Shown one piece after another: positions 1 to 64,000 of a stretch of 64,000 nucleotides of DNA. The number at the start of each line of letters is the position of its first letter. Position 1 is the first letter of the stretch. The DNA is from Rhodosporidiobolus odoratus (lineage: Eukaryota; Basidiomycota; Microbotryomycetes; Sporidiobolales; Sporidiobolaceae): the NCBI GenBank assembly GCA_034387635.1, contig JAOANU010000019.1, positions 248,001 to 312,000 on the forward strand, written 5' to 3'. The translations under genes were made by a program, and so were the position numbers. The notes under the pieces were generated by a model that saw only the letters and a program-made list of their open reading frames with translations, did no database searches and was not told the origin of the DNA.

Positions 1-712
1 CTTTTCGGTTACAGTCGTCGGGAGACGGCCGACGAAGAGGGTTTTGTAGGGGTCGCCGCAGATTTCTTCGTCGACTGAGGGATCGACTGCGAGCAGCACA
101 TCACGACCGTGAGAACGGTAAAGAAAAGCAAGTCAGCAAGTGAAGCGATGGTGTGGAACAGGAGAGGGAGAACGTACAGACTGCTTTCTTGGCCGCCTCC
201 CTCCGTTGTTCCCGCTCCCTCTTGCGCTTCTGGAACTGCTCCTCGGCAGTAAGCGAGAAGCCTGGTTGATCCTCTATCTTGGAGGACTCCTTCTTGGCCT
301 TCTTTGCTGGAGCGGGTTTCGCCGGATGAGCTGCCTCTTCACCTTCTTCCTTGACCTGGGCAGCCTCACCCTCGGCCTTGATGTCTTCCTTGACCTCTGA
401 AATCTTTCCCTCTTCAAGCTTTTCCAGCTTCTCCTCTCCCTTTTTAACGGTCTCCTCATCCACCTTCTCCCCCTCGACTTGTTCCTCCTCCTTGTCCTCT
501 TCCTTCTCAGCACTCTCCATCTCCCTCTTTTCCTTCTCCTCCCTCAACTCCCCCAACGTCTTGGCCACCACAATCGGAGCCGGTCTCCTTCGGGTCGAGA
601 GGGATTTCAGAGGGAAATCGGGGTCTCGACCGGTTGGTTTCAGGTAGGGCAAGGGGGGGCGGGGGGCGAAGAGTTTGAGGAGGTTGGGGGGGAGGAGATG
701 CGTTCCGACCAT
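1..712 (-). CDS. U1 snRNP 70 kDa protein (U1-70K), partial: C-terminal part lies beyond the left edge
   Basis: Core protein of the U1 snRNP, which recognises 5' splice sites in the nucleus. The N-terminus (LLPPNLLKLFAPRPPLPYL) matches the family's conserved LPPNLLALFAPR-type start. A long Glu/Lys-rich helical stretch follows, at residues 50-175. An RRM then opens with DPYKTLFVGRLP, whose TLFVGRL is the RNP2 motif. Exons on the minus strand are 712-178 and 86-1; the intron (87-177) starts GTACGT and ends CTCGCAG, and the frame closes across it. About 207 residues are visible. The RNP1 motif and the RS-rich tail must lie to the left. The acidic insert between the N-terminal motif and the RRM is longer than in metazoan U1-70K. 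The ATG at 710-712 starts the conserved motif directly, so the start is well supported. Confidence 0.88.
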
Positions 713-1270
713 GTTGGTGGTGGTGGTGGTGGTATTGGTGGTGGGTTACGGCCAGGAGGGGAGGTGAGGGAGAAAGGCGGGTCGATGAGGGCAAGAAGGG
801 TTGAAGGGCGCAGGTGTAGCTTGTTGCAGTTCTCTGCGGCTGCGATGCTATCTGCAGGTCTGTAGCAATCAGCACACGGCGCCGTCCTAGGTAGGGGAGG
901 GGACGGGAGCAGGACATACCAAGTCGCCCGCAAACAGCTGTACGAGCAAGTCGAGGTAGTCGATGTGGTGCTGAGTGTCGGCTGCACCAGTCTAAGAGTT
1001 CCGGCTCGAGCAAGGAGAGTTGCGCGATGAGCGAGTCGGGGAAGAGGAAGCGAGCGTGTCTCTCGAGACGACGATCTCGCACAGGCTCTGGTAAAATTAG
1101 CGGAGGAGAGTACGAGGCTCAAGGTTCTGTAGTAGGACGGTTTCTCAGGCTACCTTGGGACTTGCGAAGCGGGCCGGGCTCCACCTCATCATCCACTCCG
1201 TCCGCATCTCGCTGTTCTCCCACCGTCTTCCTCTCTCTGCCGAGGTATCAGAACGAACGTAACGAAAGCG
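713..1270. other. Intergenic region between the divergent U1-70K and PDI genes; GGT repeat at its left end
   Basis: This should hold both promoters. A GGT-type trinucleotide tract lies at about 714-745, just upstream of the U1-70K ATG. Open frames on both strands here are low-complexity and match no family I recognise, so I do not call a gene. Confidence 0.5.
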
Positions 1271-3081
1271 ATGAAATTCTCGCTGTCCCTTGCCGCACTG
1301 TCGCTCCTTGCGGCCCCCGGTGTACTCGCTGGTCTGGAAACCTCGAAGTTCTCGGCACGTTTCCACCGGGCTGAACCTCGCACGTCGCTAGGCTGACCTT
1401 ACATTCGCTCCCACAGACTGTCCTGACGCCCAGCAACTTCGACGGGTAAGTGCCGCTCTGCGTAAGAGCCGCCGGCGCCGTGAACACGCCAAGTTGACGC
1501 AAATGGCTTTTTCGACTTGAAATTGGCGCTATTATCGCGCCTCTTTGTCCGCAGAGTCATTGCCTCTCAGTCGGAAGGTACCCTGGTAGGTTTTGGAACG
1601 GCTTGGTGTTCTTACTGCAAGGTACGTATAGGGGAAACCCTGTCAATTTTCCCTAAGTCGAACTCGTCAAATTTTGACCTTTTCTGCCCCATTCTTGCAT
1701 CTCCGCATCTGTAGAGCCTTGAGCCGACCTGGACGAAGATTGCTGAGGCTTTCGAAGGGGACGATCGCGTAAGTCGCGACTTTTTCTACCTCAGCAGCTT
1801 TCCCGGACCAACACCCTCGTCATTGTGCGACCACAGTGCAAGGTCGCTCACCTTGACGCTGACGACCCCGCTGCGAGGCCCCTGGCGTCCAAGTACGGCG
1901 TGAGCGGGTACCCGACCCTTAAGTGTACGTCTCCCTTTTCCAGATTTTCCCCTGACGCCTCGTGTCATGCTATCGCTAGCGGTCCACTTGTGCCCGACGT
2001 TGATCTCAGCTGATCTTGCTTCTCATCTTCCGTCACGCAGTCATCCAGCCTCCCTCTAAGGGCGGTGCCGCCGAGACGTACTCTGGCCCTCGCACTGAGC
2101 AGGCTCTCCTCGAATTCCTCAACGAGAAGTGCGGGACTCACAAGCTTCCCGGCGGTCTCCTGGGCGATCTTGTACGCACAAGTGTCCCGACAGACTCCCT
2201 ACACCCCGACTTGCACTAAGCTTACGAGAGAATTTCCGATGACAGGCCGGTCGCATCCCGTCCCTCGACACCCTCGCCGGACTCTACCTCACCCCTACTG
2301 CCACACGTCCGGCTCTCCTCTCCTCTGCCTCGGCTCTCGCTTCCTCCCTCGGTACCTCAACCAGCAACAGTCTCTCGTCCTACTACCTCAAGGTTTTCGA
2401 CAAGTTCGCTTCGCTCGACACTCCCGAGAGCGTGACCGCTGCGAAGGAGTGGGTGGACAAGGAGAGGCTGAGGCTGGGAAAGATTGCTAGCAAGAAGGGG
2501 AGTGTTGCGGTTAAGAAGATGGAGGAGGCTAGGATGAAGCAGAACGTTCGTCGGGGCTTTCCTCTTTACCTTCCCGCCCATTTCCCCCAGTTCCTGTATT
2601 GACCTTCATAGGACTTTTTTCTGACTATTCCGCGTAGATCCTCGCTGCCTTCGCCTCAGCCTCTGCGTCTGCCTCTTCCCTCTCTTCCCAAGCCAGCGCC
2701 ACCGCCTCCTCCCTCTCTTCCGTCGCCAGTTCAACTCTCTCCTCCGCCGCTTCTGCCGCCTCCGCCAGTGGTTCCAGCGTAGTCGACGCCGCCAACACAG
2801 CCGCCGCGCAGGGCACCGACTCTGCCAGTTCGATCGTTTCCGCTGCGCAGGCCAGTGGATCTTCTGTCCTTGGCAAGGCGCAGAAGAGCGCTGGGAGTGC
2901 TTATGAGGCGGCCGCTACGGCGGCGGTCCAGGGGACGCAGAGCGCGACGAGCTTGGCGAGTGAGGCTAGCAAGAGTGTGGAGAGTGTCGCTAACGAGGCG
3001 GGGGCCACTGTTGCGAGTGCGACGGATGTCGTGAAAGAGCAGGCGGCAAAGGTCACGGGGAGGGTCAAAGAGGAGCTCTAA
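1271..3081 (+). CDS. Protein disulfide isomerase-related ER protein with one thioredoxin domain, an ERp29-like C-domain and a KEEL retention signal
   Basis: Predicted ER-lumen thiol oxidoreductase or chaperone. Exons: 1271-1321, 1417-1445, 1555-1621, 1715-1768, 1837-1924, 2041-2171, 2246-2545 and 2638-3081, giving 387 residues. The start encodes a hydrophobic signal peptide (MKFSLSLAALSLLAAPG). One thioredoxin domain (about 18-135) has WCSYCK at 44-49 where the family usually has WCGHCK, and a cis-proline motif GYPTLK. An all-helical ERp29/PDI-D domain covers about 141-240. Residues 241-383 are Ala/Ser-rich and look like a low-complexity linker. The protein ends KEEL, the retention signal also used by ERp29. 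The first 5' splice site (GTACTC at 1322) is the least certain junction; I chose it because it is the only nearby GT that keeps frame. Overall architecture resembles fungal and plant single-domain PDI-D proteins. Confidence 0.85.
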
Positions 3082-3482
3082 GCCCGCTTGCGACGACGTG
3101 AGAGAGGGGAACAGATAGCTTTTTTTTTTCAGTACCTTTTTTCCTGTTTCTCCAGCTCGAATCGATGGAGGCGGCGCGAGACACGTAGTCGCCTGGGTGG
3201 GTGCCAATAGCAAACAATCGGTAGCTGTCACAATGCTAGGAAAGCCGGACGTGGGAGATGCCTCGGATTTCCCCCCACTCGAGAACAAGGGAAACTTGCG
3301 TCTGCCCGCAGCCTCTCACCTCGACCGCAGACAAAACCGCCAGTACAGCAAGGAGCCTGTCCAATTAAGTACTGGCGACCACCTACATCACTTGAATCAG
3401 GCCCGCTCGTGCTTTTCGCTGTTTACGCTCATCGTCATCATCCTCGACTCGCTCCTCTACACAGAGCACAGTAGAAGCGAGT
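3082..3482. other. Intergenic region between PDI and Bzz1
   Basis: This holds the PDI 3' end and the Bzz1 promoter. A T-rich run at about 3120-3145 may belong to the PDI 3' UTR. No gene was recognised. Confidence 0.4.
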
Positions 3483-6400
3483 ATGGCATCTTACGGGGCA
3501 TCGTGAGTACCATTCCAGCTCATGCACTATTCAAGCTCAACGTCTCATTCCCGCAGGCTACCCGACTCTGAACCCCTCATCCACTCTCACACATCTCACC
3601 ACCTCTCCCTCCTCTCCTCCTTCTCCTCTTTCCTCTCTTCCCTCTCACAAACCCAACTCAAAGCCTCCTCCGACCTCTCGTCTCAAGTCGGATCCTTCCG
3701 TCGCTCGATCGCAGCTTCAGCGAGCGAGAGAAGTGGCGGGACGGAACAGGTGAGCACGCTCGAGAGGGCTATGGGCGAGTGGCTGGAGAAGGTGGACTTG
3801 CAGGTGAGGGAATCGGGAGAGGTGGCCAGGAGGACGGAGGAAGAGGTGGCCAGGAAGATGGAGGAGGTCGGAAACAGGTTGGAAGGGGTCAGGAAAAAGG
3901 TGAGGCTGTGTCCCTAGGCATCTCAGTCACGACAGACCCGTCTCTCTCGTTTCTTCTGCAGAACGGAGAGAGACGCTCTTGAATGCATCGCGCTGAGATG
4001 GACTGACCGTTTCCTCGCACACGATCCTTCTCTCCCTCTCGAAAATACTTGCAGCACCGCTCCCACTACCAACGCCTCCTCTCCCTCCGCGATGCAGCCA
4101 ACTCAACCCGAGATCGTTCCCGCAGCACCTACTTCTCCGCCTGCGACTCACTCGAATCCGCTCGCCAAAAAAAGTCGACGGCGAAAGAAGGCAAAGAAAC
4201 CGAGAAAGCCGCTCGAGCTTACGAGGCTGCGGTGGAAGAGATGGAAGTGGCCAAGAACCAGTACTTGCTGGATTTGGATGCTGCCAATGTGGCCAAACAG
4301 ATTTTATACGAGACGCATTTGCCGAGTGTCGAGGATGATTATCAGGTTTTGGAGGCGTCGGCAGTGAGGCAACTCGTGGGACTGTTGGAGAAGATGGTAA
4401 AGCTGCAGAAGGAAAGTGGGGAGAGGGTACTGCAGACTGTTGCGGCCGCCGAGGGGGCGTTGAAGACGGTTGAGGTGGAGAGGGATCAGGAGTTGTGGGT
4501 GGGTGGGCTGGAGGCGACGGTGTTGGGCGCTTTCGAGGTGCCGAGGAATGTCGAGTTCGAAGAAAGTCCAGTGTGGCATGACACCGTTCGTTCGCCTTGC
4601 ATGCCTTGGTCCCCGGTCAACTTTGGCTAACCCTTGTTCTCCTCGATAGGATGCTTTCGCCCTCTCATCTCCCTCAGTAACCTACCTGCAGAACGTCCGC
4701 CTCAAAGCCGTTCAGCGTGTCGCCGAATCTGGGCCGGAGATTGAGAGCAAGAAGCGAGAGGTGCAAGGGTTGAGAAACTTGAGGGAGAGCTACGAGAAGA
4801 ACGAGGGATTGGGAGATACGGTCGGCGTAGTCGAGGTGCGTTCTCTGTGTCTGCCGCTCTCCACTAGGGCCATGTCCGATCCTCCCCATACGACTGGTAA
4901 GTCGGTCATTACCACGCCTTGCAAGTCAGACTAACCTTCCCAAACTGGCTCCTCGCCCCCACTCCCTCTCGCTCGCTTGCTCGTCGCCTTCATCTACAGA
5001 ACCTCTTCTCAACCGTGCATCCCCTCGCAGCGCTCTCCTTCGCCTCCTCTCTGCACGCTGCCCAAATCGAACTAATCGACGCAACCCTCGGAGCCGACGC
5101 CGCGACTGAAGGACGCCCACATGAGTTCAAGAGCTCGCATTTCGTGACTCCGAGCACTTGTGCGGTTTGTGAGGGGAGCGTCTGGGGGAAGGGGATGAGC
5201 TGCAAGAGTACGTCGACGGGCTGTTTCCACTCAGCTTCCTCGTGTTCTACGAGAAGAGGAAGATGGCTCATAGTGGAATGTTTGCTCGCTGTACAGAGTG
5301 CAATATGGCGGTACATGCCAAGTGCGAGCTGAAGGTACGTCTTCTTCCTCACCACCATACCAAGCCCTTCTCGCTTCGTTGCTGCTTTGCGAGCCCATGT
5401 TCACTGACTCTGTGTCCCTGCCTATCTCTCGCTCGTCCATACACCCGTGCGTATGTACTACGCAGGTACCCTCTGGCTGTGCCTCCAGACCGGGCGCCGG
5501 CGTCGTCCGCACAAAAACGAAAAGATCCGCTGCCGCTCCACCAATTGCTGCATCAACCTCGCTCTCCCCTACGCCCTCATCATCGAGTGGTTCCTCCTTC
5601 GTGTCAGTCGGCACGACTACACTACCGCCCCCTCGGCGGACTATGCCCATACCCGGAGAAGATGCCGGAGGAGGGGCGGCTGGGTCAGGTGGGCAAAGGG
5701 CCAGTATGTTGTATGCTTATGAAGCGCAGACTGGCTTCGAGTTGAGCGTAAACGGTACGCTCCTCCTCAGCTCGGCCTCACTTTCCGTGTTCTCTACGAA
5801 TCCGTTTCTTACCGTACTCTCTCCCCTTTCCCATTCCTCTTCTACCTGTCCTTGGTGGTCCGTTGCTGGATGCAGAGGGCGACTCCGTCTCACTTTTGCA
5901 GCCCGAGGACGATTCCGGCTGGGTCAAAGTCCGAGTCGAGCGAGATGGACGGGAAGGACTCGTCCCCGGGTCATATGTTGAGATGCTCGATGATGGAGCA
6001 ATATCCTCAGTTCCGACCTCGACAATCCAGGGTGGTGCCGGGAGCGGCGATGGGGCTGGAAGAGGTACGTCTAGCTTGCGATTTCCAACTTTCCTCCCTT
6101 TGTTTGCCTACGGTCGGTTTGTCAAGACGGTAGAAGCAACATCGCTTTGCAGCGACTGAGCTGACCTGTTTCATCCCTGTCAGTGATAGCGCTGTATGAC
6201 TATACCCCCGCCGCTGCCGATGAACTGCCCTTGCAGGAAGGGGAAGAGGCAGAATTGACAGCTGTCGGAATGGACGCGGGAGAAGGATGGGCAGAGGTGC
6301 GTCTTTCTGCTTCATTCACTCTCACGTTGTCTCTCCCATTTACGGGGGAGAAGTGTGTAGACAGAAGTGTATGTCGAAGGTCGCTCAATTATTTCTTCCC

Positions 6401-6563
6401 CTTCCTTTCTTCTCCATTCGGCTTGAACAGATCACCAAGGACGGCCGAACAGGCATCGTTCCCTCTTCTTATGTACGTCTCCTTCTCATGCTCGACCCTT
6501 GTGTACGAAGGGCTGACCCCGTCTGCATGCTTGCCGGTCGAAACGCAGATCCAGCTTTTGTAG
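3483..6563 (+). CDS. BZZ1: Bzz1-like actin/endocytosis adaptor: F-BAR, C1 zinc finger and two SH3 domains
   Basis: Fungal Bzz1 binds curved plasma membrane at endocytic sites and recruits Las17/WASP to drive actin assembly. Exons: 3483-3502, 3557-3899, 4055-4585, 4650-4835, 5000-5207, 5297-5334, 5466-5754, 5876-6064, 6184-6296, 6431-6472 and 6549-6563 (657 residues). An F-BAR coiled coil fills about 1-300. A C1 domain starts at H401 (HEFKSSHFVTPSTCAVC, then CKKCNMAVHAKC across an intron) with the expected His/Cys spacing. SH3-1 starts near residue 523 (LYAYEAQ) and SH3-2 near 603 (ALYDYTP). The last exon is only 15 nt and encodes IQLL plus stop; it gives SSYIQLL, a typical SH3 ending, whereas reading through the intron would append about 30 unrelated residues. 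Domain order is exactly that of Bzz1, so the assignment is firm. Confidence 0.93.
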
Positions 6564-7248
6564 GCATAGGCTCGTTCCTATCCTCTTCTCCCCTTTCTTC
6601 CTTCTTCACGGTTTGTTCCTGATTCTTAAGTAACGTGTGTCGTGAACGAAGCAAAGACACTTTGGTACTACCTCACCACGTACCAGTGACTGGCTGGCGG
6701 CTCGAGGAAAAAGGCTTCGTTCGCTTGCCTTTTCTCGTCTCTCCCCGCTGCTCGTTTCTTCTGCCCCTTCCGTCTTACAGCTTGGTCCCTCGCAGCCTGC
6801 CGCTCGACTGGCGACAGCCGCTTCGAGCAGGTTGCGTTTCTTGCCTGCCGGTTCCGATCAGAATCCTTCTCCTCTTCCCTCGAGCTTGCTTCCCACATTT
6901 CCTGATCGGCGTCCCTCGACTCCCGCTTGACGTGTCGAGGCAAAGGAGAGGGCACCGTGCTCGTACCTCTTTGCTTTCCGTTGAACGAAACTACGTCGTT
7001 GGGATCGGAGCTGATGACGCTGGACCTTCGGGCAAAAAGGCGCTTGCCTCTCGAAGTTCTTCCTCGCTCTCCTGCTCTCTCCTTTCGCACATAGCAACGT
7101 CCGAAGGTGCGGAGCTGTTCCTCGTGCTCTTTCCCGCTTCTGGCTCACCTCTCTTGCTCGGTCTCGCAGGAGCCTTCTCAAACAACCTCATCCCGACTTC
7201 CTCTTTCAACCCTCTTAGCTTCTCGACCACAAAACACCTACGCGCAGC
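6564..7248. other. Intergenic region between Bzz1 and the PalI-like gene
   Basis: Open frames cross this 685-bp stretch on both strands, but they are Ser/Arg-rich and match no family. It probably contains the Bzz1 3' UTR and the promoter and 5' UTR of the next gene. No gene was recognised. Confidence 0.4.
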
Positions 7249-8180
7249 ATGGTCAACGCAGTCCACTGGTTCGGAGCTTTCTTGCTCTTCGCGGCCACCG
7301 TCCTGCTCATCGTCGCATCCGTCTCTTCACCAATCTGGGACAACGTTGGGTTCTTGCACGGACACATCAATGGCCAGTCTTTCACTCTGGGTAACTGGGG
7401 CTACTGTGCAGCGGGGTCTTGTTCGTCAGCGAAGTTGGGCTAGTGAGCACTTTCTCCTTTGCTTCCCCCCAGATCCCGATACTGACTACCCGCCCCCTTC
7501 AGCGACCGCAACTTCCTCTCTTCCCTGACCGGTACCGACGGTGCCGGAGCTTCCATCGTCCACGGTCTCAGCGTCGCTCTCATCCTCACCCCCATCTGCG
7601 CCGGATTGTCGGCCATTGCCCTCCTCTTCGCCTTGAGCTCTCATCTCATTATGGGAATCATTGCCAGCTTGGCGGCTGTCTTGGCCTTTGTTGCCACTGT
7701 CGTCTCCCTCGGCGTGCGTCCTGCTCTTAGCCCCCCGTAACACAAAACGCTGACGCAGGTTCTTCTCGCAGCTCGACCTCGGTCTCTTCCTCACTGCCCG
7801 TCAGCGCATCAACGACAACATCCCCAACTCGCACGCAACCATCGGATCTTGCATCTGGCTCGTCGTCGCTGCTTGTGGCTGCCAGCTCATCGCCGCCATG
7901 ACCGTCTGCGTGCGTTTACCTCGTTTTCAAGTTTCTCCCGCCTTCTCCTGACAATCTCGTTTTCTGGCCATAGTTCACCCGCTCCCGTAACCGCCGTGCT
8001 GCCGAGGACCGCGAGTTCTCGACCGTCCCCGCCATGCGTGCCACTTCGACCGACACTGGCTACGTTCCCCCTCCCTCGACCGTTGGCTCGACCGGTCCCC
8101 TCATGGTGGACACCCACTCTGCCCCGACTGGTCCGACGACTACCAGCTCCACTTCGGGTCACTTCTGGAACAGGTCCTGA
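7249..8180 (+). CDS. PalI/RIM9- or SUR7-like tetraspan plasma membrane protein
   Basis: Four exons (7249-7442, 7503-7713, 7772-7909, 7974-8180) encode 249 residues. TM1 is at about 6-28 (FGAFLLFAATVLLIVASVSS). An extracellular loop carries GNWGYC followed by a second cysteine, which is the SUR7/PalI family signature. Three more hydrophobic segments follow (ALILTPICAGLSAIALLFAL, LIMGIIASLAAVLAFVATVV and IGSCIWLVVAACGCQLIAAM), then a short polar cytoplasmic tail rich in Ser/Thr/Pro. RIM9/PalI proteins help sense ambient alkaline pH in the Rim/Pal pathway, and SUR7 proteins sit in eisosome membrane compartments. The sequence alone does not decide between the two. The short tail fits RIM9-like better than the long-tailed PalI form. 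Confidence 0.82.
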
Positions 8181-8823
8181 GCGCTGGACCGGTTTCCGAG
8201 CTATGTACATACAACCCTTCTCTACTCGCCTCACCGAAGTACTGCACCCTAAACACCTATACGCGCCTAATACTACTCACCTCGCTGATCAATGGATGGC
8301 ATACACGGCTCTCGTCATCCCCCTTTCTTCAATAGTCACACTCTTATATCAAAGCAGTTCTTGCGTAGGCATTGACCTCGAAAGTTTTCTTCCTTAAGAG
8401 ATGTAAATTCGTATTTTCTTCGCACCTCTGCGCTTGAGGTTGGCTTGAGGCGTCGCGGCTGTAGGGATTGCATCTGCGACGAGTGGAGTCTTGGGGACAA
8501 GGTGCGCCTCGCGAGAAAGAGCGCTTTTGAGAAGGTGAGTAGGAGAGGGCCGAGAGTAGACCGCGACGCGACGGACCAAATTCGTCCGCAAATTCGCATC
8601 TTCTGCCAATCCCTTGAACTAGGTAGTCGATCACGCTGGTAGTTCCGTTTGATAGTCTTACGTCTCTCTCCTGACTGTATACAACGCGGTGGCGACACTC
8701 CCAACGCCAAGCGGCGGTCTGACGCACGCTCCTCTTCCGCAACGACAACCTCGATCAACTCCACCTCGACGCTCCTGCTCACCCTGGACTCGACCCACAG
8801 AACCCCGTCAAGCAGTCCAAACC
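8181..8823. other. Intergenic region between the PalI-like and SGNH-like genes
   Basis: An open frame joins in-frame to the next gene from about 8689, but it begins with GTG, so I place the protein start at the ATG at 8824 (context ACCATGG). No independent gene was recognised. Confidence 0.4.
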
Positions 8824-11213
8824 ATGGCCTGGACATCAGGCCATCAGAGCCGAGGCTCATACAGTGCCCTACCCTCTTCCCCAGCTCTCCGCTCTCATTC
8901 CCCTTCCCCATCCACCTCTTCAACTCATTCGCATCCACGTACTCGAGCCCGAACCCAGCGCCTCACCTTGATCCTCGTCCTTCTCACCGCGACTCTGTTC
9001 GGCTCAGTCCTCCTCGTCCCTCATGAGACCTTGCCTTCATCGGTTCAGCAAGCCGTGAATAAGGGAAAGGAGGCCTACGAATCGGCCAAGGCGGGATTGG
9101 TCGCTTCTTCCAGTTGGCCGCTCAGAGGGGAACAGGTCGGAGTGGAGCAAGGGGATCAAGGAGTGCCGGCCGCAAAGGTGGATCCGTGGGTCGTGGACGC
9201 TATCGTTGAAGGAGAGGAAAAAGAGAAAGAAAAGCACTCAGAGGAGGGGCTGGACAACGTGGTAGAGGCCGATGGCGAGCAGGAGTTGGATCATGGAGTG
9301 GTGATGCCCTTGCCAGAGGCGGAGGAGGAAAGTGAAGCGGCGGAAGAGACTGAGACGACTTGGGAACCTCCCATCGAGGAAGTCGAGGAAGAGGTGGCGA
9401 TCGTTTGCTCAAGCGAGTTGCGGGAAGCGATGAACAGACCAGCGTTCTGGGTCGTCAAGGGTGCGTGGGTTTGGCTCGAATCGAAAGCTTCAATTTCTGA
9501 CCACTTTCCACAGCAGAGACTGCGCCTCTCACCTATCGCATCTCCGCACGTGAGACTCTCGACGATGAGGTTTCGTCTGTGTGCCTTTCGCAAGCCGTCT
9601 TCACCGCTCGTCTCGTCTCGCCTCCTGCATCCGCTGCGTCCACCAAGGATCCGCAGGCGCAACAAACCCTCATCTCTCTCCCTCCCCCGTCCCTGTCCGA
9701 CGATTTGTCGACCTACTCGTTCACGATCCCAGCCAATCTCTCGATTCCTCGCGGCACGTACGAGCTTGACATATGCCTCGACTTTGGGCTATACGTTGGC
9801 GTTCTTGAGGGGACGTTCTGCGGCGAGGAGGCGAGGAGTTGTGATCCGCTCAAGCTCAGCGACCGGGAGGGAGACGAGCTGAGATATGTCGGAGACACAG
9901 TCGAGGTGCAGTCGGGAAAGACAGTGACGCTGGGTCAGGGTGAGTTCGCTTCTCCCCTTCTCTCTCTTTTTCCCAGCTTCTCTGGGTTTCTGTGTCGGTA
10001 CTTATCCGGTTCTCGACCTACAGAACCGCTCGCGATGACCGACAGTACGCCCCTCTGCACCGACTTGTCGACCCTCTCGGGCTACTGGTCCTCCCTCACT
10101 TTCTACCCGACTTCTCCTGCACCCTGCTCCCTCGCGACCCCGTCCTTTCCTATCCCTTTCGCGTCCGCACCCGTCGGCTCCGAAGCCCCTATCTGGTTTC
10201 ACTTTGTCGGCGACTCCAATACCCGCAACTTGTTCACTCGCTTCGAAGCCTCTCTCGGAAATGGTCGTAAGATTAAGACCGAGATCACGGATTCGCCTAC
10301 GCACAACGGTACCACTGCTACGATCGCATTCCGCTGGGCGAGCGGAGAGGTGCCGATTGAGGAACCGGCTGCGTCGTCCCCGGATATTCTGGTGACCTGG
10401 AGTTGGTGGTACCAGATGGCGCCGCCTTCTTCCGCTACCATCCCAACGTCAACCGCATCGACAGACGAAGAACGGGAAGCTGAATTCAACTCGACGGTAG
10501 CCGCGAATCGGGACGACCTTGTCCGCCTCGTCAACGGGACTCTGTCGGAATATCTATCCTACTCACAACTTTCCGAATCACTCTCGTTGTACCCTTCTCT
10601 CCGTCACCTCGCTTCCACCCTCCGCCCTTCTCGAACATATCTCTCGCTCGGTTCTCACGGCGAAGAACTCACCATTCCCGGCGTGGCCGCCTCGCTGGAC
10701 CAACTCTTCTCCCCTTCTTCTGGCCTTTCTCGCACGGTTCGAGATGAGGCAAACCTCAGATTCTTTACCACGACTCTGGTCAACACGCGTTATATCCCCC
10801 TCGCGAGGTTTCCTCATCAAGATTTGGTCCGGACCAACGCTCTCATTCACGCCAAGAATACGTACGCGGCTTCGAGAACCGAGTTGGGTCGGGTGCGAGT
10901 GGGGGATGCAAGAGGAGAGGGTGAGGGAGAGGGACGAGTGATCGACATTGAGGGTCTGACAAGGGGGATTGTGGAACAAGATGGGTGGATGAAGGAGGGG
11001 AAGAAAGGTCCGGATGCGGTACATTTCAGGGAGGAGGTTTATGATGAGTGGGTTAGGGTCGTTTGGACTGATCTTGTGCAAGGGATTGGAGCAGCGAGGG
11101 GGGAGGAGGAGGGAGAGGGGAAGGGGATGGTCAGCGTGGAGGAGGCGAGGAGGAGGTGGAAGAGGAGGATTGCGTGGAGTGGGGATGGGGAGGAAGAGGA
11201 GGAGGAAAACTGA
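8824..11213 (+). CDS. Type II membrane protein with SGNH/PC-esterase-like catalytic motifs
   Basis: Three exons (8824-9460, 9514-9939, 10024-11213) encode 750 residues. A short Ser-rich cytoplasmic N-terminus is followed by a single TM at about 46-65 (LTLILVLLTATLFGSVLLV), so the bulk should face the Golgi lumen or cell exterior. An acidic stem covers about 120-205. The luminal part has GDSNTRNLF (Ser near residue 419), the nucleophile block of GDSL/SGNH and PC-esterase families. Near residue 680 it has GPDAVHF, which fits the family's Asp-x-x-His block. Such enzymes typically add or remove O-acetyl groups on glycans; that role is inferred here. The tail is Glu/Arg-rich low complexity. The TM and the two motifs are seen directly; the substrate is unknown. 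Confidence 0.72.
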
Positions 11214-12003
11214 CCCCGAGCTAGTCTCAAAAACTCTCTCTCTCTCTTGTGTTGTTTATCTCAGTGTGTAACTATGTATCACTATCCTGCGATACGTGCT
11301 GCAATATTCGCTTCGACTTGTCATACCGCCCAGTCTAGCCAAGTGTGCGAGGCAGGCACTACCGTCTCGTCCGACCTCGTTGCCTTCCTGTTTGAGACTG
11401 CTCTTCACACTCTTTCAGCAAACAGAAACAAAGACACCAGGCTCGCTCCGGCACTTGCGCTCCTGTCTTCTCCGTTTCGGTACATTTCCTTTGAGCCTTT
11501 TCGCGCCAGAGGAGCTATCGGCATGCACACAGGACGCTGGTATGCTACCCGTCGGGGTCAGTCGGACGAACGGAAACAGGCGGCCTTGGCCTTCTCAACT
11601 GCGAGGTATCGCTTCACTTCACCGCCATTGTGCCCCTCCTAACAAGACTCACGCACTCTGCTCACCCCTGGTAAGCAAGGTGCTGCTCGATAAGAGTCGT
11701 TCCGCCCGGTCTGTCAGCGGATGTTGCGACCGCAATTGAATTGGTCCACGTTCCAACTTCGCCTCTTGCTGCCGCTAGATATTTAGAGACCGTAGGCAGC
11801 GGGCTGACACAGTACGTTCTGTGTTGAGACACAGTGCATGGTCTGTCCTGGGGAGACCTTGACAAAGATATCGACGAGAGGACGCCCAGATCAGAAATGT
11901 TTGTTGTCAAAGGCAGGATATTGACCCAAGCATATATAGTGTTGCAGAACGAGGAGGAGGGAAGATGTACGGGTACACAATCAAAGAGAAGAAACTAGAA
12001 AAC
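11214..12003. other. Convergent intergenic region (SGNH-like gene and DUF4112 gene)
   Basis: The stretch holds two 3' ends. It starts with a short CT-repeat (about 11236-11250). Several short open frames exist, but none resembles a known family, and no tRNA-like fold was found. Confidence 0.4.
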
Positions 12004-13235
12004 TCAGCTAGTCGTCACCTGCGCCGGTGCCGCCTCCGCCTTGACCTTCTTCCCTCCACCCCATCCATACCATTTCTTCCCCCCTCCTTCCTCCGGCGCC
12101 GTTAAGGGTACCCTCTCCCCCGCCCCACTAGTACTCGTCACTGGTCCAGTCCCTCCAGTAGTCGGAACCGCCAGCGGCCTAGCCCCTCCTACCATCTCTC
12201 CAGAGATCTTGTCAATTTTCCCTCCTCCGGCGCCCAAGGCTAGTGCCGCCAAGTCTTCTTCGTCTCCCCCGGTGGTGGCGGATCCAGCAGCGGCTTTGGC
12301 AGCCCGTCGGACGAGGAAATCTTCGAGGAGCTGCATGCATGTGATGTCAGGGAAGGGAAAGCGTCAGTGGATGGGCTCGAGTCGTGGTAAGGGAGGAATG
12401 AGCGAAGGTGATGGAGGTTGATGGAGGACATACGGCTGCGTTCCGAGAGTTGGCTTTCCAGACGGCTAGGCAGAGGTCTCCGACGAGGGGGACTAGACCG
12501 AGACCGAGACCAACGCTTTGGTCTGTGAGGGTGAGAGGCAATGGGAGGGGTTAAGGCGAGTGAGGGTGATCTAAAGCTGGAGGGGGAGGACGTACTGAAG
12601 GTCATTCGTTGTGCAAGGGTGAAGGGGATTCTGCTCGGAATTGATTGGATACACGATCAGCAAGTCAATGTTGACAGGCAGAAAGGAAATACGCTGACTC
12701 GGCTTCTTTGCACTTTCTCAGGACGAGCATGTACCCGAGCAAGAACTGGACGACGTCTCCCAAACCGCTATACCCATGCAGTAGTACGTCAGCAGGGTAG
12801 CCTGGTCAAGCGGCAGGGAGAGGAAAGAACTGCGAACGGAATGAGCCCGATAAAAAACGTCCACCCCACCCGGAACCCGCACAGGTTGAATCCCTTGTCG
12901 AGGTAGTGGGCACGGCGACGGACAGAGCGCTACAACCGCGAGTTGCCAGCGAGACAGCAGTCAAGATGCAGTTGTCAAGTGTGCGAAGGAAGGGCGTACC
13001 AAGATGCGTTCGTCTCGCTTGCTGAGCCCAGGGGGCATGGGCCTTTTGCGAGACCGCTTGCGCCCTTTGTGATCCTCATAGGTCTACCGAATACAAAGGT
13101 GATCAGCTTGTAGCGGGCAGGGTGAAGAGTAGGGAGATTGGTGCGCACCTCGTAATGTGGGTCTGCTGGTTCGTAGCCTGCGATCTGACCTCCGAGTACG
13201 TTTCTGCCGACCTTCTTCGCGACGTACGAGGCCAT
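12004..13235 (-). CDS. DUF4112 family membrane protein
   Basis: Seven exons on the minus strand: 13235-13149, 13083-13000, 12929-12838, 12767-12699, 12630-12596, 12522-12434 and 12330-12004 (260 residues). Splicing these short exons rebuilds two hallmark DUF4112 hydrophobic blocks. The first is FRVGWTFFIGLIP, which joins GLGDVVQFLLGYMLVL across an intron. The second is SVGLGLGLVPLVGDLCLAVW, which runs into KANSRNA and, after an intron, LLEDFLVRRAA. The family is widespread in fungi and bacteria and its function is not established. The C-terminal 75 residues are Gly/Ala/Thr-rich and likely disordered. The weakest junction is the 5' splice site GTCAGC at 12698, but the frame and conservation on both sides support it. 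Confidence 0.85.
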
Positions 13236-13682
13236 TCGAGAGATGCTGGAGACGGAGTGGTGACGTCGGGGAGAGGAAGAAGGGAAGCACGAGGCGACGG
13301 TGAGGACGAGCGAGGTGGTGACGAGAAGATAGCTGGGGCTGCTCTGAATACTTCGGCGAGCAGCAAGAGCCAGTGCGTGTGCTACGAGCGTTTGTTGCGA
13401 CTTGCGAGGACAAACCAGCGGAAGCGGAAGCGGCGAGGCGATGCAACTCGAGAAAGTTTTTTATATACCTTCTTCTGCCACTCGATCTGACAGAGACTAG
13501 ACGCCCTTACCACCATCGTGTAGAGCGGGTCAGCAAGTACCAGCAGACACAAACGTGGACTTGCACCTCGACTAGTTGTCGATATCTCTCCGGATCAGTT
13601 ACTCCGCTTCGCCCTTCCACTAGCTAGCTAGCTTGGCAATCCCCGAATCAATTGCGAACTCTTTCTCCTACACCTCACCACC
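13236..13682. promoter_or_regulatory. Divergent promoter region between the DUF4112 and CDF genes
   Basis: This 447-bp stretch separates two start codons facing away from each other, so it should contain both promoters. CTAG-rich sequence (ctagctagctag) lies at about 13620-13632, some 50 bp before the CDF start. No defined binding site is claimed. Confidence 0.45.
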
Positions 13683-15761
13683 ATGAATCACCCGCTCGAA
13701 CAGACGACGACCAAGCACTCGACCGGGTCACTCCCGACTCCACCCCGCTCTCCTCGTCTAGGAGCTATTGCTTCCTCTTCAGCCCAACCCGTCCTCTCTT
13801 ATGACCTCGAAGCCGCTTCTCCCGCCCTCTCCCCAGCCTTGACACCCAACCTCAGTCAAGCCGCAGCCTACTTCGGTCCCGCCCTCACCCCCGTCGGCAG
13901 CGCAGACCCTCTCTTGCTCAGAGACAAGCTCCAGAGCGAGGCCCACATCTCGGAATTGAGAAAGAGGAAGGGCAACAAGAGTGGCGCATTCTACAAGAAG
14001 CAAAACGAGACCATCGAGGGACTGCTCAAGAGTCTCGACAGGCACGTCGAAGAGGCCGAGGAAGAGGAAGACGCAAACAGGCTCGCCGTACGATCCCCTT
14101 TTCCGGGCACTGTCTCCAGGATCGCAAGCTGAATGTCGCCGACCCATACAGATCAAAATCGCCATCTACGGCTCCCTCGGCGCAAACTGGTACGCCACTC
14201 TGTCCCCCTCGGGCATCTTACTCCCGTAACCCTGTCCTTCCTCCCAGTGTCCTTGCTGTCCTTCAGCTTTACGCAGCTATCTCGTCGCTCTCCCTGTCCA
14301 TCTTCGGTACCGCCATCGACTCGGTCTTTGATCCTGCTGCCAATTTTGTCTTGCTCTGGTGCCACCGCAAGGCGACCAAGGTCGACCTGCGCAAGTACCC
14401 GAGCGGGGGTAGCAAGTTTGAGACGATCGGTACGTTGAGCTCGTCGCTTGTAGTGCGCAGTCTCTACCAAGACTCGTCCTGACAATCGGTCGAATACAGG
14501 CGACATTGTCTATTCGGGTGTGATGGGCGCTGTCTCCCTCATCCTTGTCGTGGGTGGCTTTTCCTCTCTGCACATCCTGTCCCTTGCTGCGGCGCTCCAC
14601 TCTTTGGCGCGGCATGATGCTCAGGCACGTCCCGTTCTTGCGAGCAGGCCTTCTCGATCCAGGACCTAGCTCGCCAAAACACCGAGAAGGAACTGCATAT
14701 CCCCGCTTTGGTCGTTGTCGGCATCGCTTTCCGTGCGTTGCCTGCTTAATCTGGCACGAACGCTTCTCACGCTGGCCCTCCTCGCCTATTTGCGCAGTGA
14801 CCAAACTCGCCCTTTTCCTCTATTGCCACTCGATCCGGTCGAAGAACTCTCAGGTTCGCGTGCTCTGGGAGGACCAGTGCGCTGTCTCCATCTCCTGCTC
14901 GTTGGTCCCGCTAGCATCTGATCGATCTTGCTCTCTAGCCGCAACGACCTCTTCATCAACGGCTTCGGTCTCTTTACCTCGGCTGCTGGTAGCAAGATTG
15001 CTTGGTGGATTGTGCGTGCCTTTCTTCTGCGCTGTCTGTTTGTCTCTTGTACTCCCGCTGACCGGTTCACCTCATGTTCACAGGACCCCGTCGGAGCCAT
15101 GGTCATTTCCCGTGCGTATCCTTCTCTATTTGCTCGTGTACCATTGATCGCGTCTCACGAGCTGTCTCTTTTCCTGCTCTGCAGTCGTCTTGATCTGCAC
15201 CTGGGGCAATACCTGCGCAACCCACTTTGGTTACCTCGCCGGCAAAGCCGCTCCTCCAGACTTTATCAACCTCGTCACCGTACTTTGCTCTTTCTTTTAC
15301 CTCATCCTCTCCATCTGTACTGACTCGCATGCGCGTGGTTCGAACAGTACAAAGCCATGACCTTTGCTGAGCAGATTGATCAGATCGACTCGGTTCAGGT
15401 TTATCACAATGGACCGAGGTATGTCGTCGAAGTTGACCTGGTCATGGACAGTGAGACAACCTTGAGGGTCGCGCATGACGTGTACGTTTGTCGACAATGC
15501 CTTCCTCAATTCGCTCTGGTCAGAGGTCTGACGCGCTTCGTTGATTTCCCCCCCTCGTACTCAGCTCTCAGGCTCTGCAGGACAAGCTCGAGGAATTGCC
15601 TCAGGTTGATAGGGCGTTCGTTCATGTTGATCATGAGACTAGTCATAAACCGGTGCGTTTCTTTCTCCCTGTTTCCTCCTTCCTTTCGGGTCACGCCTGC
15701 TTTCCGACTTTAGCTAAGCAAGGTTTTTGGTGACGTGCAGGAGCACCGCAAGACAAAGTAG
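13683..15761 (+). CDS. Cation diffusion facilitator, Mn-type (DxxxD metal site in both conserved helices)
   Basis: Metal/proton antiporter of the CDF family. Twelve exons: 13683-14087, 14152-14189, 14248-14429, 14500-14549, 14648-14732, 14798-14876, 14939-15011, 15084-15111, 15185-15279, 15348-15481, 15565-15652 and 15741-15761 (about 425 residues). A 135-residue cytosolic N-terminus precedes the membrane domain. TM2 carries DSVFD (172-176) and TM5 carries DHRND (279-283). A DxxxD pair in both positions marks the Mn-transporting CDF subgroup, unlike the HxxxD of Zn-CDFs. The cytosolic C-terminal domain (VYHNGPRYVVEVDLVMD ... RAFVHVDHE) is also intact. The exon 5 acceptor could be 14645 or 14648, a difference of one codon. 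Membrane location (Golgi, vacuole or mitochondrion) cannot be told from sequence. Confidence 0.9.
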
Positions 15762-16228
15762 CCGGGTCTGTGGATACTCAAGACATGACCGCGGGTTCTG
15801 CACAGTCGATGTCTGCATCAAGCCCGACGGCAACTTCGCCAATTCCACCTTGCCCTTTTTTTCTGCCGATATTTTTTCATCTGCCACGCTATCTTTTCAT
15901 TGTACGATTACGTATTCGCCGGAACATGTCATGACTATGTCTCCCTTCCCGAGACGGACTGCGTTCAGCAGAATGGGTCGAAAACGAGCGCAGTCGTATA
16001 TCGCTTTCCGGAGCGACTGCTCGTCAACCTTTCCGAACTTGTTCCGCTGGCCCACGCTTGCTGTTGCTGACGGCATCGGAGTTTGCCATAGGTGCGAGGA
16101 CAGCATAGGACCGGCAAGCGAGCGAACCGGCGACAAGCCATCTTTTTCTTCTTTGTCTTCGCCGATAGGAGGTAAAGAACTGGTCATCCGTCCCTGCCTT
16201 CTGACTGCCTGTCCTCTCTCCTCCATCG
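15762..16228. other. Intergenic region between the CDF gene and X1
   Basis: This presumably holds the CDF 3' UTR and X1 promoter. The open frame that crosses it is not conserved with the X2 paralog. No gene was recognised. Confidence 0.4.
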
Positions 16229-18959
16229 ATGCACGCTGGCGTGGACGAGCCGCATTCAGCCTTTTCCGCGTGGTCGTCCTCACCACCATCGCCGTCGTCT
16301 CCCGCCAGTTCTTCCAGTACCGACTCTCCGCAAGACCTGGTCGTCTATCCTCTCTCGCGCCCGAATTCGCAGACGTCTCTAGCTCTACCCGACGCGTATC
16401 AGCCACGTCCCGTGGGACCCTCGCCCGTACACCTTCACCTCTCTTCCACCCCCCTCGTCGAATCCTTCTTTCCCAACTTTATTTTCCAATCCGCGGACGG
16501 CCACTCCCCACCCCCCGCTCTTCCTTCCATCCCACCTTCGACACCCCTCCCCGCGTCCCTTTTAGCGCTGTTCGACGCCGACAGGACCTCCCCCGCCCCT
16601 TCTCCTCCTCCTTCTACCGCTGCGAGCGCTACGAGAAGCGATAGAATGCCCTCCTTCCCCTTCCTCCGTCGATCAGCCTCCGTAACCGACATACCGGTCA
16701 TCCCCCCCACCACCGGCGGTGGTACCGTTCGTTCCGGTCCTTTCGCTCGTTCTCGCAAGTTTTACAACAACCCGACTGCTTCAGCTTCGACGAATGACCT
16801 TCCTCTGCTGTTACCTTCTCCACTGCGTCCACCTTCGCCTCATCCTCCTCCTCCTCCTCCGACGCGTCCGGTCCAGTCGACCACGGCGAGGACTGGAGCT
16901 GGTGGCGCTATCGGTCCTAAAGCAGGCGCTCGGTTCCTAGCCAGTAAAGAAGCGAAACGAGCTCGTAGGAAAGCGGAATTACTCGGCAATGGGATGGAGT
17001 ATAGCGAGACTGGAGATGATGATGGTGCAAGGGAAGGGGAAGAGAGGGAGGAGGAGTTTAGTATTCGGGAACAGGTGAGGGTTAGGACGGATGGAGGGTT
17101 GAGTACGGTTACTGGGAGTGAGGGGACGGCTAGGGCGAAGGGAACATTGGAGGTAGGGATACAGCCTACGCAGAATAGTTCGAGTGAGGGGAGGACGAGG
17201 ACCACCTCCCACTCGAACTCGAATTCGACTTCGACGAGGCAAGGCGTTCGACGAGTTCCCGTTCCTTCGTTCAACGGCGGCGGCGGCGATCCGGATGAGA
17301 ATTCTTTCTCGAGGTCCACCCGCAGAACACACCGTCAAGAAGGGAGCCTCCACGAGTTGACCAGGCGGGCTTCGCAGGAGGAAAGGGAGTTGGATGAGCA
17401 AGCTAGCCGTAGGAGGCAGGCTAGCTTGAGTAAGGCTAGTGGGGCGGGGTTGGCTTCACCTTTCGCTACTCCGCCTCAGGCTCAACCTCAAACAGCTCAG
17501 CCTGCGACTCCGAAGCGTCGCCCGCCTCCCGTCGCTGGGCTCAACAAGGCTCCTCTGTCGGAGGTGGACGAGCACGGCCGAAGCGTGCCCAACCTACTGT
17601 CGTCGCGCCAGCGTAGCTCGAGTGCAGATTCGAGGGGCAGCGTCACGAAAGATTCGGTCTTGAGCCAATTGGGGGAGGCGATCAGGAGGGAGAGGAAAAA
17701 GGCCGACATGTATGAGAGGGAGGTCGAGCAGAGTGTAGTCGAGGTGCGCGGCCTCGAATTCTTCATCTCATTCGATTTGTGACTGAATTCTTCCACTCGC
17801 AGCTCGCCGAGATTGGTCACAACCTCGACGTCCTGCAAGAAAAGTCAGCCGGCTTTACCCTCCGTTCTCGCTTCTTGCTGACACTGACGCGTGCTTGCTC
17901 CGCAGATTCTTCACTATCCTCGAGCAGCAGGAACAGGTCATGCAGAACCTGAAAGGCGAGATCGAGGAAGTCAAGTCGGAACTTACCGTGGTCGACGACC
18001 TGGACGAAGCGGTCCGTCCTAATCTTCGTTATCTTACCCGCCGACGGTAGTTGACGCAATTACATGAATAGGCCGCTGCAGAGTACCTCTCCCTTCTCAC
18101 CTTTCCGTCCTTTGACGAACTCAAAGCCCGCACCACTCCCGTCGGCGCTTTCAACCCCGAAGCGCTCACCTCTTCTGCCTCCCCGCCCGTCACGCCCGCC
18201 GCTGTTGGGGAGAAGAGCAAGTTCTCCGCCCTAGCACTAAAGCGCGGACTCGGTCTCAAGAGGCGTGTCGACACGCACCTAGCAGCCTACGACACGGTCG
18301 CCAGTAATATCGCCGTGCCTAAACCCCCGCTTCCGACTGGCTTTCACGCGTCAACCTCGGCGACCGTTCCTCCCCTCAACAACGGCGGAGCTCTTCCAAT
18401 CCTTCCTCGCAAGCTCAGCAAAGTTCGTCCACCCATCCTGGCCGACCCGGCCCAGCTCCAGCCGATTCAGACAAAACCGGCTCCGCCTGCTCCTGCTCCC
18501 ATTCTTCCCTTCCTCTTTCCTACCGCGTCTTCCCCATCTGAAGCCAAACCACGTCCACCACTCCAACCGGCGAAGAGCAAGAAACGTCCGCCACCCATCT
18601 CGGGAATGCGGGTGATTGGAGGAGCATTTGGAGCGGCTAGTGAGTCTGAAGATGAGCATGGTGGGGTCAATGGTAGGGCGGACAGCGGAGGATCGAGGTC
18701 AAGAACCCGGAAGAGAAGTAAAAGCTTGACGAGGGCTTTGGGAGGGACAATGAGGATCCGTAACTTCTCTCGTGACCTTCTCAAGTCGATTCTTGTCCCG
18801 CTAACTCTCTACCTTTTCTTTGACGCAGTCTTCCCCTCTAATGCTCCGAAGCACTCTCAAAAACCCTCCTTCGAGCAAGTCCCACTCGGAGCACCGCAGG
18901 AGACTTGGGTACCGTCCAACAACCCTTCCAGCTCTGCCCTGAACTACAAAGCGGCGTAA
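16229..18959 (+). CDS. Coiled-coil protein X1, paralog of X2 at 50358-52318
   Basis: No family name is recognised. Exons: 16229-17743, 17803-17843, 17906-18011, 18072-18759 and 18829-18959 (826 residues). Residues 1-435 are Ser/Pro-rich. A conserved core follows: NKAPLSEVDEHGRSVPNLL at about 437-456, a basic helix (LGEAIRRERKKADMYEREVE) near 478, a coiled coil (FFTILEQQEQVMQNLKGEIE) and AAEYLSLLTFPSFDELKAR. The C-terminal part has KKRPPPISGM and RKRSKSLTRALG. X2 keeps every one of these blocks and the same four intron positions, with exon 2 (41 nt) and exon 3 (106 nt) identical in length. The last intron (18760-18828, 69 nt) would read through in frame, but X2 has an intron at the same place and phase, followed by the same LFPS start of the final exon. 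Repeated basic and proline-rich patches suggest a scaffold; that is inference. Confidence 0.82.
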
Positions 18960-19390
18960 ACCGCGAGGGCTGGTAGGTGAGGAGACTAGGCGGAGGAATG
19001 TGTAGCTTGTATAGCGTTCGTTGTGCATTGTTGACGTATCTAGCTTTCTCTGAGTCTGGTTCTCCGTGAGTCGATTCAAGAGGGTGGGAGTCAAGGAGAA
19101 ACTACACACTTGAGTTTCAGGTAAGCCGCTTACGCCGTACTGCGACTGCATAGGATCGGGAACGCCGACGGACTGCGCCGCACTGAACTCTAACGGGAGT
19201 TGTGCCCTCGAGCTGATCACAGTCTCATGCCTGGCCCGTTCGTACCCAGCTCCGCTCAGCGGTGCGACGGTGAAGTAAGCGAGACGTAGGCATTGCGTCT
19301 CAAGCTAAGCACTGCACCTCGGCTCTACTAAAAGTAAGTCAATCATCCAACCGAGACGAAGCGAACAAATTGCATCGGGAGAGAGTGTCT
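18960..19390. other. Convergent intergenic region between X1 and the unrecognised minus-strand gene
   Basis: Two 3' ends meet here. I see no gene, RNA fold or repeat worth naming. Confidence 0.4.
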
Positions 19391-22083
19391 TTAAGCGTCG
19401 AGGGGGGGCTGCGCGAAGAGCAACCGTCAACATGAGTGGACGAACGCGAAAGAGAGGGGAATGCGACTGACCAAGACCCCAGCCGTAGCAGCTACAGGAG
19501 CCGCCTCCTCCCCGTCCTCCGCCTCCTCTCCCTCCTCTCCCTCCTGCTCTACCTTCGAACTCCCTTTCTCCCAAACGTCCTCCGGCTCCACCAATCCCTC
19601 ACAGAACTCTACCAGCTCCTCCACCAACCTCGTCACCATCTCTCTATCAAACCTGCGCCGAAGTTGGTTGAAAGAGGCTTCGGCGAGGGCCGTGTTGAGT
19701 TTCTGAGAGGTGACTTCCAATTCCCAAGTTAGGGAGGAGGAGTTGTCGTGTCGGTTCTCGGAGACGGTGACGCGGTAGGCAGCCTGTAAGCGTTCGCTGG
19801 GTTAGCACACAAAGCTAGAACGCAGGTGGAGTGAAGCGAGACGGACCTCGTTTTCCCACCTCTCTTTGGCGGCGAACCGAATAGACGTCTGGGACTCGGC
19901 GAACCGGGCCGGGTCAAGCTTGACGTGAACATGAAAGACGCCTTCTGCATCGAGAACCCAGGTCGCTTGCTGTAAAGCAGCGGAAAGTTCCTGGGAAGGC
20001 GAGGTGGCGGCTTTGTCGGCTAAACGAACCGGATTGTGAGCGTCTTGGCAATTTGACGAAGCGGGAAAAGCAGGGAAGGAGACTTACCGAGCACCTTGAC
20101 CCGCAAATCTGACCCTTCCCTCAACCGAACCTCCGGCGTTCCCTCCCGAGAATCGGAAGGCGAGGCGTCGATGCGAGCCGGGTTCGAGATGGAAAGTGAG
20201 AAAGGCTTGCTCGGGACTGTCGAGACTTTGCGGAGGCTGAGGGTACCGTTCGCAGAGATATGAGGGGGGAGGTTCCGAAGGTCATGTCCCTGCTCCCGAT
20301 GAATGGTCAGTCTCGCTCGTGACAGGCTAGACTGAAAAGGAAGAGTCCTCACACTGAGTTGGGCTGTCGCTATCGCGTAAACCGCTCGGGACAGATCGAG
20401 GTGTAGGATGTGAACCTGGTTCGAAGTCTTCTTCATAGTGAACCCTTTGCGTTTCAAGCGTTCCACAAAGAAATCGATAGTCTCCTTCGACATGGCGTAG
20501 GTGAACTGAGGACTTCCGAAAGGTTGAGAGCGAGAGGCGTCAACCTGAGGGCGAGGGTTCTCAGCATCCCTACCCTGAGTGGAAACGAGCCAAGCAAAGA
20601 CTAGACCGCACCTTCCACCCCTCAACGTCAGTCATCGGCCACCCTTCGCCTTCAGGCGTACCTTGACCTTGACCCTCTGTCCCCATACTAAGCTTCCATT
20701 CCTGCTGCCCAACCACCACTTTGAGCCTTACCAAACTCCGCCTTCCAACGCAGGCTTCAAGCTCATCCACCACAGCCGAGATATACTCCTCCCTACGGGC
20801 TTCAAAGCTGCCGACCTGCGGCAGAGGGGGACCAGAGTCGTCTAGACCCAGGAGAAGAACAGAAGATGGCGAAGGACTGGGAGAGGAGCGAGGCGGGGAA
20901 GAAACGGCAGTAAAGAACGAGTCACCGGATCTTTCCGAAGATGGGGTCACGGTGCCAGGAGGAGAGAGTCTGCGAAAGGGGTTTACGCCACCCTGCGAGG
21001 GTAGGAGCGCGTGGAAGGAAGATGGACGGGAGCGAGAACCGGAGGTCGTGCGGCGGCTGAGCGACGGGCGGACCGGCATTGGGGAAGAGGGTGAGGGAGA
21101 AGGCGGAGGAGCTGTGTAGGTGAGACGATATGTGGGAATTGGGCCAGCGGCTTCGTCGTTCTGAGGTTGTGAACGAGAGGGGAGGAAGGAAAGAAGGAAA
21201 GGTTCGTTCGGTGGTAGCCGGATTGCGAGGCGGATGCGTAGAGGAGTTTGCGACAGACCTGCGATAGAGAGGTGAGCACGCTCAAGGACGGACGAGCCAA
21301 GTCAAAAGGTAGCTTACGAGCATCAACCAATTGCCTGATCTTGTTGATTGAGCTCGCAGACCCGGTGCTAGTGAAGCGGCGTCTCCCACTACTTCGTTGA
21401 CCGACGATCTTGGCCTCTATGCATCCGCTCGCTCGCCTGAGGCTTTCCACCGTATCATCCGACTCGAGAAAGTCCGCGAGGCGATCCACGAGGTTGACCT
21501 CAAACCTCGTAAGTTTCGACGAGAGCAGCGACCTTGGTTTGAGCGCGTGCGTGATCGAGGCGGAAAGAGAAGGATGGTGAGTGCGAGCGTGGTGTGTCTG
21601 TGTGTGGCTCAAGGTTGGCGTGCGAGAAGGTGCTTCGCTCAGGACAGCTGCCTTGGACGTTGGAGCAAAGCTAAAAGCGTCAGGGTGAGGCCAGGTGGGC
21701 GAGGTAGGCGAGGTAGGCATGGGCGAGTGCGACGGCGAGTCTGAAGCGTCGCGAACGTTTTCCAACGAGGCGGTTCGACTGGATGGAAAATCCGACAGGG
21801 GGAAGGGAAAGTAGGGAGCCCAGGAGGGTCCGGCAGAGCCCTTTCGGCGGAAGTAGTCGAGCGGAGGTGACGGGAGGTAGGTGGAGGTGGGCAAGTCGGC
21901 GTAAGTCGAAGTGCGAGGAGTCGGGACAACCGAAGTATTGTGCGAAGAGGAGGACGAGCATTCGCTGCGACGCCGGCCGTCTATCTCGGCTGGTCTGGCT
22001 CTTGGTATCTCTAGCGGATCCACTGTTTCCCCTGCCGTCACTCCGTGGTCACCTTCTCCTAGCACAGCGGGCATGACGCTCAT
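19391..22083 (-). CDS. Unrecognised 779-residue protein
   Basis: Seven minus-strand exons: 22083-21318, 21258-20612, 20574-20353, 20289-20088, 20019-19847, 19783-19472 and 19408-19391; frame closes at each junction. The N-terminal 180 residues are Ser/Pro/Thr-rich. Folded-looking segments begin near residue 185 (SKLTRFEVNLVDRLADFLES), continue with LSQTPLRIRLAIRLPPNEPF, and include KETIDFFVERLKRKGFTMKK at about 500, followed by VHILHLDLSRAVYAIATAQL. Later parts alternate beta-like and helical segments (VTSQKLNTALAEASFNQLRR, then MVTRLVEELVEFCEGL). The mix of repeated beta strands and helices could suit a nuclear or trafficking complex subunit, but I do not recognise the family. The last exon is 18 nt (PPLDA plus stop). 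A TAG directly before the start ATG could be an acceptor site, so an additional upstream exon near 22300-22384 is possible. Confidence 0.65.
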
Positions 22084-22704
22084 CTAGTCGGTGCTGGCTT
22101 GACTGCGCGCGCAGATGTGCGGTTGAGGAGTTTTGCGGGCAACAGGGCAAACAACTGCAGGTGCAGAAGCGGTAGCAAGAGAGGGAAGAGAGGGTGAAGT
22201 TGGTGTGGAAGCGCGTTGAACCATGTCGGAGAGGAGGTGTGTCCGGGACATCCGAATCTGCGCTCCATCTTGAAAGCATCTGGCGAGGACGAGCTGCAAT
22301 CCTCTGGCAGGTAAGCCAGCAAGGAAGCAGATCGACAGAAGCGGGAGCAACCAACCATGGCCGAACCTCCGACCGGTCAGACACTCAATACCAAGTTTCT
22401 AATCAGATTACAACTTTGCCATAGAGACCTTTGGTAATCAGTCCCCACGAGCCGATGCCGGACTACTTGTCTTATCGGGGCGGAGCGTCGAAGTTTTTGT
22501 CTTGCCTTTTTCTCACTTTCCATTTCGTCCACTATACTTCCACTTTAGTTCTCATCTGTAGTAGTTACTATACCTCCCCCCCTTCCCCCAGTTAGATGGT
22601 CCACGTGGGCTTTATTGCTCGAAGCGACTTGAAACGAGAATTCTCTCTCTCTCTCTCTTATCGCATTCTCTTTCTGCTTCCTAAACTGTCTGTAGCTAGC
22701 TACC
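22084..22704. promoter_or_regulatory. Divergent promoter region upstream of cyanase, with an E-box palindrome and CT repeat
   Basis: The palindrome CCACGTGG lies at 22603-22610, about 95 bp before the cyanase ATG; CACGTG cores are bound by bHLH factors in fungi. A CT dinucleotide run follows at 22641-22658, a common fungal promoter or 5' UTR feature. The distal part may contain an upstream exon of the minus-strand gene. No tested regulatory role is claimed. Confidence 0.45.
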
Positions 22705-23512
22705 ATGGCGTCTGTCACCTCGACTCTGCCGCAAGCTCACCAGGTGCGTCTCTAGAGCTTCCCGCTTGATTCCACGCTAAACCCATCCTTTTCTTCCCGC
22801 AATCATTGCCGTGCCGGCGGCATCTATAGATGCTCTTTGCTTACAAGAAGGCGAAAGGTGCGGACACACACTCTCTCGGACACCTACATGAGCTGCCCTG
22901 AGCCGCTGGGCTGACCTCGACCTTCCCTCCCTTCAATGCGTTTTCCTGCAGGTCTCTCCTTCGCTCAAATCGGCGAGAAAATCGGTCGCGACGAAGTCTG
23001 GGTCGCTGCCGTCTTTTACGGTCAAGCCAAACCTCTCAGGGAGGACATCACCGCGCTGGTGCGAGTTCTGGGTGCCCCTTCAGGCGTTCGTCTCTTGTCG
23101 TCTCTTTTATCTCCCCCGTCCAGTCTGTTTGTCTGTCTTGGCTCTGGTACTGGTACTGAACCTGCTTCTATCCGCATTCAGTCGCTGCAAAGCGAGCTTG
23201 GAGACCACTACTTCCCTGAACGAGGTCAAGTTACGCCCATGCCGCCTACCGATCCGGTTCTCTACCGACTCTACGAGATCATCCTGTTCGTCCCAACCCC
23301 ATGACCAGTATCTCCTCGCACAATGCTCACTCTCCCTTCTGATCGACAGCGTCTACGGCCACCCCATCAAGCACATCCTTCACGAAAAGTTCGGAGACGG
23401 TATCATGTCGGCAATCAACTTTAACGCCAACGTCGAAAAGGTTGAAAAGGACGGAGACACGTTTGTCAAGTTGTCCTTCCTGGGCAAGTGGTTGCCTTAC
23501 TCGAGGTGGTAA
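22705..23512 (+). CDS. CYN1: Cyanate hydratase (cyanase)
   Basis: Catalyses bicar­bonate-dependent breakdown of cyanate to ammonia and CO2, allowing cyanate detoxification and its use as a nitrogen source; cytosolic decamer in characterised members. Exons: 22705-22743, 22830-22857, 22952-23058, 23182-23285 and 23350-23512 (146 residues, close to the usual fungal length). The N-terminal helical DNA-binding-like domain has LSFAQIGEKIGRDEVWVAAV. The C-terminal catalytic domain has DPVLYRLYEIILVYGHPIK and EKFGDGIMSAINF, in which the catalytic Arg and Glu (YRLYE) and Ser (MSAIN) are all present. Frame closes at every intron. The gene is convergent with the cyclotransferase-aminotransferase fusion, with 159 bp between stop codons. 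Confidence 0.95.
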
Positions 23513-23671
23513 CTAGTCTTTGTAGGTATATCATATCAGTTTGTGCAGAGAAATGGAAAAAAAAGCAGTGTTTAGCTATATTCCGAAGCGAAGAGCGCCG
23601 AAATCGCAGTCACTTGAGAGACCGGGTTGCAGCGCGGACCAAGAGGTGCATACTGTTTCAATCTCGAGTAT

Positions 23672-26329
23672 TTACGGCTCCTCCGCCCCAGTCTCCTCCC
23701 CCACCCCAGCTTCCTTTTGCTGCAAATACTCCCCCCTTTCGATCCTTCCACAAACCTCTTTCAAAGCCTTACCCACATACTCAAAGTCCTCGAGCTCGAG
23801 GTAGACTTGGGCCGACAGTCGGGTGTAGAAGAGGTTGTTGTGGCTGCGCGGTGGATGAGGGACAGAGAAGAGGCATGCGACGGGAGGTGTTGGTAAGTCT
23901 AGGCTTATTTGAGGAGGGACCGCAGTCCAGGACTTACGCATAGATGGGACAATGAGTCTTGTGTTGGTACACGAGCTCCATTTGCCAGAAGGCGGAGATT
24001 GAGCGCTGTTGATCAGTTGAGAAGGTCGATGGTGCGGGGAGGGGTAGTTGAACGTTGACCTGTAGACATGCAAAGCCGTGAGTGACTCAACCGGTCGTCG
24101 ACTGTCTTTACAGCACACCAGGAAAGAGAGCGGAAGAGAGGAACAGAGTCAAGCGCACCATAGTCCCAATCAACTCCCCCTCTCCCTCCTTGTTCCTCAT
24201 AACTCTCGTCCCTAACACCCCAGCAACCACCTCTCCCCCCTTCTCCGCAAGTCCACGACAGTACTCATAGATCTTCTCTTCCCCTCCCAGGATGTCTCGA
24301 CGAAAATCGAGCGCGGCAAGGGTCGAGAGGACGGGAGACCAATCGACGGTTCCGTTCCAGACGAATTCAGAGATCCAACTTGATGAGGTTGAGGGTGTGC
24401 GAGGGCGGTAGGAATGACCGATGGGGATGGAATGAATCAGGTGTTGATACCTGGCAACGCAAAAGGCGAAAGAGGAAAGAAAAGGCAGAAAGATACCACA
24501 CGATTGCGCCGTCAGCGGACGTGGCTAGGGAAGAAGGTTGAAGGACGCACCGCTTGTCGACGTAAAGAACTGCTACAGCCCGATGTGCCATGAGCCATTT
24601 GTGACAATTCGAGATCCAGAAATCAGGTCGGGCAGTGCGGAGCGAAACGGGGGTTTGACCGATCTGATGAGCGGCGTCGATAAGACTGACGGGTCGAACA
24701 AAAGAAGCCCCGCTGATCAGAATTCGCCAGAAGTGGGAGAAGAGGGGACGAACCTAAGCACCTCTTTCTCCCGGAACAGCTTGACAAGCCTCTCCCACGG
24801 TACCACCACCCCGGGTGAAGCACTTATAGCATCGACTAACGCAAGACGGACTTTTCTCCCAGTTCCGTCGCTGTCAGCTTCTTCGATCGCACGGCGAACT
24901 TGGTTCAGGAAGGCGTCGTGTGAGATGGGGTAGGTTATGGGGACGGGGAGGAGGGAAAGGGAGAGATGCGAATGGGTGTCGATTATGTATTGGAGAGTGG
25001 CGGCGCAGGCATTGTAGCTGGGCGTGGAGACTACGTCAGGGTGGAGGCCCAGAAGAGGAGGGCAGGAAAGTGGAAGGAAGGGGAAAGTGAGAAACGCACA
25101 TGCTGGTTGAGATGTACAACAATCGATCATCCTTCTTCCACTCCGTAGTCAAGCTCCGCAGAACGGTATTGATCCCAAGTGTCGCATTGCCGACCATGAC
25201 CAGATCGTTCGTATCACAGCCTACGAGGTGACCCAATCTCGTTCGTAGCTTGACTAGCTCTGCTTCATATTCAAGTTTCATGAATCGGTCTGGAGCCGAG
25301 TCAATATGGTCTTGTATCTGGCGGAAGCGATCGACGACCGGGGTCGGGGCGAGTCCGTAGGAGCCTGTCGACGTCCGGTGGGCTTAGTCCTGCAAGAAGG
25401 TGCTGGTGGAAGAGAAGGGAAAGAAAACGTACCATGGTTGATATTGACCCACCCTTCCTCAAGCCTCCAGTACATCTCTCTCAGCTTCTTCCCGTATTCT
25501 ACTTTCCCCAATCCATTCTCCTCCTCCTTCTCGATCTCGACCTCCTCACCCTTCTCCTTCGTTTCCAATTCTTTCTCCACCTTTTCCACCTCCGCCCGGA
25601 CCCCTCTTGGCGTGATCAACCCCCCCATAGCTCTCCTCCGATCCACTTCGGCATAGTCAGGGTTTCCTTCCGCTCCAGCGCCCACCCACCGGTGAGCAGA
25701 CTCGCGGAGGAAAGTTTGAAAGGACCAGAGAGAGGGGGAGAGACGGGTCAGAGGGGCGGTCCAGACGTAGACGGTTGCTGGGATCGGGCTTGACGTAGGA
25801 TGAGACGAGGGGGTGGAGGATAAGAGAGTGACGGAACAGGGGGATCGGGTGTATTCCTGTCGAGAGCACAAGGTGGATGAGCAGACTCAAGACAGAAAAG
25901 CGGCAGGGGAAGGGTGCATACGTCTCCTTCGAACTCGTCTAGTAGCTTGACATCTGTCTTTGTTAAGCCAGTGACCAGGACGCCTTGGACGGAGGCTTCG
26001 TCAGCCTGTAGTGGCCGGTTTAGAACACTTTCGCCGTTTTCCTTGGGTATGACGGCGGGGTAGTCTGGGCCAGAGAATCAGTGTCAGCTGCCAGCGCTTC
26101 CGTCTGTAGCTACGGACAGGTCCATGGTTGCGACACTCTGTCTCTCGGGCTGTACGAGAGAAGGAGTGTGAGAAAACGGACCTTCTCCCTTAACGTGCAC
26201 CCTGACATGGTCGAGCAGAACTGCGTCTTGACTTGTGAGATGCTGTCCAGGGTTACCGATGACCCTTGAGAGTACGGCAGCGTGACAGAGAGTGCCATAG
26301 AAGAAGAGCGAGTGGGTGATTTCGGTCAT
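23672..26329 (-). CDS. Fusion protein: gamma-glutamylcyclotransferase (AIG2-like) domain plus class V PLP aminotransferase/C-S lyase domain
   Basis: Nine minus-strand exons: 26329-26182, 26064-25922, 25856-25433, 25364-25100, 25017-24754, 24685-24551, 24450-24159, 24059-23938 and 23843-23672 (654 residues). Residues 1-190 are an AIG2/GGACT-like cyclotransferase: FFYGTL near the start (substrate loop), DYPAVIP, and [10 protein letters not shown] at 90-99 containing the acidic catalytic region. Residues 215-654 are a class V aminotransferase-fold enzyme: [20 protein letters not shown] (D418, which holds the PLP ring nitrogen) and SNCHKW (K444, the PLP Schiff-base lysine). Exon 3 encodes the end of the first domain, a Glu/Lys-rich linker and the start of the second in one uninterrupted frame, so the fusion is not a splicing artefact of mine. 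Related class V enzymes include cysteine desulfurase-like and ergothioneine C-S lyases; the real substrate is unknown. The gene is divergent from POT1-like A. Confidence 0.88.
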
Positions 26330-26560
26330 GAGTTGTCGGGGTTGAGGAAGAGGAGGAAAGGAGCGAGATCAAGTTGGAATGGCGTCGAATCGGTCGGAAC
26401 GGGTGCCTGTCGAGTCTATCAGCGCGGTGTAGGCTCGTTCGACTAGTCCAGAGGAGTTCGAGGGGAGTTAGTCAAGCCGACAAGTCGACGCGATCGTGGA
26501 CGAGGCTTTGTCCTCCACTGCTTGACTCGCTACGCGACTGATGGTTTCCAAGTCCCTGAC
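26330..26560. promoter_or_regulatory. Short bidirectional promoter between the fusion enzyme and POT1-like A
   Basis: Only 231 bp separate two start codons pointing in opposite directions, so the two genes probably share control elements. The stretch contains GTCGAC and CGATCG palindromes near 26485-26495. No known site is asserted. Confidence 0.5.
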
Positions 26561-28976
26561 ATGACTGACTCCCAGCTTACCGCCACCGTGACACCCCTTA
26601 CCCTGTCCTCCATCGCCTGTTCAACCTCTTCCCTTTTTCCCGCTTCAGCCGTCCTCCGCGGTCTCGTTGTCTCCGTACGACCTTTCTCGCACCATACCAA
26701 ACTCGGACACGTTGTACTCAGCCCAGCGAGCTCCGACGAAGATCAGTCTACCCGCCTTGAGATTGAAATGAAAGGATGGTGGGCTGAGAAAGCGAGTGCC
26801 AGGTTCAGGCAGGGGGAGGTCGTCATACTCCGAGCCGCCGGCGGAAAGTTGCTAGATGGCAGCTCCAAGGGAAAAGAGAAAGAGGGGAGCGCAGGGCGGA
26901 AGAGGTTGCGCTTCGAGAAGGGCTTGCAAGGCTGGGTATTGAGAAAAGGCGGACAGCAGGAATTGCTTCGGTACAAGGGTCAGTTGCTCGATTAGGATTT
27001 CCCCCTCAGAGTCTACTGATCCTTGCAACGTCTTCAGCTACCGACCCGCGTCCTTTCAGCTCCGCTATGCCGCCAGCGGCGCCAATCGTTCCCTCCAGGA
27101 AACCTGCCGGTAAACCTCCTGGGAAACTTGTGGTACAGCCCACTCTGGCCACAGCCACTACATCTGCCGTGCCTCCAGCACCGCCGCCGACGATTGCCCA
27201 CGTTCAGCCAGAAAAAACCGCTCTCTCTACCAAACGACCTCGACGGTCTACTCCTCCGCTTCCACCTGAGCCACGCGAAGAAACGCCTTCCGCCGCCAAG
27301 ACTAGCGCTCCAGGAGAAGGGTTTCGCTCGAGGAAGCGCAGAAGGAAGGAAGAGCAGCTTGGGTGGGGTCTGTCAACCGTGCGTTTCTTGCCCTTTGCGC
27401 CCATCCCACTGTTCGGCTTTATTAACGAGCTGACTTTTCATGCAGAGCGCCGGTACCTTCTACACCGCCTTTTCCGACTTGCCGGGAGTGCTGGCTGCCT
27501 CTGCACGAAGCGGCCCGACCGCGAAAAAGCTGGTCAATATCTTGGCCCTCGTGAGTGACCCCGGCGAAGCTTGCGCACCGAGAAAGCCAGATGGAGGTGT
27601 GTTTCGCGTTTGTATCTTTCTTTCCAACGTACTGACAATCTCTTTGAGTCGAAGATTGGTACCGCCGCCTCACCCTCACATGTCCTTCTCGCCCTACATC
27701 CCCTGTCGAGGTTCAGTGGTACGCCAAAACAGCCGAGGCGCTACCGCAGATAAGCTACGGAGACCTACTTCTCGCAGAAGGCTTAATTGTAAGCTTCCAA
27801 CCTTCTTCCTCTTTCTTACCGCCTTCGTTGCCGAGTTTCTTCCTGTCTGACAACCTCGTCTTCGCAGCTCAGAGGCTCGTCCCTCTCGCCTACCCTTATG
27901 GCAGGCTCCTACGACCCCGTCCCCCACGCCGTCCTCTCCCCCTCCCATCTTTTCGCTCCCTCCGGCCCAACACAACATCCCACTCCTGCTCCACCTGCCC
28001 CAGATCGCCCTCCGACGATTCCACTGCACGAGTGGAGGAGGACTTTGATGCTCAGCCCGATTGGGGTTGGACTCGATGAGGAGGAACTTGCACATGCGGT
28101 AAGGGTGGCGAGGTACTTTCGTCGAGAATCGGTTGATGCTACTGCGGGGGCAACGGTTTCACCCGATACCTATTCAACGAAAGCGTCGGCGACAGCGGAT
28201 CAGTACGAGGTGAAGCAGACTGATATGGCGTCGAGGGCGGTCACACCAGCGACAGCCGCTTTCAAGGGTAGTCGACCCTTGGTGCGGATTTCGGAGCTCG
28301 AGGAAGGGAAGTTTTGCGATGTGGTCGGCATGGTGCGCTCCTCCCTTCCTCCATGGCTCTGACTTCTCCCCCGCATTGGTTCTCACTCGGCCTCGCCATG
28401 AATCGCCTCGACAGGTTACCAATCTCTCAGCCCACTCGCCCTTTCCCCTCTCCTCCCTCCCTTCAAACCACTCCGCCGATCTCTTCATCACAGACTACAC
28501 CTCCCACCCTCTCTTGAAACCCTACGATTCCCCAACTTCCACCAGTCCCGGCGTCGGACTCGCCGGTAAATTGACCCTGAGAATCTCCCTCTTTGGGTAT
28601 CAGGTCGAACCTTTGATTCCTTTTGTAAACCCACAAGGTACGGGGGGGATCAAGCGGGGTTTGATGGTACATCTGCGGAATCTGAGAGTTAAGAGAGATC
28701 AGGAGGGGGGGTGGTTGGAGGCTACGCTGGTGGAGGAGAGGGAGGAGAGGTGGAGGTGGAAGAGGGATTTGACGGTCTTGCAGAGCAGTAGAGAGGGCAA
28801 AGGGTTGGAGGAGAGCTGGAGGGTCGCGGCCAAGGGGGTGCAGGCGTGCGTCTTATTTCCTTTCGTTGTCTTTTCTCTTGCTCTGTCGCCTTGGCGCGGG
28901 CGTGTCCGTGCTGATTGCGTCTCTGTGTTGTCGCAGACGACATCGCGAGTATTGGGCGAAGCAGAGCCAGCAATGA
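26561..28976 (+). CDS. POT1-like telomere end-binding protein A, lacking the C-terminal domain
   Basis: Seven exons (26561-26978, 27038-27378, 27446-27596, 27655-27788, 27868-28332, 28415-28845, 28937-28976) encode 659 residues. The N-terminal 140 residues form a beta-rich OB-like region similar to that of POT1-like B. A disordered basic linker ends in RKRRRKEEQLGWGLST, and B has RKRRRERNAEIRTSWGLQT. The first POT1 OB fold follows (residues 254-350; NILALVSDP, DWYRRLTLTCPS, ISYGDLLL). The second OB fold has GKFCDVVGMV, ADLFITDYTSHPLL and LMVHLRNLRVK. POT1 proteins bind single-stranded telomeric DNA in the nucleus. Intron positions and phases match B through ARHREYWA, then a stop follows, so A ends where B continues with about 190 more residues. 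Exon 3 could end at an earlier GTGAGT (27551), but that breaks the frame. Start is the first in-frame ATG. Confidence 0.82.
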
Positions 28977-29428
28977 ACCTACCCCACCACGTTTGCCTCT
29001 GACGCTGAGGCTACCGGTCGAGTAAAACGGGTGAGGCAGGAGCCGGGGCAATCGCATGGTTACGTAGGGATCCGTAGCACTAGCGTCGTTCTCCTGCCAG
29101 CTTGCTTGCGCCTCGCTCGCAAAGGAAGAAGACGAGCAAGTCCGGTCGCAGCCCTGGTTTTCTTTTTCCTCCCTCTTACCACACTCCCCGTTTCTCGGCT
29201 ACCGCATCTAGTCGTAGCCTTTCTGTGCTCTCCATTGGCTCACTTGATAATCGTGGTCGTCGGTAGAAGGGCAAAGTCGATCCGGACTCCGACTTGGACA
29301 ATCTCAACTTTCATTTGTTGACCTCCTTTTTTTTTCTCCCTCTCTACTTTCTCTCCTCGCAGCCCCGCAAATCAGGTACTGGACCCCGAACGTAGATCTT
29401 ATAGGTCCACGACACCCATACGAGGTTC
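28977..29428. other. Intergenic region between POT1-like A and the long coiled-coil gene
   Basis: I looked here for a continuation of POT1-like A matching the extra C-terminal exons of B (motif FCP/YCPVC and later SCLDHG). Nothing similar was found, which supports a truly shorter A protein. T-rich pyrimidine tracts lie at about 29325-29355. Confidence 0.5.
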
Positions 29429-32400
29429 ATGACCAGCGCTCCGGTGGAAGAATCAAAGTGGACGAAGTGGTTCAGCAGGAATGGGCAGGGGGAGACGAAC
29501 GACTCGGAGGCAGCAAAGGGCGGTCTCGGGACAAGCGGTACGCCTGACGCTCAAGCAGCGGGCGGAATACGCGACGATAGGCAGCTCGCAGTGAAGAACG
29601 CAGGGGGCGAGACGAGGTCCGGAGGAGGATTGGCAGGAAGTGAAGGGAACGGAACACTCGGTACGCTCGATGCTTTCTGCCTGTCGGGAGTGACGGAGCT
29701 GAATATATTCATGCCCGCTGCAACAGGTCCGTCTCTTCGGCTGTGGGCGAACGGCGAGTCGACCGCTTTTTCACCGGCATCGAATGTCGGCGAGCTCCCT
29801 CCCGACCGCCTGGTCTATCCGCTCGTCTGGCAAGCTTGGCAAAGTACTCAAGATGCTCACCAGTCGCTGGAGCAAGGTATGCTCTTCTCGACCAATCGAA
29901 GCCTCCAACAGGGCTGACATCTTGTTTTGTTCGGCTTTGCAGGCTTCCGCGAGCCTCTCGGGGGTCTTCGCGCCCCTTCGCCGAAGCAATACTTCGCCAC
30001 AGACCTGTTCGGCCCAAGAACACAGCAGCACTGCCCACCTGCCTCCTCGGCTGCACCAGCTGTCCCTCGCGCCGACTTGAGCACATCGTCCGCTCGCCAC
30101 AACGACGGCCCTGCCTCCCCTCGAGCTACTCTCACCTCCCCTTCCCCGCTCTCTCTCAATCCGTCCGCCTCAGTGTTCACCCTCGGCGGCACGAAGCCTT
30201 TGACATCTCCGACTCCTTGCTGCACAAGTCCGCTCGACGCCTTCGGTCACACTGAAGGCTTCGATTGGTCCTCAGTAGCTCCTCCACCTCCATCTGACAT
30301 AAGCGCTCTTCCTTTCAACGGCAGCGTCTTCGGCGGCGACGATGAGCGGAGCCAGGCGCCTCTCGAGCCCTTGCAGTCGTTCTTCTCCCTGGTCGATCAC
30401 ACTCGTGCTGCTATCATCTCACCGCCCAGAACCAAGGCGAATAGTACGATTGACGCGGAGGGAAAGAGACCTGCGGATACGAGCGGGACTTTTGGCGGAC
30501 TTGACCCGGAGGAGAAGATCAGGTTGCAGGAGCAGCTCGCGAGCGGACGGGTGAGCAAGGCCATCGAGATCAAGAAGCCTACTCCGCAACCACGAGCTGC
30601 ACTCTTTGTGCCTACACTACTTCTGCCTACGCCCACGCTCACCCCCATCGGTTCCCCCACCAAGCCTCGTCTCTCCACTTCGACCTCTACCACCCCACCT
30701 TCTACCACCCCGCCCTCGGCCTACCATACGCCGGTCGACACTCCTCCCCTATCGAGTCCTTCTTCCCCTCCATCGCCTCTCTACGAAGCGACAAACGCGG
30801 AGGAGAAGAAGCCTTCCTTGTCCACCGATTCTGGTCCGCCCAGCTTCGACGTCCAGCCTGTACTCGACTCTCTCGCGTCTGCCTTTCCTTCCGCTGCCCT
30901 CGTATCCACATCTTCGAGCTCTGCCCCTCAGCATAATTCTGCGACCTGGTCTCCGCTGTCTGCCACGCCGTCCGCTTGGAGCGACCATTCGCTTCCTTTC
31001 TCGCCGCCTACCTCTCCACCTTCGATCAAAAGTGTTGAAGAGAGCCTGAATGACGGACTGCGGGCTGGAAGTCCCACTGGAGCGACGCACACCGCGCCGG
31101 TCGTGGCGGAAGAGGCGAAGACGGTGAGGCCGGCATCGCCAGCACCGTCGACGAGTGGGGCGAATCTCCCGTCCGCCCAGGGTCTCGCCGCTTCGAGTAA
31201 GGACTACAGACAGAGTGAAGAGGCTGACGGAGGCGAGGCTTCGAAGCAAGGAGCGGATCAGGAGCCTGCGGCGAAAAGGCTCCGAGTTGGGAAGGCCAAC
31301 GTTGCATCTTCGGTGCGTTTCTTCCCGAACTGCCTTTTAGCAATCTGACTAACACTGCTTCCAAAGGCTCCTTCTTCTCCGATCAAGAGCTTCCTCCACG
31401 CCGACTTTGGATCTTCACCTCCTTCCCCTGCCATTTCTCCTCGCGGTTCTTCGAGAACGAGTTTCTCGACCGCTTCTTCCAGTTCCGTCGGCGAGATCGT
31501 CCGCTCAGACGCCCTCGGCGCCTCAATCAATACGGTAGTTCCGTCCCCATCTTCCCTTGCCCGTCCACCTTTCGTCACTTTCAACTCCTTGCGCACTCAT
31601 GTCTCCCCCACCTCGAACTACGCAACCCAAGCCTACGGTCCCAGCCTGCCTCCGACCTACTTCCCCCCTCAGCAATCTCCCTTTCTTCCCGACCCCTTCA
31701 ACCCTTTCCAACCTTACCCACCTCAGCTCCCCCCAGGCGCCGACCCCCTAACCCTAAGCCGACTCCTCCAAGAAGCTCAAGCCAAAAACGGAGTCTTGCA
31801 GAATAAACTCGACAAGTACATCCGCAAGCATCAAGAGGATGGGAAGAAGATCGCGCAGCAAGCTGATGAGCTTGAGAGGCTTGTGGCGGAAGGTACGGGG
31901 GCGAAGAGGAGAATCAAGGAGGCGGGGGTGAGCCGTGGACGTGGAGTGGGAGGAGGATGGGGGACTAGTCGAGAGAAGGAGAGGGAGAGGGAAGCGGAAA
32001 GACGTGCTGAGAGTGCGGAAAGGGAGGTCCGAGAGCTGAAGAAGAAAGTTGAGGAGGAGAAGAGGGGGATGAGGGAGTGGGCGGGGCAGATGGAGAGGCA
32101 GAGGTTGACCGATGAGTTCGGTAGGAGGAAGGGAGAATTGGAGAGGATCGGGAGGGGCGAGGTGGGACGGTCGAGAGAGGTGAGCTTGCGTGCGGAGCTT
32201 GAGGAAGAGCGGGGCCAGAACGAGCGCTTGCGGAGGGAGCAGAGGCAGAGCGAGGGGAATGCGGCAGAGCTGGGGAGTGTCCGTGGTACGTGCCTTCGCT
32301 CAAGTGCGGTACGATCCGTCTCATGTTTACCGTTCTCGCAGCTGAGCTGGCTATCAAGAACGCCGATCTCAAGCAGCTTCAAACCCTGCACGCTGACGAT

Positions 32401-33472
32401 CAGAGACAGCTACAGCTCCTGCTTCAGAGCACTTTACAACCGGACGCAAACAGGGGAGAGCTTGAGATCAAGCTTGCCGCCGTAAAAAAGGAGCGAGGTG
32501 CGCTTTGCTACTCCGTCGCTCTGTCTTTATATCTGCGTTGATGCTGCTCTCACCATCAGACTACCACCTCAGCTTGAGAGGCGAAGCCGTCTCCGACGTC
32601 GTTCGCTTCGAAGATGCACTCTCCGACGCCACCGCCAACTCTCGTTCCCTTCTGCAAACCCTTGACCTCGTGATCTCGACCACCGACTCCTCATACAACC
32701 TAGCTCAACAAGTCCTCACTCGTGCCGACTACTGCGTCGAGAGGACCACACAAGCCTACACGGACTTCAAAGCTAGAGTCGTGCCGCTGCTTCGTCAGCA
32801 AGAAGAGCGGTGCACGACTCTTGAAGACGTTGAGGAGGAGAGAAAAAGGCTCCAAGGTGAGGCGGAGGCGAAAAGCGTGACGTTGGGGCGCTTGGAGAAG
32901 GAAAAGGCGGAGCTGGAGGGTTTGTTGAGCCAAAAAGTTCGGGGTGAAGGAGAGCTGAAAACTGCGAAGGAGAGAATGGATGTCGAGGTCGGAAGCCTGA
33001 AACAAGAGGTACGCATTCTCGTATTCGTTCAGTCTTCCGTGATATTCTCACTCATCAAGGACGTGGCTTTCAGCTGTCCAAACGCGAACAAGCCTACCTC
33101 ACGCTCGAGACCAACTTTCGCGAAACGGTCAAGAATCTCGACGCAGTGCTCAGAGAAGAGGACACCAGAGTCAGAGAGATCAAAGCTGTGCACGCTGAGG
33201 CGGAGGAGCTCAGAGCTGCCAACATCAGCTTTGGCCGTGAGGTGGAAGCGATCAGACGCGAGCTGGAGGAATCAAAAAAGAGTGCGTTTTCTTTCTCACA
33301 CCTGCCTTACCTCGGCGAGAACTCGCTTGTTTGTCTGCCTCTCTGACTGTCCTCCTGCGTGCGTAATGGCTGACACGCACTCTGCTGAACGTCCCTTACA
33401 GAGCCGAACAGCGGAGTCTCCCGCTTTCTCGCCGCATCGCCTTCGTCGACAAGATGTTCGCAGGCCGGCTAG
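29429..33472 (+). CDS. Long coiled-coil protein with a disordered N-terminal half
   Basis: Exons: 29429-29876, 29943-31312, 31367-32285, 32342-32497, 32560-33008, 33074-33281 and 33402-33472 (1206 residues). No family is recognised. Residues 1-600 are Ser/Pro/Thr-rich and probably disordered, with a nuclear-localisation-like patch AAKRLRVGK near residue 595. From about 700 to 1175 the protein is almost continuous coiled coil: LTLSRLLQEAQAKNGVLQNK, AERRAESAEREVRELKKKVE, then a globular-looking helical insert (LSLRGEAVSDVVRFEDALSD), and a final coil to ELEESKK. The last exon adds 23 residues. Such a layout suits a cytoskeletal, spindle-pole or nuclear-architecture scaffold, but that is inference. 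It sits in tandem with POT1-like A with a 452-bp gap. Confidence 0.72.
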
Positions 33473-33662
33473 AGGGGTGACGAGAATGGTTCTGCTTGTC
33501 GTACATCACTCCAGATCCTAGGAGACAGCGCTTGCAAGGTTTGTGCATGTTGTCCACATCCGGGTATACCGGCGCTTCCGAGCACCGAGGTATTTTGACC
33601 TTCGCAATTCGGCTTTGGACTGCTTCTTGTTCTGTTTCACCTCACTTTCTGCTCGAGTCACT

Positions 33663-35039
33663 ATGACGGCGCTATCTGCTGCTTCGATAGCGTTCTGTTC
33701 TGCTATGAAATCTAGTTTACCGGTGGTTCTGCCTCCCATGGCAGGGGTGGCGGGCGGTGGACTCGCTGCTGAGGTGTTCAAGGCGGGGGGAGTAGGGTTT
33801 ATTGGAGCGGTACGTTCCGTGTCCTTCTGTCGGTCCGTTCTTCAGTCCCTCACTCGCCGATCGATGCTTTGGCAGACACACCGTCCATTGGAAAACCTCA
33901 AGGAGGAAGTCGAGTCTGCGAGATCAATTCTAGGGCTCACGGCTACGGACGAGCTTCCGTACGTCCCCTGACTCTTTCATCTGTCATCCCCAATCTTACC
34001 GCGCTAGGTGTACACATTCTTCCAGCCTCGGCGCCGGCTTCATCGCCTGGCGTTGCGAACCTCCCTTTTCCTCGTCCGCCTCGCAAGGCCTCTCCTACGC
34101 GACGACTTGGCTACGCTACATGCTCTTCGAAGCTCGCTTCCGACATATCTGGCTATCCTTCAGCCATCGGGGCGTGGACGGACTGGAAGACTGGGTAAAG
34201 ACGGTGAGGGAGCTGGAGAGGGAAGGAGCGAAGGGTGAGGCGGAGAAGGAGAGGACGGAGAGAGCTAGGGTATATGTGATGATTCAGGATGAGGAGGCTG
34301 GGCGGAGGGCGAGAAGATGGGACGTTAATGCGGTGGTGGCGCAGGGTAAGCTCGGTTTTGCCCCACTTCTTCCCAGAGTCTTGCTATGCCCTTCAGGTCT
34401 CTTCTCTCGCGCGCGGTCCACACGCAACTGATCCGCTCCCGACTGCAGGGACAGAATCGGGCGGCCACGGTCCGACTCATCAAGCGGGTCAACCAGTCCT
34501 CTCCCTGATCAAATCCCTCGCTCCAGCTTTTCCTCCCGACGCCGTTCCCTTCCTCCTCGCCGCCGGCGGTATCGCTGGATCCGCCTCACTGCCTCCCGCC
34601 TTCTGCGCCGGTGCATCCGCCGTAGTGTGCGGCACCGTTCTCTCCGCGACTTCCGAATCGCTTCTACCACCAAAGCAGAAAGAGCTTCTCATTGCCGCGT
34701 CTCTAGACTCGAGCATCCGGAGTGGGTCGTGGGACATTGCTCGCGACGGGAAGAACCATTGGCCGGAAGGGGTAGATGGAAGGGCACTGAGGAATTCGGT
34801 ATTTGAGGAGGAAGGAAAGGTCGGAGCGAAAGAGGCGGCGGAACGGTACAAGCTGGCGGTGAAGGAGGGGGATGTTGAGAGGGTGGTTACTTGGGCAGGT
34901 GCGTCTGCGACCCTTCTACGACCGTCTGCACGGAGCTTTGTGAGCTGACTTTGCCTCTGCATCAGGGTCCGGTGTGGGCGAGATCAAGGCGGTGCGACCA
35001 GCGGGGGAAGTAGTGCGATCCCTCTTTGGCCCGTACTAG
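33663..35039 (+). CDS. Nitronate monooxygenase (2-nitropropane dioxygenase family)
   Basis: FMN enzyme that oxidatively denitrifies alkyl nitronates such as propionate 3-nitronate. Exons: 33663-33809, 33876-33958, 34026-34345, 34449-34898 and 34966-35039 (357 residues). The N-terminus has LPPMAGVAGGGLAAEVFKAG and VGFIGA, the FMN-binding barrel start of the family. Later blocks are LGAGFIAW, VVAQGTESGGHG (family GGHG motif with the catalytic-region histidine), PFLLAAGGIAGSASLPPAFC and GASAVVCGTVLSATSES (phosphate-binding end of the barrel). All frames close, and length is typical. It likely acts in the cytosol or in peroxisomes; no clear targeting signal is visible. Confidence 0.9.
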
Positions 35040-35432
35040 TGTTTGGATCAGCAGAGAGCCTGTAACGCCCGTCTTCGTCGCAGTCCTTCGGATTGTTTTT
35101 TTCTTGGCTTGAGGACGCGTCTCGACGCGCCTCGACAGTGGCACTCAACGGCTTTCTTTTCGCCACTCGCTCCCGCTCTCAGTGCCCAGGGTTCAGCTTA
35201 CTATATACAGCAGCAGGATCTGCCCTTTCACCTTTGTCAGCTAGACTATCGCCGGCGCCCACCGTCGCTGGGACCTCTCCCCAATTCACCCTCTCCTGGC
35301 CTCCCTTCCTTCGGTTCCTCGAACTCCCGCTTGAACGACTAGCACAACACTCTACGCACCGCCTGCGGCTGGCCCTCACACTCGTTAACTTTCGCCTATC
35401 CAGTTTACCCTAGTCCCTCGTTACTTTCCATC
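35040..35432. promoter_or_regulatory. Promoter region of the secreted beta-trefoil-like gene with a TATATA element
   Basis: The hexamer TATATA is at 35203-35208, 225 bp before the ATG. Pyrimidine-rich sequence leads to the start codon. This is the only clear TATA-like element I noticed near a start in the window, and it would fit a strongly or conditionally expressed secreted product. Confidence 0.45.
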
Positions 35433-36818
35433 ATGTTCGCCCGACTCCGCCTTGTCGCCCTCGCCGTCTTGGCACTTTCAGCACTCTCGACCGCTGTAGA
35501 CGCTAAGAAGACGGGCAAGGTGCTCACCACCAACCAGAAGCAGGCCGCACAGTTACAGGTAGGTCACCAGTTCAGGGTATCTTGGGACGAGGGCGGTGCG
35601 TGCGGTGAATGAATGGAACAAGGGCAGACGCAGAGAGCGAGTGTAGAGCGTGTATGGATCGCTGGGATAATATGGAGGTTGTGAGGGATCATGACTGCAC
35701 AAAACGACGGGGTATGCAGGCTGACGTCCTTTCTTTTTCCTGTTTCCTTTTTCCTTTTCCTTTTCTCCTTTTTCTTTTTCTTTTCTGCCCTCTGCCCTCT
35801 GCCCTCGCCATCTGTTTCTCCAGGCCGCTGCCGTCTTCCTCAAGCCTGGAAACTACAAGCTGCAAAATGTTCAGACCAAGCAAACGCTTTACTACGTGGT
35901 GCGTCAGGCGCTTTCCCCTTGGCAAATTCGGACTGTCGTACTGAAGCCTCTTTCAAACGCAGCCGAGTGGCAATCACATCTATCCGCAGAAGGGCAAGTA
36001 CACCAAAGCCGCCGTAACCGCCTACTCAAACAAGAAGGTCCCGTGGCATCGCCTCGGCTTCGGGTCAAAGCAGAAGTGCTTGTCATCAGCTTGGGGCAGC
36101 ACTGGCAATAACGCTGCCGTCATGTACGTCTGCGCGTCTGGTGCAGACTCGAAGAAGACCACGCTCGAGAAGGTGCGTCCGCTAGCGATCTCTCATTTCG
36201 CCCGCCCGAACTGACCCGTCCTGCTTGAACAGACGAAGCAATGGTGGCTCTTCGTTCCAGTCAGCAAGCCGACAGCAAGTGCTTCCAGTACCAGCTACGC
36301 CAACAACATCCTTCTCGGTGCGTCTTTTGAACCTTGCTTCGGTTGTCCCGCCGTTTGACGTCTTGCCTCTACAGCCGCTCAAGCCGACAGCATCTCGACC
36401 CGCGAGAAGAAGGCCGCCGCCCAAAAAGCCGCTTTCAACAAGCGAGACGGCCTGCACGGTCTCGAAGCTTTCCAGCACCAGCGCATGATGCGAACTGTTC
36501 GCAAGCGGGCGCTGGAACGCAGGGCCAACAAACACGCCAGCTCAGGAACCTACTACATCATCGCTATTGATCACCTTCTTGACCGCGCCGCTGCTCTCAC
36601 TGGTAAGCAGATCAAGACAAGGGGAATCAGGAACACGGTCATCTCCAACTGGAAGAAGGTGCGTCGCCATTTCTGCTGGACCTTATGATATGCTTTCTCC
36701 CTGGCCGCCCTCCTTCCCGTCTTTGTTCCTTTCCACCTCGTATACACACGCTGACCCCCGCTGCCTCTCGCCTCTGCAGGGTAACAAAGCGCAACAATGG
36801 AAGTTTACCCGTGCCTAA
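35433..36818 (+). CDS. Secreted protein with probable beta-trefoil (ricin-B-lectin-like) repeats
   Basis: Six exons (35433-35558, 35824-35898, 35963-36172, 36233-36317, 36375-36658, 36780-36818) encode 272 residues. A cleavable signal peptide is clear (LRLVALAVLALSALSTAVDA). The mature part repeats a pattern seen in beta-trefoil domains: GNYKLQNVQTKQTLYYV near 55, CLSSAWGSTGNNAAVMYVC, KQWWLFVPV, then GTYYIIAIDHLLDRAAAL and a final AQQWKFTRA, so QxW-like motifs close two of the repeats. Such folds often bind sugars, but no sugar site can be read here. A basic Lys/Arg-rich helix-like stretch (AAAQKAAFNKR, then VRKRALERRANK) splits the repeats, which is unusual. Function could be wall binding or adhesion; uncertain. 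Confidence 0.72.
35728..35805 (+). repeat. Polypyrimidine tract with CTGCCCT repeats inside the first intron of the beta-trefoil-like gene
   Basis: The 265-nt first intron (35559-35823) is longer than most in the window and carries about 75 nt of nearly pure T/C, ending in three CTGCCCT-type units before the acceptor. Confidence 0.7.
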
Positions 36819-38138
36819 ACCACCCCACTCCCGGACATGTCTCTATACTCCTTCTTCGCCCATAGTTACCCCCCTGCCTCGCACGATTGCCAGCCTCCTT
36901 CGCCTTGCCCTGAATTCGGATTCTCTTGTCGTCGTTTTTTTCTCACATTTCCTTCGTCCTTTTCGTTCTTCTTGCTGCCCGGTTCGCATGGCTCGACACC
37001 TGTCGCATCGTTTCCTTTATCTTTTGTATAGCCCTGTCATAGATCGCGCTAGTCGCATCGGCCTCGTGGCCTGGTTCTTTGGTATCGACCCTCGGTTGCA
37101 ATTGAGGGTTCACCATGTCGACGAAGAATTTGTCTTGGCACGAAAGCCAGATCTTTGCGGCGGCTGAGCAAGCGGAGGTGCTGGACCATGAAGCTGAGGA
37201 GGTGATGACCGAGCAGGATGAGGTGAGTGCGAAAGGGGAAGCGAGCATAGGCTTGTTTGAGGAAGTCCGGCAAGAAAGGCTCGAGGCTGTGTCGGGTCTG
37301 TACTGGCTAAGCAGCGAGAGGGGTAGGGGCACCAGCGATTGGCTGTTTGGCTGCTGAAACCGCGTGCAGCCATATTCGCACTGCAAGGAATCTTGCCTTG
37401 CTGGCGAAAGACGCCCGAGGAGAAAAAACGCAACAAAGGTTGCTAGTCGTTTCCGCCTATCAACCCCTTGTCGATTCTCAGGACGTCATCTCAGAGCCCT
37501 ATCGAAGCCTGCCTCGATCCTTCGCCTCCTACCTTGGACATCGTCATCCATCACTTTTCTCTGCGATCTTTTGAATCAGGTTGAGAAGGTCAACTCGATT
37601 ATTACCTCCCACCCTGCTAGCTTCCATGACAATCGGTAGAGATCATAGACCGTGGGCGGTGGAGCCGGAGAGACACAAGCGGAGATGTGACAATTTCGAT
37701 GTAGCCGAAGGCGAGAGAAGTCCCCTCATGACCAGCAAGGTCAGCGCTAGCAGGAGATGCCGGACGACTCTGAGGGCTTCAAGCTGAGGCTGCTAGCGCT
37801 AACAAAGATTATCCAAAACAAGGCAAGACCGCTCCAAGGCTTGAACACCCGTCTGGGGCAAAGAAGGAATACATTTCTCCTTCCTTGCTCCGGTTGCCCA
37901 CCCGTTTGATCGCAATGACTCGTCCTAGTCCTCGCAGCTACACGCAGCAGAGAGTGTACCGAGACCGAGCAATGCGGGACCGAAGAGACGGGCGGCAGGT
38001 CGATCAGCTTTGCGGCTCAGATTTGTTCCTGAGGTCAGGTTTTGGCAGTTTTTACCCAGTGACGATGAGGCGTACGCTGCTTAGAATATACTCCAGACAG
38101 TACTCGACAAAATGCCTAAGGTAAGGGAGAGAGTGCTA
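36819..38138. other. 1.3-kb region without a confident gene; weak candidate exon at 37115-37222
   Basis: This convergent stretch lies between the beta-trefoil-like gene and HEN1. An ATG at 37115 in good context (caccATG) opens an acidic frame (STKNLSWHESQIFAAAEQAE) that ends at a good 5' splice site (GTGAGT at 37223), but I could not find a convincing continuation. The minus-strand frames opposite it are no better. No tRNA or snRNA fold was recognised. Confidence 0.3.
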
Positions 38139-40418
38139 TCACCAAGGGTCATCCGCCCAACCGCTTCCAGATGCCAAAGCGGCTTTTTGCCCCGACGCTT
38201 GTCCCTCCTCCACTCTGCTCCACTCGCTCGGCTCGACACTTTCCCATCCTGCTTCAGCGGTCCGCTCCTGCTCATTGAGCGCCGTACCTTGCAGTGCCTC
38301 CAACAGCGCACCGATTTCTCCCCTCTCTTCTTCACGATCTTGTTCCCCCTCCTCTTCCTCTGACCAATCCTCCCGCTCACTCCTTTCGTTCTCCCACCCT
38401 ACCGCGTCTGCCTCCTCCGCTTCCGGCTCTACGTACCTCACCCACCTAATCCCCAAAGCATCCATCCCCCTCTTTTCCCTCCCCCGCTCCCGCTCCCCCT
38501 CTGCCACCAAGCTAAACTCCCACTCCCCTTCTTCATCCCCCTCGACCAGCGCCTCAACAACCCTCTGTACCCGACCATCCGACAATTCCCGAATCGAACA
38601 GGAACCGGTACCGAGGCGCCAGATCTCGGAGAGGGAGAGGACGTTGCGGCGTTGTTGGAGGAAGAGGGGAGGGAGGGCGTCTAGGATCTCAGGGTGCGTG
38701 GGTGTTGGAGCAAGAGATGGATGGGCGCAGAGGGTGAAGGAGGAGACGAGACTGTGAGGTTTGGGCTGAGAAGGGGAGCGGGAGGCCGATGCTGGGGCTG
38801 GAAGGCCAGGCGAAGAGGAAGGTGGAGACGCGGGCATTGTGCCGGTGAAGAATGGGAGAGGGGTAGGGCGCGGAGACCGTGGAGAGCGTTCTTCCTCCTC
38901 TTCGGTAGGGTGACCGCCATTCGGAAGGTTGGCCGTGTTCTTTTCCTTTCGACGGAAAATGGCAATCTGAGTGGCGAAGAATTCCTTCGGGTTCCGCACA
39001 GGACTGAGCCCGGTGGGATGATCGTTCAAGGCAGGGTGAAGATGCATTGACGGAGGAGGGAAAGGGATCTGAGGGTCATCGTAAGACGACGAGACAGTCG
39101 AGTAGTAGCTAGCAAGCGACCCGACGCCGGTATACTCGAGGGTATAGGACGAGGCATGCTCCTCGTGCACCTGATCGGCCCAGGAGCGGAACTCGGTGGA
39201 CGTCCATTCCCGCAGGTGGGTCGGATCGCGGAAAACACGGGAGGTTGATCCGGTCGGATCGAGGTGGAGATGTGATTCTTCGGTCAGGTCAGCCGAGCGA
39301 GACGGCGTGGAGGAAGAGGAGGAGGGAGAAGGGAAGTAGGGATTGAACTCGTGCGCTGGGGTCGTGAAGATGACGAGGCGAGGTTGGTAGACTGAAAGAG
39401 GAGAACAGGGTGAGCAGAGAGCGTGCAGCACTGCAGGTACCTGAAGGTGCAGCGCCACTTGCAGCAGCGCGCGACAGATGGTATACGAGGGCGGGTGTCA
39501 AGGGGATAAGCGGACTAACCAGAGAAAAGCAGAGCGGGAAGTCGAGCAAGTGCGGCAGGCGTGATATGCTCGATGACCTGCAGGTACACGAGATTGAGTG
39601 TCACAGCCGCGTCTCGGGACTGAGAGCCTTACCTCCGTCATGACCACAGCCTCGACTCCCTCGATGGCCTGATTGAACGTCTCCACCCCACCCTCAAACA
39701 CTTCAACCTTGATCTCTTCCCACCTAGTCTCGTTAACGACCCCTCCATCGTTCAATTGAGCCCCTGCCCGTGGATAGGGCTTGCAAGCAGCTGCTGCAGC
39801 CGTGCAGGCGGTCCGGTCGCTGTCCACGCCAATCAGACGGCGGGGGTGAAATTCCTTTTCTGACGGCGAAGGAGGTGGAATGGAAGACAGAACGGCGAGC
39901 TTCTCTGCCCGGGTCGTCGCATCGACACAAGGGTATAGCGATGGAGCTGGTGTGGAACGCTTGTATGTAGTGGAAGGTGGGAAGTCGTCGGCGTGGTAGG
40001 CGGGAAGAGCGAGAAGTGAGAGCAAAGCGCCACTGCCGCAACCCAGGTCGGCCACCTGTGCTCGCGCGAATTTGGACATCAGTAAGCTCCGCGAAGCTTC
40101 AGGGTGCGAATTCGATTGAACACCGCAGGTCAGCCAACGCACCGTCCTGATGTCCTCCTTTTTCAATTCCTCGACAATCCTGGTCCGTCTCGCTAGCCAA
40201 AGCGGCGGGAAGAAGTAGGGCTTCTTCTCCTTTTTCCTTTCGTCGCCATTTGCCGACTCAATCTCGAAGGCGGGTCGAGCTCCAAACGTGTCGTCAAAGT
40301 CATCATCCGAGTCGTCGTCCGACCGTGTAGAGGTAGGAGGTCGATGGGGCGGGACGAGGTCGGACGGGTGGTTCGCAGGTGCGGATTGAAGCTGTGACTG
40401 TTCGCCCAGGCAGATCAT
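38139..40418 (-). CDS. HEN1: HEN1-like small RNA 3'-terminal 2'-O-methyltransferase
   Basis: HEN1 enzymes methylate the 2'-OH at the 3' end of small RNAs and so protect them from tailing and decay. Minus-strand exons: 40418-40143, 40055-39633, 39577-39520 and 39391-38139 (669 residues). The SAM-binding motif is VADLGCGSGALLSLL at 93-107. The signature metal-binding block TEVIEHI (E231, E234 as E-x-x-E-H, split by an intron) is followed by LVIFTTPAHEFN. The remaining metal histidine fits FRDPTHLREWTSTEF (H311), in the position of the second conserved His of plant HEN1. The C-terminal 300 residues are acidic and Ser-rich and not conserved. No dsRNA-binding or La domains are present, so it resembles the short bacterial, animal and fungal forms. 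It is divergent from the TMEM19-like gene. Confidence 0.88.
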
Positions 40419-40830
40419 GACTGTGGATGCAGCGTGCTTGACGAAGTTGGAAGGGTCAACCTGCCTCGAGACAACTTGGGCTGTGCTGAACGAGTGATGA
40501 GCAAGGTCCGGGAGATGACCGGGTGACAGGACGGTGACAGGAGGGCGACAATGGATCTTTGACTAGTCCAGTCTAGGTGATGTATGCGTGCGAGGTGTGA
40601 GCGCGAGGCAACAACGAAGCGAAAATAAAAATGGAGGAAATTGACTTTTCTCTGCCGCTCGTCGACAGCGCTGACCAGTCACGCAACGAGCGACCATACT
40701 TCCGACGTATTCGACTGGGTTGTAACAGCTGGTCATCCCCGCCGCGCACGAGAATGTGACCTTGACCTCTTCCTCCTGACCCTGCCCCATAATCAGTCGT
40801 TTGCCTTTTTCCGCTCATTGACTTCCGGGC
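40419..40830. promoter_or_regulatory. Divergent promoter region between HEN1 and the TMEM19-like gene
   Basis: The 412 bp separate two divergent start codons. No recognisable binding site or extra exon was found. Confidence 0.4.
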
Positions 40831-42053
40831 ATGACTCGCTTGCACCTGCCATACTTGGCCCTATCAATCTCGGTGGCTGGCAAAGGCTACAAATCCGGAT
40901 CTCTCTCGTCAGCAGGCGCCGTTGCTGCTGCCACGGCCGGCTACGCTGCACTCGCCAACCCGCTGGGCGTGTTCGGAGTGTGTCTTCTCGCCTTCTACTT
41001 GGCAGGAAGCAGGGCTACAAAGGTATACTTCTCCGACTCTTCCCTCTAGCATCTTCCACGTCCCCACCGGAAGCGTAGCGTAGCGTACCGAAGCTGACGA
41101 GAGCTAGTGTTCAGGTCAAAGCCGCCGTCAAGGCCACCTACGAAGAGCAAGAACACGGACCGACCCCGACGTCAAATGCAGCCGCGTCCGCATCGTCGAA
41201 ACCGCCCAAAGTAGGCGGAAACCGCACGCCTGCGCAAGTCGCTTGCAACGCACTATTAGGCGTGGTCTGCGCGGTGGCTTGGCGAGTACTGTATGAGACA
41301 CGCTGGGAGGAGCAGAGATGGTGTGTTGTCGACAGTAGGGCTGGGGAGGAAGAATGGAGTAGGCCGCTCATCCTCGCGGCAGTCGCATTCTGGGGGGCAT
41401 GTTGCGGCGATACAGTCTGTTCATGTTTGCTCACCATGACTCAAGCCCCTCCGTGACTGACCCCGGTCATATTGTCAACTAGTTCGCGAGCGAGCTCGGC
41501 ATTCTCTCCCGCTCCCCTCCGTTCCTCCTCTCCACCTTTTCTCGCTCTCCTCGCGGCACAAACGGCGCCGTGTCCGCTTGGGGCACGCTCGTATCCCTTC
41601 TCGGCGGCGTGTACGTCGGCGTATTGGCGGTCGGCACGCTGGCGCTGCAGGGTCAGGCACGACAGTGTGGTGGATATGGCTGGGCGGTCGAGGTGCTGGC
41701 AGTTGGTGGGGCGGCGGGTTTCGGTGGTAGTCTGGTGAGTACTCTGTCCTCTCTGCTAGCACCAGCTTCTTAGCGCGTGCTCGCCCTGCCGCTCTGCACC
41801 AACTATACTGACACGCCTTACTTTTCCCGATGCACTGCAGCTCGACTCCCTCCTCGGTCTCCTCTTCCAGCCGACGTACTTCTCGCTCTCGCGCAAGCTC
41901 GTCGTGCACCACCCTCCAAGCGGCAAGAAAGACGACGACACCATCGTACTGCCAGGTACCGCTCTTTTCGGCGCCCTCCTCTCGAATAATGCTGTCAACT
42001 TTGTTAGCACGGGTGTAGTAGCGGGTTTAGCGGGGTGGTGGGCGCTGCTGTAG
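40831..42053 (+). CDS. TMEM19/DUF92 family integral membrane protein
   Basis: Four exons (40831-41022, 41115-41414, 41483-41734, 41841-42053) encode 318 residues. Several hydrophobic segments are visible, for example LPYLALSISVAGKGYKSGSL, ANPLGVFGVCLLAFYLAG, LILAAVAFWGACCGDT and YVGVLAVGTLAL. The family motifs GDTFASELG (spliced across an intron; usual form GDTWASELG) and GTNGAVSAWGTLVSLLGG are present, as is the C-terminal NNAVNFVSTGVVAGLAGW. Bacterial and plant relatives include phytyl-phosphate kinases, while the fungal and animal members have no settled function. Confidence 0.9.
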
Positions 42054-42192
42054 ATAGGTACGTTGTATAGAAAGTCGAGTTGAATGAAAAGCAACACACG
42101 CCGGTTTATCGGCGTCCGCAATAGCCGCGTGTTGTTTCAGCTTCTCCCTCGTCGTACCGCTGGCTTCGCTCTGCTACACCGCGCTATTCAAG

Positions 42193-43781
42193 ATGTCGGA
42201 CGTTACGTTCCCTCGCAACGCTTCTCCCGCGCAAGTGACTGTCTCGCGTCCACTGGGCGACGAAGGAGGAGTTTGGGTGCTGTCGATGAACGGACAACAT
42301 ACCAACGATAACAGGCTGACACCCGTACATCTCTCCGCCTGCTTTGTTCCTACCGCTCACGCTCACTCGCTTGCTCATGCAGCCTTTCATCCGCGATGCG
42401 GTCCGTTCTCCCCTGCTCCCCCACTTTCATCAGTGCTACGGCCAAGAGACCTAACGAGACCGTGAAACAACGCAGATGCTCCCCGCATTGGACTACGTCG
42501 AGCTGGAGTGGCACCGCGCTTGTGAGAGGGGGAACAAGAAAGGCGCTTTGGTGTTGACGGGGGAGAGAGAGGTGGGAAAGTTCTTTAGGTGCGTATCGCT
42601 TCCCTCTTTCGTTACACTCTTTTCATCGTGACCGGAAGGCTTCAGCGCACACCTCGGACGCGGCGAGGAGGTTTAGGGGTGGCCGCTTTGAGCATCATCT
42701 TTCTGACCTTTTCTTCTCTTCTTCCTCTGGCGTCGTTCGTCCCTCTACTCGAACCATGGACGCGTCGCAGTAACGGCCTGCAACTCGAATGCATGAAGGA
42801 GTATCCAACCTTCTTCAAGGTAAGCACCTATTCTCTGGCTCGCTATTGCCTCGAAGCCACCCACTCACGCCTCTGTTCTCCTTTTTGCACCTACACACGC
42901 TGATCTTCTCTAGGACTACTACTACGTCCTACTCAGCCGCCTTCTCAGCTTCCCGCTACATACCATTGCTGCTGTCAATGGGCACTGCTTCGCGGGTGGG
43001 CTGTGCTTGGCGCTGGCTTGCGATTGGAGGATTTGCAGGGTACGTCTGGCTCTTCTTCTCCCGCTGCTGCCTGAAGAAAGCCTGACATACACTTTCTTGT
43101 GCAGCCCGACCGTACTTGGCTCTGCATGAACGAACTCGCTTTCGGTAGGCTCTCTCTTCCCATTGAGGTCTCTATCTCCTTGTAGGCGCTGAATCAACCT
43201 CGTAACACTCGCAGGCGCCCCACTACCCGACGGGATGTACGCCGTCCTCGCCGCTCGCCTCTCCTCGCCCGCGATTCGCAAAGTCATGCTTACCGCTCAC
43301 CGGTATACGGCGGATGAGGCGCTGAAGGAGGGGATCGTTGACGAGATTGTCAAGGAGAAAGGGAGTGGGAAGTGTGTCGAAAGGGCGGTGGAAAGGGCGA
43401 GGGAGTTGAGCGGGCTGGCGGAGACTAGGGTGTGTTCTATGCTTCGCTTTTCCCGACTCTCTCTTTTCCGTACTTTCCTGTTTCTCAAGAGGACATCGGT
43501 CTTGCCAACGTCATTCCGTCGACTAGCATGAACGCGAGCTGGATCGTTCACCGCTAACAACCTGCGAACCCGCTTCGATTTTTTTTCCTCCGCCAACCTC
43601 TTCTCCCGACCTGCAGATCCTAACCTCGATGAAGCAGACCCTCTATGCTCCCGCGCTCGGGATTCTCCAGTACGACGAGCGTGCGAAACCGGATGAACAC
43701 AAGCGGGACTTGGAAAAGCGGTTTGAGGAGTTGAAGAAGAGCGAAGAGGAGGCGGAGGCGAAGGCGAGGGCGAAGCTTTGA
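42193..43781 (+). CDS. Enoyl-CoA hydratase/isomerase family protein with a PTS1 (AKL) peroxisomal signal
   Basis: Eight exons: 42193-42324, 42383-42400, 42476-42588, 42771-42819, 42914-43039, 43105-43144, 43215-43429 and 43617-43781 (285 residues). Crotonase-fold blocks are visible: VWVLSMNGQHTNDNRLTP, FFSNGLQLE, HTIAAVNGHCFAGGLCLALA (oxyanion-hole segment), and CDWRICRPD with the following LAFGAPLPDGM. Delta3,delta2-enoyl-CoA isomerases of fungi share this length and layout. The protein ends KARAKL, and AKL is a functional variant of the SKL peroxisomal signal, so a role in peroxisomal fatty-acid oxidation is likely. Exon 2 is only 18 nt. The gene starts 139 bp after the TMEM19-like stop. 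Confidence 0.88.
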
Positions 43782-44144
43782 GGAGGATCTGCGGCGCTTG
43801 TCAGGCAGGGGAGTATGTAGAGGTGTACCTAGCGCTTGTGTGTTTGCCGTCGGCGGTCGATCTAGTCGAGGTTCGCTCGAGCAGAGCGGGCAGAAAGCAG
43901 AGAGCGGAGAAGCGATCGGAGGACGATCTGGCAAGGCGAGGTGGTTGGTGCATAGGTTATGGATTGTTGCTGAATGAGTAGCTAGCTCTTGTAGCTGCCT
44001 GTAGAAGCACACACTGAATGAAGATGAAGGAGGAGGATCTAAAGGAGGTCCAATTGATGAAACTTGAAACATCTCTCAACTTCGCTGTTTCTTCACTCAG
44101 TCCATACGGACTACAAGCGAGTCACAGATCACTAAGGGGACACC
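43782..44144. other. Intergenic region holding an upstream ORF that overlaps the next start codon
   Basis: An ATG at 44057 opens a 33-codon frame ending at 44158, past the main ATG at 44145 and in another frame. If transcribed, it would limit translation of the downstream gene. Otherwise the stretch holds the promoter. Confidence 0.4.
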
Positions 44145-46099
44145 ATGAATCCCCCTGATCACAGACCGACACGTTCCAGGCCTCTCACCGCTCACTTCGC
44201 TACTTCAACCTCCGCACCTTCCCCTTCAAACACTCCACTCAGCCCTCACAGACCAACACAAACCCCAAAGCCAGTACAATTACCTCGCTACGGCTCACAG
44301 CAACTGGCATTTGCCGCTCCGCTCTCGATCGAACCCTTTCGAGGTCAGCCTCATCGTGTAGTGCCGACCCCGTCACTCGACTTGTCGGCAAACCTCAAAC
44401 CCCTGCAACCTCAACAGGCCGCCGAGAAACCCCTTTTAGGCGCACGGGAACCGTCCCGTGGCACGCTGGAAGAGCCCCCAGCCGACCAAGGTGGCGACCG
44501 CATTGCGGCCTTTCCGCTGCGGAATGCTCAAAAGGGCGCTGAGGAAAAGTTGGCCAAGCGGCCTAGGATGAAGGGAAAGCGGGCATCGGTAGACGAGAGA
44601 GAAGAAACGGCGGGGCTGGCAAAGCGGCAGTATCCGTATGCCGAGGGTTGTGCGTCCTCGTGTTTTTGCTCTTCAGTTCTTTTCGGTGTTTGACCGTGTT
44701 CTCCTCTTTCAGACCCTTCATGCAGTAATGTCGGTAACGGTGTACTTTCGTGCTTTCCCGAGACCAACACGACCTTGACTCAGGGCGAGTACTCAAAGTG
44801 AGCACACCTTCCCTCTAAAAGGCTTCGATTTGCTCACCCACTGTTGTTTGCAGATTCATCTGGAACTCCCGCTTTCCGACTTTTATTGGCGCCGGTGCCG
44901 TTGATGTCTACTTGTACAACGCCGACACGGACGACGTGGCCGCCACCTGGCGAAATCGCACGAATGCCAACGGCATGCTGTCGATTCTACCTGAAGACCA
45001 GTGGTGGGCATCCCCGACACAGTCAACCGACGACTGGTTTGGTGATGCTGCCCGAAATCGAACAACACCCTACTACTTTGTAGTCGTGGATGGAGGAACG
45101 AACCTTAGCGGAGGAGAGGAGCATCAGGCAACTTTCGACGTCGTTCGTGCGTTGTCCTCTCCTGTTCTGAGCCATGCTCCAGCTCACCTCATTCTTGTTT
45201 ATGCAGAAACGGCCGCCCCCACATCGCTCTCTTCTGCACTCGCCGCCCTCACCTCTTCCTCCATGTCTTCCCTTTCCTCAGCTTCGGCGGCGTCATCCGC
45301 ATCTCTCGCTTCAGCTTCGGCCTCAGCTTCCTCTCTCTCCTCACTCCGCTCCGCTTCTTCCGCCAGATCGCTGTCCGACGCATCGGCGTCTGGCTCTGCC
45401 ACATCCCGTGGTGGTCGAAACTCTGGCGGCGACCTACAGAACAATTCTTCCTCCGGCCCGGCCATCCCGAAATGGGCCATCGCCCTCATCGTCATCTTTG
45501 GTGTTCTCGCCCTCGTCGCAGGAGGATTCGCCGTTTACTTCTGCCTTGGTCGGGCAAGGAAACGCCGCCAAGCCGATGAAGCAGCCCGACGAGCGCAAGA
45601 TATGGACGACGACGACCTTACGAATGGCTCGCGTGACCCTATCCTGGGTGCACGAGGGAGTGTCTCTGGATCGCCTGCTCACTCAGCTGTCGCTGCGGGT
45701 GCTGCTGGAGCAGGTGCTGGTGCCCTCGCAGCCGGAGTTGCTGGGAAGGAGGGAGAGAAGCGCGAGGACGACAGTACCCTCTCGCACACCGACGCTGCCA
45801 AGATGGCGGCTGCCTTCCGAGCCGCTCTACGCAAGCCAGAGTTCCCGACAGGCGGAAGCTCACCGGATGAATCGTCTGGGGAACCGGGGTTGCCGCCTCC
45901 CGTGTTGGCGGGTGCGGGTGCGGCAGGGCCTGGTGCGGGACCTTCGCCGACGGGGGCGAGGAGCGGGGATTTGTCAGAAGGGAGTGGGGAGAGGGATGCG
46001 GCGGGGAGGGCGTTGGTCGAGGATGAGCTTAGGAGTGAGGGGAGGAGTATGAAGAGCGTTGTGGGTGGGGGGAAGCGATGGGGTCCTTCAGCGGTGTGA
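44145..46099 (+). CDS. Single-pass membrane protein with a cysteine-containing beta-rich ectodomain, a Ser/Ala stalk and a possible Kex2 site
   Basis: Exons: 44145-44649, 44713-44797, 44854-45146 and 45207-46099 (591 residues). Residues 1-150 are Pro/Ser-rich. A dibasic GLAKR precedes QYPYAEG at about 160, the form cut by the Golgi protease Kex2. A compact domain follows (CSNVGNGVLSCFPETNTTLT, FIWNSRFPTFIGAGAVDVYL, DQWWASPTQSTDDWF, YYFVVVDGGTNLS) of a kind common in basidiomycete surface proteins. A Ser/Ala-rich stalk, likely O-glycosylated, leads to one TM (WAIALIVIFGVLALVAGGFA) and a 150-residue cytoplasmic tail. No signal peptide is visible although the topology demands secretion, and an in-frame TAA lies just before the ATG. 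Either the TM acts as signal anchor or an upstream exon was missed. A sensor or wall-linked receptor role is inference. Confidence 0.75.
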
Positions 46100-46827
46100 G
46101 CTCGCTCAACATCATTTATCTCGACACTGGCACTCGTCGTCCTCGAATCTTCCGCCTTCTTCACCTGCACGGTCGCACTTTCCCCTCCGACTTGCATCTC
46201 AACCGCCTCTTCAAAAGGTACTCCCTTCGACTTTCTGTGATTGTTCATCCCTTTCTCTTTTCTTGTCAGTCTTCGCGTCGGTCATCGCCTCCTGTCGTCG
46301 GTCCTTCCCGCCTCCGGATCGATCGCGTGTTTCACTCCGCGTTCACTCCATGTTATCGCACCTTTCTCGCCTTCAACCTCGGTTCATCCTTCCCTCGTTG
46401 TCCTTCGCCCGCTCTCTCGCAAGTACACAGACACTATTTCCCTCCGCTTTCCCCTCACGACGGAAGGAGGTAATCTTTGCTTCTGTCTTTCGCTCTTCCG
46501 TTTTTTTCATCGTCCTGTCGTTGTTCTCTCTTTCACCCGCTCTCTCTTTCCTCCCTTTTCACGGACGTGTCTTACGGTATTTACAGGCCTCTCGGGAAAC
46601 GTCTTTATGCGCGAAGGCAGCGGTTTGGGTGAGCACGCGAGAGCTTGAAAGAAACGAGTGAAACTAGTGAAGGACGCCCGGCGCATCAAGCAGGACAGCG
46701 AGAGCTAGGCATCCGGTAATGGCTCGAAGGAAAAGCGATCCTGCGTATCACGCGTTGGTGCGCGTGGTTTGTTGCTTATTTTCGTCCACTGCACTTCCCC
46801 GTACGACCTCTTCCGCCAGCCAGGACT
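46100..46827. other. Intergenic region upstream of POT1-like B
   Basis: This pyrimidine-rich 728-bp region presumably holds the 3' UTR of the membrane-protein gene and the POT1-like B promoter. The open frames across it are low-complexity shadows. No gene was recognised. Confidence 0.4.
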
Positions 46828-49800
46828 ATGTCTGGCACTAATCCGCATGCTACTCTCAGCCACATGATCGCCCTTGCCGCCCTCAGGCCCGATTCGACAC
46901 TCCCACCGCTGGGAACGGTCGAGGGCCAAGTCGTCTCCCTCTCGCCATACAACGCAAGTTCCAAGCTCTTCACGTTCACCTTGAGCTCAGCACACCCGAA
47001 AGACACCGGTCTACGCGTTCAGATCCAGCTCAAGGGTGCTGAGTGGGCGAGAAAGGCGTCGCAGCTCTTCGAATCCAAACTTGGTCAGACTGTCGTTCTC
47101 TCCGGGGCGGAAGGGCAGCTGCAGCGGCGGCCGATACCGAAGGAGAGAGAGGGCATGGTGCCAGACGCGCAGAGGCTGAGGATTGTGTTCGATCGGCGCA
47201 TCGAGGGAGCTTGGAGGGACGAGAATGGAAAACAAGCTGGGCCATTCAAGTTCGGTGCGTTGAATCCTTTCATCGCACCTCGTGAACCAGGCCTAACGTG
47301 TTTACGCTGCAGGCGTTGCGACAAAACGGAAGAGAAGCTCCGGCTTCGCCATTCCTGCTTCTTCCTCCTCTCCTTCCCTCGCCACGGCACAACACAGCTT
47401 CCCCGTCTCCTCTTATTCGAAAGTCGTTCACACTCCCAGTCTACCTTCTGCCAGCGCTTCTTCGGCTCACTCCCTGCCGACTCCCGCCTCTCTTGCGCGA
47501 ATCGAAGTTCCTCGAGCCAACCCTGCCAACCCTTACGTCGCCGCGTCCGACAATACCGCCAATAGCGCTGCACGACATGCTATCGACAGCGATCCCTTCG
47601 ACTCGCAGCCGGTCTCGCGCCGAGTCAGCCTCTTGGGTCAAACAGCCGGCGCGGCGCCTGAGCCTGCAAAGCTGGAGAAGGACAAGGTGACGGATACTGC
47701 GGCGCAGAATGATGAGGCATCTGTACACGAGGATAGACCGAGGAAAAGGCGGAGAGAGCGAAATGCAGAGATCAGAACGAGTTGGGGATTACAGACTGTG
47801 CGTTGTGATTTTCTGCCTACGCGCTCAACTGCCAACCCCGTGAACTCGCATGATCATGTGTACTGACCTGAGGCTGTCTCTTCCCGCTTTCTGCCCATCC
47901 CGCTGTGCGCACCTCGTCTCGCCCTGCGCAATTACCTCGCGGGTATGCACCCATGTTATCTCTTAGACGGACCGCTCCTACCTCGCTCTCGACTCATTGC
48001 CGGCGAAGAATGCCCGAGATATACACGTCATTGCGCTTGCGATCGTCACTAGGCCGCCTGAAATGGCCAACGGAGGCGGAAGAGGTGCGTTCCTTCTTCT
48101 CGTTCTCTCGCACCATCCCCCTGTAGGGCAGTCTAGTTCAACGTGACCAGTGCTGTTTCGGCCAGACTGGACGACAAGCCTTCGTATCTTCGATCCAAGC
48201 CTGCCGACGGGTGGCGCCACAGTCAACTACTTCGCCGATACCGAAGGTGAATTGCCACGTCCGCAAGATGGCGACCTCGTCGTCCTGCAGCAACTTAACG
48301 TGCGTATCCTGGGCTACCCAGCTGCTCTGGCCCTCACAGACTATTTTTCATTTGCAGTGGACCAAGGACAGGCAATGGTTCGTCGCTTACAAAGGCAAGG
48401 GCAACTTCTGCATTCTTCCCTCTGCCAAGCTTCTTTCGCCTTCCCTTTCTTCTGTCCCTCCACCACCGAAACGGGCCGCGATCATCGGCGACGACGAATT
48501 CGCCTACGCTCGCGATCTGGCGCGATGGGCAGAAAAGCATGACTTGCTCGCCCACGCCGCTGAAAGTGCGGGAGTCGCCGTTGCAAAGGAGGAGGAGAGC
48601 GCAAACGAGAGGTCGGCGCAAGCTGCGAGACGGAGAAGTATGGGACGAAGGTGTCTGCGGGTCGAGGAGATATCGCCCGGCGAGTTCTGCGATTCGATAG
48701 CCGAGGTGCGCATCGCTTTCTCGTTTCGCCTGCCCGACCCGGGATGTGGTTGACCATTTGCGCCTGTGCACACGTCCTGGTTTGACCTTGCCGGTAACCC
48801 GATGTTTTCGCCTTGGTCGTGCGTTGCTCTTCTAGGTGGTCAAGTTCTATAACCCCTACTCGGTGAACCCGGAGCAGTGTCTTGGTCCGAACGACCAGTG
48901 CATGCTTTTCGTCACCGACTACACCACAAACCCTCTTATCGCGGACAACGGCAACGTTGGCGACCTCACGGTGGCCGGCCAACGCGCCTTGCGCATCGCG
49001 GTTTTCGGTAAACAGAATGAACCGCTCCTCGCCGTCCCGGAGGAGAAGCTTCGAGGTAGGATCGTCAGACTGCGCAACATTCGACCAAAGGTCGACTCGC
49101 GCGATGAGCTCGAGGCGACCATGGTTGAAGATTCTCGGTATCCTGAGAACCGCGACATCGTTCTCGTGGGAAAGATGGCCAGTCTGCCGGCGGACTGGCT
49201 GCAGAGCTTCAGAGCGTGCGTGTCCGGCCTGCATCCCCTCAATCTTCATCGTTGTATACTGACCCTTGTCATTCTAGACGCCGGAACGCATATTGGGCGG
49301 CTCCATCTTCGGACCGTCTGGCTCCCATTTTCGAGCCAAACACGAAGGACATCAAGCCCTTGAACCCGCTTTGTAAGTGCAGTCTGCCTCTCGCGTCAGC
49401 GCTTTCATAGCCATGCTCATGCTGGACTCCGCTGCAGCTGAAATCATCAAGCTCGACGCCTCTTCCTCTCCTCAATCCCTGACCGACGCCCTCGCCCTCG
49501 GCTCGCCTGGCATATATCACTTTCGCGTTCAGGTCATCGACTTCAACCCCCCCAAGCTGGAGGACTGGTTCAAGGCCTACTGTCCAGTCTGCGACGATGA
49601 GTGCGTCGTTTCTTCTGCTTCATCTGCTTTTCTGGCCCGTCTTGACAAAGTTTTCCGCCAGCCTTCCTGCGTGCGTCACCAGCTGCCTCGATCATGGTGA
49701 GGTCGCGTACGAGTGGTTCTTCCAGCTTGCGCTCGCCGGAGAAGGAGAAGTCGAAGAAGAGCGGGTTCTCCTGACCGTTTCGGGGTCGGAAGCGGTGCGT

Positions 49801-50166
49801 TCTCTCCTGCGTCCCGTTCTCAGCCAGACTGTTTGTCTCCGAGCTGCGCAACAGTCTCTGGCTCAGCAGCCTACCCGGCTTCCGAAATATCGTTCGACCC
49901 TGACTTCCTCTTCTTTCCAGTTTTCCCTTTTCCCCGGCTTCACCGCCGAGCACTTCGCCATCGTCCGAGCTGGCGACCTTTCCCCTCTCGTCACTTGCTT
50001 GCGTGGCATACTCGGCGACCTCGACTCGAAGAAACGGCGGAAGCAGCAGCTTCTCGAGGGCGAGGCAGGACCGGCTTGGGATGTATTGCTTGAAGCATAC
50101 CGAGATGGCGAAGACGCGAGTCGGCTGTACTGGAGGTTTGCGGAGGGAAAGGTGGCGTTCCACTAG
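46828..50166 (+). CDS. POT1: POT1-like telomere end-binding protein B, full length with Cys-rich C-terminal domain
   Basis: Ten exons: 46828-47254, 47313-47797, 47967-48084, 48166-48299, 48358-48705, 48836-49215, 49278-49372, 49438-49600, 49662-49794 and 49921-50166 (842 residues). It starts with an OB-like region (1-140) and a disordered basic linker. OB1 at 305-430 has DIHVIALAIVTRPP, DWTTSLRIFDPS and RPQDGDLVVLQQLN, typical of POT1 DNA-binding folds. OB2 at about 490-650 has GEFCDSIAEVVKFYNPYS, MLFVTDYTTNPLI and GRIVRLRNIRPK. The C-terminal domain (663-842) begins FRVQVIDFNPPKLEDWF and carries cysteines at 711, 714, 721 and 725, a pattern fitting the zinc-containing last OB fold of POT1/TEBP-alpha proteins, which in other species contacts the TPP1 partner. 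POT1 caps the telomeric single strand in the nucleus. Eight of nine introns begin GTGCG. Confidence 0.88.
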
Positions 50167-50357
50167 TTCGTTCTGCAGGCATAGTGCCGCTTCAGAGTTT
50201 GTGAAGATCTTGTAGCAACCTTTCGGGCTTTCTAGCCGTACACCTGCGCAATTCTGCCGCGAGCAGGTCTCAGCGGTAGATGGGGAAGAACTTGCTGCGA
50301 CGATACTGCATGTTAACGCGATATAAGAGGATGTCTACGTTGTCCACCGCCCAGCGT

Positions 50358-52318
50358 TCACCGAGAGTACGGAGCGGGACTCGAAGCACTCGATCGCAGC
50401 CATGCTTCTACAGGGTTGTCGAGCGTCTCGGGTTGTCGGTCTTGTTGAATTTCACGTTTTGTGCCGGCGGACGGGAAGACTGAAAGGGAAAGAGGATCGC
50501 GTTTTGAGAAGGACCGCTGAAGAAAGAGGTGGGGACGTACGGTTGCTCAGTGCCCTTGTCAAGCTGTTACTGCGTTTCCTCGTCAAGGAGGGTCCTCGTG
50601 CTACCCTTTCTGTTCGGTCGCCACTGTCCGCGTCGCCGACCGCCCTGGAAAGTCCTCCCCCACTCCGACCTCGAGAAATGCCCGATATCGGCGGCGGGCG
50701 CCTCTTGCTCTTCTTGGTCGCAGACGGCAGAGGCTGAACATACAGAAGGTGAGGGTTTTCGGACGAGAGGCTGCGCATGATCGGGCCAGGACGTGGTTGA
50801 CTCGTCGCAGAAGGTGAGTGAACAGTCGCTAACATTGGCGGACCAACCGAGGAAGAGTTGCTCGGTCGTCGAGGGAGGAGGAAAGGTGTGCTAGTCGACG
50901 TAGGGGAGGCGACGAGGAGAGGCGTAGCGGGGGGGGTGTCAGGAACAGCGATATGACTGCAGCTGGCAGCTGAATCGCTGTCGTCCACCTGGGGTTTGTC
51001 GCGCCTTTTGAAGCTGAGGCGACGCAGGGGGAAAGATCTGAGCTTGATAGGCACGGGTTCATCGGGAAGGATGGGTGTTATGGGTGGCGAAGGGGTTGAG
51101 GTAAGAGCCGTTGGGTCGAAGGCGCACACTACGGCGGTGCGGGCTTTCAGGTGGCTTGGGAGCGGAGAATGGATGAGGGTGAGGTATCCGCTGGCAGCCT
51201 GCAAATATACTGGTAAGCGGTGAACAGGATAAAGTGGATGAAAAGGACACGTACAGCCGGGTCAAGCTGGTTCACGACCTCCAGCTCCGCCTTGACATCC
51301 GCAACTTGATTCTCGAGGCTCGCGATCATTTGCTCTTGCTGCTCGAGTATAGTCGCAAACCTGAGACGGAATCAGGTATCACTTGTGAATCGAAAATAAG
51401 CCGGCAATGCGAAAGACTGACTTGTCTCGAAGAATATCGAGGTTGCATGCGATATCGGCGAGCTATGGAGTCAACGGTCAGTGCGAATCAATCGTGGGCG
51501 AACGCGAAAAGACCAACCTCGACCCGCCCCTGTTGCACCTCCCCTTCGTACAGCTCAGCCTTTTTCCTCTCACGCCTCACTGCCTCTCCAAGCTGCGTCA
51601 AGACTCCATCCGTGGTGGCGCTCACTCTTCTCTCCGGACGGGTGCTGCCCCGGCTCGAAGGGAGAGTGTTCGAGACGGAACGGCCCTCTTGATCAAGTTC
51701 TGGTAAAGGCGCCTTGTTGAGGTCAGCGACTGGCGGACGGCGAGATTTCGAAGAACCAGGTAGTGAGAGGGTAGGGGAGTGCCGGGGTGAATCGACAAGA
51801 TTCCTTGTCAGAACATGCTTAAGTGCGCTTGATTCTTGCCCTTCTTTTCCTCCCTTCCCCTTATCTTTTGTGCCGTCTGTTCCTCCTGCAATTCTGTCCG
51901 CCGACGGTCCATTGTCCCCGCCACCCTCTCCGGTGCCTGGCCGCTCTTCTTCCCACGCAGGGACCGGCTTACGACGAATCGCTTTCCCAGTTGAAGCCGT
52001 ATTCGATCGCGTCCTTCCCCCAATCGAGCTCGTCGTAATCACCTGCTTCTTCGCCGTTCCGCTCTCACCGACCCCGTTGTTGGACATGCTGCCGCTGACG
52101 TGTACTTGCTCGCAAGAGACGGGACTGACGGGCGCGGTGGAAGAGAGACGGGGAGAAAAAGGCAAGGCGCTGTTTGATAGCTCGCCTGTAGAGGCCGAGG
52201 GCTTGCCATCGGCGTGTGGTGTCCTGGTTCCGAGAAGCGAGAGTTTCGTGGAAGGAAGCGTGGGAGAGAATGGGAGGTCTGTAGCGGAGACGGAACGGCG
52301 AAGAGAAAAAGATGGCAT
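50358..52318 (-). CDS. Coiled-coil protein X2, paralog of X1
   Basis: Five minus-strand exons (52318-51518, 51462-51422, 51360-51255, 51198-50541, 50479-50358) encode 575 residues. It aligns by eye with X1 along the whole core: MPSFSLRRSVSATDLPF (X1 MPSFPFLRRSASVTDIP), LNKAPLPELDQEGRSVSN, LGEAVRRERKKAELYEGEV, FATILEQQEQMIASLENQV, AASGYLTLIHSPLPSHLKAR, SKRRPPPISG and RKRSNSLTRALSN, then LFPS in the last exon. Exons 2 and 3 are 41 and 106 nt, exactly as in X1. It lacks the long N-terminal extension of X1, starting at the ATG that aligns with an internal Met of X1; the frame upstream is open, so a longer N-terminus through another exon is possible. Function is unknown. Tail-to-tail with POT1-like B, 191 bp apart. 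Confidence 0.85.
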
Positions 52319-53011
52319 GGTGCCGAGGTATCGCAAAGGCTCGGGAAGGGGCTCGAGCCGGATGGGCGTGAGGTAGAAGAGGCGCAGCGATGGGCGGAAG
52401 ATTGAGGGGGATGGAGAGATGAAGAGGGCAAAGACTGTGCTATTAAGGGAAGAGAAGAGTCGACGGCAAGGGCACCGGCCGGCGGAGGTTAGGGCGTGGC
52501 TTTGGGACAGTGTGCAGGCGAGCTACGGAGTGTGTGTCGAAGTGCGAGGCGGGTAAGGTGAGCGTGACCAAGATAGACCTGCAATGGCGAGGCTGTGCAA
52601 TCTAGTCGTTTCCTGTGAAGGGCGATCGTCGACGAGATGCAGCGGGTGGAGCTAGCAAGACAGACGAAGAGCTTGACCGCGGTACAGAAGCGTGGCGCCA
52701 ATGCTCGTGCTTAGAGCGTCAAGCTGCCAGAGCGATTGCCAAACAGCCGGAAACCACGAAAGGCGAGCAAGAAGAAAGGTGTCTCATCCGCGTATCTGTC
52801 CGCGGAGGATAAGGCGTGCGTGCGGAGCTGCATGCAGGCTGTTCGCTCGTGTAAAGCACTGTATGCGACCTGAGGCGTCTAGGTCGCGGGCGCTGGGGCG
52901 GAAAAGGGTATGAAAGGGAGAATGGTACTGATGGGTAAAACGGACGAAAGGTTATAGGATCACGCAAACCGGAAGCGACCCACTCCGGCGTTTTCCTCCT
53001 TACTCACCAGC
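52319..53011. other. Intergenic region upstream of X2 and downstream of X3
   Basis: This contains the X2 promoter and possibly further X3 sequence, because a very good 5' splice site (GTGAGTAAGG on the minus strand) lies just after the X3 stop. No gene was recognised. Confidence 0.4.
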
Positions 53012-53836
53012 TCACGCGCGAGCTCTCGATGAGTTCCGCCTCTTCAGACCCGGGAGGACCTTGCTCCACCTGCCGCCATTCCTCGCCAAGTCGGCTGGAA
53101 GCGCTCCCTCTGACGAGTTTTGCCAGACACTGCGATCAAGCGCAGCCGTAGGAGAGACGATGGCGGCGGTGGGAACGGAAGAATGGGTGTTAGGGTAGGG
53201 AGACGAGGCTTGGAAGGGATGATCGGGACGAGCAGACGAGGGTGAAGTAGCCTGGGCGACATGGGTTGGGTCGGAAAGACGCGTTTCGTTGCGGTGAGAC
53301 GAAGGCATGAGGCGAGAGTTCGAGGGGTAGCCGGGATCGAGGTTGGACTCAGATGTCGGCTGGGACGGGAACTGGGCGCGAGGCAAGCCAGAACCGCCAG
53401 TCTCGGCGGCGGCGCGTTGCTTGTCCGACAGTAGGGACAGGTAAGCGTCGGCCTCATGCTCCTGAACGTGACTGGCGTCCTCGAGGGCTTGCCGGGCTGT
53501 CGCAAGCTCCTTGCGAAGGGCTGCGATGGTAGCGGCATTGGCGTCGCGCTGAGCTGAGAGGCGGGCTTCCTCGTCCATGAACTCGCGGTGCTTCTGCTCG
53601 ACCTGTGAATGTACGGTCAGCTACGCTTTTGGTAGGGCTGCTCACGCGAGCATAAAAGCCAGTGGCGAAGAAAGACGGACCTTTGCCTCGCCGTCCACCA
53701 TTTTCTGACCTGCCAATTCAGCCCTTTGCTTTTCGCGCTTGAGTTCATCCGCCAATGCGGCTAGGAGTGCCTTCTTATCGGTGCGGAACGAGCCAACGGG
53801 GTTGGGGGATATCGAGGTTGAAGGAGAAGGGGCCAT
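53012..53836 (-). CDS. Small coiled-coil protein X3, possible diverged member of the X1/X2 family
   Basis: Two minus-strand exons (53836-53681, 53602-53012) encode 248 residues. A Ser/Pro-rich start leads to a basic helix (LADELKREKQRAELAGQKMV), which resembles the conserved X1/X2 helix LGEAIRRERKKADMYEREVE. An intron lies soon after this helix, as in X1 and X2. A coiled coil (QRDANAATIAALRKELATAR) then ends in HEADAYLSLLSDKQRA, similar to the AAEYLSLLTFPSF block of X1. The rest is Ser/Pro-rich with a basic end. Similarity is limited, so shared ancestry is a suggestion. Head-to-tail on the same strand as X2, which would fit local duplication. The 3' end is uncertain, since GTGAGC overlaps the stop and could be a splice donor. 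Confidence 0.6.
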
Positions 53837-55673
53837 GGCGAGGAAGAGGAGAGAAGGGAGAGCGCGAGTGCTGACCAAGTGTAGCGGGGGTATACTGAGA
53901 GTACTGGGTATATCTGAAGGCACGCTCTATGCGAATCTGCGCGCTGACTGTGTGAGTTGCGGAGAAAGGACAAGGACGACTCTCATCGGTACGTCCGGAT
54001 CCTCATCACCACCGCAACTCGGTCGTCAGGTATTACAGGCTGGGTCCACGTGCATCCTCTCAGAAGCAAGCAGAGCGGATGTCAGCCCAGGATGTAGTAC
54101 GTTGCAACCTCCCCGGGCCACCATCTCGTCCCCGACTCTGTAGCTGACCGGTTCGGTGATCCTCTACCTGCTCCCTGTTCGCTAACCGCAGTCGAGGCGG
54201 GCAGTAGGGCAAAGGGCTTGCGTACAGCTCCAGAGATAACAGAAGTGCCGGCTGTCTCGTGATCCCACTCTTCTGCCTGCTCAACTTTGCAGTAACTACG
54301 CTACTACTCTGAGGCGCTCGATATGTCGTTGAACTGCTGTATCGTCTCCGTCGCTCGCGAAAAGCATGCGCCCCCGCAGGATCGGTACAAGCAGCCTACA
54401 TCGCGCCCTCCCGTGACGATCTTCAGCAGAGACTGCTCGACTACGTCTTGCGCAATTGCGTTGCGTCCCCGCCACTACAGTATGCATCATGACTGGCGAT
54501 CTCCGACGTCGTCCCGTCTTCAATCCACAAGAAACCGGATCGACCAATAGATTCCCAGAGCTCACTTGAAGCGCCGAACTGCTCTCCGTCCTCTCCCGTC
54601 CCCGCATACCCTTGGAACTCTCTCGGGCTGGACGCAACGATCTCTGCTGCGATGTACTCACGGTACTACGGTACTGCAGCGGTCGCCCTTCGCAGAGTTC
54701 GGACAAACGGCATTCGGAACACGGAACGCCGGAGAAGGACAACAAAGGAGAAGGGCTGCAGTAATTGAATTGGACGGCGAGAGTCGGAAAGCAGCTTGAC
54801 TGCACCTGGTGTTGCATGACGCGCGGGCGGGGCTGATACACCTTTGTCTGTGAGTCTGCTTAGCCCGCGCTGCACCCTTGTCACGCTGTGGCTCCGCTTG
54901 ACCTTCTCACCTTCTCAAGTCCGCCGGCTTCTCGAGGAAACGCTCAAGGCCGTGTCGCTCTGTACGCCCTGCGCTCCGCCGCGGTACTGCCCGCCTTTTC
55001 TTGTGATGAGACTCGCATCGTCGGAGGTGATCACCCAGGACAAAAGAGATGAAACACCGCGGCTCCTGCTGTTTTAGGTCAGTGTCCGGGCCGTAGGCTT
55101 CGATACTGCTGTTCCCGAGCGCTCTGGACCGTCGGGATCCCTGTGCAGAACTTCTTTTTACGTCGCGCTTGATCGTTACCCACGCGGTGCGGAATGTTCC
55201 AGGGGGAAAGAACAAAGGACACCTCCGTCTTCTCCTCCGCTCGCACAGAATGGCGGTGCTCGCCCGGACAAGCTTCCGCTCGAATAGGCTCATAACCGCG
55301 CGCGGCGACAGCAGGGCAGTGTGGAGGCGCAACGCATAAGGCCTCGCATCGCAGTCAACCCGCATCTCGCGAGGCAAGGGGGACGCCATTCGTCGGAGCC
55401 GATGTGACGGAGCAACTTGCCTGTCTTTGTCTTTCTCTGGCCTGCGGCGGACACAGCCCGCCGCTCTCATCCGTCCTGCTGCGAGCCTGCATCTCAGTCC
55501 TGCAGCCCGTGACAGAGTTTCAGCCTTCCCGTTTTGACGCTGTTTTTTTCTCCGCCTCCACCGGCTTCACTTCCTCCCCTTCTCCTGCCGGGCCTTTCGC
55601 CTCCCGAGCCTCCACTTTGCGCCGAAGTGCACACTGCCACAACCTCCGGTACGGCCCAAGTACAATCCAAGGG
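53837..55673. other. 1.8-kb intergenic region between X3 and the Clp1-like gene
   Basis: This is the longest stretch without a gene. Open frames here have no family resemblance and are often interrupted. I found no tRNA, snRNA or transposon remnant. It is divergent (X3 minus, Clp1-like plus), so it may be an unusually long regulatory region for the Clp1-like developmental gene, or hold a noncoding RNA. Confidence 0.4.
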
Positions 55674-56898
55674 ATGGCCGCCCTAGTGAGGCCGCACAAC
55701 CAACTCGCCGTCGACGTTCAGGCTTCCCTCCTCACGAGGAAAATGCGGTCTCTATCCACGGTCGACGTGCAGCTTCCACCTACACCTGTGTCCCCGGCAC
55801 CTCCTCGCCTACAGTCCTGCTCAGCCTACCCTTCCCCACCGCCTCTACGACCGCAATATGTCCAGCGTCTCCCAAAGACTCTCCCGCCATGCCCTCCGGA
55901 AGTGAGGAAGGTCCGACTCGACGAGCTGGATTTCGCCAACGATGAAGAGCTGCGAGGCGTTCCCGATATCTTCTTGCGAGACATGTTGGCGCATCTGGGT
56001 GAGTAACCGTTCCTTTCCTCGTCGTGATGGAGGAGGAAAAAGAAGACTGGCTGACTTTTTCCCCCTTTCAGCACCTCGTCTCCTCGCCGGATGCGACGCC
56101 GTCGAGCCCCTCCTCCCAACTTCAATCTCCCCAGGCGGCACGCCGACCCTCCCTTCACCTTTACCCTGCCTTCTGCACCCTACATCTGCCGACGCCATCC
56201 TCCCAACCCACCTTCTCGCCATCACCTTCCCGCCTACTCCTCCTTCTCCCGTCGCCGAACGACTACTCGTACCTATTCACGCCCTTCCATGGTCCCTAGC
56301 CTGTGCCGTTCTCGCCTCCGTCTTATCCTCCTCCCCCACAGCCACCTCAGACGCTCTCCCACCCTCCTCATCAACGAGCCTTCCGTTCCCTGCCTCTGCC
56401 CCGCAAGGAGCAGACCATCAGCTTGACCTCCCCGTCGTCGCCCTATCCCTCCCCGACCGACCGTCCTTCGAGCTGCTCCACGCATGGGTGTATGGAACCT
56501 CGACCAAAAACACCTTATGGGAAGCGTTGGTTTACCCGTCTCCAGACGGCAGCGACTCGGCTGCGGACGGATCCACAGACCATGACGTTGGAAAAGAGGA
56601 AGGGGAGGAAGAGGAGGAAGAGGAAGACGCAGGGCAGAGATTGGGTAGGATCGTGGCACTTTGGAAAACGGCTGTCGCGCTTCAAGTGGGGGATGAAGAG
56701 CTGTGGGAGGCAATGGGGAAGGCTTGGGAGGTGGTAGTTGAGGAGGTACTCGCGGCACGGCGAGAGGGGGAGGGAGAGGAAGGGGAGGGAAGTGGCAGTG
56801 AGGGGGAGTTGGAGGATGAGGCTGGTCACTACGACGAGGAAGAGATGGAGGGGATGGAAGGCTGCGAGCAGGTTTGGTCAGGCCCAGTGTCGCCATAG
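55674..56898 (+). CDS. Clp1 (clampless1)-like developmental regulator
   Basis: Clp1 proteins occur in basidiomycetes. In mushrooms and smuts they act downstream of the mating-type homeodomain factors and are needed for clamp-cell or dikaryon growth. Two exons (55674-55998, 56072-56898) encode 383 residues. Conserved-looking blocks are VRLDELDFANDEELRGVPDI followed by FLRDMLAHLG, then across the intron APRLLAGCDAVEPLL, DAILPTHLLAI, LVPIHALPWSLACAVLASVL and LDLPVVALSLPDRPSFELLH, followed by AWVYGT. The last 100 residues are very acidic low complexity. The match rests on the order of these blocks and the typical length. Presence in a yeast-like organism fits a dimorphic mating cycle. Confidence 0.78.
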
Positions 56899-57320
56899 GC
56901 TCGAATGCGGAGAAAGGTGAACTTACCGAACGATATCTCCGCCTTACCGTCGAACCCGTTTTTCCCGCTCCGTTTGTTTTCCCGTGCCGTCATCTGTGCC
57001 TCTTCCTCCTCCTTCCATCCTACTTGTCCCCACTACATTGTACAGAGGCATAGCATCCTGCATTGAATTGCTTGTCACAGTACTGTCCTGACGCTCGAAC
57101 CTGACTTACCGTTCCAACTGCCCCTTGTTGAGCTAAGGCGGAAGCGACGCGAAAAGGCTGAAGTAGCGTAAGCATAAGCAAGGAAAGAGTAAGCGAGCTT
57201 ATGCATGAGAATCGAAGGCAAGGCTCGGAGGAAGACGAGTGTATCGCGAAGCGCTAAGCTTCTTGACCGATCTCGTGCCGTCGCGTTAAGCCTCCCACCG
57301 TTGTCTCTGCGTATTCCCTC
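56899..57320. other. Convergent intergenic region between the Clp1-like and RPAP3-like genes
   Basis: Two 3' ends meet in this 422-bp stretch. I see nothing else in it. Confidence 0.4.
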
Positions 57321-58889
57321 TTACAAACCCCACCCCTTCCTGACCGTCTCCAACTCTTTCTCCTTCCTCCCCAACACCCGCTTCACGATCTCCTTTTCTT
57401 CCTCCCCCAAAAACAGCACCGCACTATCCCACCTCTTACACCCCGGTAACGCTCTGACCAGTTCCCAAACCCACTCTTCCGCTTCCCTCTCTGCCTTTCC
57501 GCTCTCACCCTCGAGGGAGTGGGAGGAAAGCGCGGCGAGGATGGACGAGAGAAGGTCAGGGGTGAGGCCTTCTCCCGCCCAAATTCGCAGCGCCAAAGGA
57601 GAGTTACAAGGCAGTGAGTGGAGGGCGGAGAGGATCGTAGGCGATGAAGGCGGGTGGGAAGAAAAGAGGGATTCGAGAGCGGTTGGGCTCTTGGGCGGTA
57701 AATGTGAAGGGAGAGAGGACGGATGGAGGAGGGCGGCAACTGAGGTCGAAGGAGCTGAAATGGGTAGTGTCGGCGCGGGCATCGGTGCGATAGCGTGGGG
57801 TAAGGGTGGTGCGGAAGCTGGGGACATAATTCGGGGTGATTCTGCCGTATGCGGGGGCGAAGCGGAGGAGTCTGTTCGCGCTTGTGCCGGAGATGAGGGT
57901 GCAGAGGCGTCTGGCGGCGGCGAAGCGCGAAACGTAGCAGTAGTGCGCGCGTCTCTTGCACTCTTTATGGCGGCAAAGCTGTTTGGTTGTGACCCTGCTC
58001 GAGGTGGAGGAGAGTCTCCTTTTGTTGTCTCGACCGCAGGCGACGTGAGCGAAGAAGGCGTGAGGCGGCGGGTCGAGACAGGTCGCAGAAAATCTGTAGA
58101 CGATGCAGCGGCGGGCTTGGCGGAAGGTGGCTGGGGAGAAGAGGAGGAAAGGGCAGCCTTTAGCCGCTCTGTCGAAGGGGAGGATTTGGCAGGACGCGAA
58201 GCAGGCTTGGTTGCGGCGGGAGCGCTCGATGGAGGAAGCCCCGTGCTTGACTGCGTATTGACAGAGTCAGCGATGGGCAGCGAAGTGGCAGAAAGAAGAA
58301 TGTACCTTTCTGACATCATCCGTTTTCTTCTCACCGTCTTTCGTTGGCCTATTATCCTTCTCCTGTGCCGCAAGAAGCGCAACGACTTCGGCAAGCTCTT
58401 TGTCAACGTCTGCGCCAGCCCCTTGCTTCTTGGCCTCTTCGAAGTCTACAGATGGACAGAGAAAAAAAGGTCAGCAGTTGTCCCTCTGACGAAGGTACCA
58501 GGCTCTGCTGACCTGCTTTCGCCTGCCGCACGTTGCCCAGACCCTTTCTAGCGAGCCCTCTCCTGAAGAGGGCTTTGGGGTTGACTCGGCCGTCGAGTTC
58601 GAGTGCAGTTGCGGCGTCCTTTTCGGCGTGTTTCCAGTTGTGCAGTTTGAGGTAGACGGCGGCCCTGTTCAAAGGGTAGGTCGAGACTGAGGGGTCGAGT
58701 CGTATCGCAGTCGAGTAGTGTGCCAGTGCCAGTGGGTAGTTTTGCTGTGCAAAGGCGGAGTTGCCCTGCGAGAGGGAAAGAGGATTAGAAGAGGGGAGGA
58801 AATTAAAGTGAGAAGGGGATGAAGCAAAGCAAGGGGGGCGAGGGACTCGAGCTGACGGCGTTCTTGGACTGTTCTGCTTTGCTTGACAT
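57321..58889 (-). CDS. RPAP3-like TPR cochaperone with RPAP3 C-terminal domain
   Basis: Four minus-strand exons (58889-58857, 58765-58513, 58445-58306, 58250-57321) encode 451 residues. The N-terminus is a TPR domain (about 5-115): EQSKNAGNSAFAQQNYPLAL, then HYSTAIRLDPSVSTYPLNRA, LHNWKHAEKDAATALELDG and PKALFRRGLARKGLGNVRQA. The positively charged clamp (Lys/Asn/Arg) suits binding of Hsp90 or Hsp70 C-terminal EEVD. A Ser/Pro/Ala-rich middle follows, then a RPAP3_C-type helical domain (about 330-445; NSPLALRIWAGEGLTPDLLS, then VWELVRALPGCKRWDSAVLF). In the R2TP complex, RPAP3 links Hsp90 to RuvBL ATPases to assemble RNA polymerase II, snoRNPs and PIKK kinases. Fungi often have only the short Tah1 form, so a longer, RPAP3-like protein is noteworthy. 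Confidence 0.85.
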
Positions 58890-58950
58890 GTCTCTCGGTA
58901 GCAGGCGGTAGGTACGTACAGCGGCCAAGTGGGGAGAGGGAGAGGGGGAG

Positions 58951-58990
58951 GTGATCAACTGTAATCAACTATAATCAACTGTAATCAAAT
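58951..58990. repeat. Four tandem copies of a 10-bp unit (gtaatcaact-like) in the RPAP3/CET1 divergent promoter
   Basis: Units at 58951, 58961, 58971 and 58981 differ by one or two bases. The exact helical-turn period and promoter location make it a possible factor-binding array. Confidence 0.8.
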
Positions 58991-59042
58991 GTGCTATTTG
59001 TAATGAGTGATTTCCACTGGGTTGTCGTTTGTTCGCCTGCCA

Positions 59043-59075
59043 TCTCGCTTCTCGCTTCTCGCTTCTCGCTTCTCG
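59043..59075. repeat. Tandem heptamer tctcgct, four copies plus a partial one, upstream of CET1
   Basis: The units run from 59043 to 59070 without mismatch and a fifth starts at 59071. The array lies 30-60 bp before the CET1 ATG, probably in the 5' UTR or core promoter. Confidence 0.85.
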
Positions 59076-59105
59076 GGGAATTGGGGAATAATTGTCAGAC
59101 TCTGA

Positions 59106-61325
59106 ATGGAAGGAATGTCTCTCCCTGCCGACTCTTCAGCGGGTGTTGTCCGTCAACCTTCACCTTCACTTTCCCCATCAATCGCTTCACTTCTCTCAGC
59201 GACTCAGGACACTCAGTCTACCAACTACGACCCACAAGACTACTTCTCACCCTCTGCTGCACCCACTCAACTACCCGAGCAACCGGAGGAAGTGTTTGGT
59301 GCAGGGACTCGGAGACCCTCTCCTTCCCCTCAACTCCCTCAACCTGCCTTTACCAACCTCTCTCAGCCCGACACGGCTTACCAGCCAGCTGACCACCCCG
59401 AAACAACCGACCCTCACCCCGCTCACCACCCCGGTGGACCAACCCCAACTCGACCTCAAAGCTCGCAAAAACGACCAAGACCTACCAGCAGCGGCAGTCA
59501 CACGTCCTACACCTCGTCCACCGACGGTCACAACGGTCGAACACTCGGCATCAGCGTCGAAGAAGAGGAAGAAGGCGCCATGGAACCCCCCACTTCCCGC
59601 ATTCGCCGCTCTTCGTCGACCTCGTCCGCTTCCACGCCTGTTCCCCCTCCTCCTGTGCCTGTCAACGCACACACTCCCGCCTCTCGAGCAAGTGCAACTC
59701 CGCCGCAACCGCCCGCCGTGCCACCGAAACGGCCAGGCGAACTTCCCCTCGAACCCTCCGTGTTCAACATCGAACCGATAGACGAGTTCACCCGAGAAGT
59801 GGCAGACTGGTTATGGGGCTTCTGCGCGGGGCTGGACTGGGACAAGGTTGAGGTGCGTCGCGCTGCGAGCGCATGTCGGATTCTACAGCTTGCTTCGCTG
59901 AAGAGAGAGTTGATACGCGTTGCTGTCCTCACATAGATTGAAGCCAAAATCGGCTTACTTGTCGACTCGCGAGGAGGAGGATCAAGGGTTTACTTGCCAG
60001 TGCCGATAGAAACCAGTGCGTCCGCCATCATTCGTTCTTCCTTCTGGTGGTCGCGACTGACATTTGTTCGCTTGCGCAGTCTTGACGGAGACGGACGGAT
60101 TACGATTTCAGAGCAACATGACTGTCGTTCGTCGCTTTCCTCCGGTGCTCTTTCGGGATTCTCTCAACGAGCGAGCTGACCTTCTCAATCCCCACTTCTC
60201 TGCCTTTCTGCCATCGTCATGTCTCCCTCGTCCCACTGGTTTCTCTCGCTTACCCTTGCCGATATTGCGCTCGCTCCGAATGCATGCCTCGACTGGTGGA
60301 CTCTTGCCACCCCCTTACATCTCGCCATTCTCCGTCGCCCATCTCTCCCCAACCAGAACCAGCACAAATCCTTCAATCGCCTTCTCAATTCTCGCGTGGA
60401 AGAATCCGCCGCCCCGACATACCCCCATGCGCCCGTCCGATACGCCCACACACGAGAAATCGACACCTTTCACACCGCGCCCTCATCTTCGACCGGAAAA
60501 GTCCGGGTCACGACGAATCAGAAGGATCGGAGTCGGAGGAAAGCGGTCGAAAAGGTCAGGGTGGCGGATATGAACATTTTCTCGCCGAAGAGGATGTTTG
60601 ATTGGAGGGTTAGTGTTAGTTTGGAGAACCCTGGTGCGCTTCTCATCTCATTTCGTTCCCCCTGGCTTTGCGTTCCCTATGTCTCGGCTCTTGCGCACGT
60701 CCGCCCAGGCGTCCGTGAGCGAAGAAGGGGGGTTCAGGACTAGGTCAGAGGGGCAACGGGCGCGAGACCATACTCAAGCTTGGTTTCGTCTCCTCACGTC
60801 ACAGCTCCGATACCTGACACTCCCCCAACCCATACCCGCTACAAAGACCGCATATCCTACACCCACCAACTCTTCACCGTCGACCTGACCCAAGTCACCT
60901 CTGCCCAAGCCGCTTCTCAGAACCCGAATCGACCACAAGCCCCTCAAGCCCCGCCGACACATGAGTTGGAGATCGAGTATAGGAATGCACGGCCGCTGCT
61001 GGAGGAGGCGGCGAAGGAACAGAGGGGGGAGGAGAATCGGTATCTGGATATGGTTCAGGGGTTGTTGAATAATGTTCGTAAGTCGGCGGCGTCTTCTCTC
61101 ACTCTTCCTCTCTCGCCTCGGTCCGCGGCCTGCTGCACGCAAGTTGTACAGGGCTCTCCCACCACCGCTCTCAGAGGAGCGAGGTGGACGAGCCTCATGT
61201 AGGAGGCTAAACGCAGCGCTGACATCCTTCTTCTTCCTGCACCCTTCCCTCAACCGTATCTTCCCTTACCCTTTTGCGTCAATGCACATCTAGGAATGCT
61301 CGTCCGCAACGCGTCGGACCCGTAA
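59106..61325 (+). CDS. CET1: mRNA capping enzyme beta subunit: Cet1-type RNA 5'-triphosphatase
   Basis: Metal-dependent triphosphate-tunnel enzyme that removes the gamma phosphate of nascent mRNA, the first capping step, in the nucleus. Exons: 59106-59852, 59937-60015, 60080-60126, 60357-60633, 60805-61077 and 61294-61325 (484 residues). The N-terminal 215 residues are Pro/Ser-rich. The catalytic core starts at DEFTREVADWLWGFCAGLDW. Motif A is EIEAK at 249-253, split by an intron. Next come LRFQSNMTVNQHKSFNRLLN (spliced) and RYAHTREIDTFH. Motif B-like KVRVADMNIFSPKRMFDWRV is followed by RYKDRISYTHQLFTVDLTQV and motif C ELEIE at 437-441. The glutamates that bind metal are all present. The acceptor at 60804 was chosen because only it restores NPAPIP in frame. 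Divergent from the RPAP3-like gene. Confidence 0.93.
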
Positions 61326-61790
61326 CCCGTCTTACTCTCTTTCCGTGTTTGCGCTCGAGAAGAGAAAAGAACTAGCTGCGTTCGCAATTCTCCTCTGCTT
61401 CCTCTGGCGGCCTCCCGCCTCTGCCATCTGCCTTGTTGCCTAAATATCTGTGAATGGATCAATGCGCTACGCTGAGCCGGCCATGCACATTCGCTTTATA
61501 TTAGCTGTTGCAGGACGCGTCTTTCGGGCCGTGCGACGCGTCTCTGCGCATTCCCAAACCCCTGGCTTGGACGATCGAGGAGGTCTCCCGGTGTTTAGAT
61601 CGAGCTCCTCCTGGTTTACCTTCTCCCATCCTTTCTACAACCACTGCTTCGGTTCGCCTGTTTGAGCGAAACGCGAGACGCGACAAAAGCAATTCGAACC
61701 GGCGTCCGCTTTCACTCTCCTTTCCTTTCCTCTCCGACCTTCGTCCCTACTCCTCCGCCAACTTCACCTCGCCGAACCACGTACATCAAG
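61326..61790. other. Intergenic region between CET1 and the CBM48 gene
   Basis: Tandem genes are separated by 465 bp. A repeated gacgcgtct motif occurs at about 61515-61545. No gene was recognised. Confidence 0.4.
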
Positions 61791-64000
61791 ATGGAGTCAG
61801 CACTGTACGAGCACGCCTTTCGATGGTGCGTCCTCCACCTCAGTCCCAGTCTACACGTGTGAAATTGAGGAGAGAAAAAGAGGGGACGGGTCGCTGATGT
61901 CCCTCCAACGAACCTTCTTCTGACGGGACTTGTGTCGCGCCGGAGTAGGGAGGGAGAGGCGCAGAGTGTGGTGGTACGTTTGCCCTTTCCTCAGCCGTAC
62001 GGAGACGCGTTAACAGTAGGAAATAGAACGGCTGATATCAACCTTTTACCACCCCTTTTGAATGATTCGGCTTCGCCCGGAACAGGTCACGGGGAGCTTC
62101 GATAACGTACGTCCTGACCTCAAGGGGTGAGGGGAGACCGAGCGAGCTGACGAGCGTTTCGATTTACAGTGGTCTTCGTGCGTTTTTTTTCTTTTCCCGC
62201 TGCGTCCGAACCGTTGTCCACCCCCAGTTGCGGAACGACTGAGACTACCATCATAGGTCTCTGCGTCTGGCACGACTCGACGATGCGACGTTCAGTGGTA
62301 GCACGCGGTTGAGATGGGACGAGAAAATCGTGTACAAGGTACGCCGCTTGCTTTTCCACAGTTGAACGAGACTCAAGCCCCTTTTGATAGCACAGTTCAT
62401 CGTGGACGGAAAGTGGTGCACCTCGACGCAAGCGCCCAGGGAGTGGGACTCGAGCGGGAACGAGAACAACGTTTTCCAGGGTGCGCCTATCCTGCTCTCT
62501 TCCTCTTTCAACTCGGCTGATTCGTCCTGTGCATGCAGTACCGCCTCTCGCTTTGCCCACAATCGAGGGGAAGCACCTGTCTGAGCTTGCGGAAAACACT
62601 GCCAACGTCCAAGATTGGAGGTCTGTAAGAATTGCAAGGTGGAATGGCGATAGCATCGAAATATTGGCCGGTACGCTCGTTCACACGTACGTTACGGTCA
62701 ATACGAGGCTGAACGCATCTCTCGGCAGCCCTACAACCTTCTTCTCAGCTCACTCTGCCAGTCCTGCGCGCTTCGATCCTTCCTACCCTTGCCGACTTGC
62801 CTGCATTTTTCGCTCTGGCACGCGTGCCGGAGGAGGGTACTTTGCAAGTCGTTGAAGAGTGCGATGGCATCGTGGCTGTGCCGGAGGGTCTTTACGTGCT
62901 TGTCGGAGCCGGTAAGCCATCGTCCAGGCATTTTTACCCCAAGCGTCTGACTGTTGCCGACCGCAGAACCCGTCCTTCCTTTGACGCTCAAGCCATTGCG
63001 TAAAATGGCCCCGACTGTCGTCACGAGAGCGCCTGCTGCGACCACCCTTCTCGCTACCGAAGTCGAAGAGTACGACAATCTCTCCCTCCCCTTCCCCTCG
63101 TCCGACTCCGCCTCGCCCCCTTCACCCGTTTCATCATCTTCAGCCGCCTCGCCCGAGTCACCGCAATCCACCCTCTTGACCCCGATCGCACTGTCGACCT
63201 TCTCCCTTCCCAAGTCCCGCACACGCTACTTTGACTTTACCGACTCGTCCTGGTCTTCCTCCTTCTCAGCCGGAGAGGCCGACGCGGAAAGTGAGTTCAG
63301 CGAGGTCGCCTCGGCTTCTTTTGCTCCTTCCATTGTCGAAGACGGTAAAGAGCCCGAGCAGGTTCTTTTCGATGACGGGAAAAGCGATGCCACGTTCAAT
63401 ACTGCGTTGAGCGAGGGTGGGTGGGCCGTCACTGATGTGGACGTGGGGGAAGAGTGGAGCTTGAGTGGTCGCGAGGGAATCGGAGGGAGCGGTGAAGATG
63501 CGGATGTCGAGATTGAGGGAGATGGGGGGGAGGGAGAAGAGGGGGAGGAAGAAGGGGAGCCTGACGCGACGATGGTGGTCGAAGGAGGAGAAGAGGATCT
63601 TTCTCGAAGTATTGCGCTTGGACAGACTACAGCAGCGGGGGAAGACAGTGAGGTGTCGAGGCCGTTCGAAGTGCTCGACGTGGGCAACTCGAGGGCAATC
63701 GAAAGCGCGTGGGAAGAGGGAATGTTTGTCCTTGTTGCAGACTCGCAGGTGCGTCCTTTGGAATCCTTCGCTGATGCTGGCTGGTGTGCTGACTCTTTAC
63801 CTGTCAGACTGGTCGCTTGATCTCGGTTGCTCTTCATCCCGACGCCCTGCCCCTCATCTCCAGCATCAAGTGTCTTGACCTCCTCGCCCCAGTAGCCTCT
63901 TCGAACCTTATTCTCGAGGAGAAGGTCGTCAAGCACACCGAGAACGTCTCCGTCCTCCCGACTCCACCCGCCTCTCCCCAATACGGTATGGACCTCGAGC
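61791..64000 (+). CDS. CBM48/AMPK-beta-like glycogen-binding domain protein (MDG1/CRP1-like), partial: continues beyond the right edge
   Basis: Exons: 61791-61825, 61949-61973, 62086-62106, 62170-62177, 62257-62338, 62396-62480, 62539-62670, 62762-62911, 62967-63748 and 63808 onward; about 504 residues are visible. The N-terminal CBM48/E-set domain is assembled from six tiny exons: FRWEGEAQSVVVTGSFDNWS, then LRLARLDDATFSGSTRL, RWDEKIVYKFIVDGKW and GNENNVF. The two conserved tryptophans (GSFDNW W28 and DGKW W64) that stack on glucan are present. Exon 4 is only 8 nt. The part after residue 90 is Ser-rich, then very acidic (about 300-400). AMPK-beta and yeast Mdg1/Crp1 share this domain at the N-terminus. 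A role in glycogen or cruciform-DNA binding (Crp1) cannot be decided. The exon 2 boundaries were chosen because they alone restore the domain in frame. Confidence 0.85.

What the first reader, a model, noticed from the sequence alone, without database searches (positions are those of the whole stretch)
26561..50166. Two POT1-like telomere end-binding genes in one 24-kb stretch
Genes at 26561-28976 and 46828-50166 encode the same order of domains (N-terminal OB-like region, basic RKRRR linker ending in WGL, POT1 OB1, POT1 OB2). They share intron positions, for example G|AT/G|AC before DW in OB1, after the GDL/V...L(N/I) strand, after FCD...(M/E), and GC|A before R.(R/H)...YWA. Shared introns show that both come from one ancestral gene, and strong divergence makes the duplication old. 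POT1 duplication is known in a few lineages (mouse, Arabidopsis, ciliates, nematodes); I do not know of it in basidiomycete yeasts. Functional split at telomeres is a real possibility.
Basis: partly seen in the sequence, partly recalled or inferred. Interest (0 to 1): 0.8.

Follow-up and report, generated by a model that had tools for sequence, protein, structure and literature searches.

The report
Ancient truncated twin of POT1
This red yeast carries, besides its ordinary chromosome-end-binding protein POT1, an old second copy that lost the domain which docks POT1 to its telomere partner yet has been kept in related yeasts, so it may show what the rest of POT1 does when freed from the usual telomere complex.

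Summary
Gene A (26561-28976, 659 aa) and gene B (46828-50166, 842 aa) are paralogs: A's six introns have the phases of B's first six, five in the same alignment column and one a column off. B is an ordinary basidiomycete four-OB Pot1 (OB-N, OB1, OB2, OB3). Proteins of the same cut-off form (597-660 aa) were found in seven named Rhodosporidiobolus and three Rhodotorula species. Between the window and R. nylandii, A is 56% identical and B 48%. A and B separate at 100/100, so the duplication is at least as old as the Rhodotorula-Rhodosporidiobolus split. A neighbouring pair, C/C', is duplicated too, which points to a block duplication. OB2 is conserved in A; OB1 is remodelled. Most likely A is a Pot1 that cannot dock to Tpz1/TPP1 through OB3; its OB-N+OB1+OB2 layout equals the Ustilago Pot1 fragment that binds Rad51. 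That mechanism is inferred. No printed account turned up in the searches made.

The parts
26561..28976 (+). Gene A: OB3-less POT1 paralog, 7 exons (26561-26978, 27038-27378, 27446-27596, 27655-27788, 27868-28332, 28415-28845, 28937-28976), 659 aa
   Evidence: same length as R. odoratus P0001, 96% identical
26582..26978 (+). Gene A OB-N (residues 8-140)
   Evidence: alignment to B; strands at 31-139 of the P0001 model; Teb1 and MCM10 OB folds match model residues 6-133, RPA70 rows span 11-437
27364..28146 (+). Gene A OB1 (residues about 249-441, across introns)
28273..28967 (+). Gene A OB2 (residues about 484-657, across introns)
46828..50166 (+). Gene B: four-OB Pot1, 10 exons (46828-47254, 47313-47797, 47967-48084, 48166-48299, 48358-48705, 48836-49215, 49278-49372, 49438-49600, 49662-49794, 49921-50166), 842 aa
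   Evidence: P0007 of R. nylandii covers 100% of it at 46% identity
46849..47254 (+). Gene B OB-N (residues 8-143)
   Evidence: alignment; OB-N of basidiomycete Pot1 is described in PMC9119445 (passages)
47783..48528 (+). Gene B OB1 (residues about 300-445)
   Evidence: Pfam POT1 34.1 bits
48646..49305 (+). Gene B OB2 (residues about 485-640)
   Evidence: Pfam POT1PC 37.8 bits
49318..50163 (+). Gene B OB3 (residues about 645-842); absent from A
16646..18959 (+). Gene C: protein with a coiled-coil-like stretch, unknown function (model 710 aa, 3' part provisional), one half of the second duplicated pair
50452..52318 (-). Gene C': paralog of C, tail to tail with B (model 564 aa, 3' end provisional)
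   Evidence: 49% identity over 256 aa, E 8e-47, three introns of equal phase at matching places; a search with a 138-aa stretch of C matched only C and C' in the own genome

Best explanation
A block of at least two genes (POT1 and gene C) was probably duplicated before Rhodotorula and Rhodosporidiobolus separated. One POT1 copy (B) stayed a four-OB protein with an OB3 of the kind that binds Tpz1/TPP1. The other (A) ends after OB2, and its OB1 was remodelled while OB2 stayed conserved. A therefore works as a Pot1 that cannot be brought to telomeres through the OB3-Tpz1 contact. Most likely it binds single-stranded DNA mainly through OB2 and keeps the protein contacts of OB-N+OB1+OB2 (in Ustilago these bind Rad51), so that ancestral roles of POT1 were divided between capping (B) and a shelterin-independent role in recombination or G-strand handling (A). 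Shown here: duplication, absence of OB3, conservation, type-specific change in OB1. Inferred: DNA binding, no Tpz1 contact, the Rad51 link, the division of roles.
Against: No expression, binding or localisation data. OB1 of A scores under the Pfam cut-off (15.3 vs 29 bits), so A may not bind telomeric DNA. The Rad51 link comes from a distant species and a protein with OB3. Only the window genome and R. nylandii were seen with both types; no B was recovered for the other six Rhodosporidiobolus or the three Rhodotorula with A, and R. pacifica and two Sporobolomyces gave B only, with word-based searches of limited reach. The order C+ ... A+ against B+ C'- is not collinear, so two separate local duplications are not excluded. 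A tree with A plus Rhodosporidiobolus B held together is not rejected (p-AU 0.455).
Confidence: 0.55

Rival explanations
1. A still works at telomeres as a second, Tpz1-free G-strand binder: it coats overhang DNA in competition with B or telomerase, comparable to nematode POT-2/POT-3.
For: OB2 residues are strongly kept (22 of 38 B-invariant columns identical in all 11 A rows). POT1 DNA-binding domains are the best fold match. C. elegans POT-3, a single-OB POT1 relative, binds the terminal G-strand repeat and its loss lengthens telomeres (PMC9881156, abstract and passages). PDB entries titled hPOT1V2 show a human POT1 form with OB1-OB2 bound to telomeric DNA (titles; that it is a splice form without the C-terminus is recalled).
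Against: The OB1 stretch invariant in B is largely replaced in A (7 of 9 columns never shared). In U. maydis OB1 and OB2 together carry the binding.
Confidence: 0.35
2. A has left the telomere and is a single-strand DNA or RNA binding protein with a new target.
For: OB1 is recast but conserved within A: of 37 OB1 columns nearly invariant in A (at least 10 of 11 rows) 17 letters are never seen in B, one of these at a gap of B. OB3 is absent.
Against: OB2 remains POT1PC over the cut-off; in OB2 25 of 62 A-conserved columns are the same in all B and 11 are never seen there.
Confidence: 0.25
3. A is a decaying or non-expressed duplicate.
For: It lacks the last domain and its OB1 is diverged.
Against: Open frame, the exon structure of B's first part, 96% identity to R. 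odoratus over the whole length; the cut-off form in ten named species; at least as conserved as B.
Confidence: 0.02
4. The pair arose inside Rhodosporidiobolus and the grouping with Rhodotorula A is an artefact.
For: Several inner forks are unresolved, and A plus Rhodosporidiobolus B held together is not rejected (p-AU 0.455).
Against: Rhodotorula A joins Rhodosporidiobolus A on a 100/100 branch against all five B, and ends at the same place after OB2.
Confidence: 0.05

Closest known systems
Ustilago maydis Pot1 (four-OB basidiomycete Pot1)
   Same: Gene B has the domain order OB-N, OB1, OB2, OB3 and zinc-type Cys positions in OB3; A has the first three domains.
   Different: The passages seen of PMC9119445 treat one U. 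maydis Pot1 and mention no OB3-less paralog.
Mouse POT1a/POT1b
   Same: A duplicated POT1 with divided roles (PMC8448735, start of abstract in the listing).
   Different: Both mouse proteins keep the C-terminal TPP1-binding part (recalled); the duplication is recent, 75% similarity (PMC9881156, passage).
Caenorhabditis elegans POT-1/POT-2/POT-3
   Same: POT1 relatives reduced in domains and specialised (PMC9881156, passages).
   Different: A single OB fold each; A keeps three.
Human POT1 variant 2 (PDB titles hPOT1V2)
   Same: A POT1 form with OB1-OB2 and no OB3 (titles; splice origin recalled).
   Different: A is a separate gene, has OB-N, and is kept across two genera.
Arabidopsis POT1a/POT1b
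   Same: More than one POT1; POT1a associates with telomerase (PMC4199523, start of abstract in the listing).
   Different: Plant proteins; nothing like the domain loss of A was seen in that listing.

Membership tests
POT1/TEBP DNA-binding proteins (gene A) | OB2 of the POT1PC type | tested here: met
POT1/TEBP DNA-binding proteins (gene A) | OB1 of the POT1/Cdc13 type | tested here: inconclusive
POT1/TEBP DNA-binding proteins (gene A) | Binds telomeric G-strand | not testable with these tools
   needs protein and DNA
Shelterin-type full-length POT1 (gene A; not filed here) | C-terminal OB3 that binds TPP1/Tpz1 | tested here: not met
   A ends after OB2; no OB3 match beside A by tblastn; all own-genome matches of B's OB3 lie in B
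Basidiomycete four-OB Pot1 (gene B) | OB-N, OB1, OB2 present in order | tested here: met
   B-type model of P0012
Basidiomycete four-OB Pot1 (gene B) | OB3 of the Tpz1-binding fold with zinc-type residues | tested here: met
Basidiomycete four-OB Pot1 (gene B) | Binds Tpz1 and telomeric DNA | not testable with these tools
   needs proteins and DNA

The most novel reading that the evidence does not exclude
A is a POT1 that has left shelterin: a gene kept through the history of two yeast genera that carries only the Rad51- and DNA-contacting part of POT1, with a re-specified OB1. It would be a natural separation of POT1's repair-regulating function from its capping function.
Probability: 0.3. Interest if true: 0.78.

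Novelty: new variant of a known kind. Interest (0 to 1): 0.62.

Why it matters
POT1 combines end capping, telomerase control and, in Ustilago, Rad51 regulation in one essential protein, so the roles are hard to test apart. These yeasts offer a natural experiment: a conserved second gene without the shelterin-docking domain. It may be dispensable for growth, and deleting it could show what POT1's first three domains do without TPP1. The known POT1 paralogs (mouse, plants, nematodes) would gain a fungal case, in an order where large-scale genetics already exists for Rhodotorula toruloides (PMC5922974, start of abstract in the listing).

Tried and rejected
Telomere repeat of this genome: three TTAGGG units in a row gave no match, in a search that skips simple repeats. 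In 600 bases at both ends of 20 of the 45 contigs (40 ends), no telomeric array was seen; 2 of 40 held one lone hexamer. Nothing was concluded. R. pacifica and R. taiwanensis are reported with TTAGGG (passages).

Six-frame Pfam search for OB1 (PF02765) in the own genome found nothing, also in the controls, and Stn1 (PF10451) likewise: uninformative. TPP1 (PF10341) gave one match of 16.6 bits, under the cut-off: not claimed. The own-genome search with A gave 9 matches: 8 are A and B, one is a weak match on C4 (E 0.38), taken as chance.

Pfam on 20 long open stretches of the window found no family at E 0.01. These are unspliced stretches, so this does not show that the neighbours are unknown. 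Gene C has no PDB sequence match at E 1.

The searches with whole A and whole B were capped (7993 and 7991 best candidates scored) and B found one protein; my guess is that the low-complexity linker filled the candidate list. The last search was therefore restricted to residues 474-640 of P0004 (chosen; run, 2029 candidates, 13 proteins). Absence of A or B from any species is not shown. A trimmed multi-protein query was prepared and not used.

First tree (Q.pfam+F+I+G4) attached the B clade beside R. ruineniae within A with support 25.7/25; taken as unresolved, as the mixture-model tree leaves 5 of 13 inner branches open. No outgroup outside Sporidiobolales could be obtained; the root is drawn at the midpoint only.

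Mapping single DNA contacts was dropped: the S. pombe OB2 residues named in PMC9333443 (Asp269, His305, Gly306, Asp307; passages) do not line up with like residues in A or B, apart from the acidic residue at the place of Asp307 (my reading by eye).

Full report
The window lies on contig C19 of a 24.8-Mb genome in 45 contigs. Gene A is 96% identical over its whole length to a protein of Rhodosporidiobolus odoratus, so the organism is inferred to be a close relative of that red yeast (Sporidiobolales, Basidiomycota).

Gene models. A splices from 26561 to 28976 into 7 exons and 659 residues; B from 46828 to 50166 into 10 exons and 842 residues. All 15 introns are GT-AG. The phases of A's six introns (1,0,1,0,0,2) equal those of B's first six; 5 of 6 fall in the same alignment column and 1 is a column off. 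Blastp gives E 7e-12 with composition correction; without it, 27% identity over 694 aligned columns. The common ancestral gene is therefore firm.

A ends directly after OB2. Tblastn with three OB3 sequences finds no match near A, and all four matches of an own-genome search with B's OB3 lie in B. POT1PC is matched at two places of the genome, A and B. These genome searches score only the best candidates exon by exon, so a very divergent further copy is not excluded.

Conservation. Two searches gave ten named species with an A-type protein: seven Rhodosporidiobolus (odoratus, microsporus, azoricus, ruineniae, poonsookiae, lusitaniae, nylandii) and three Rhodotorula (graminis, araucariae, babjevae). 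They are 597-660 residues long and end within about a dozen residues of the same OB2 tryptophan. B-type proteins (820-860 residues) were found in R. nylandii, R. pacifica and two Sporobolomyces. Only R. nylandii and the window genome were seen with both. Between these two, A is 56% and B 48% identical; by domain OB-N 60/54, OB1 54/53, OB2 69/49. The R. nylandii B protein lacks about 22 residues at the end of OB2, probably an annotation error, so its OB2 value rests on 134 columns. Both values are below the 65-88% average amino-acid identity reported between species of one genus in this order (PMC12093110, passage); both genes change fast, and A is not the faster.

Tree. With 16 proteins and 551 columns, A (11) and B (5) are separated at 100/100; the window's A and R. 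odoratus are near-identical rows. In the mixture-model tree 5 of 13 inner branches are open. Monophyly of Rhodosporidiobolus A is not rejected (p-AU 0.406), nor is a clade of A with Rhodosporidiobolus B (p-AU 0.455). The published species tree supports Rhodotorula and Rhodosporidiobolus as separate monophyletic genera, with graminis, babjevae and araucariae in one Rhodotorula clade and pacifica in the other (PMC12093110, passages). The duplication is therefore at least as old as the split of the two genera; its upper limit stays open for lack of an outgroup.

A second duplicated pair. All-against-all comparison of 1,039 open stretches of the window (at least 40 aa, E 1e-3) gave 11 pairs: three from A/B, six from C (16646-18959, +) and C' (about 52318-50452, -), counting antisense frames, and two short weak ones (E 8e-4 and 1.5e-4) not followed. 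C and C' share 49% identity over 256 residues (E 8e-47) and three introns of equal phase at matching places. A search with a 138-residue stretch of C matched only C and C' in the genome. C' lies tail to tail beside B; C lies 7.6 kb before A. Two unrelated gene pairs within the same 36 kb suggest one block duplication followed by local inversion. The order is not collinear, so two separate events remain possible. The function of C is unknown.

How A differs from B. Of 43 OB1 columns invariant in the five B-type proteins, 8 are the same in all 11 A rows, 17 are mixed and 18 never occur there. Of 38 OB2 columns, 22 are the same, 12 mixed and 4 never occur. Fisher's test on same against never, mixed columns left out, gives p 1.9e-4; columns are not independent, so this is a guide only. 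In the OB1 stretch around the fourth and fifth strands, 0 of 9 B-invariant columns are the same, 2 mixed and 7 never seen in A. Of 37 OB1 columns nearly invariant in A (at least 10 of 11 rows), 12 are the same in all B and 17 never seen in B. Reading: OB2 is kept, OB1 has another face that A-type proteins share.

Mechanism, inferred. In fission yeast the C-terminal part of Pot1 is crystallised with Tpz1 (7cui), and in human the POT1 C-terminal portion, with a third OB fold, binds TPP1 (PMC5394241, start of abstract in the listing). In U. maydis only OB1-OB2 carry tight G-strand binding; OB-N and OB1-OB2 bind Rad51, the fragment with both binds better than either, OB3 hardly, and both N-terminus and OB12 are needed to stimulate strand exchange (PMC9119445, passages). 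A has that fragment's layout. I therefore favour a Pot1 freed from Tpz1 that handles single strands through OB2 and may act on recombination proteins. The main rival is a second telomeric G-strand binder comparable to nematode POT-3 (PMC9881156, abstract and passages). The genome has a TERT RNA-binding domain, so telomerase telomeres are likely, but no telomere array was seen at the 40 contig ends examined.

Novelty. Five searches of the paper library (Rhodosporidiobolus with telomere, 0 papers; POT1 paralogs and basidiomycetes, 25 of 28 listed; Pot1 with red-yeast genera, 12 of 58 listed; shelterin duplication in Basidiomycota, 12 of 17 listed; OB3 loss, 2 listed) showed no account of this pair in titles and abstract starts; only open-licence papers are held. 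Passages on shelterin in PMC11185503 and PMC7952879 name none either. The R. graminis protein already carries a label beginning 'Protection of telome'. The finding is a new variant of a known kind: a duplicated POT1 of which one copy was kept without its shelterin-docking domain.

Noticed in passing
window 16646-18959 (+) and 52318-50452 (-): Second duplicated gene pair C/C' of unknown function, sharing three introns; by eye a fourth shared intron near the 3' end.
   Followed up: partly
window 53836-53012 (-): Gene D, a 248-aa protein model with a coiled-coil-like stretch next to C', with only a faint resemblance to C' (E 0.06).
   Followed up: partly
P0007 (R. nylandii B-type protein), end of OB2: The database protein lacks about 22 residues present in the window's B, probably a missed exon or wrong splice in annotation.
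   Followed up: no
L049-L051, G000 contig C18 377767-378300 (-): Telomerase RNA-binding domain matches, two of three over the cut-off, in the own genome.
   Followed up: no
L062, G000 contig C14 326370-326522 (-): Sub-threshold TPP1/Tpz1-like match (16.6 bits, E 0.08), a possible lead to the Tpz1 gene.
   Followed up: no
L019, start of G000 contig C11: The first 200 bases are almost only C and A, with a long run of A; probably low-complexity assembly sequence.
   Followed up: no
[quoted passage not shown] by name a duplex telomere-repeat factor (recalled), worth looking at together with A.
   Followed up: no
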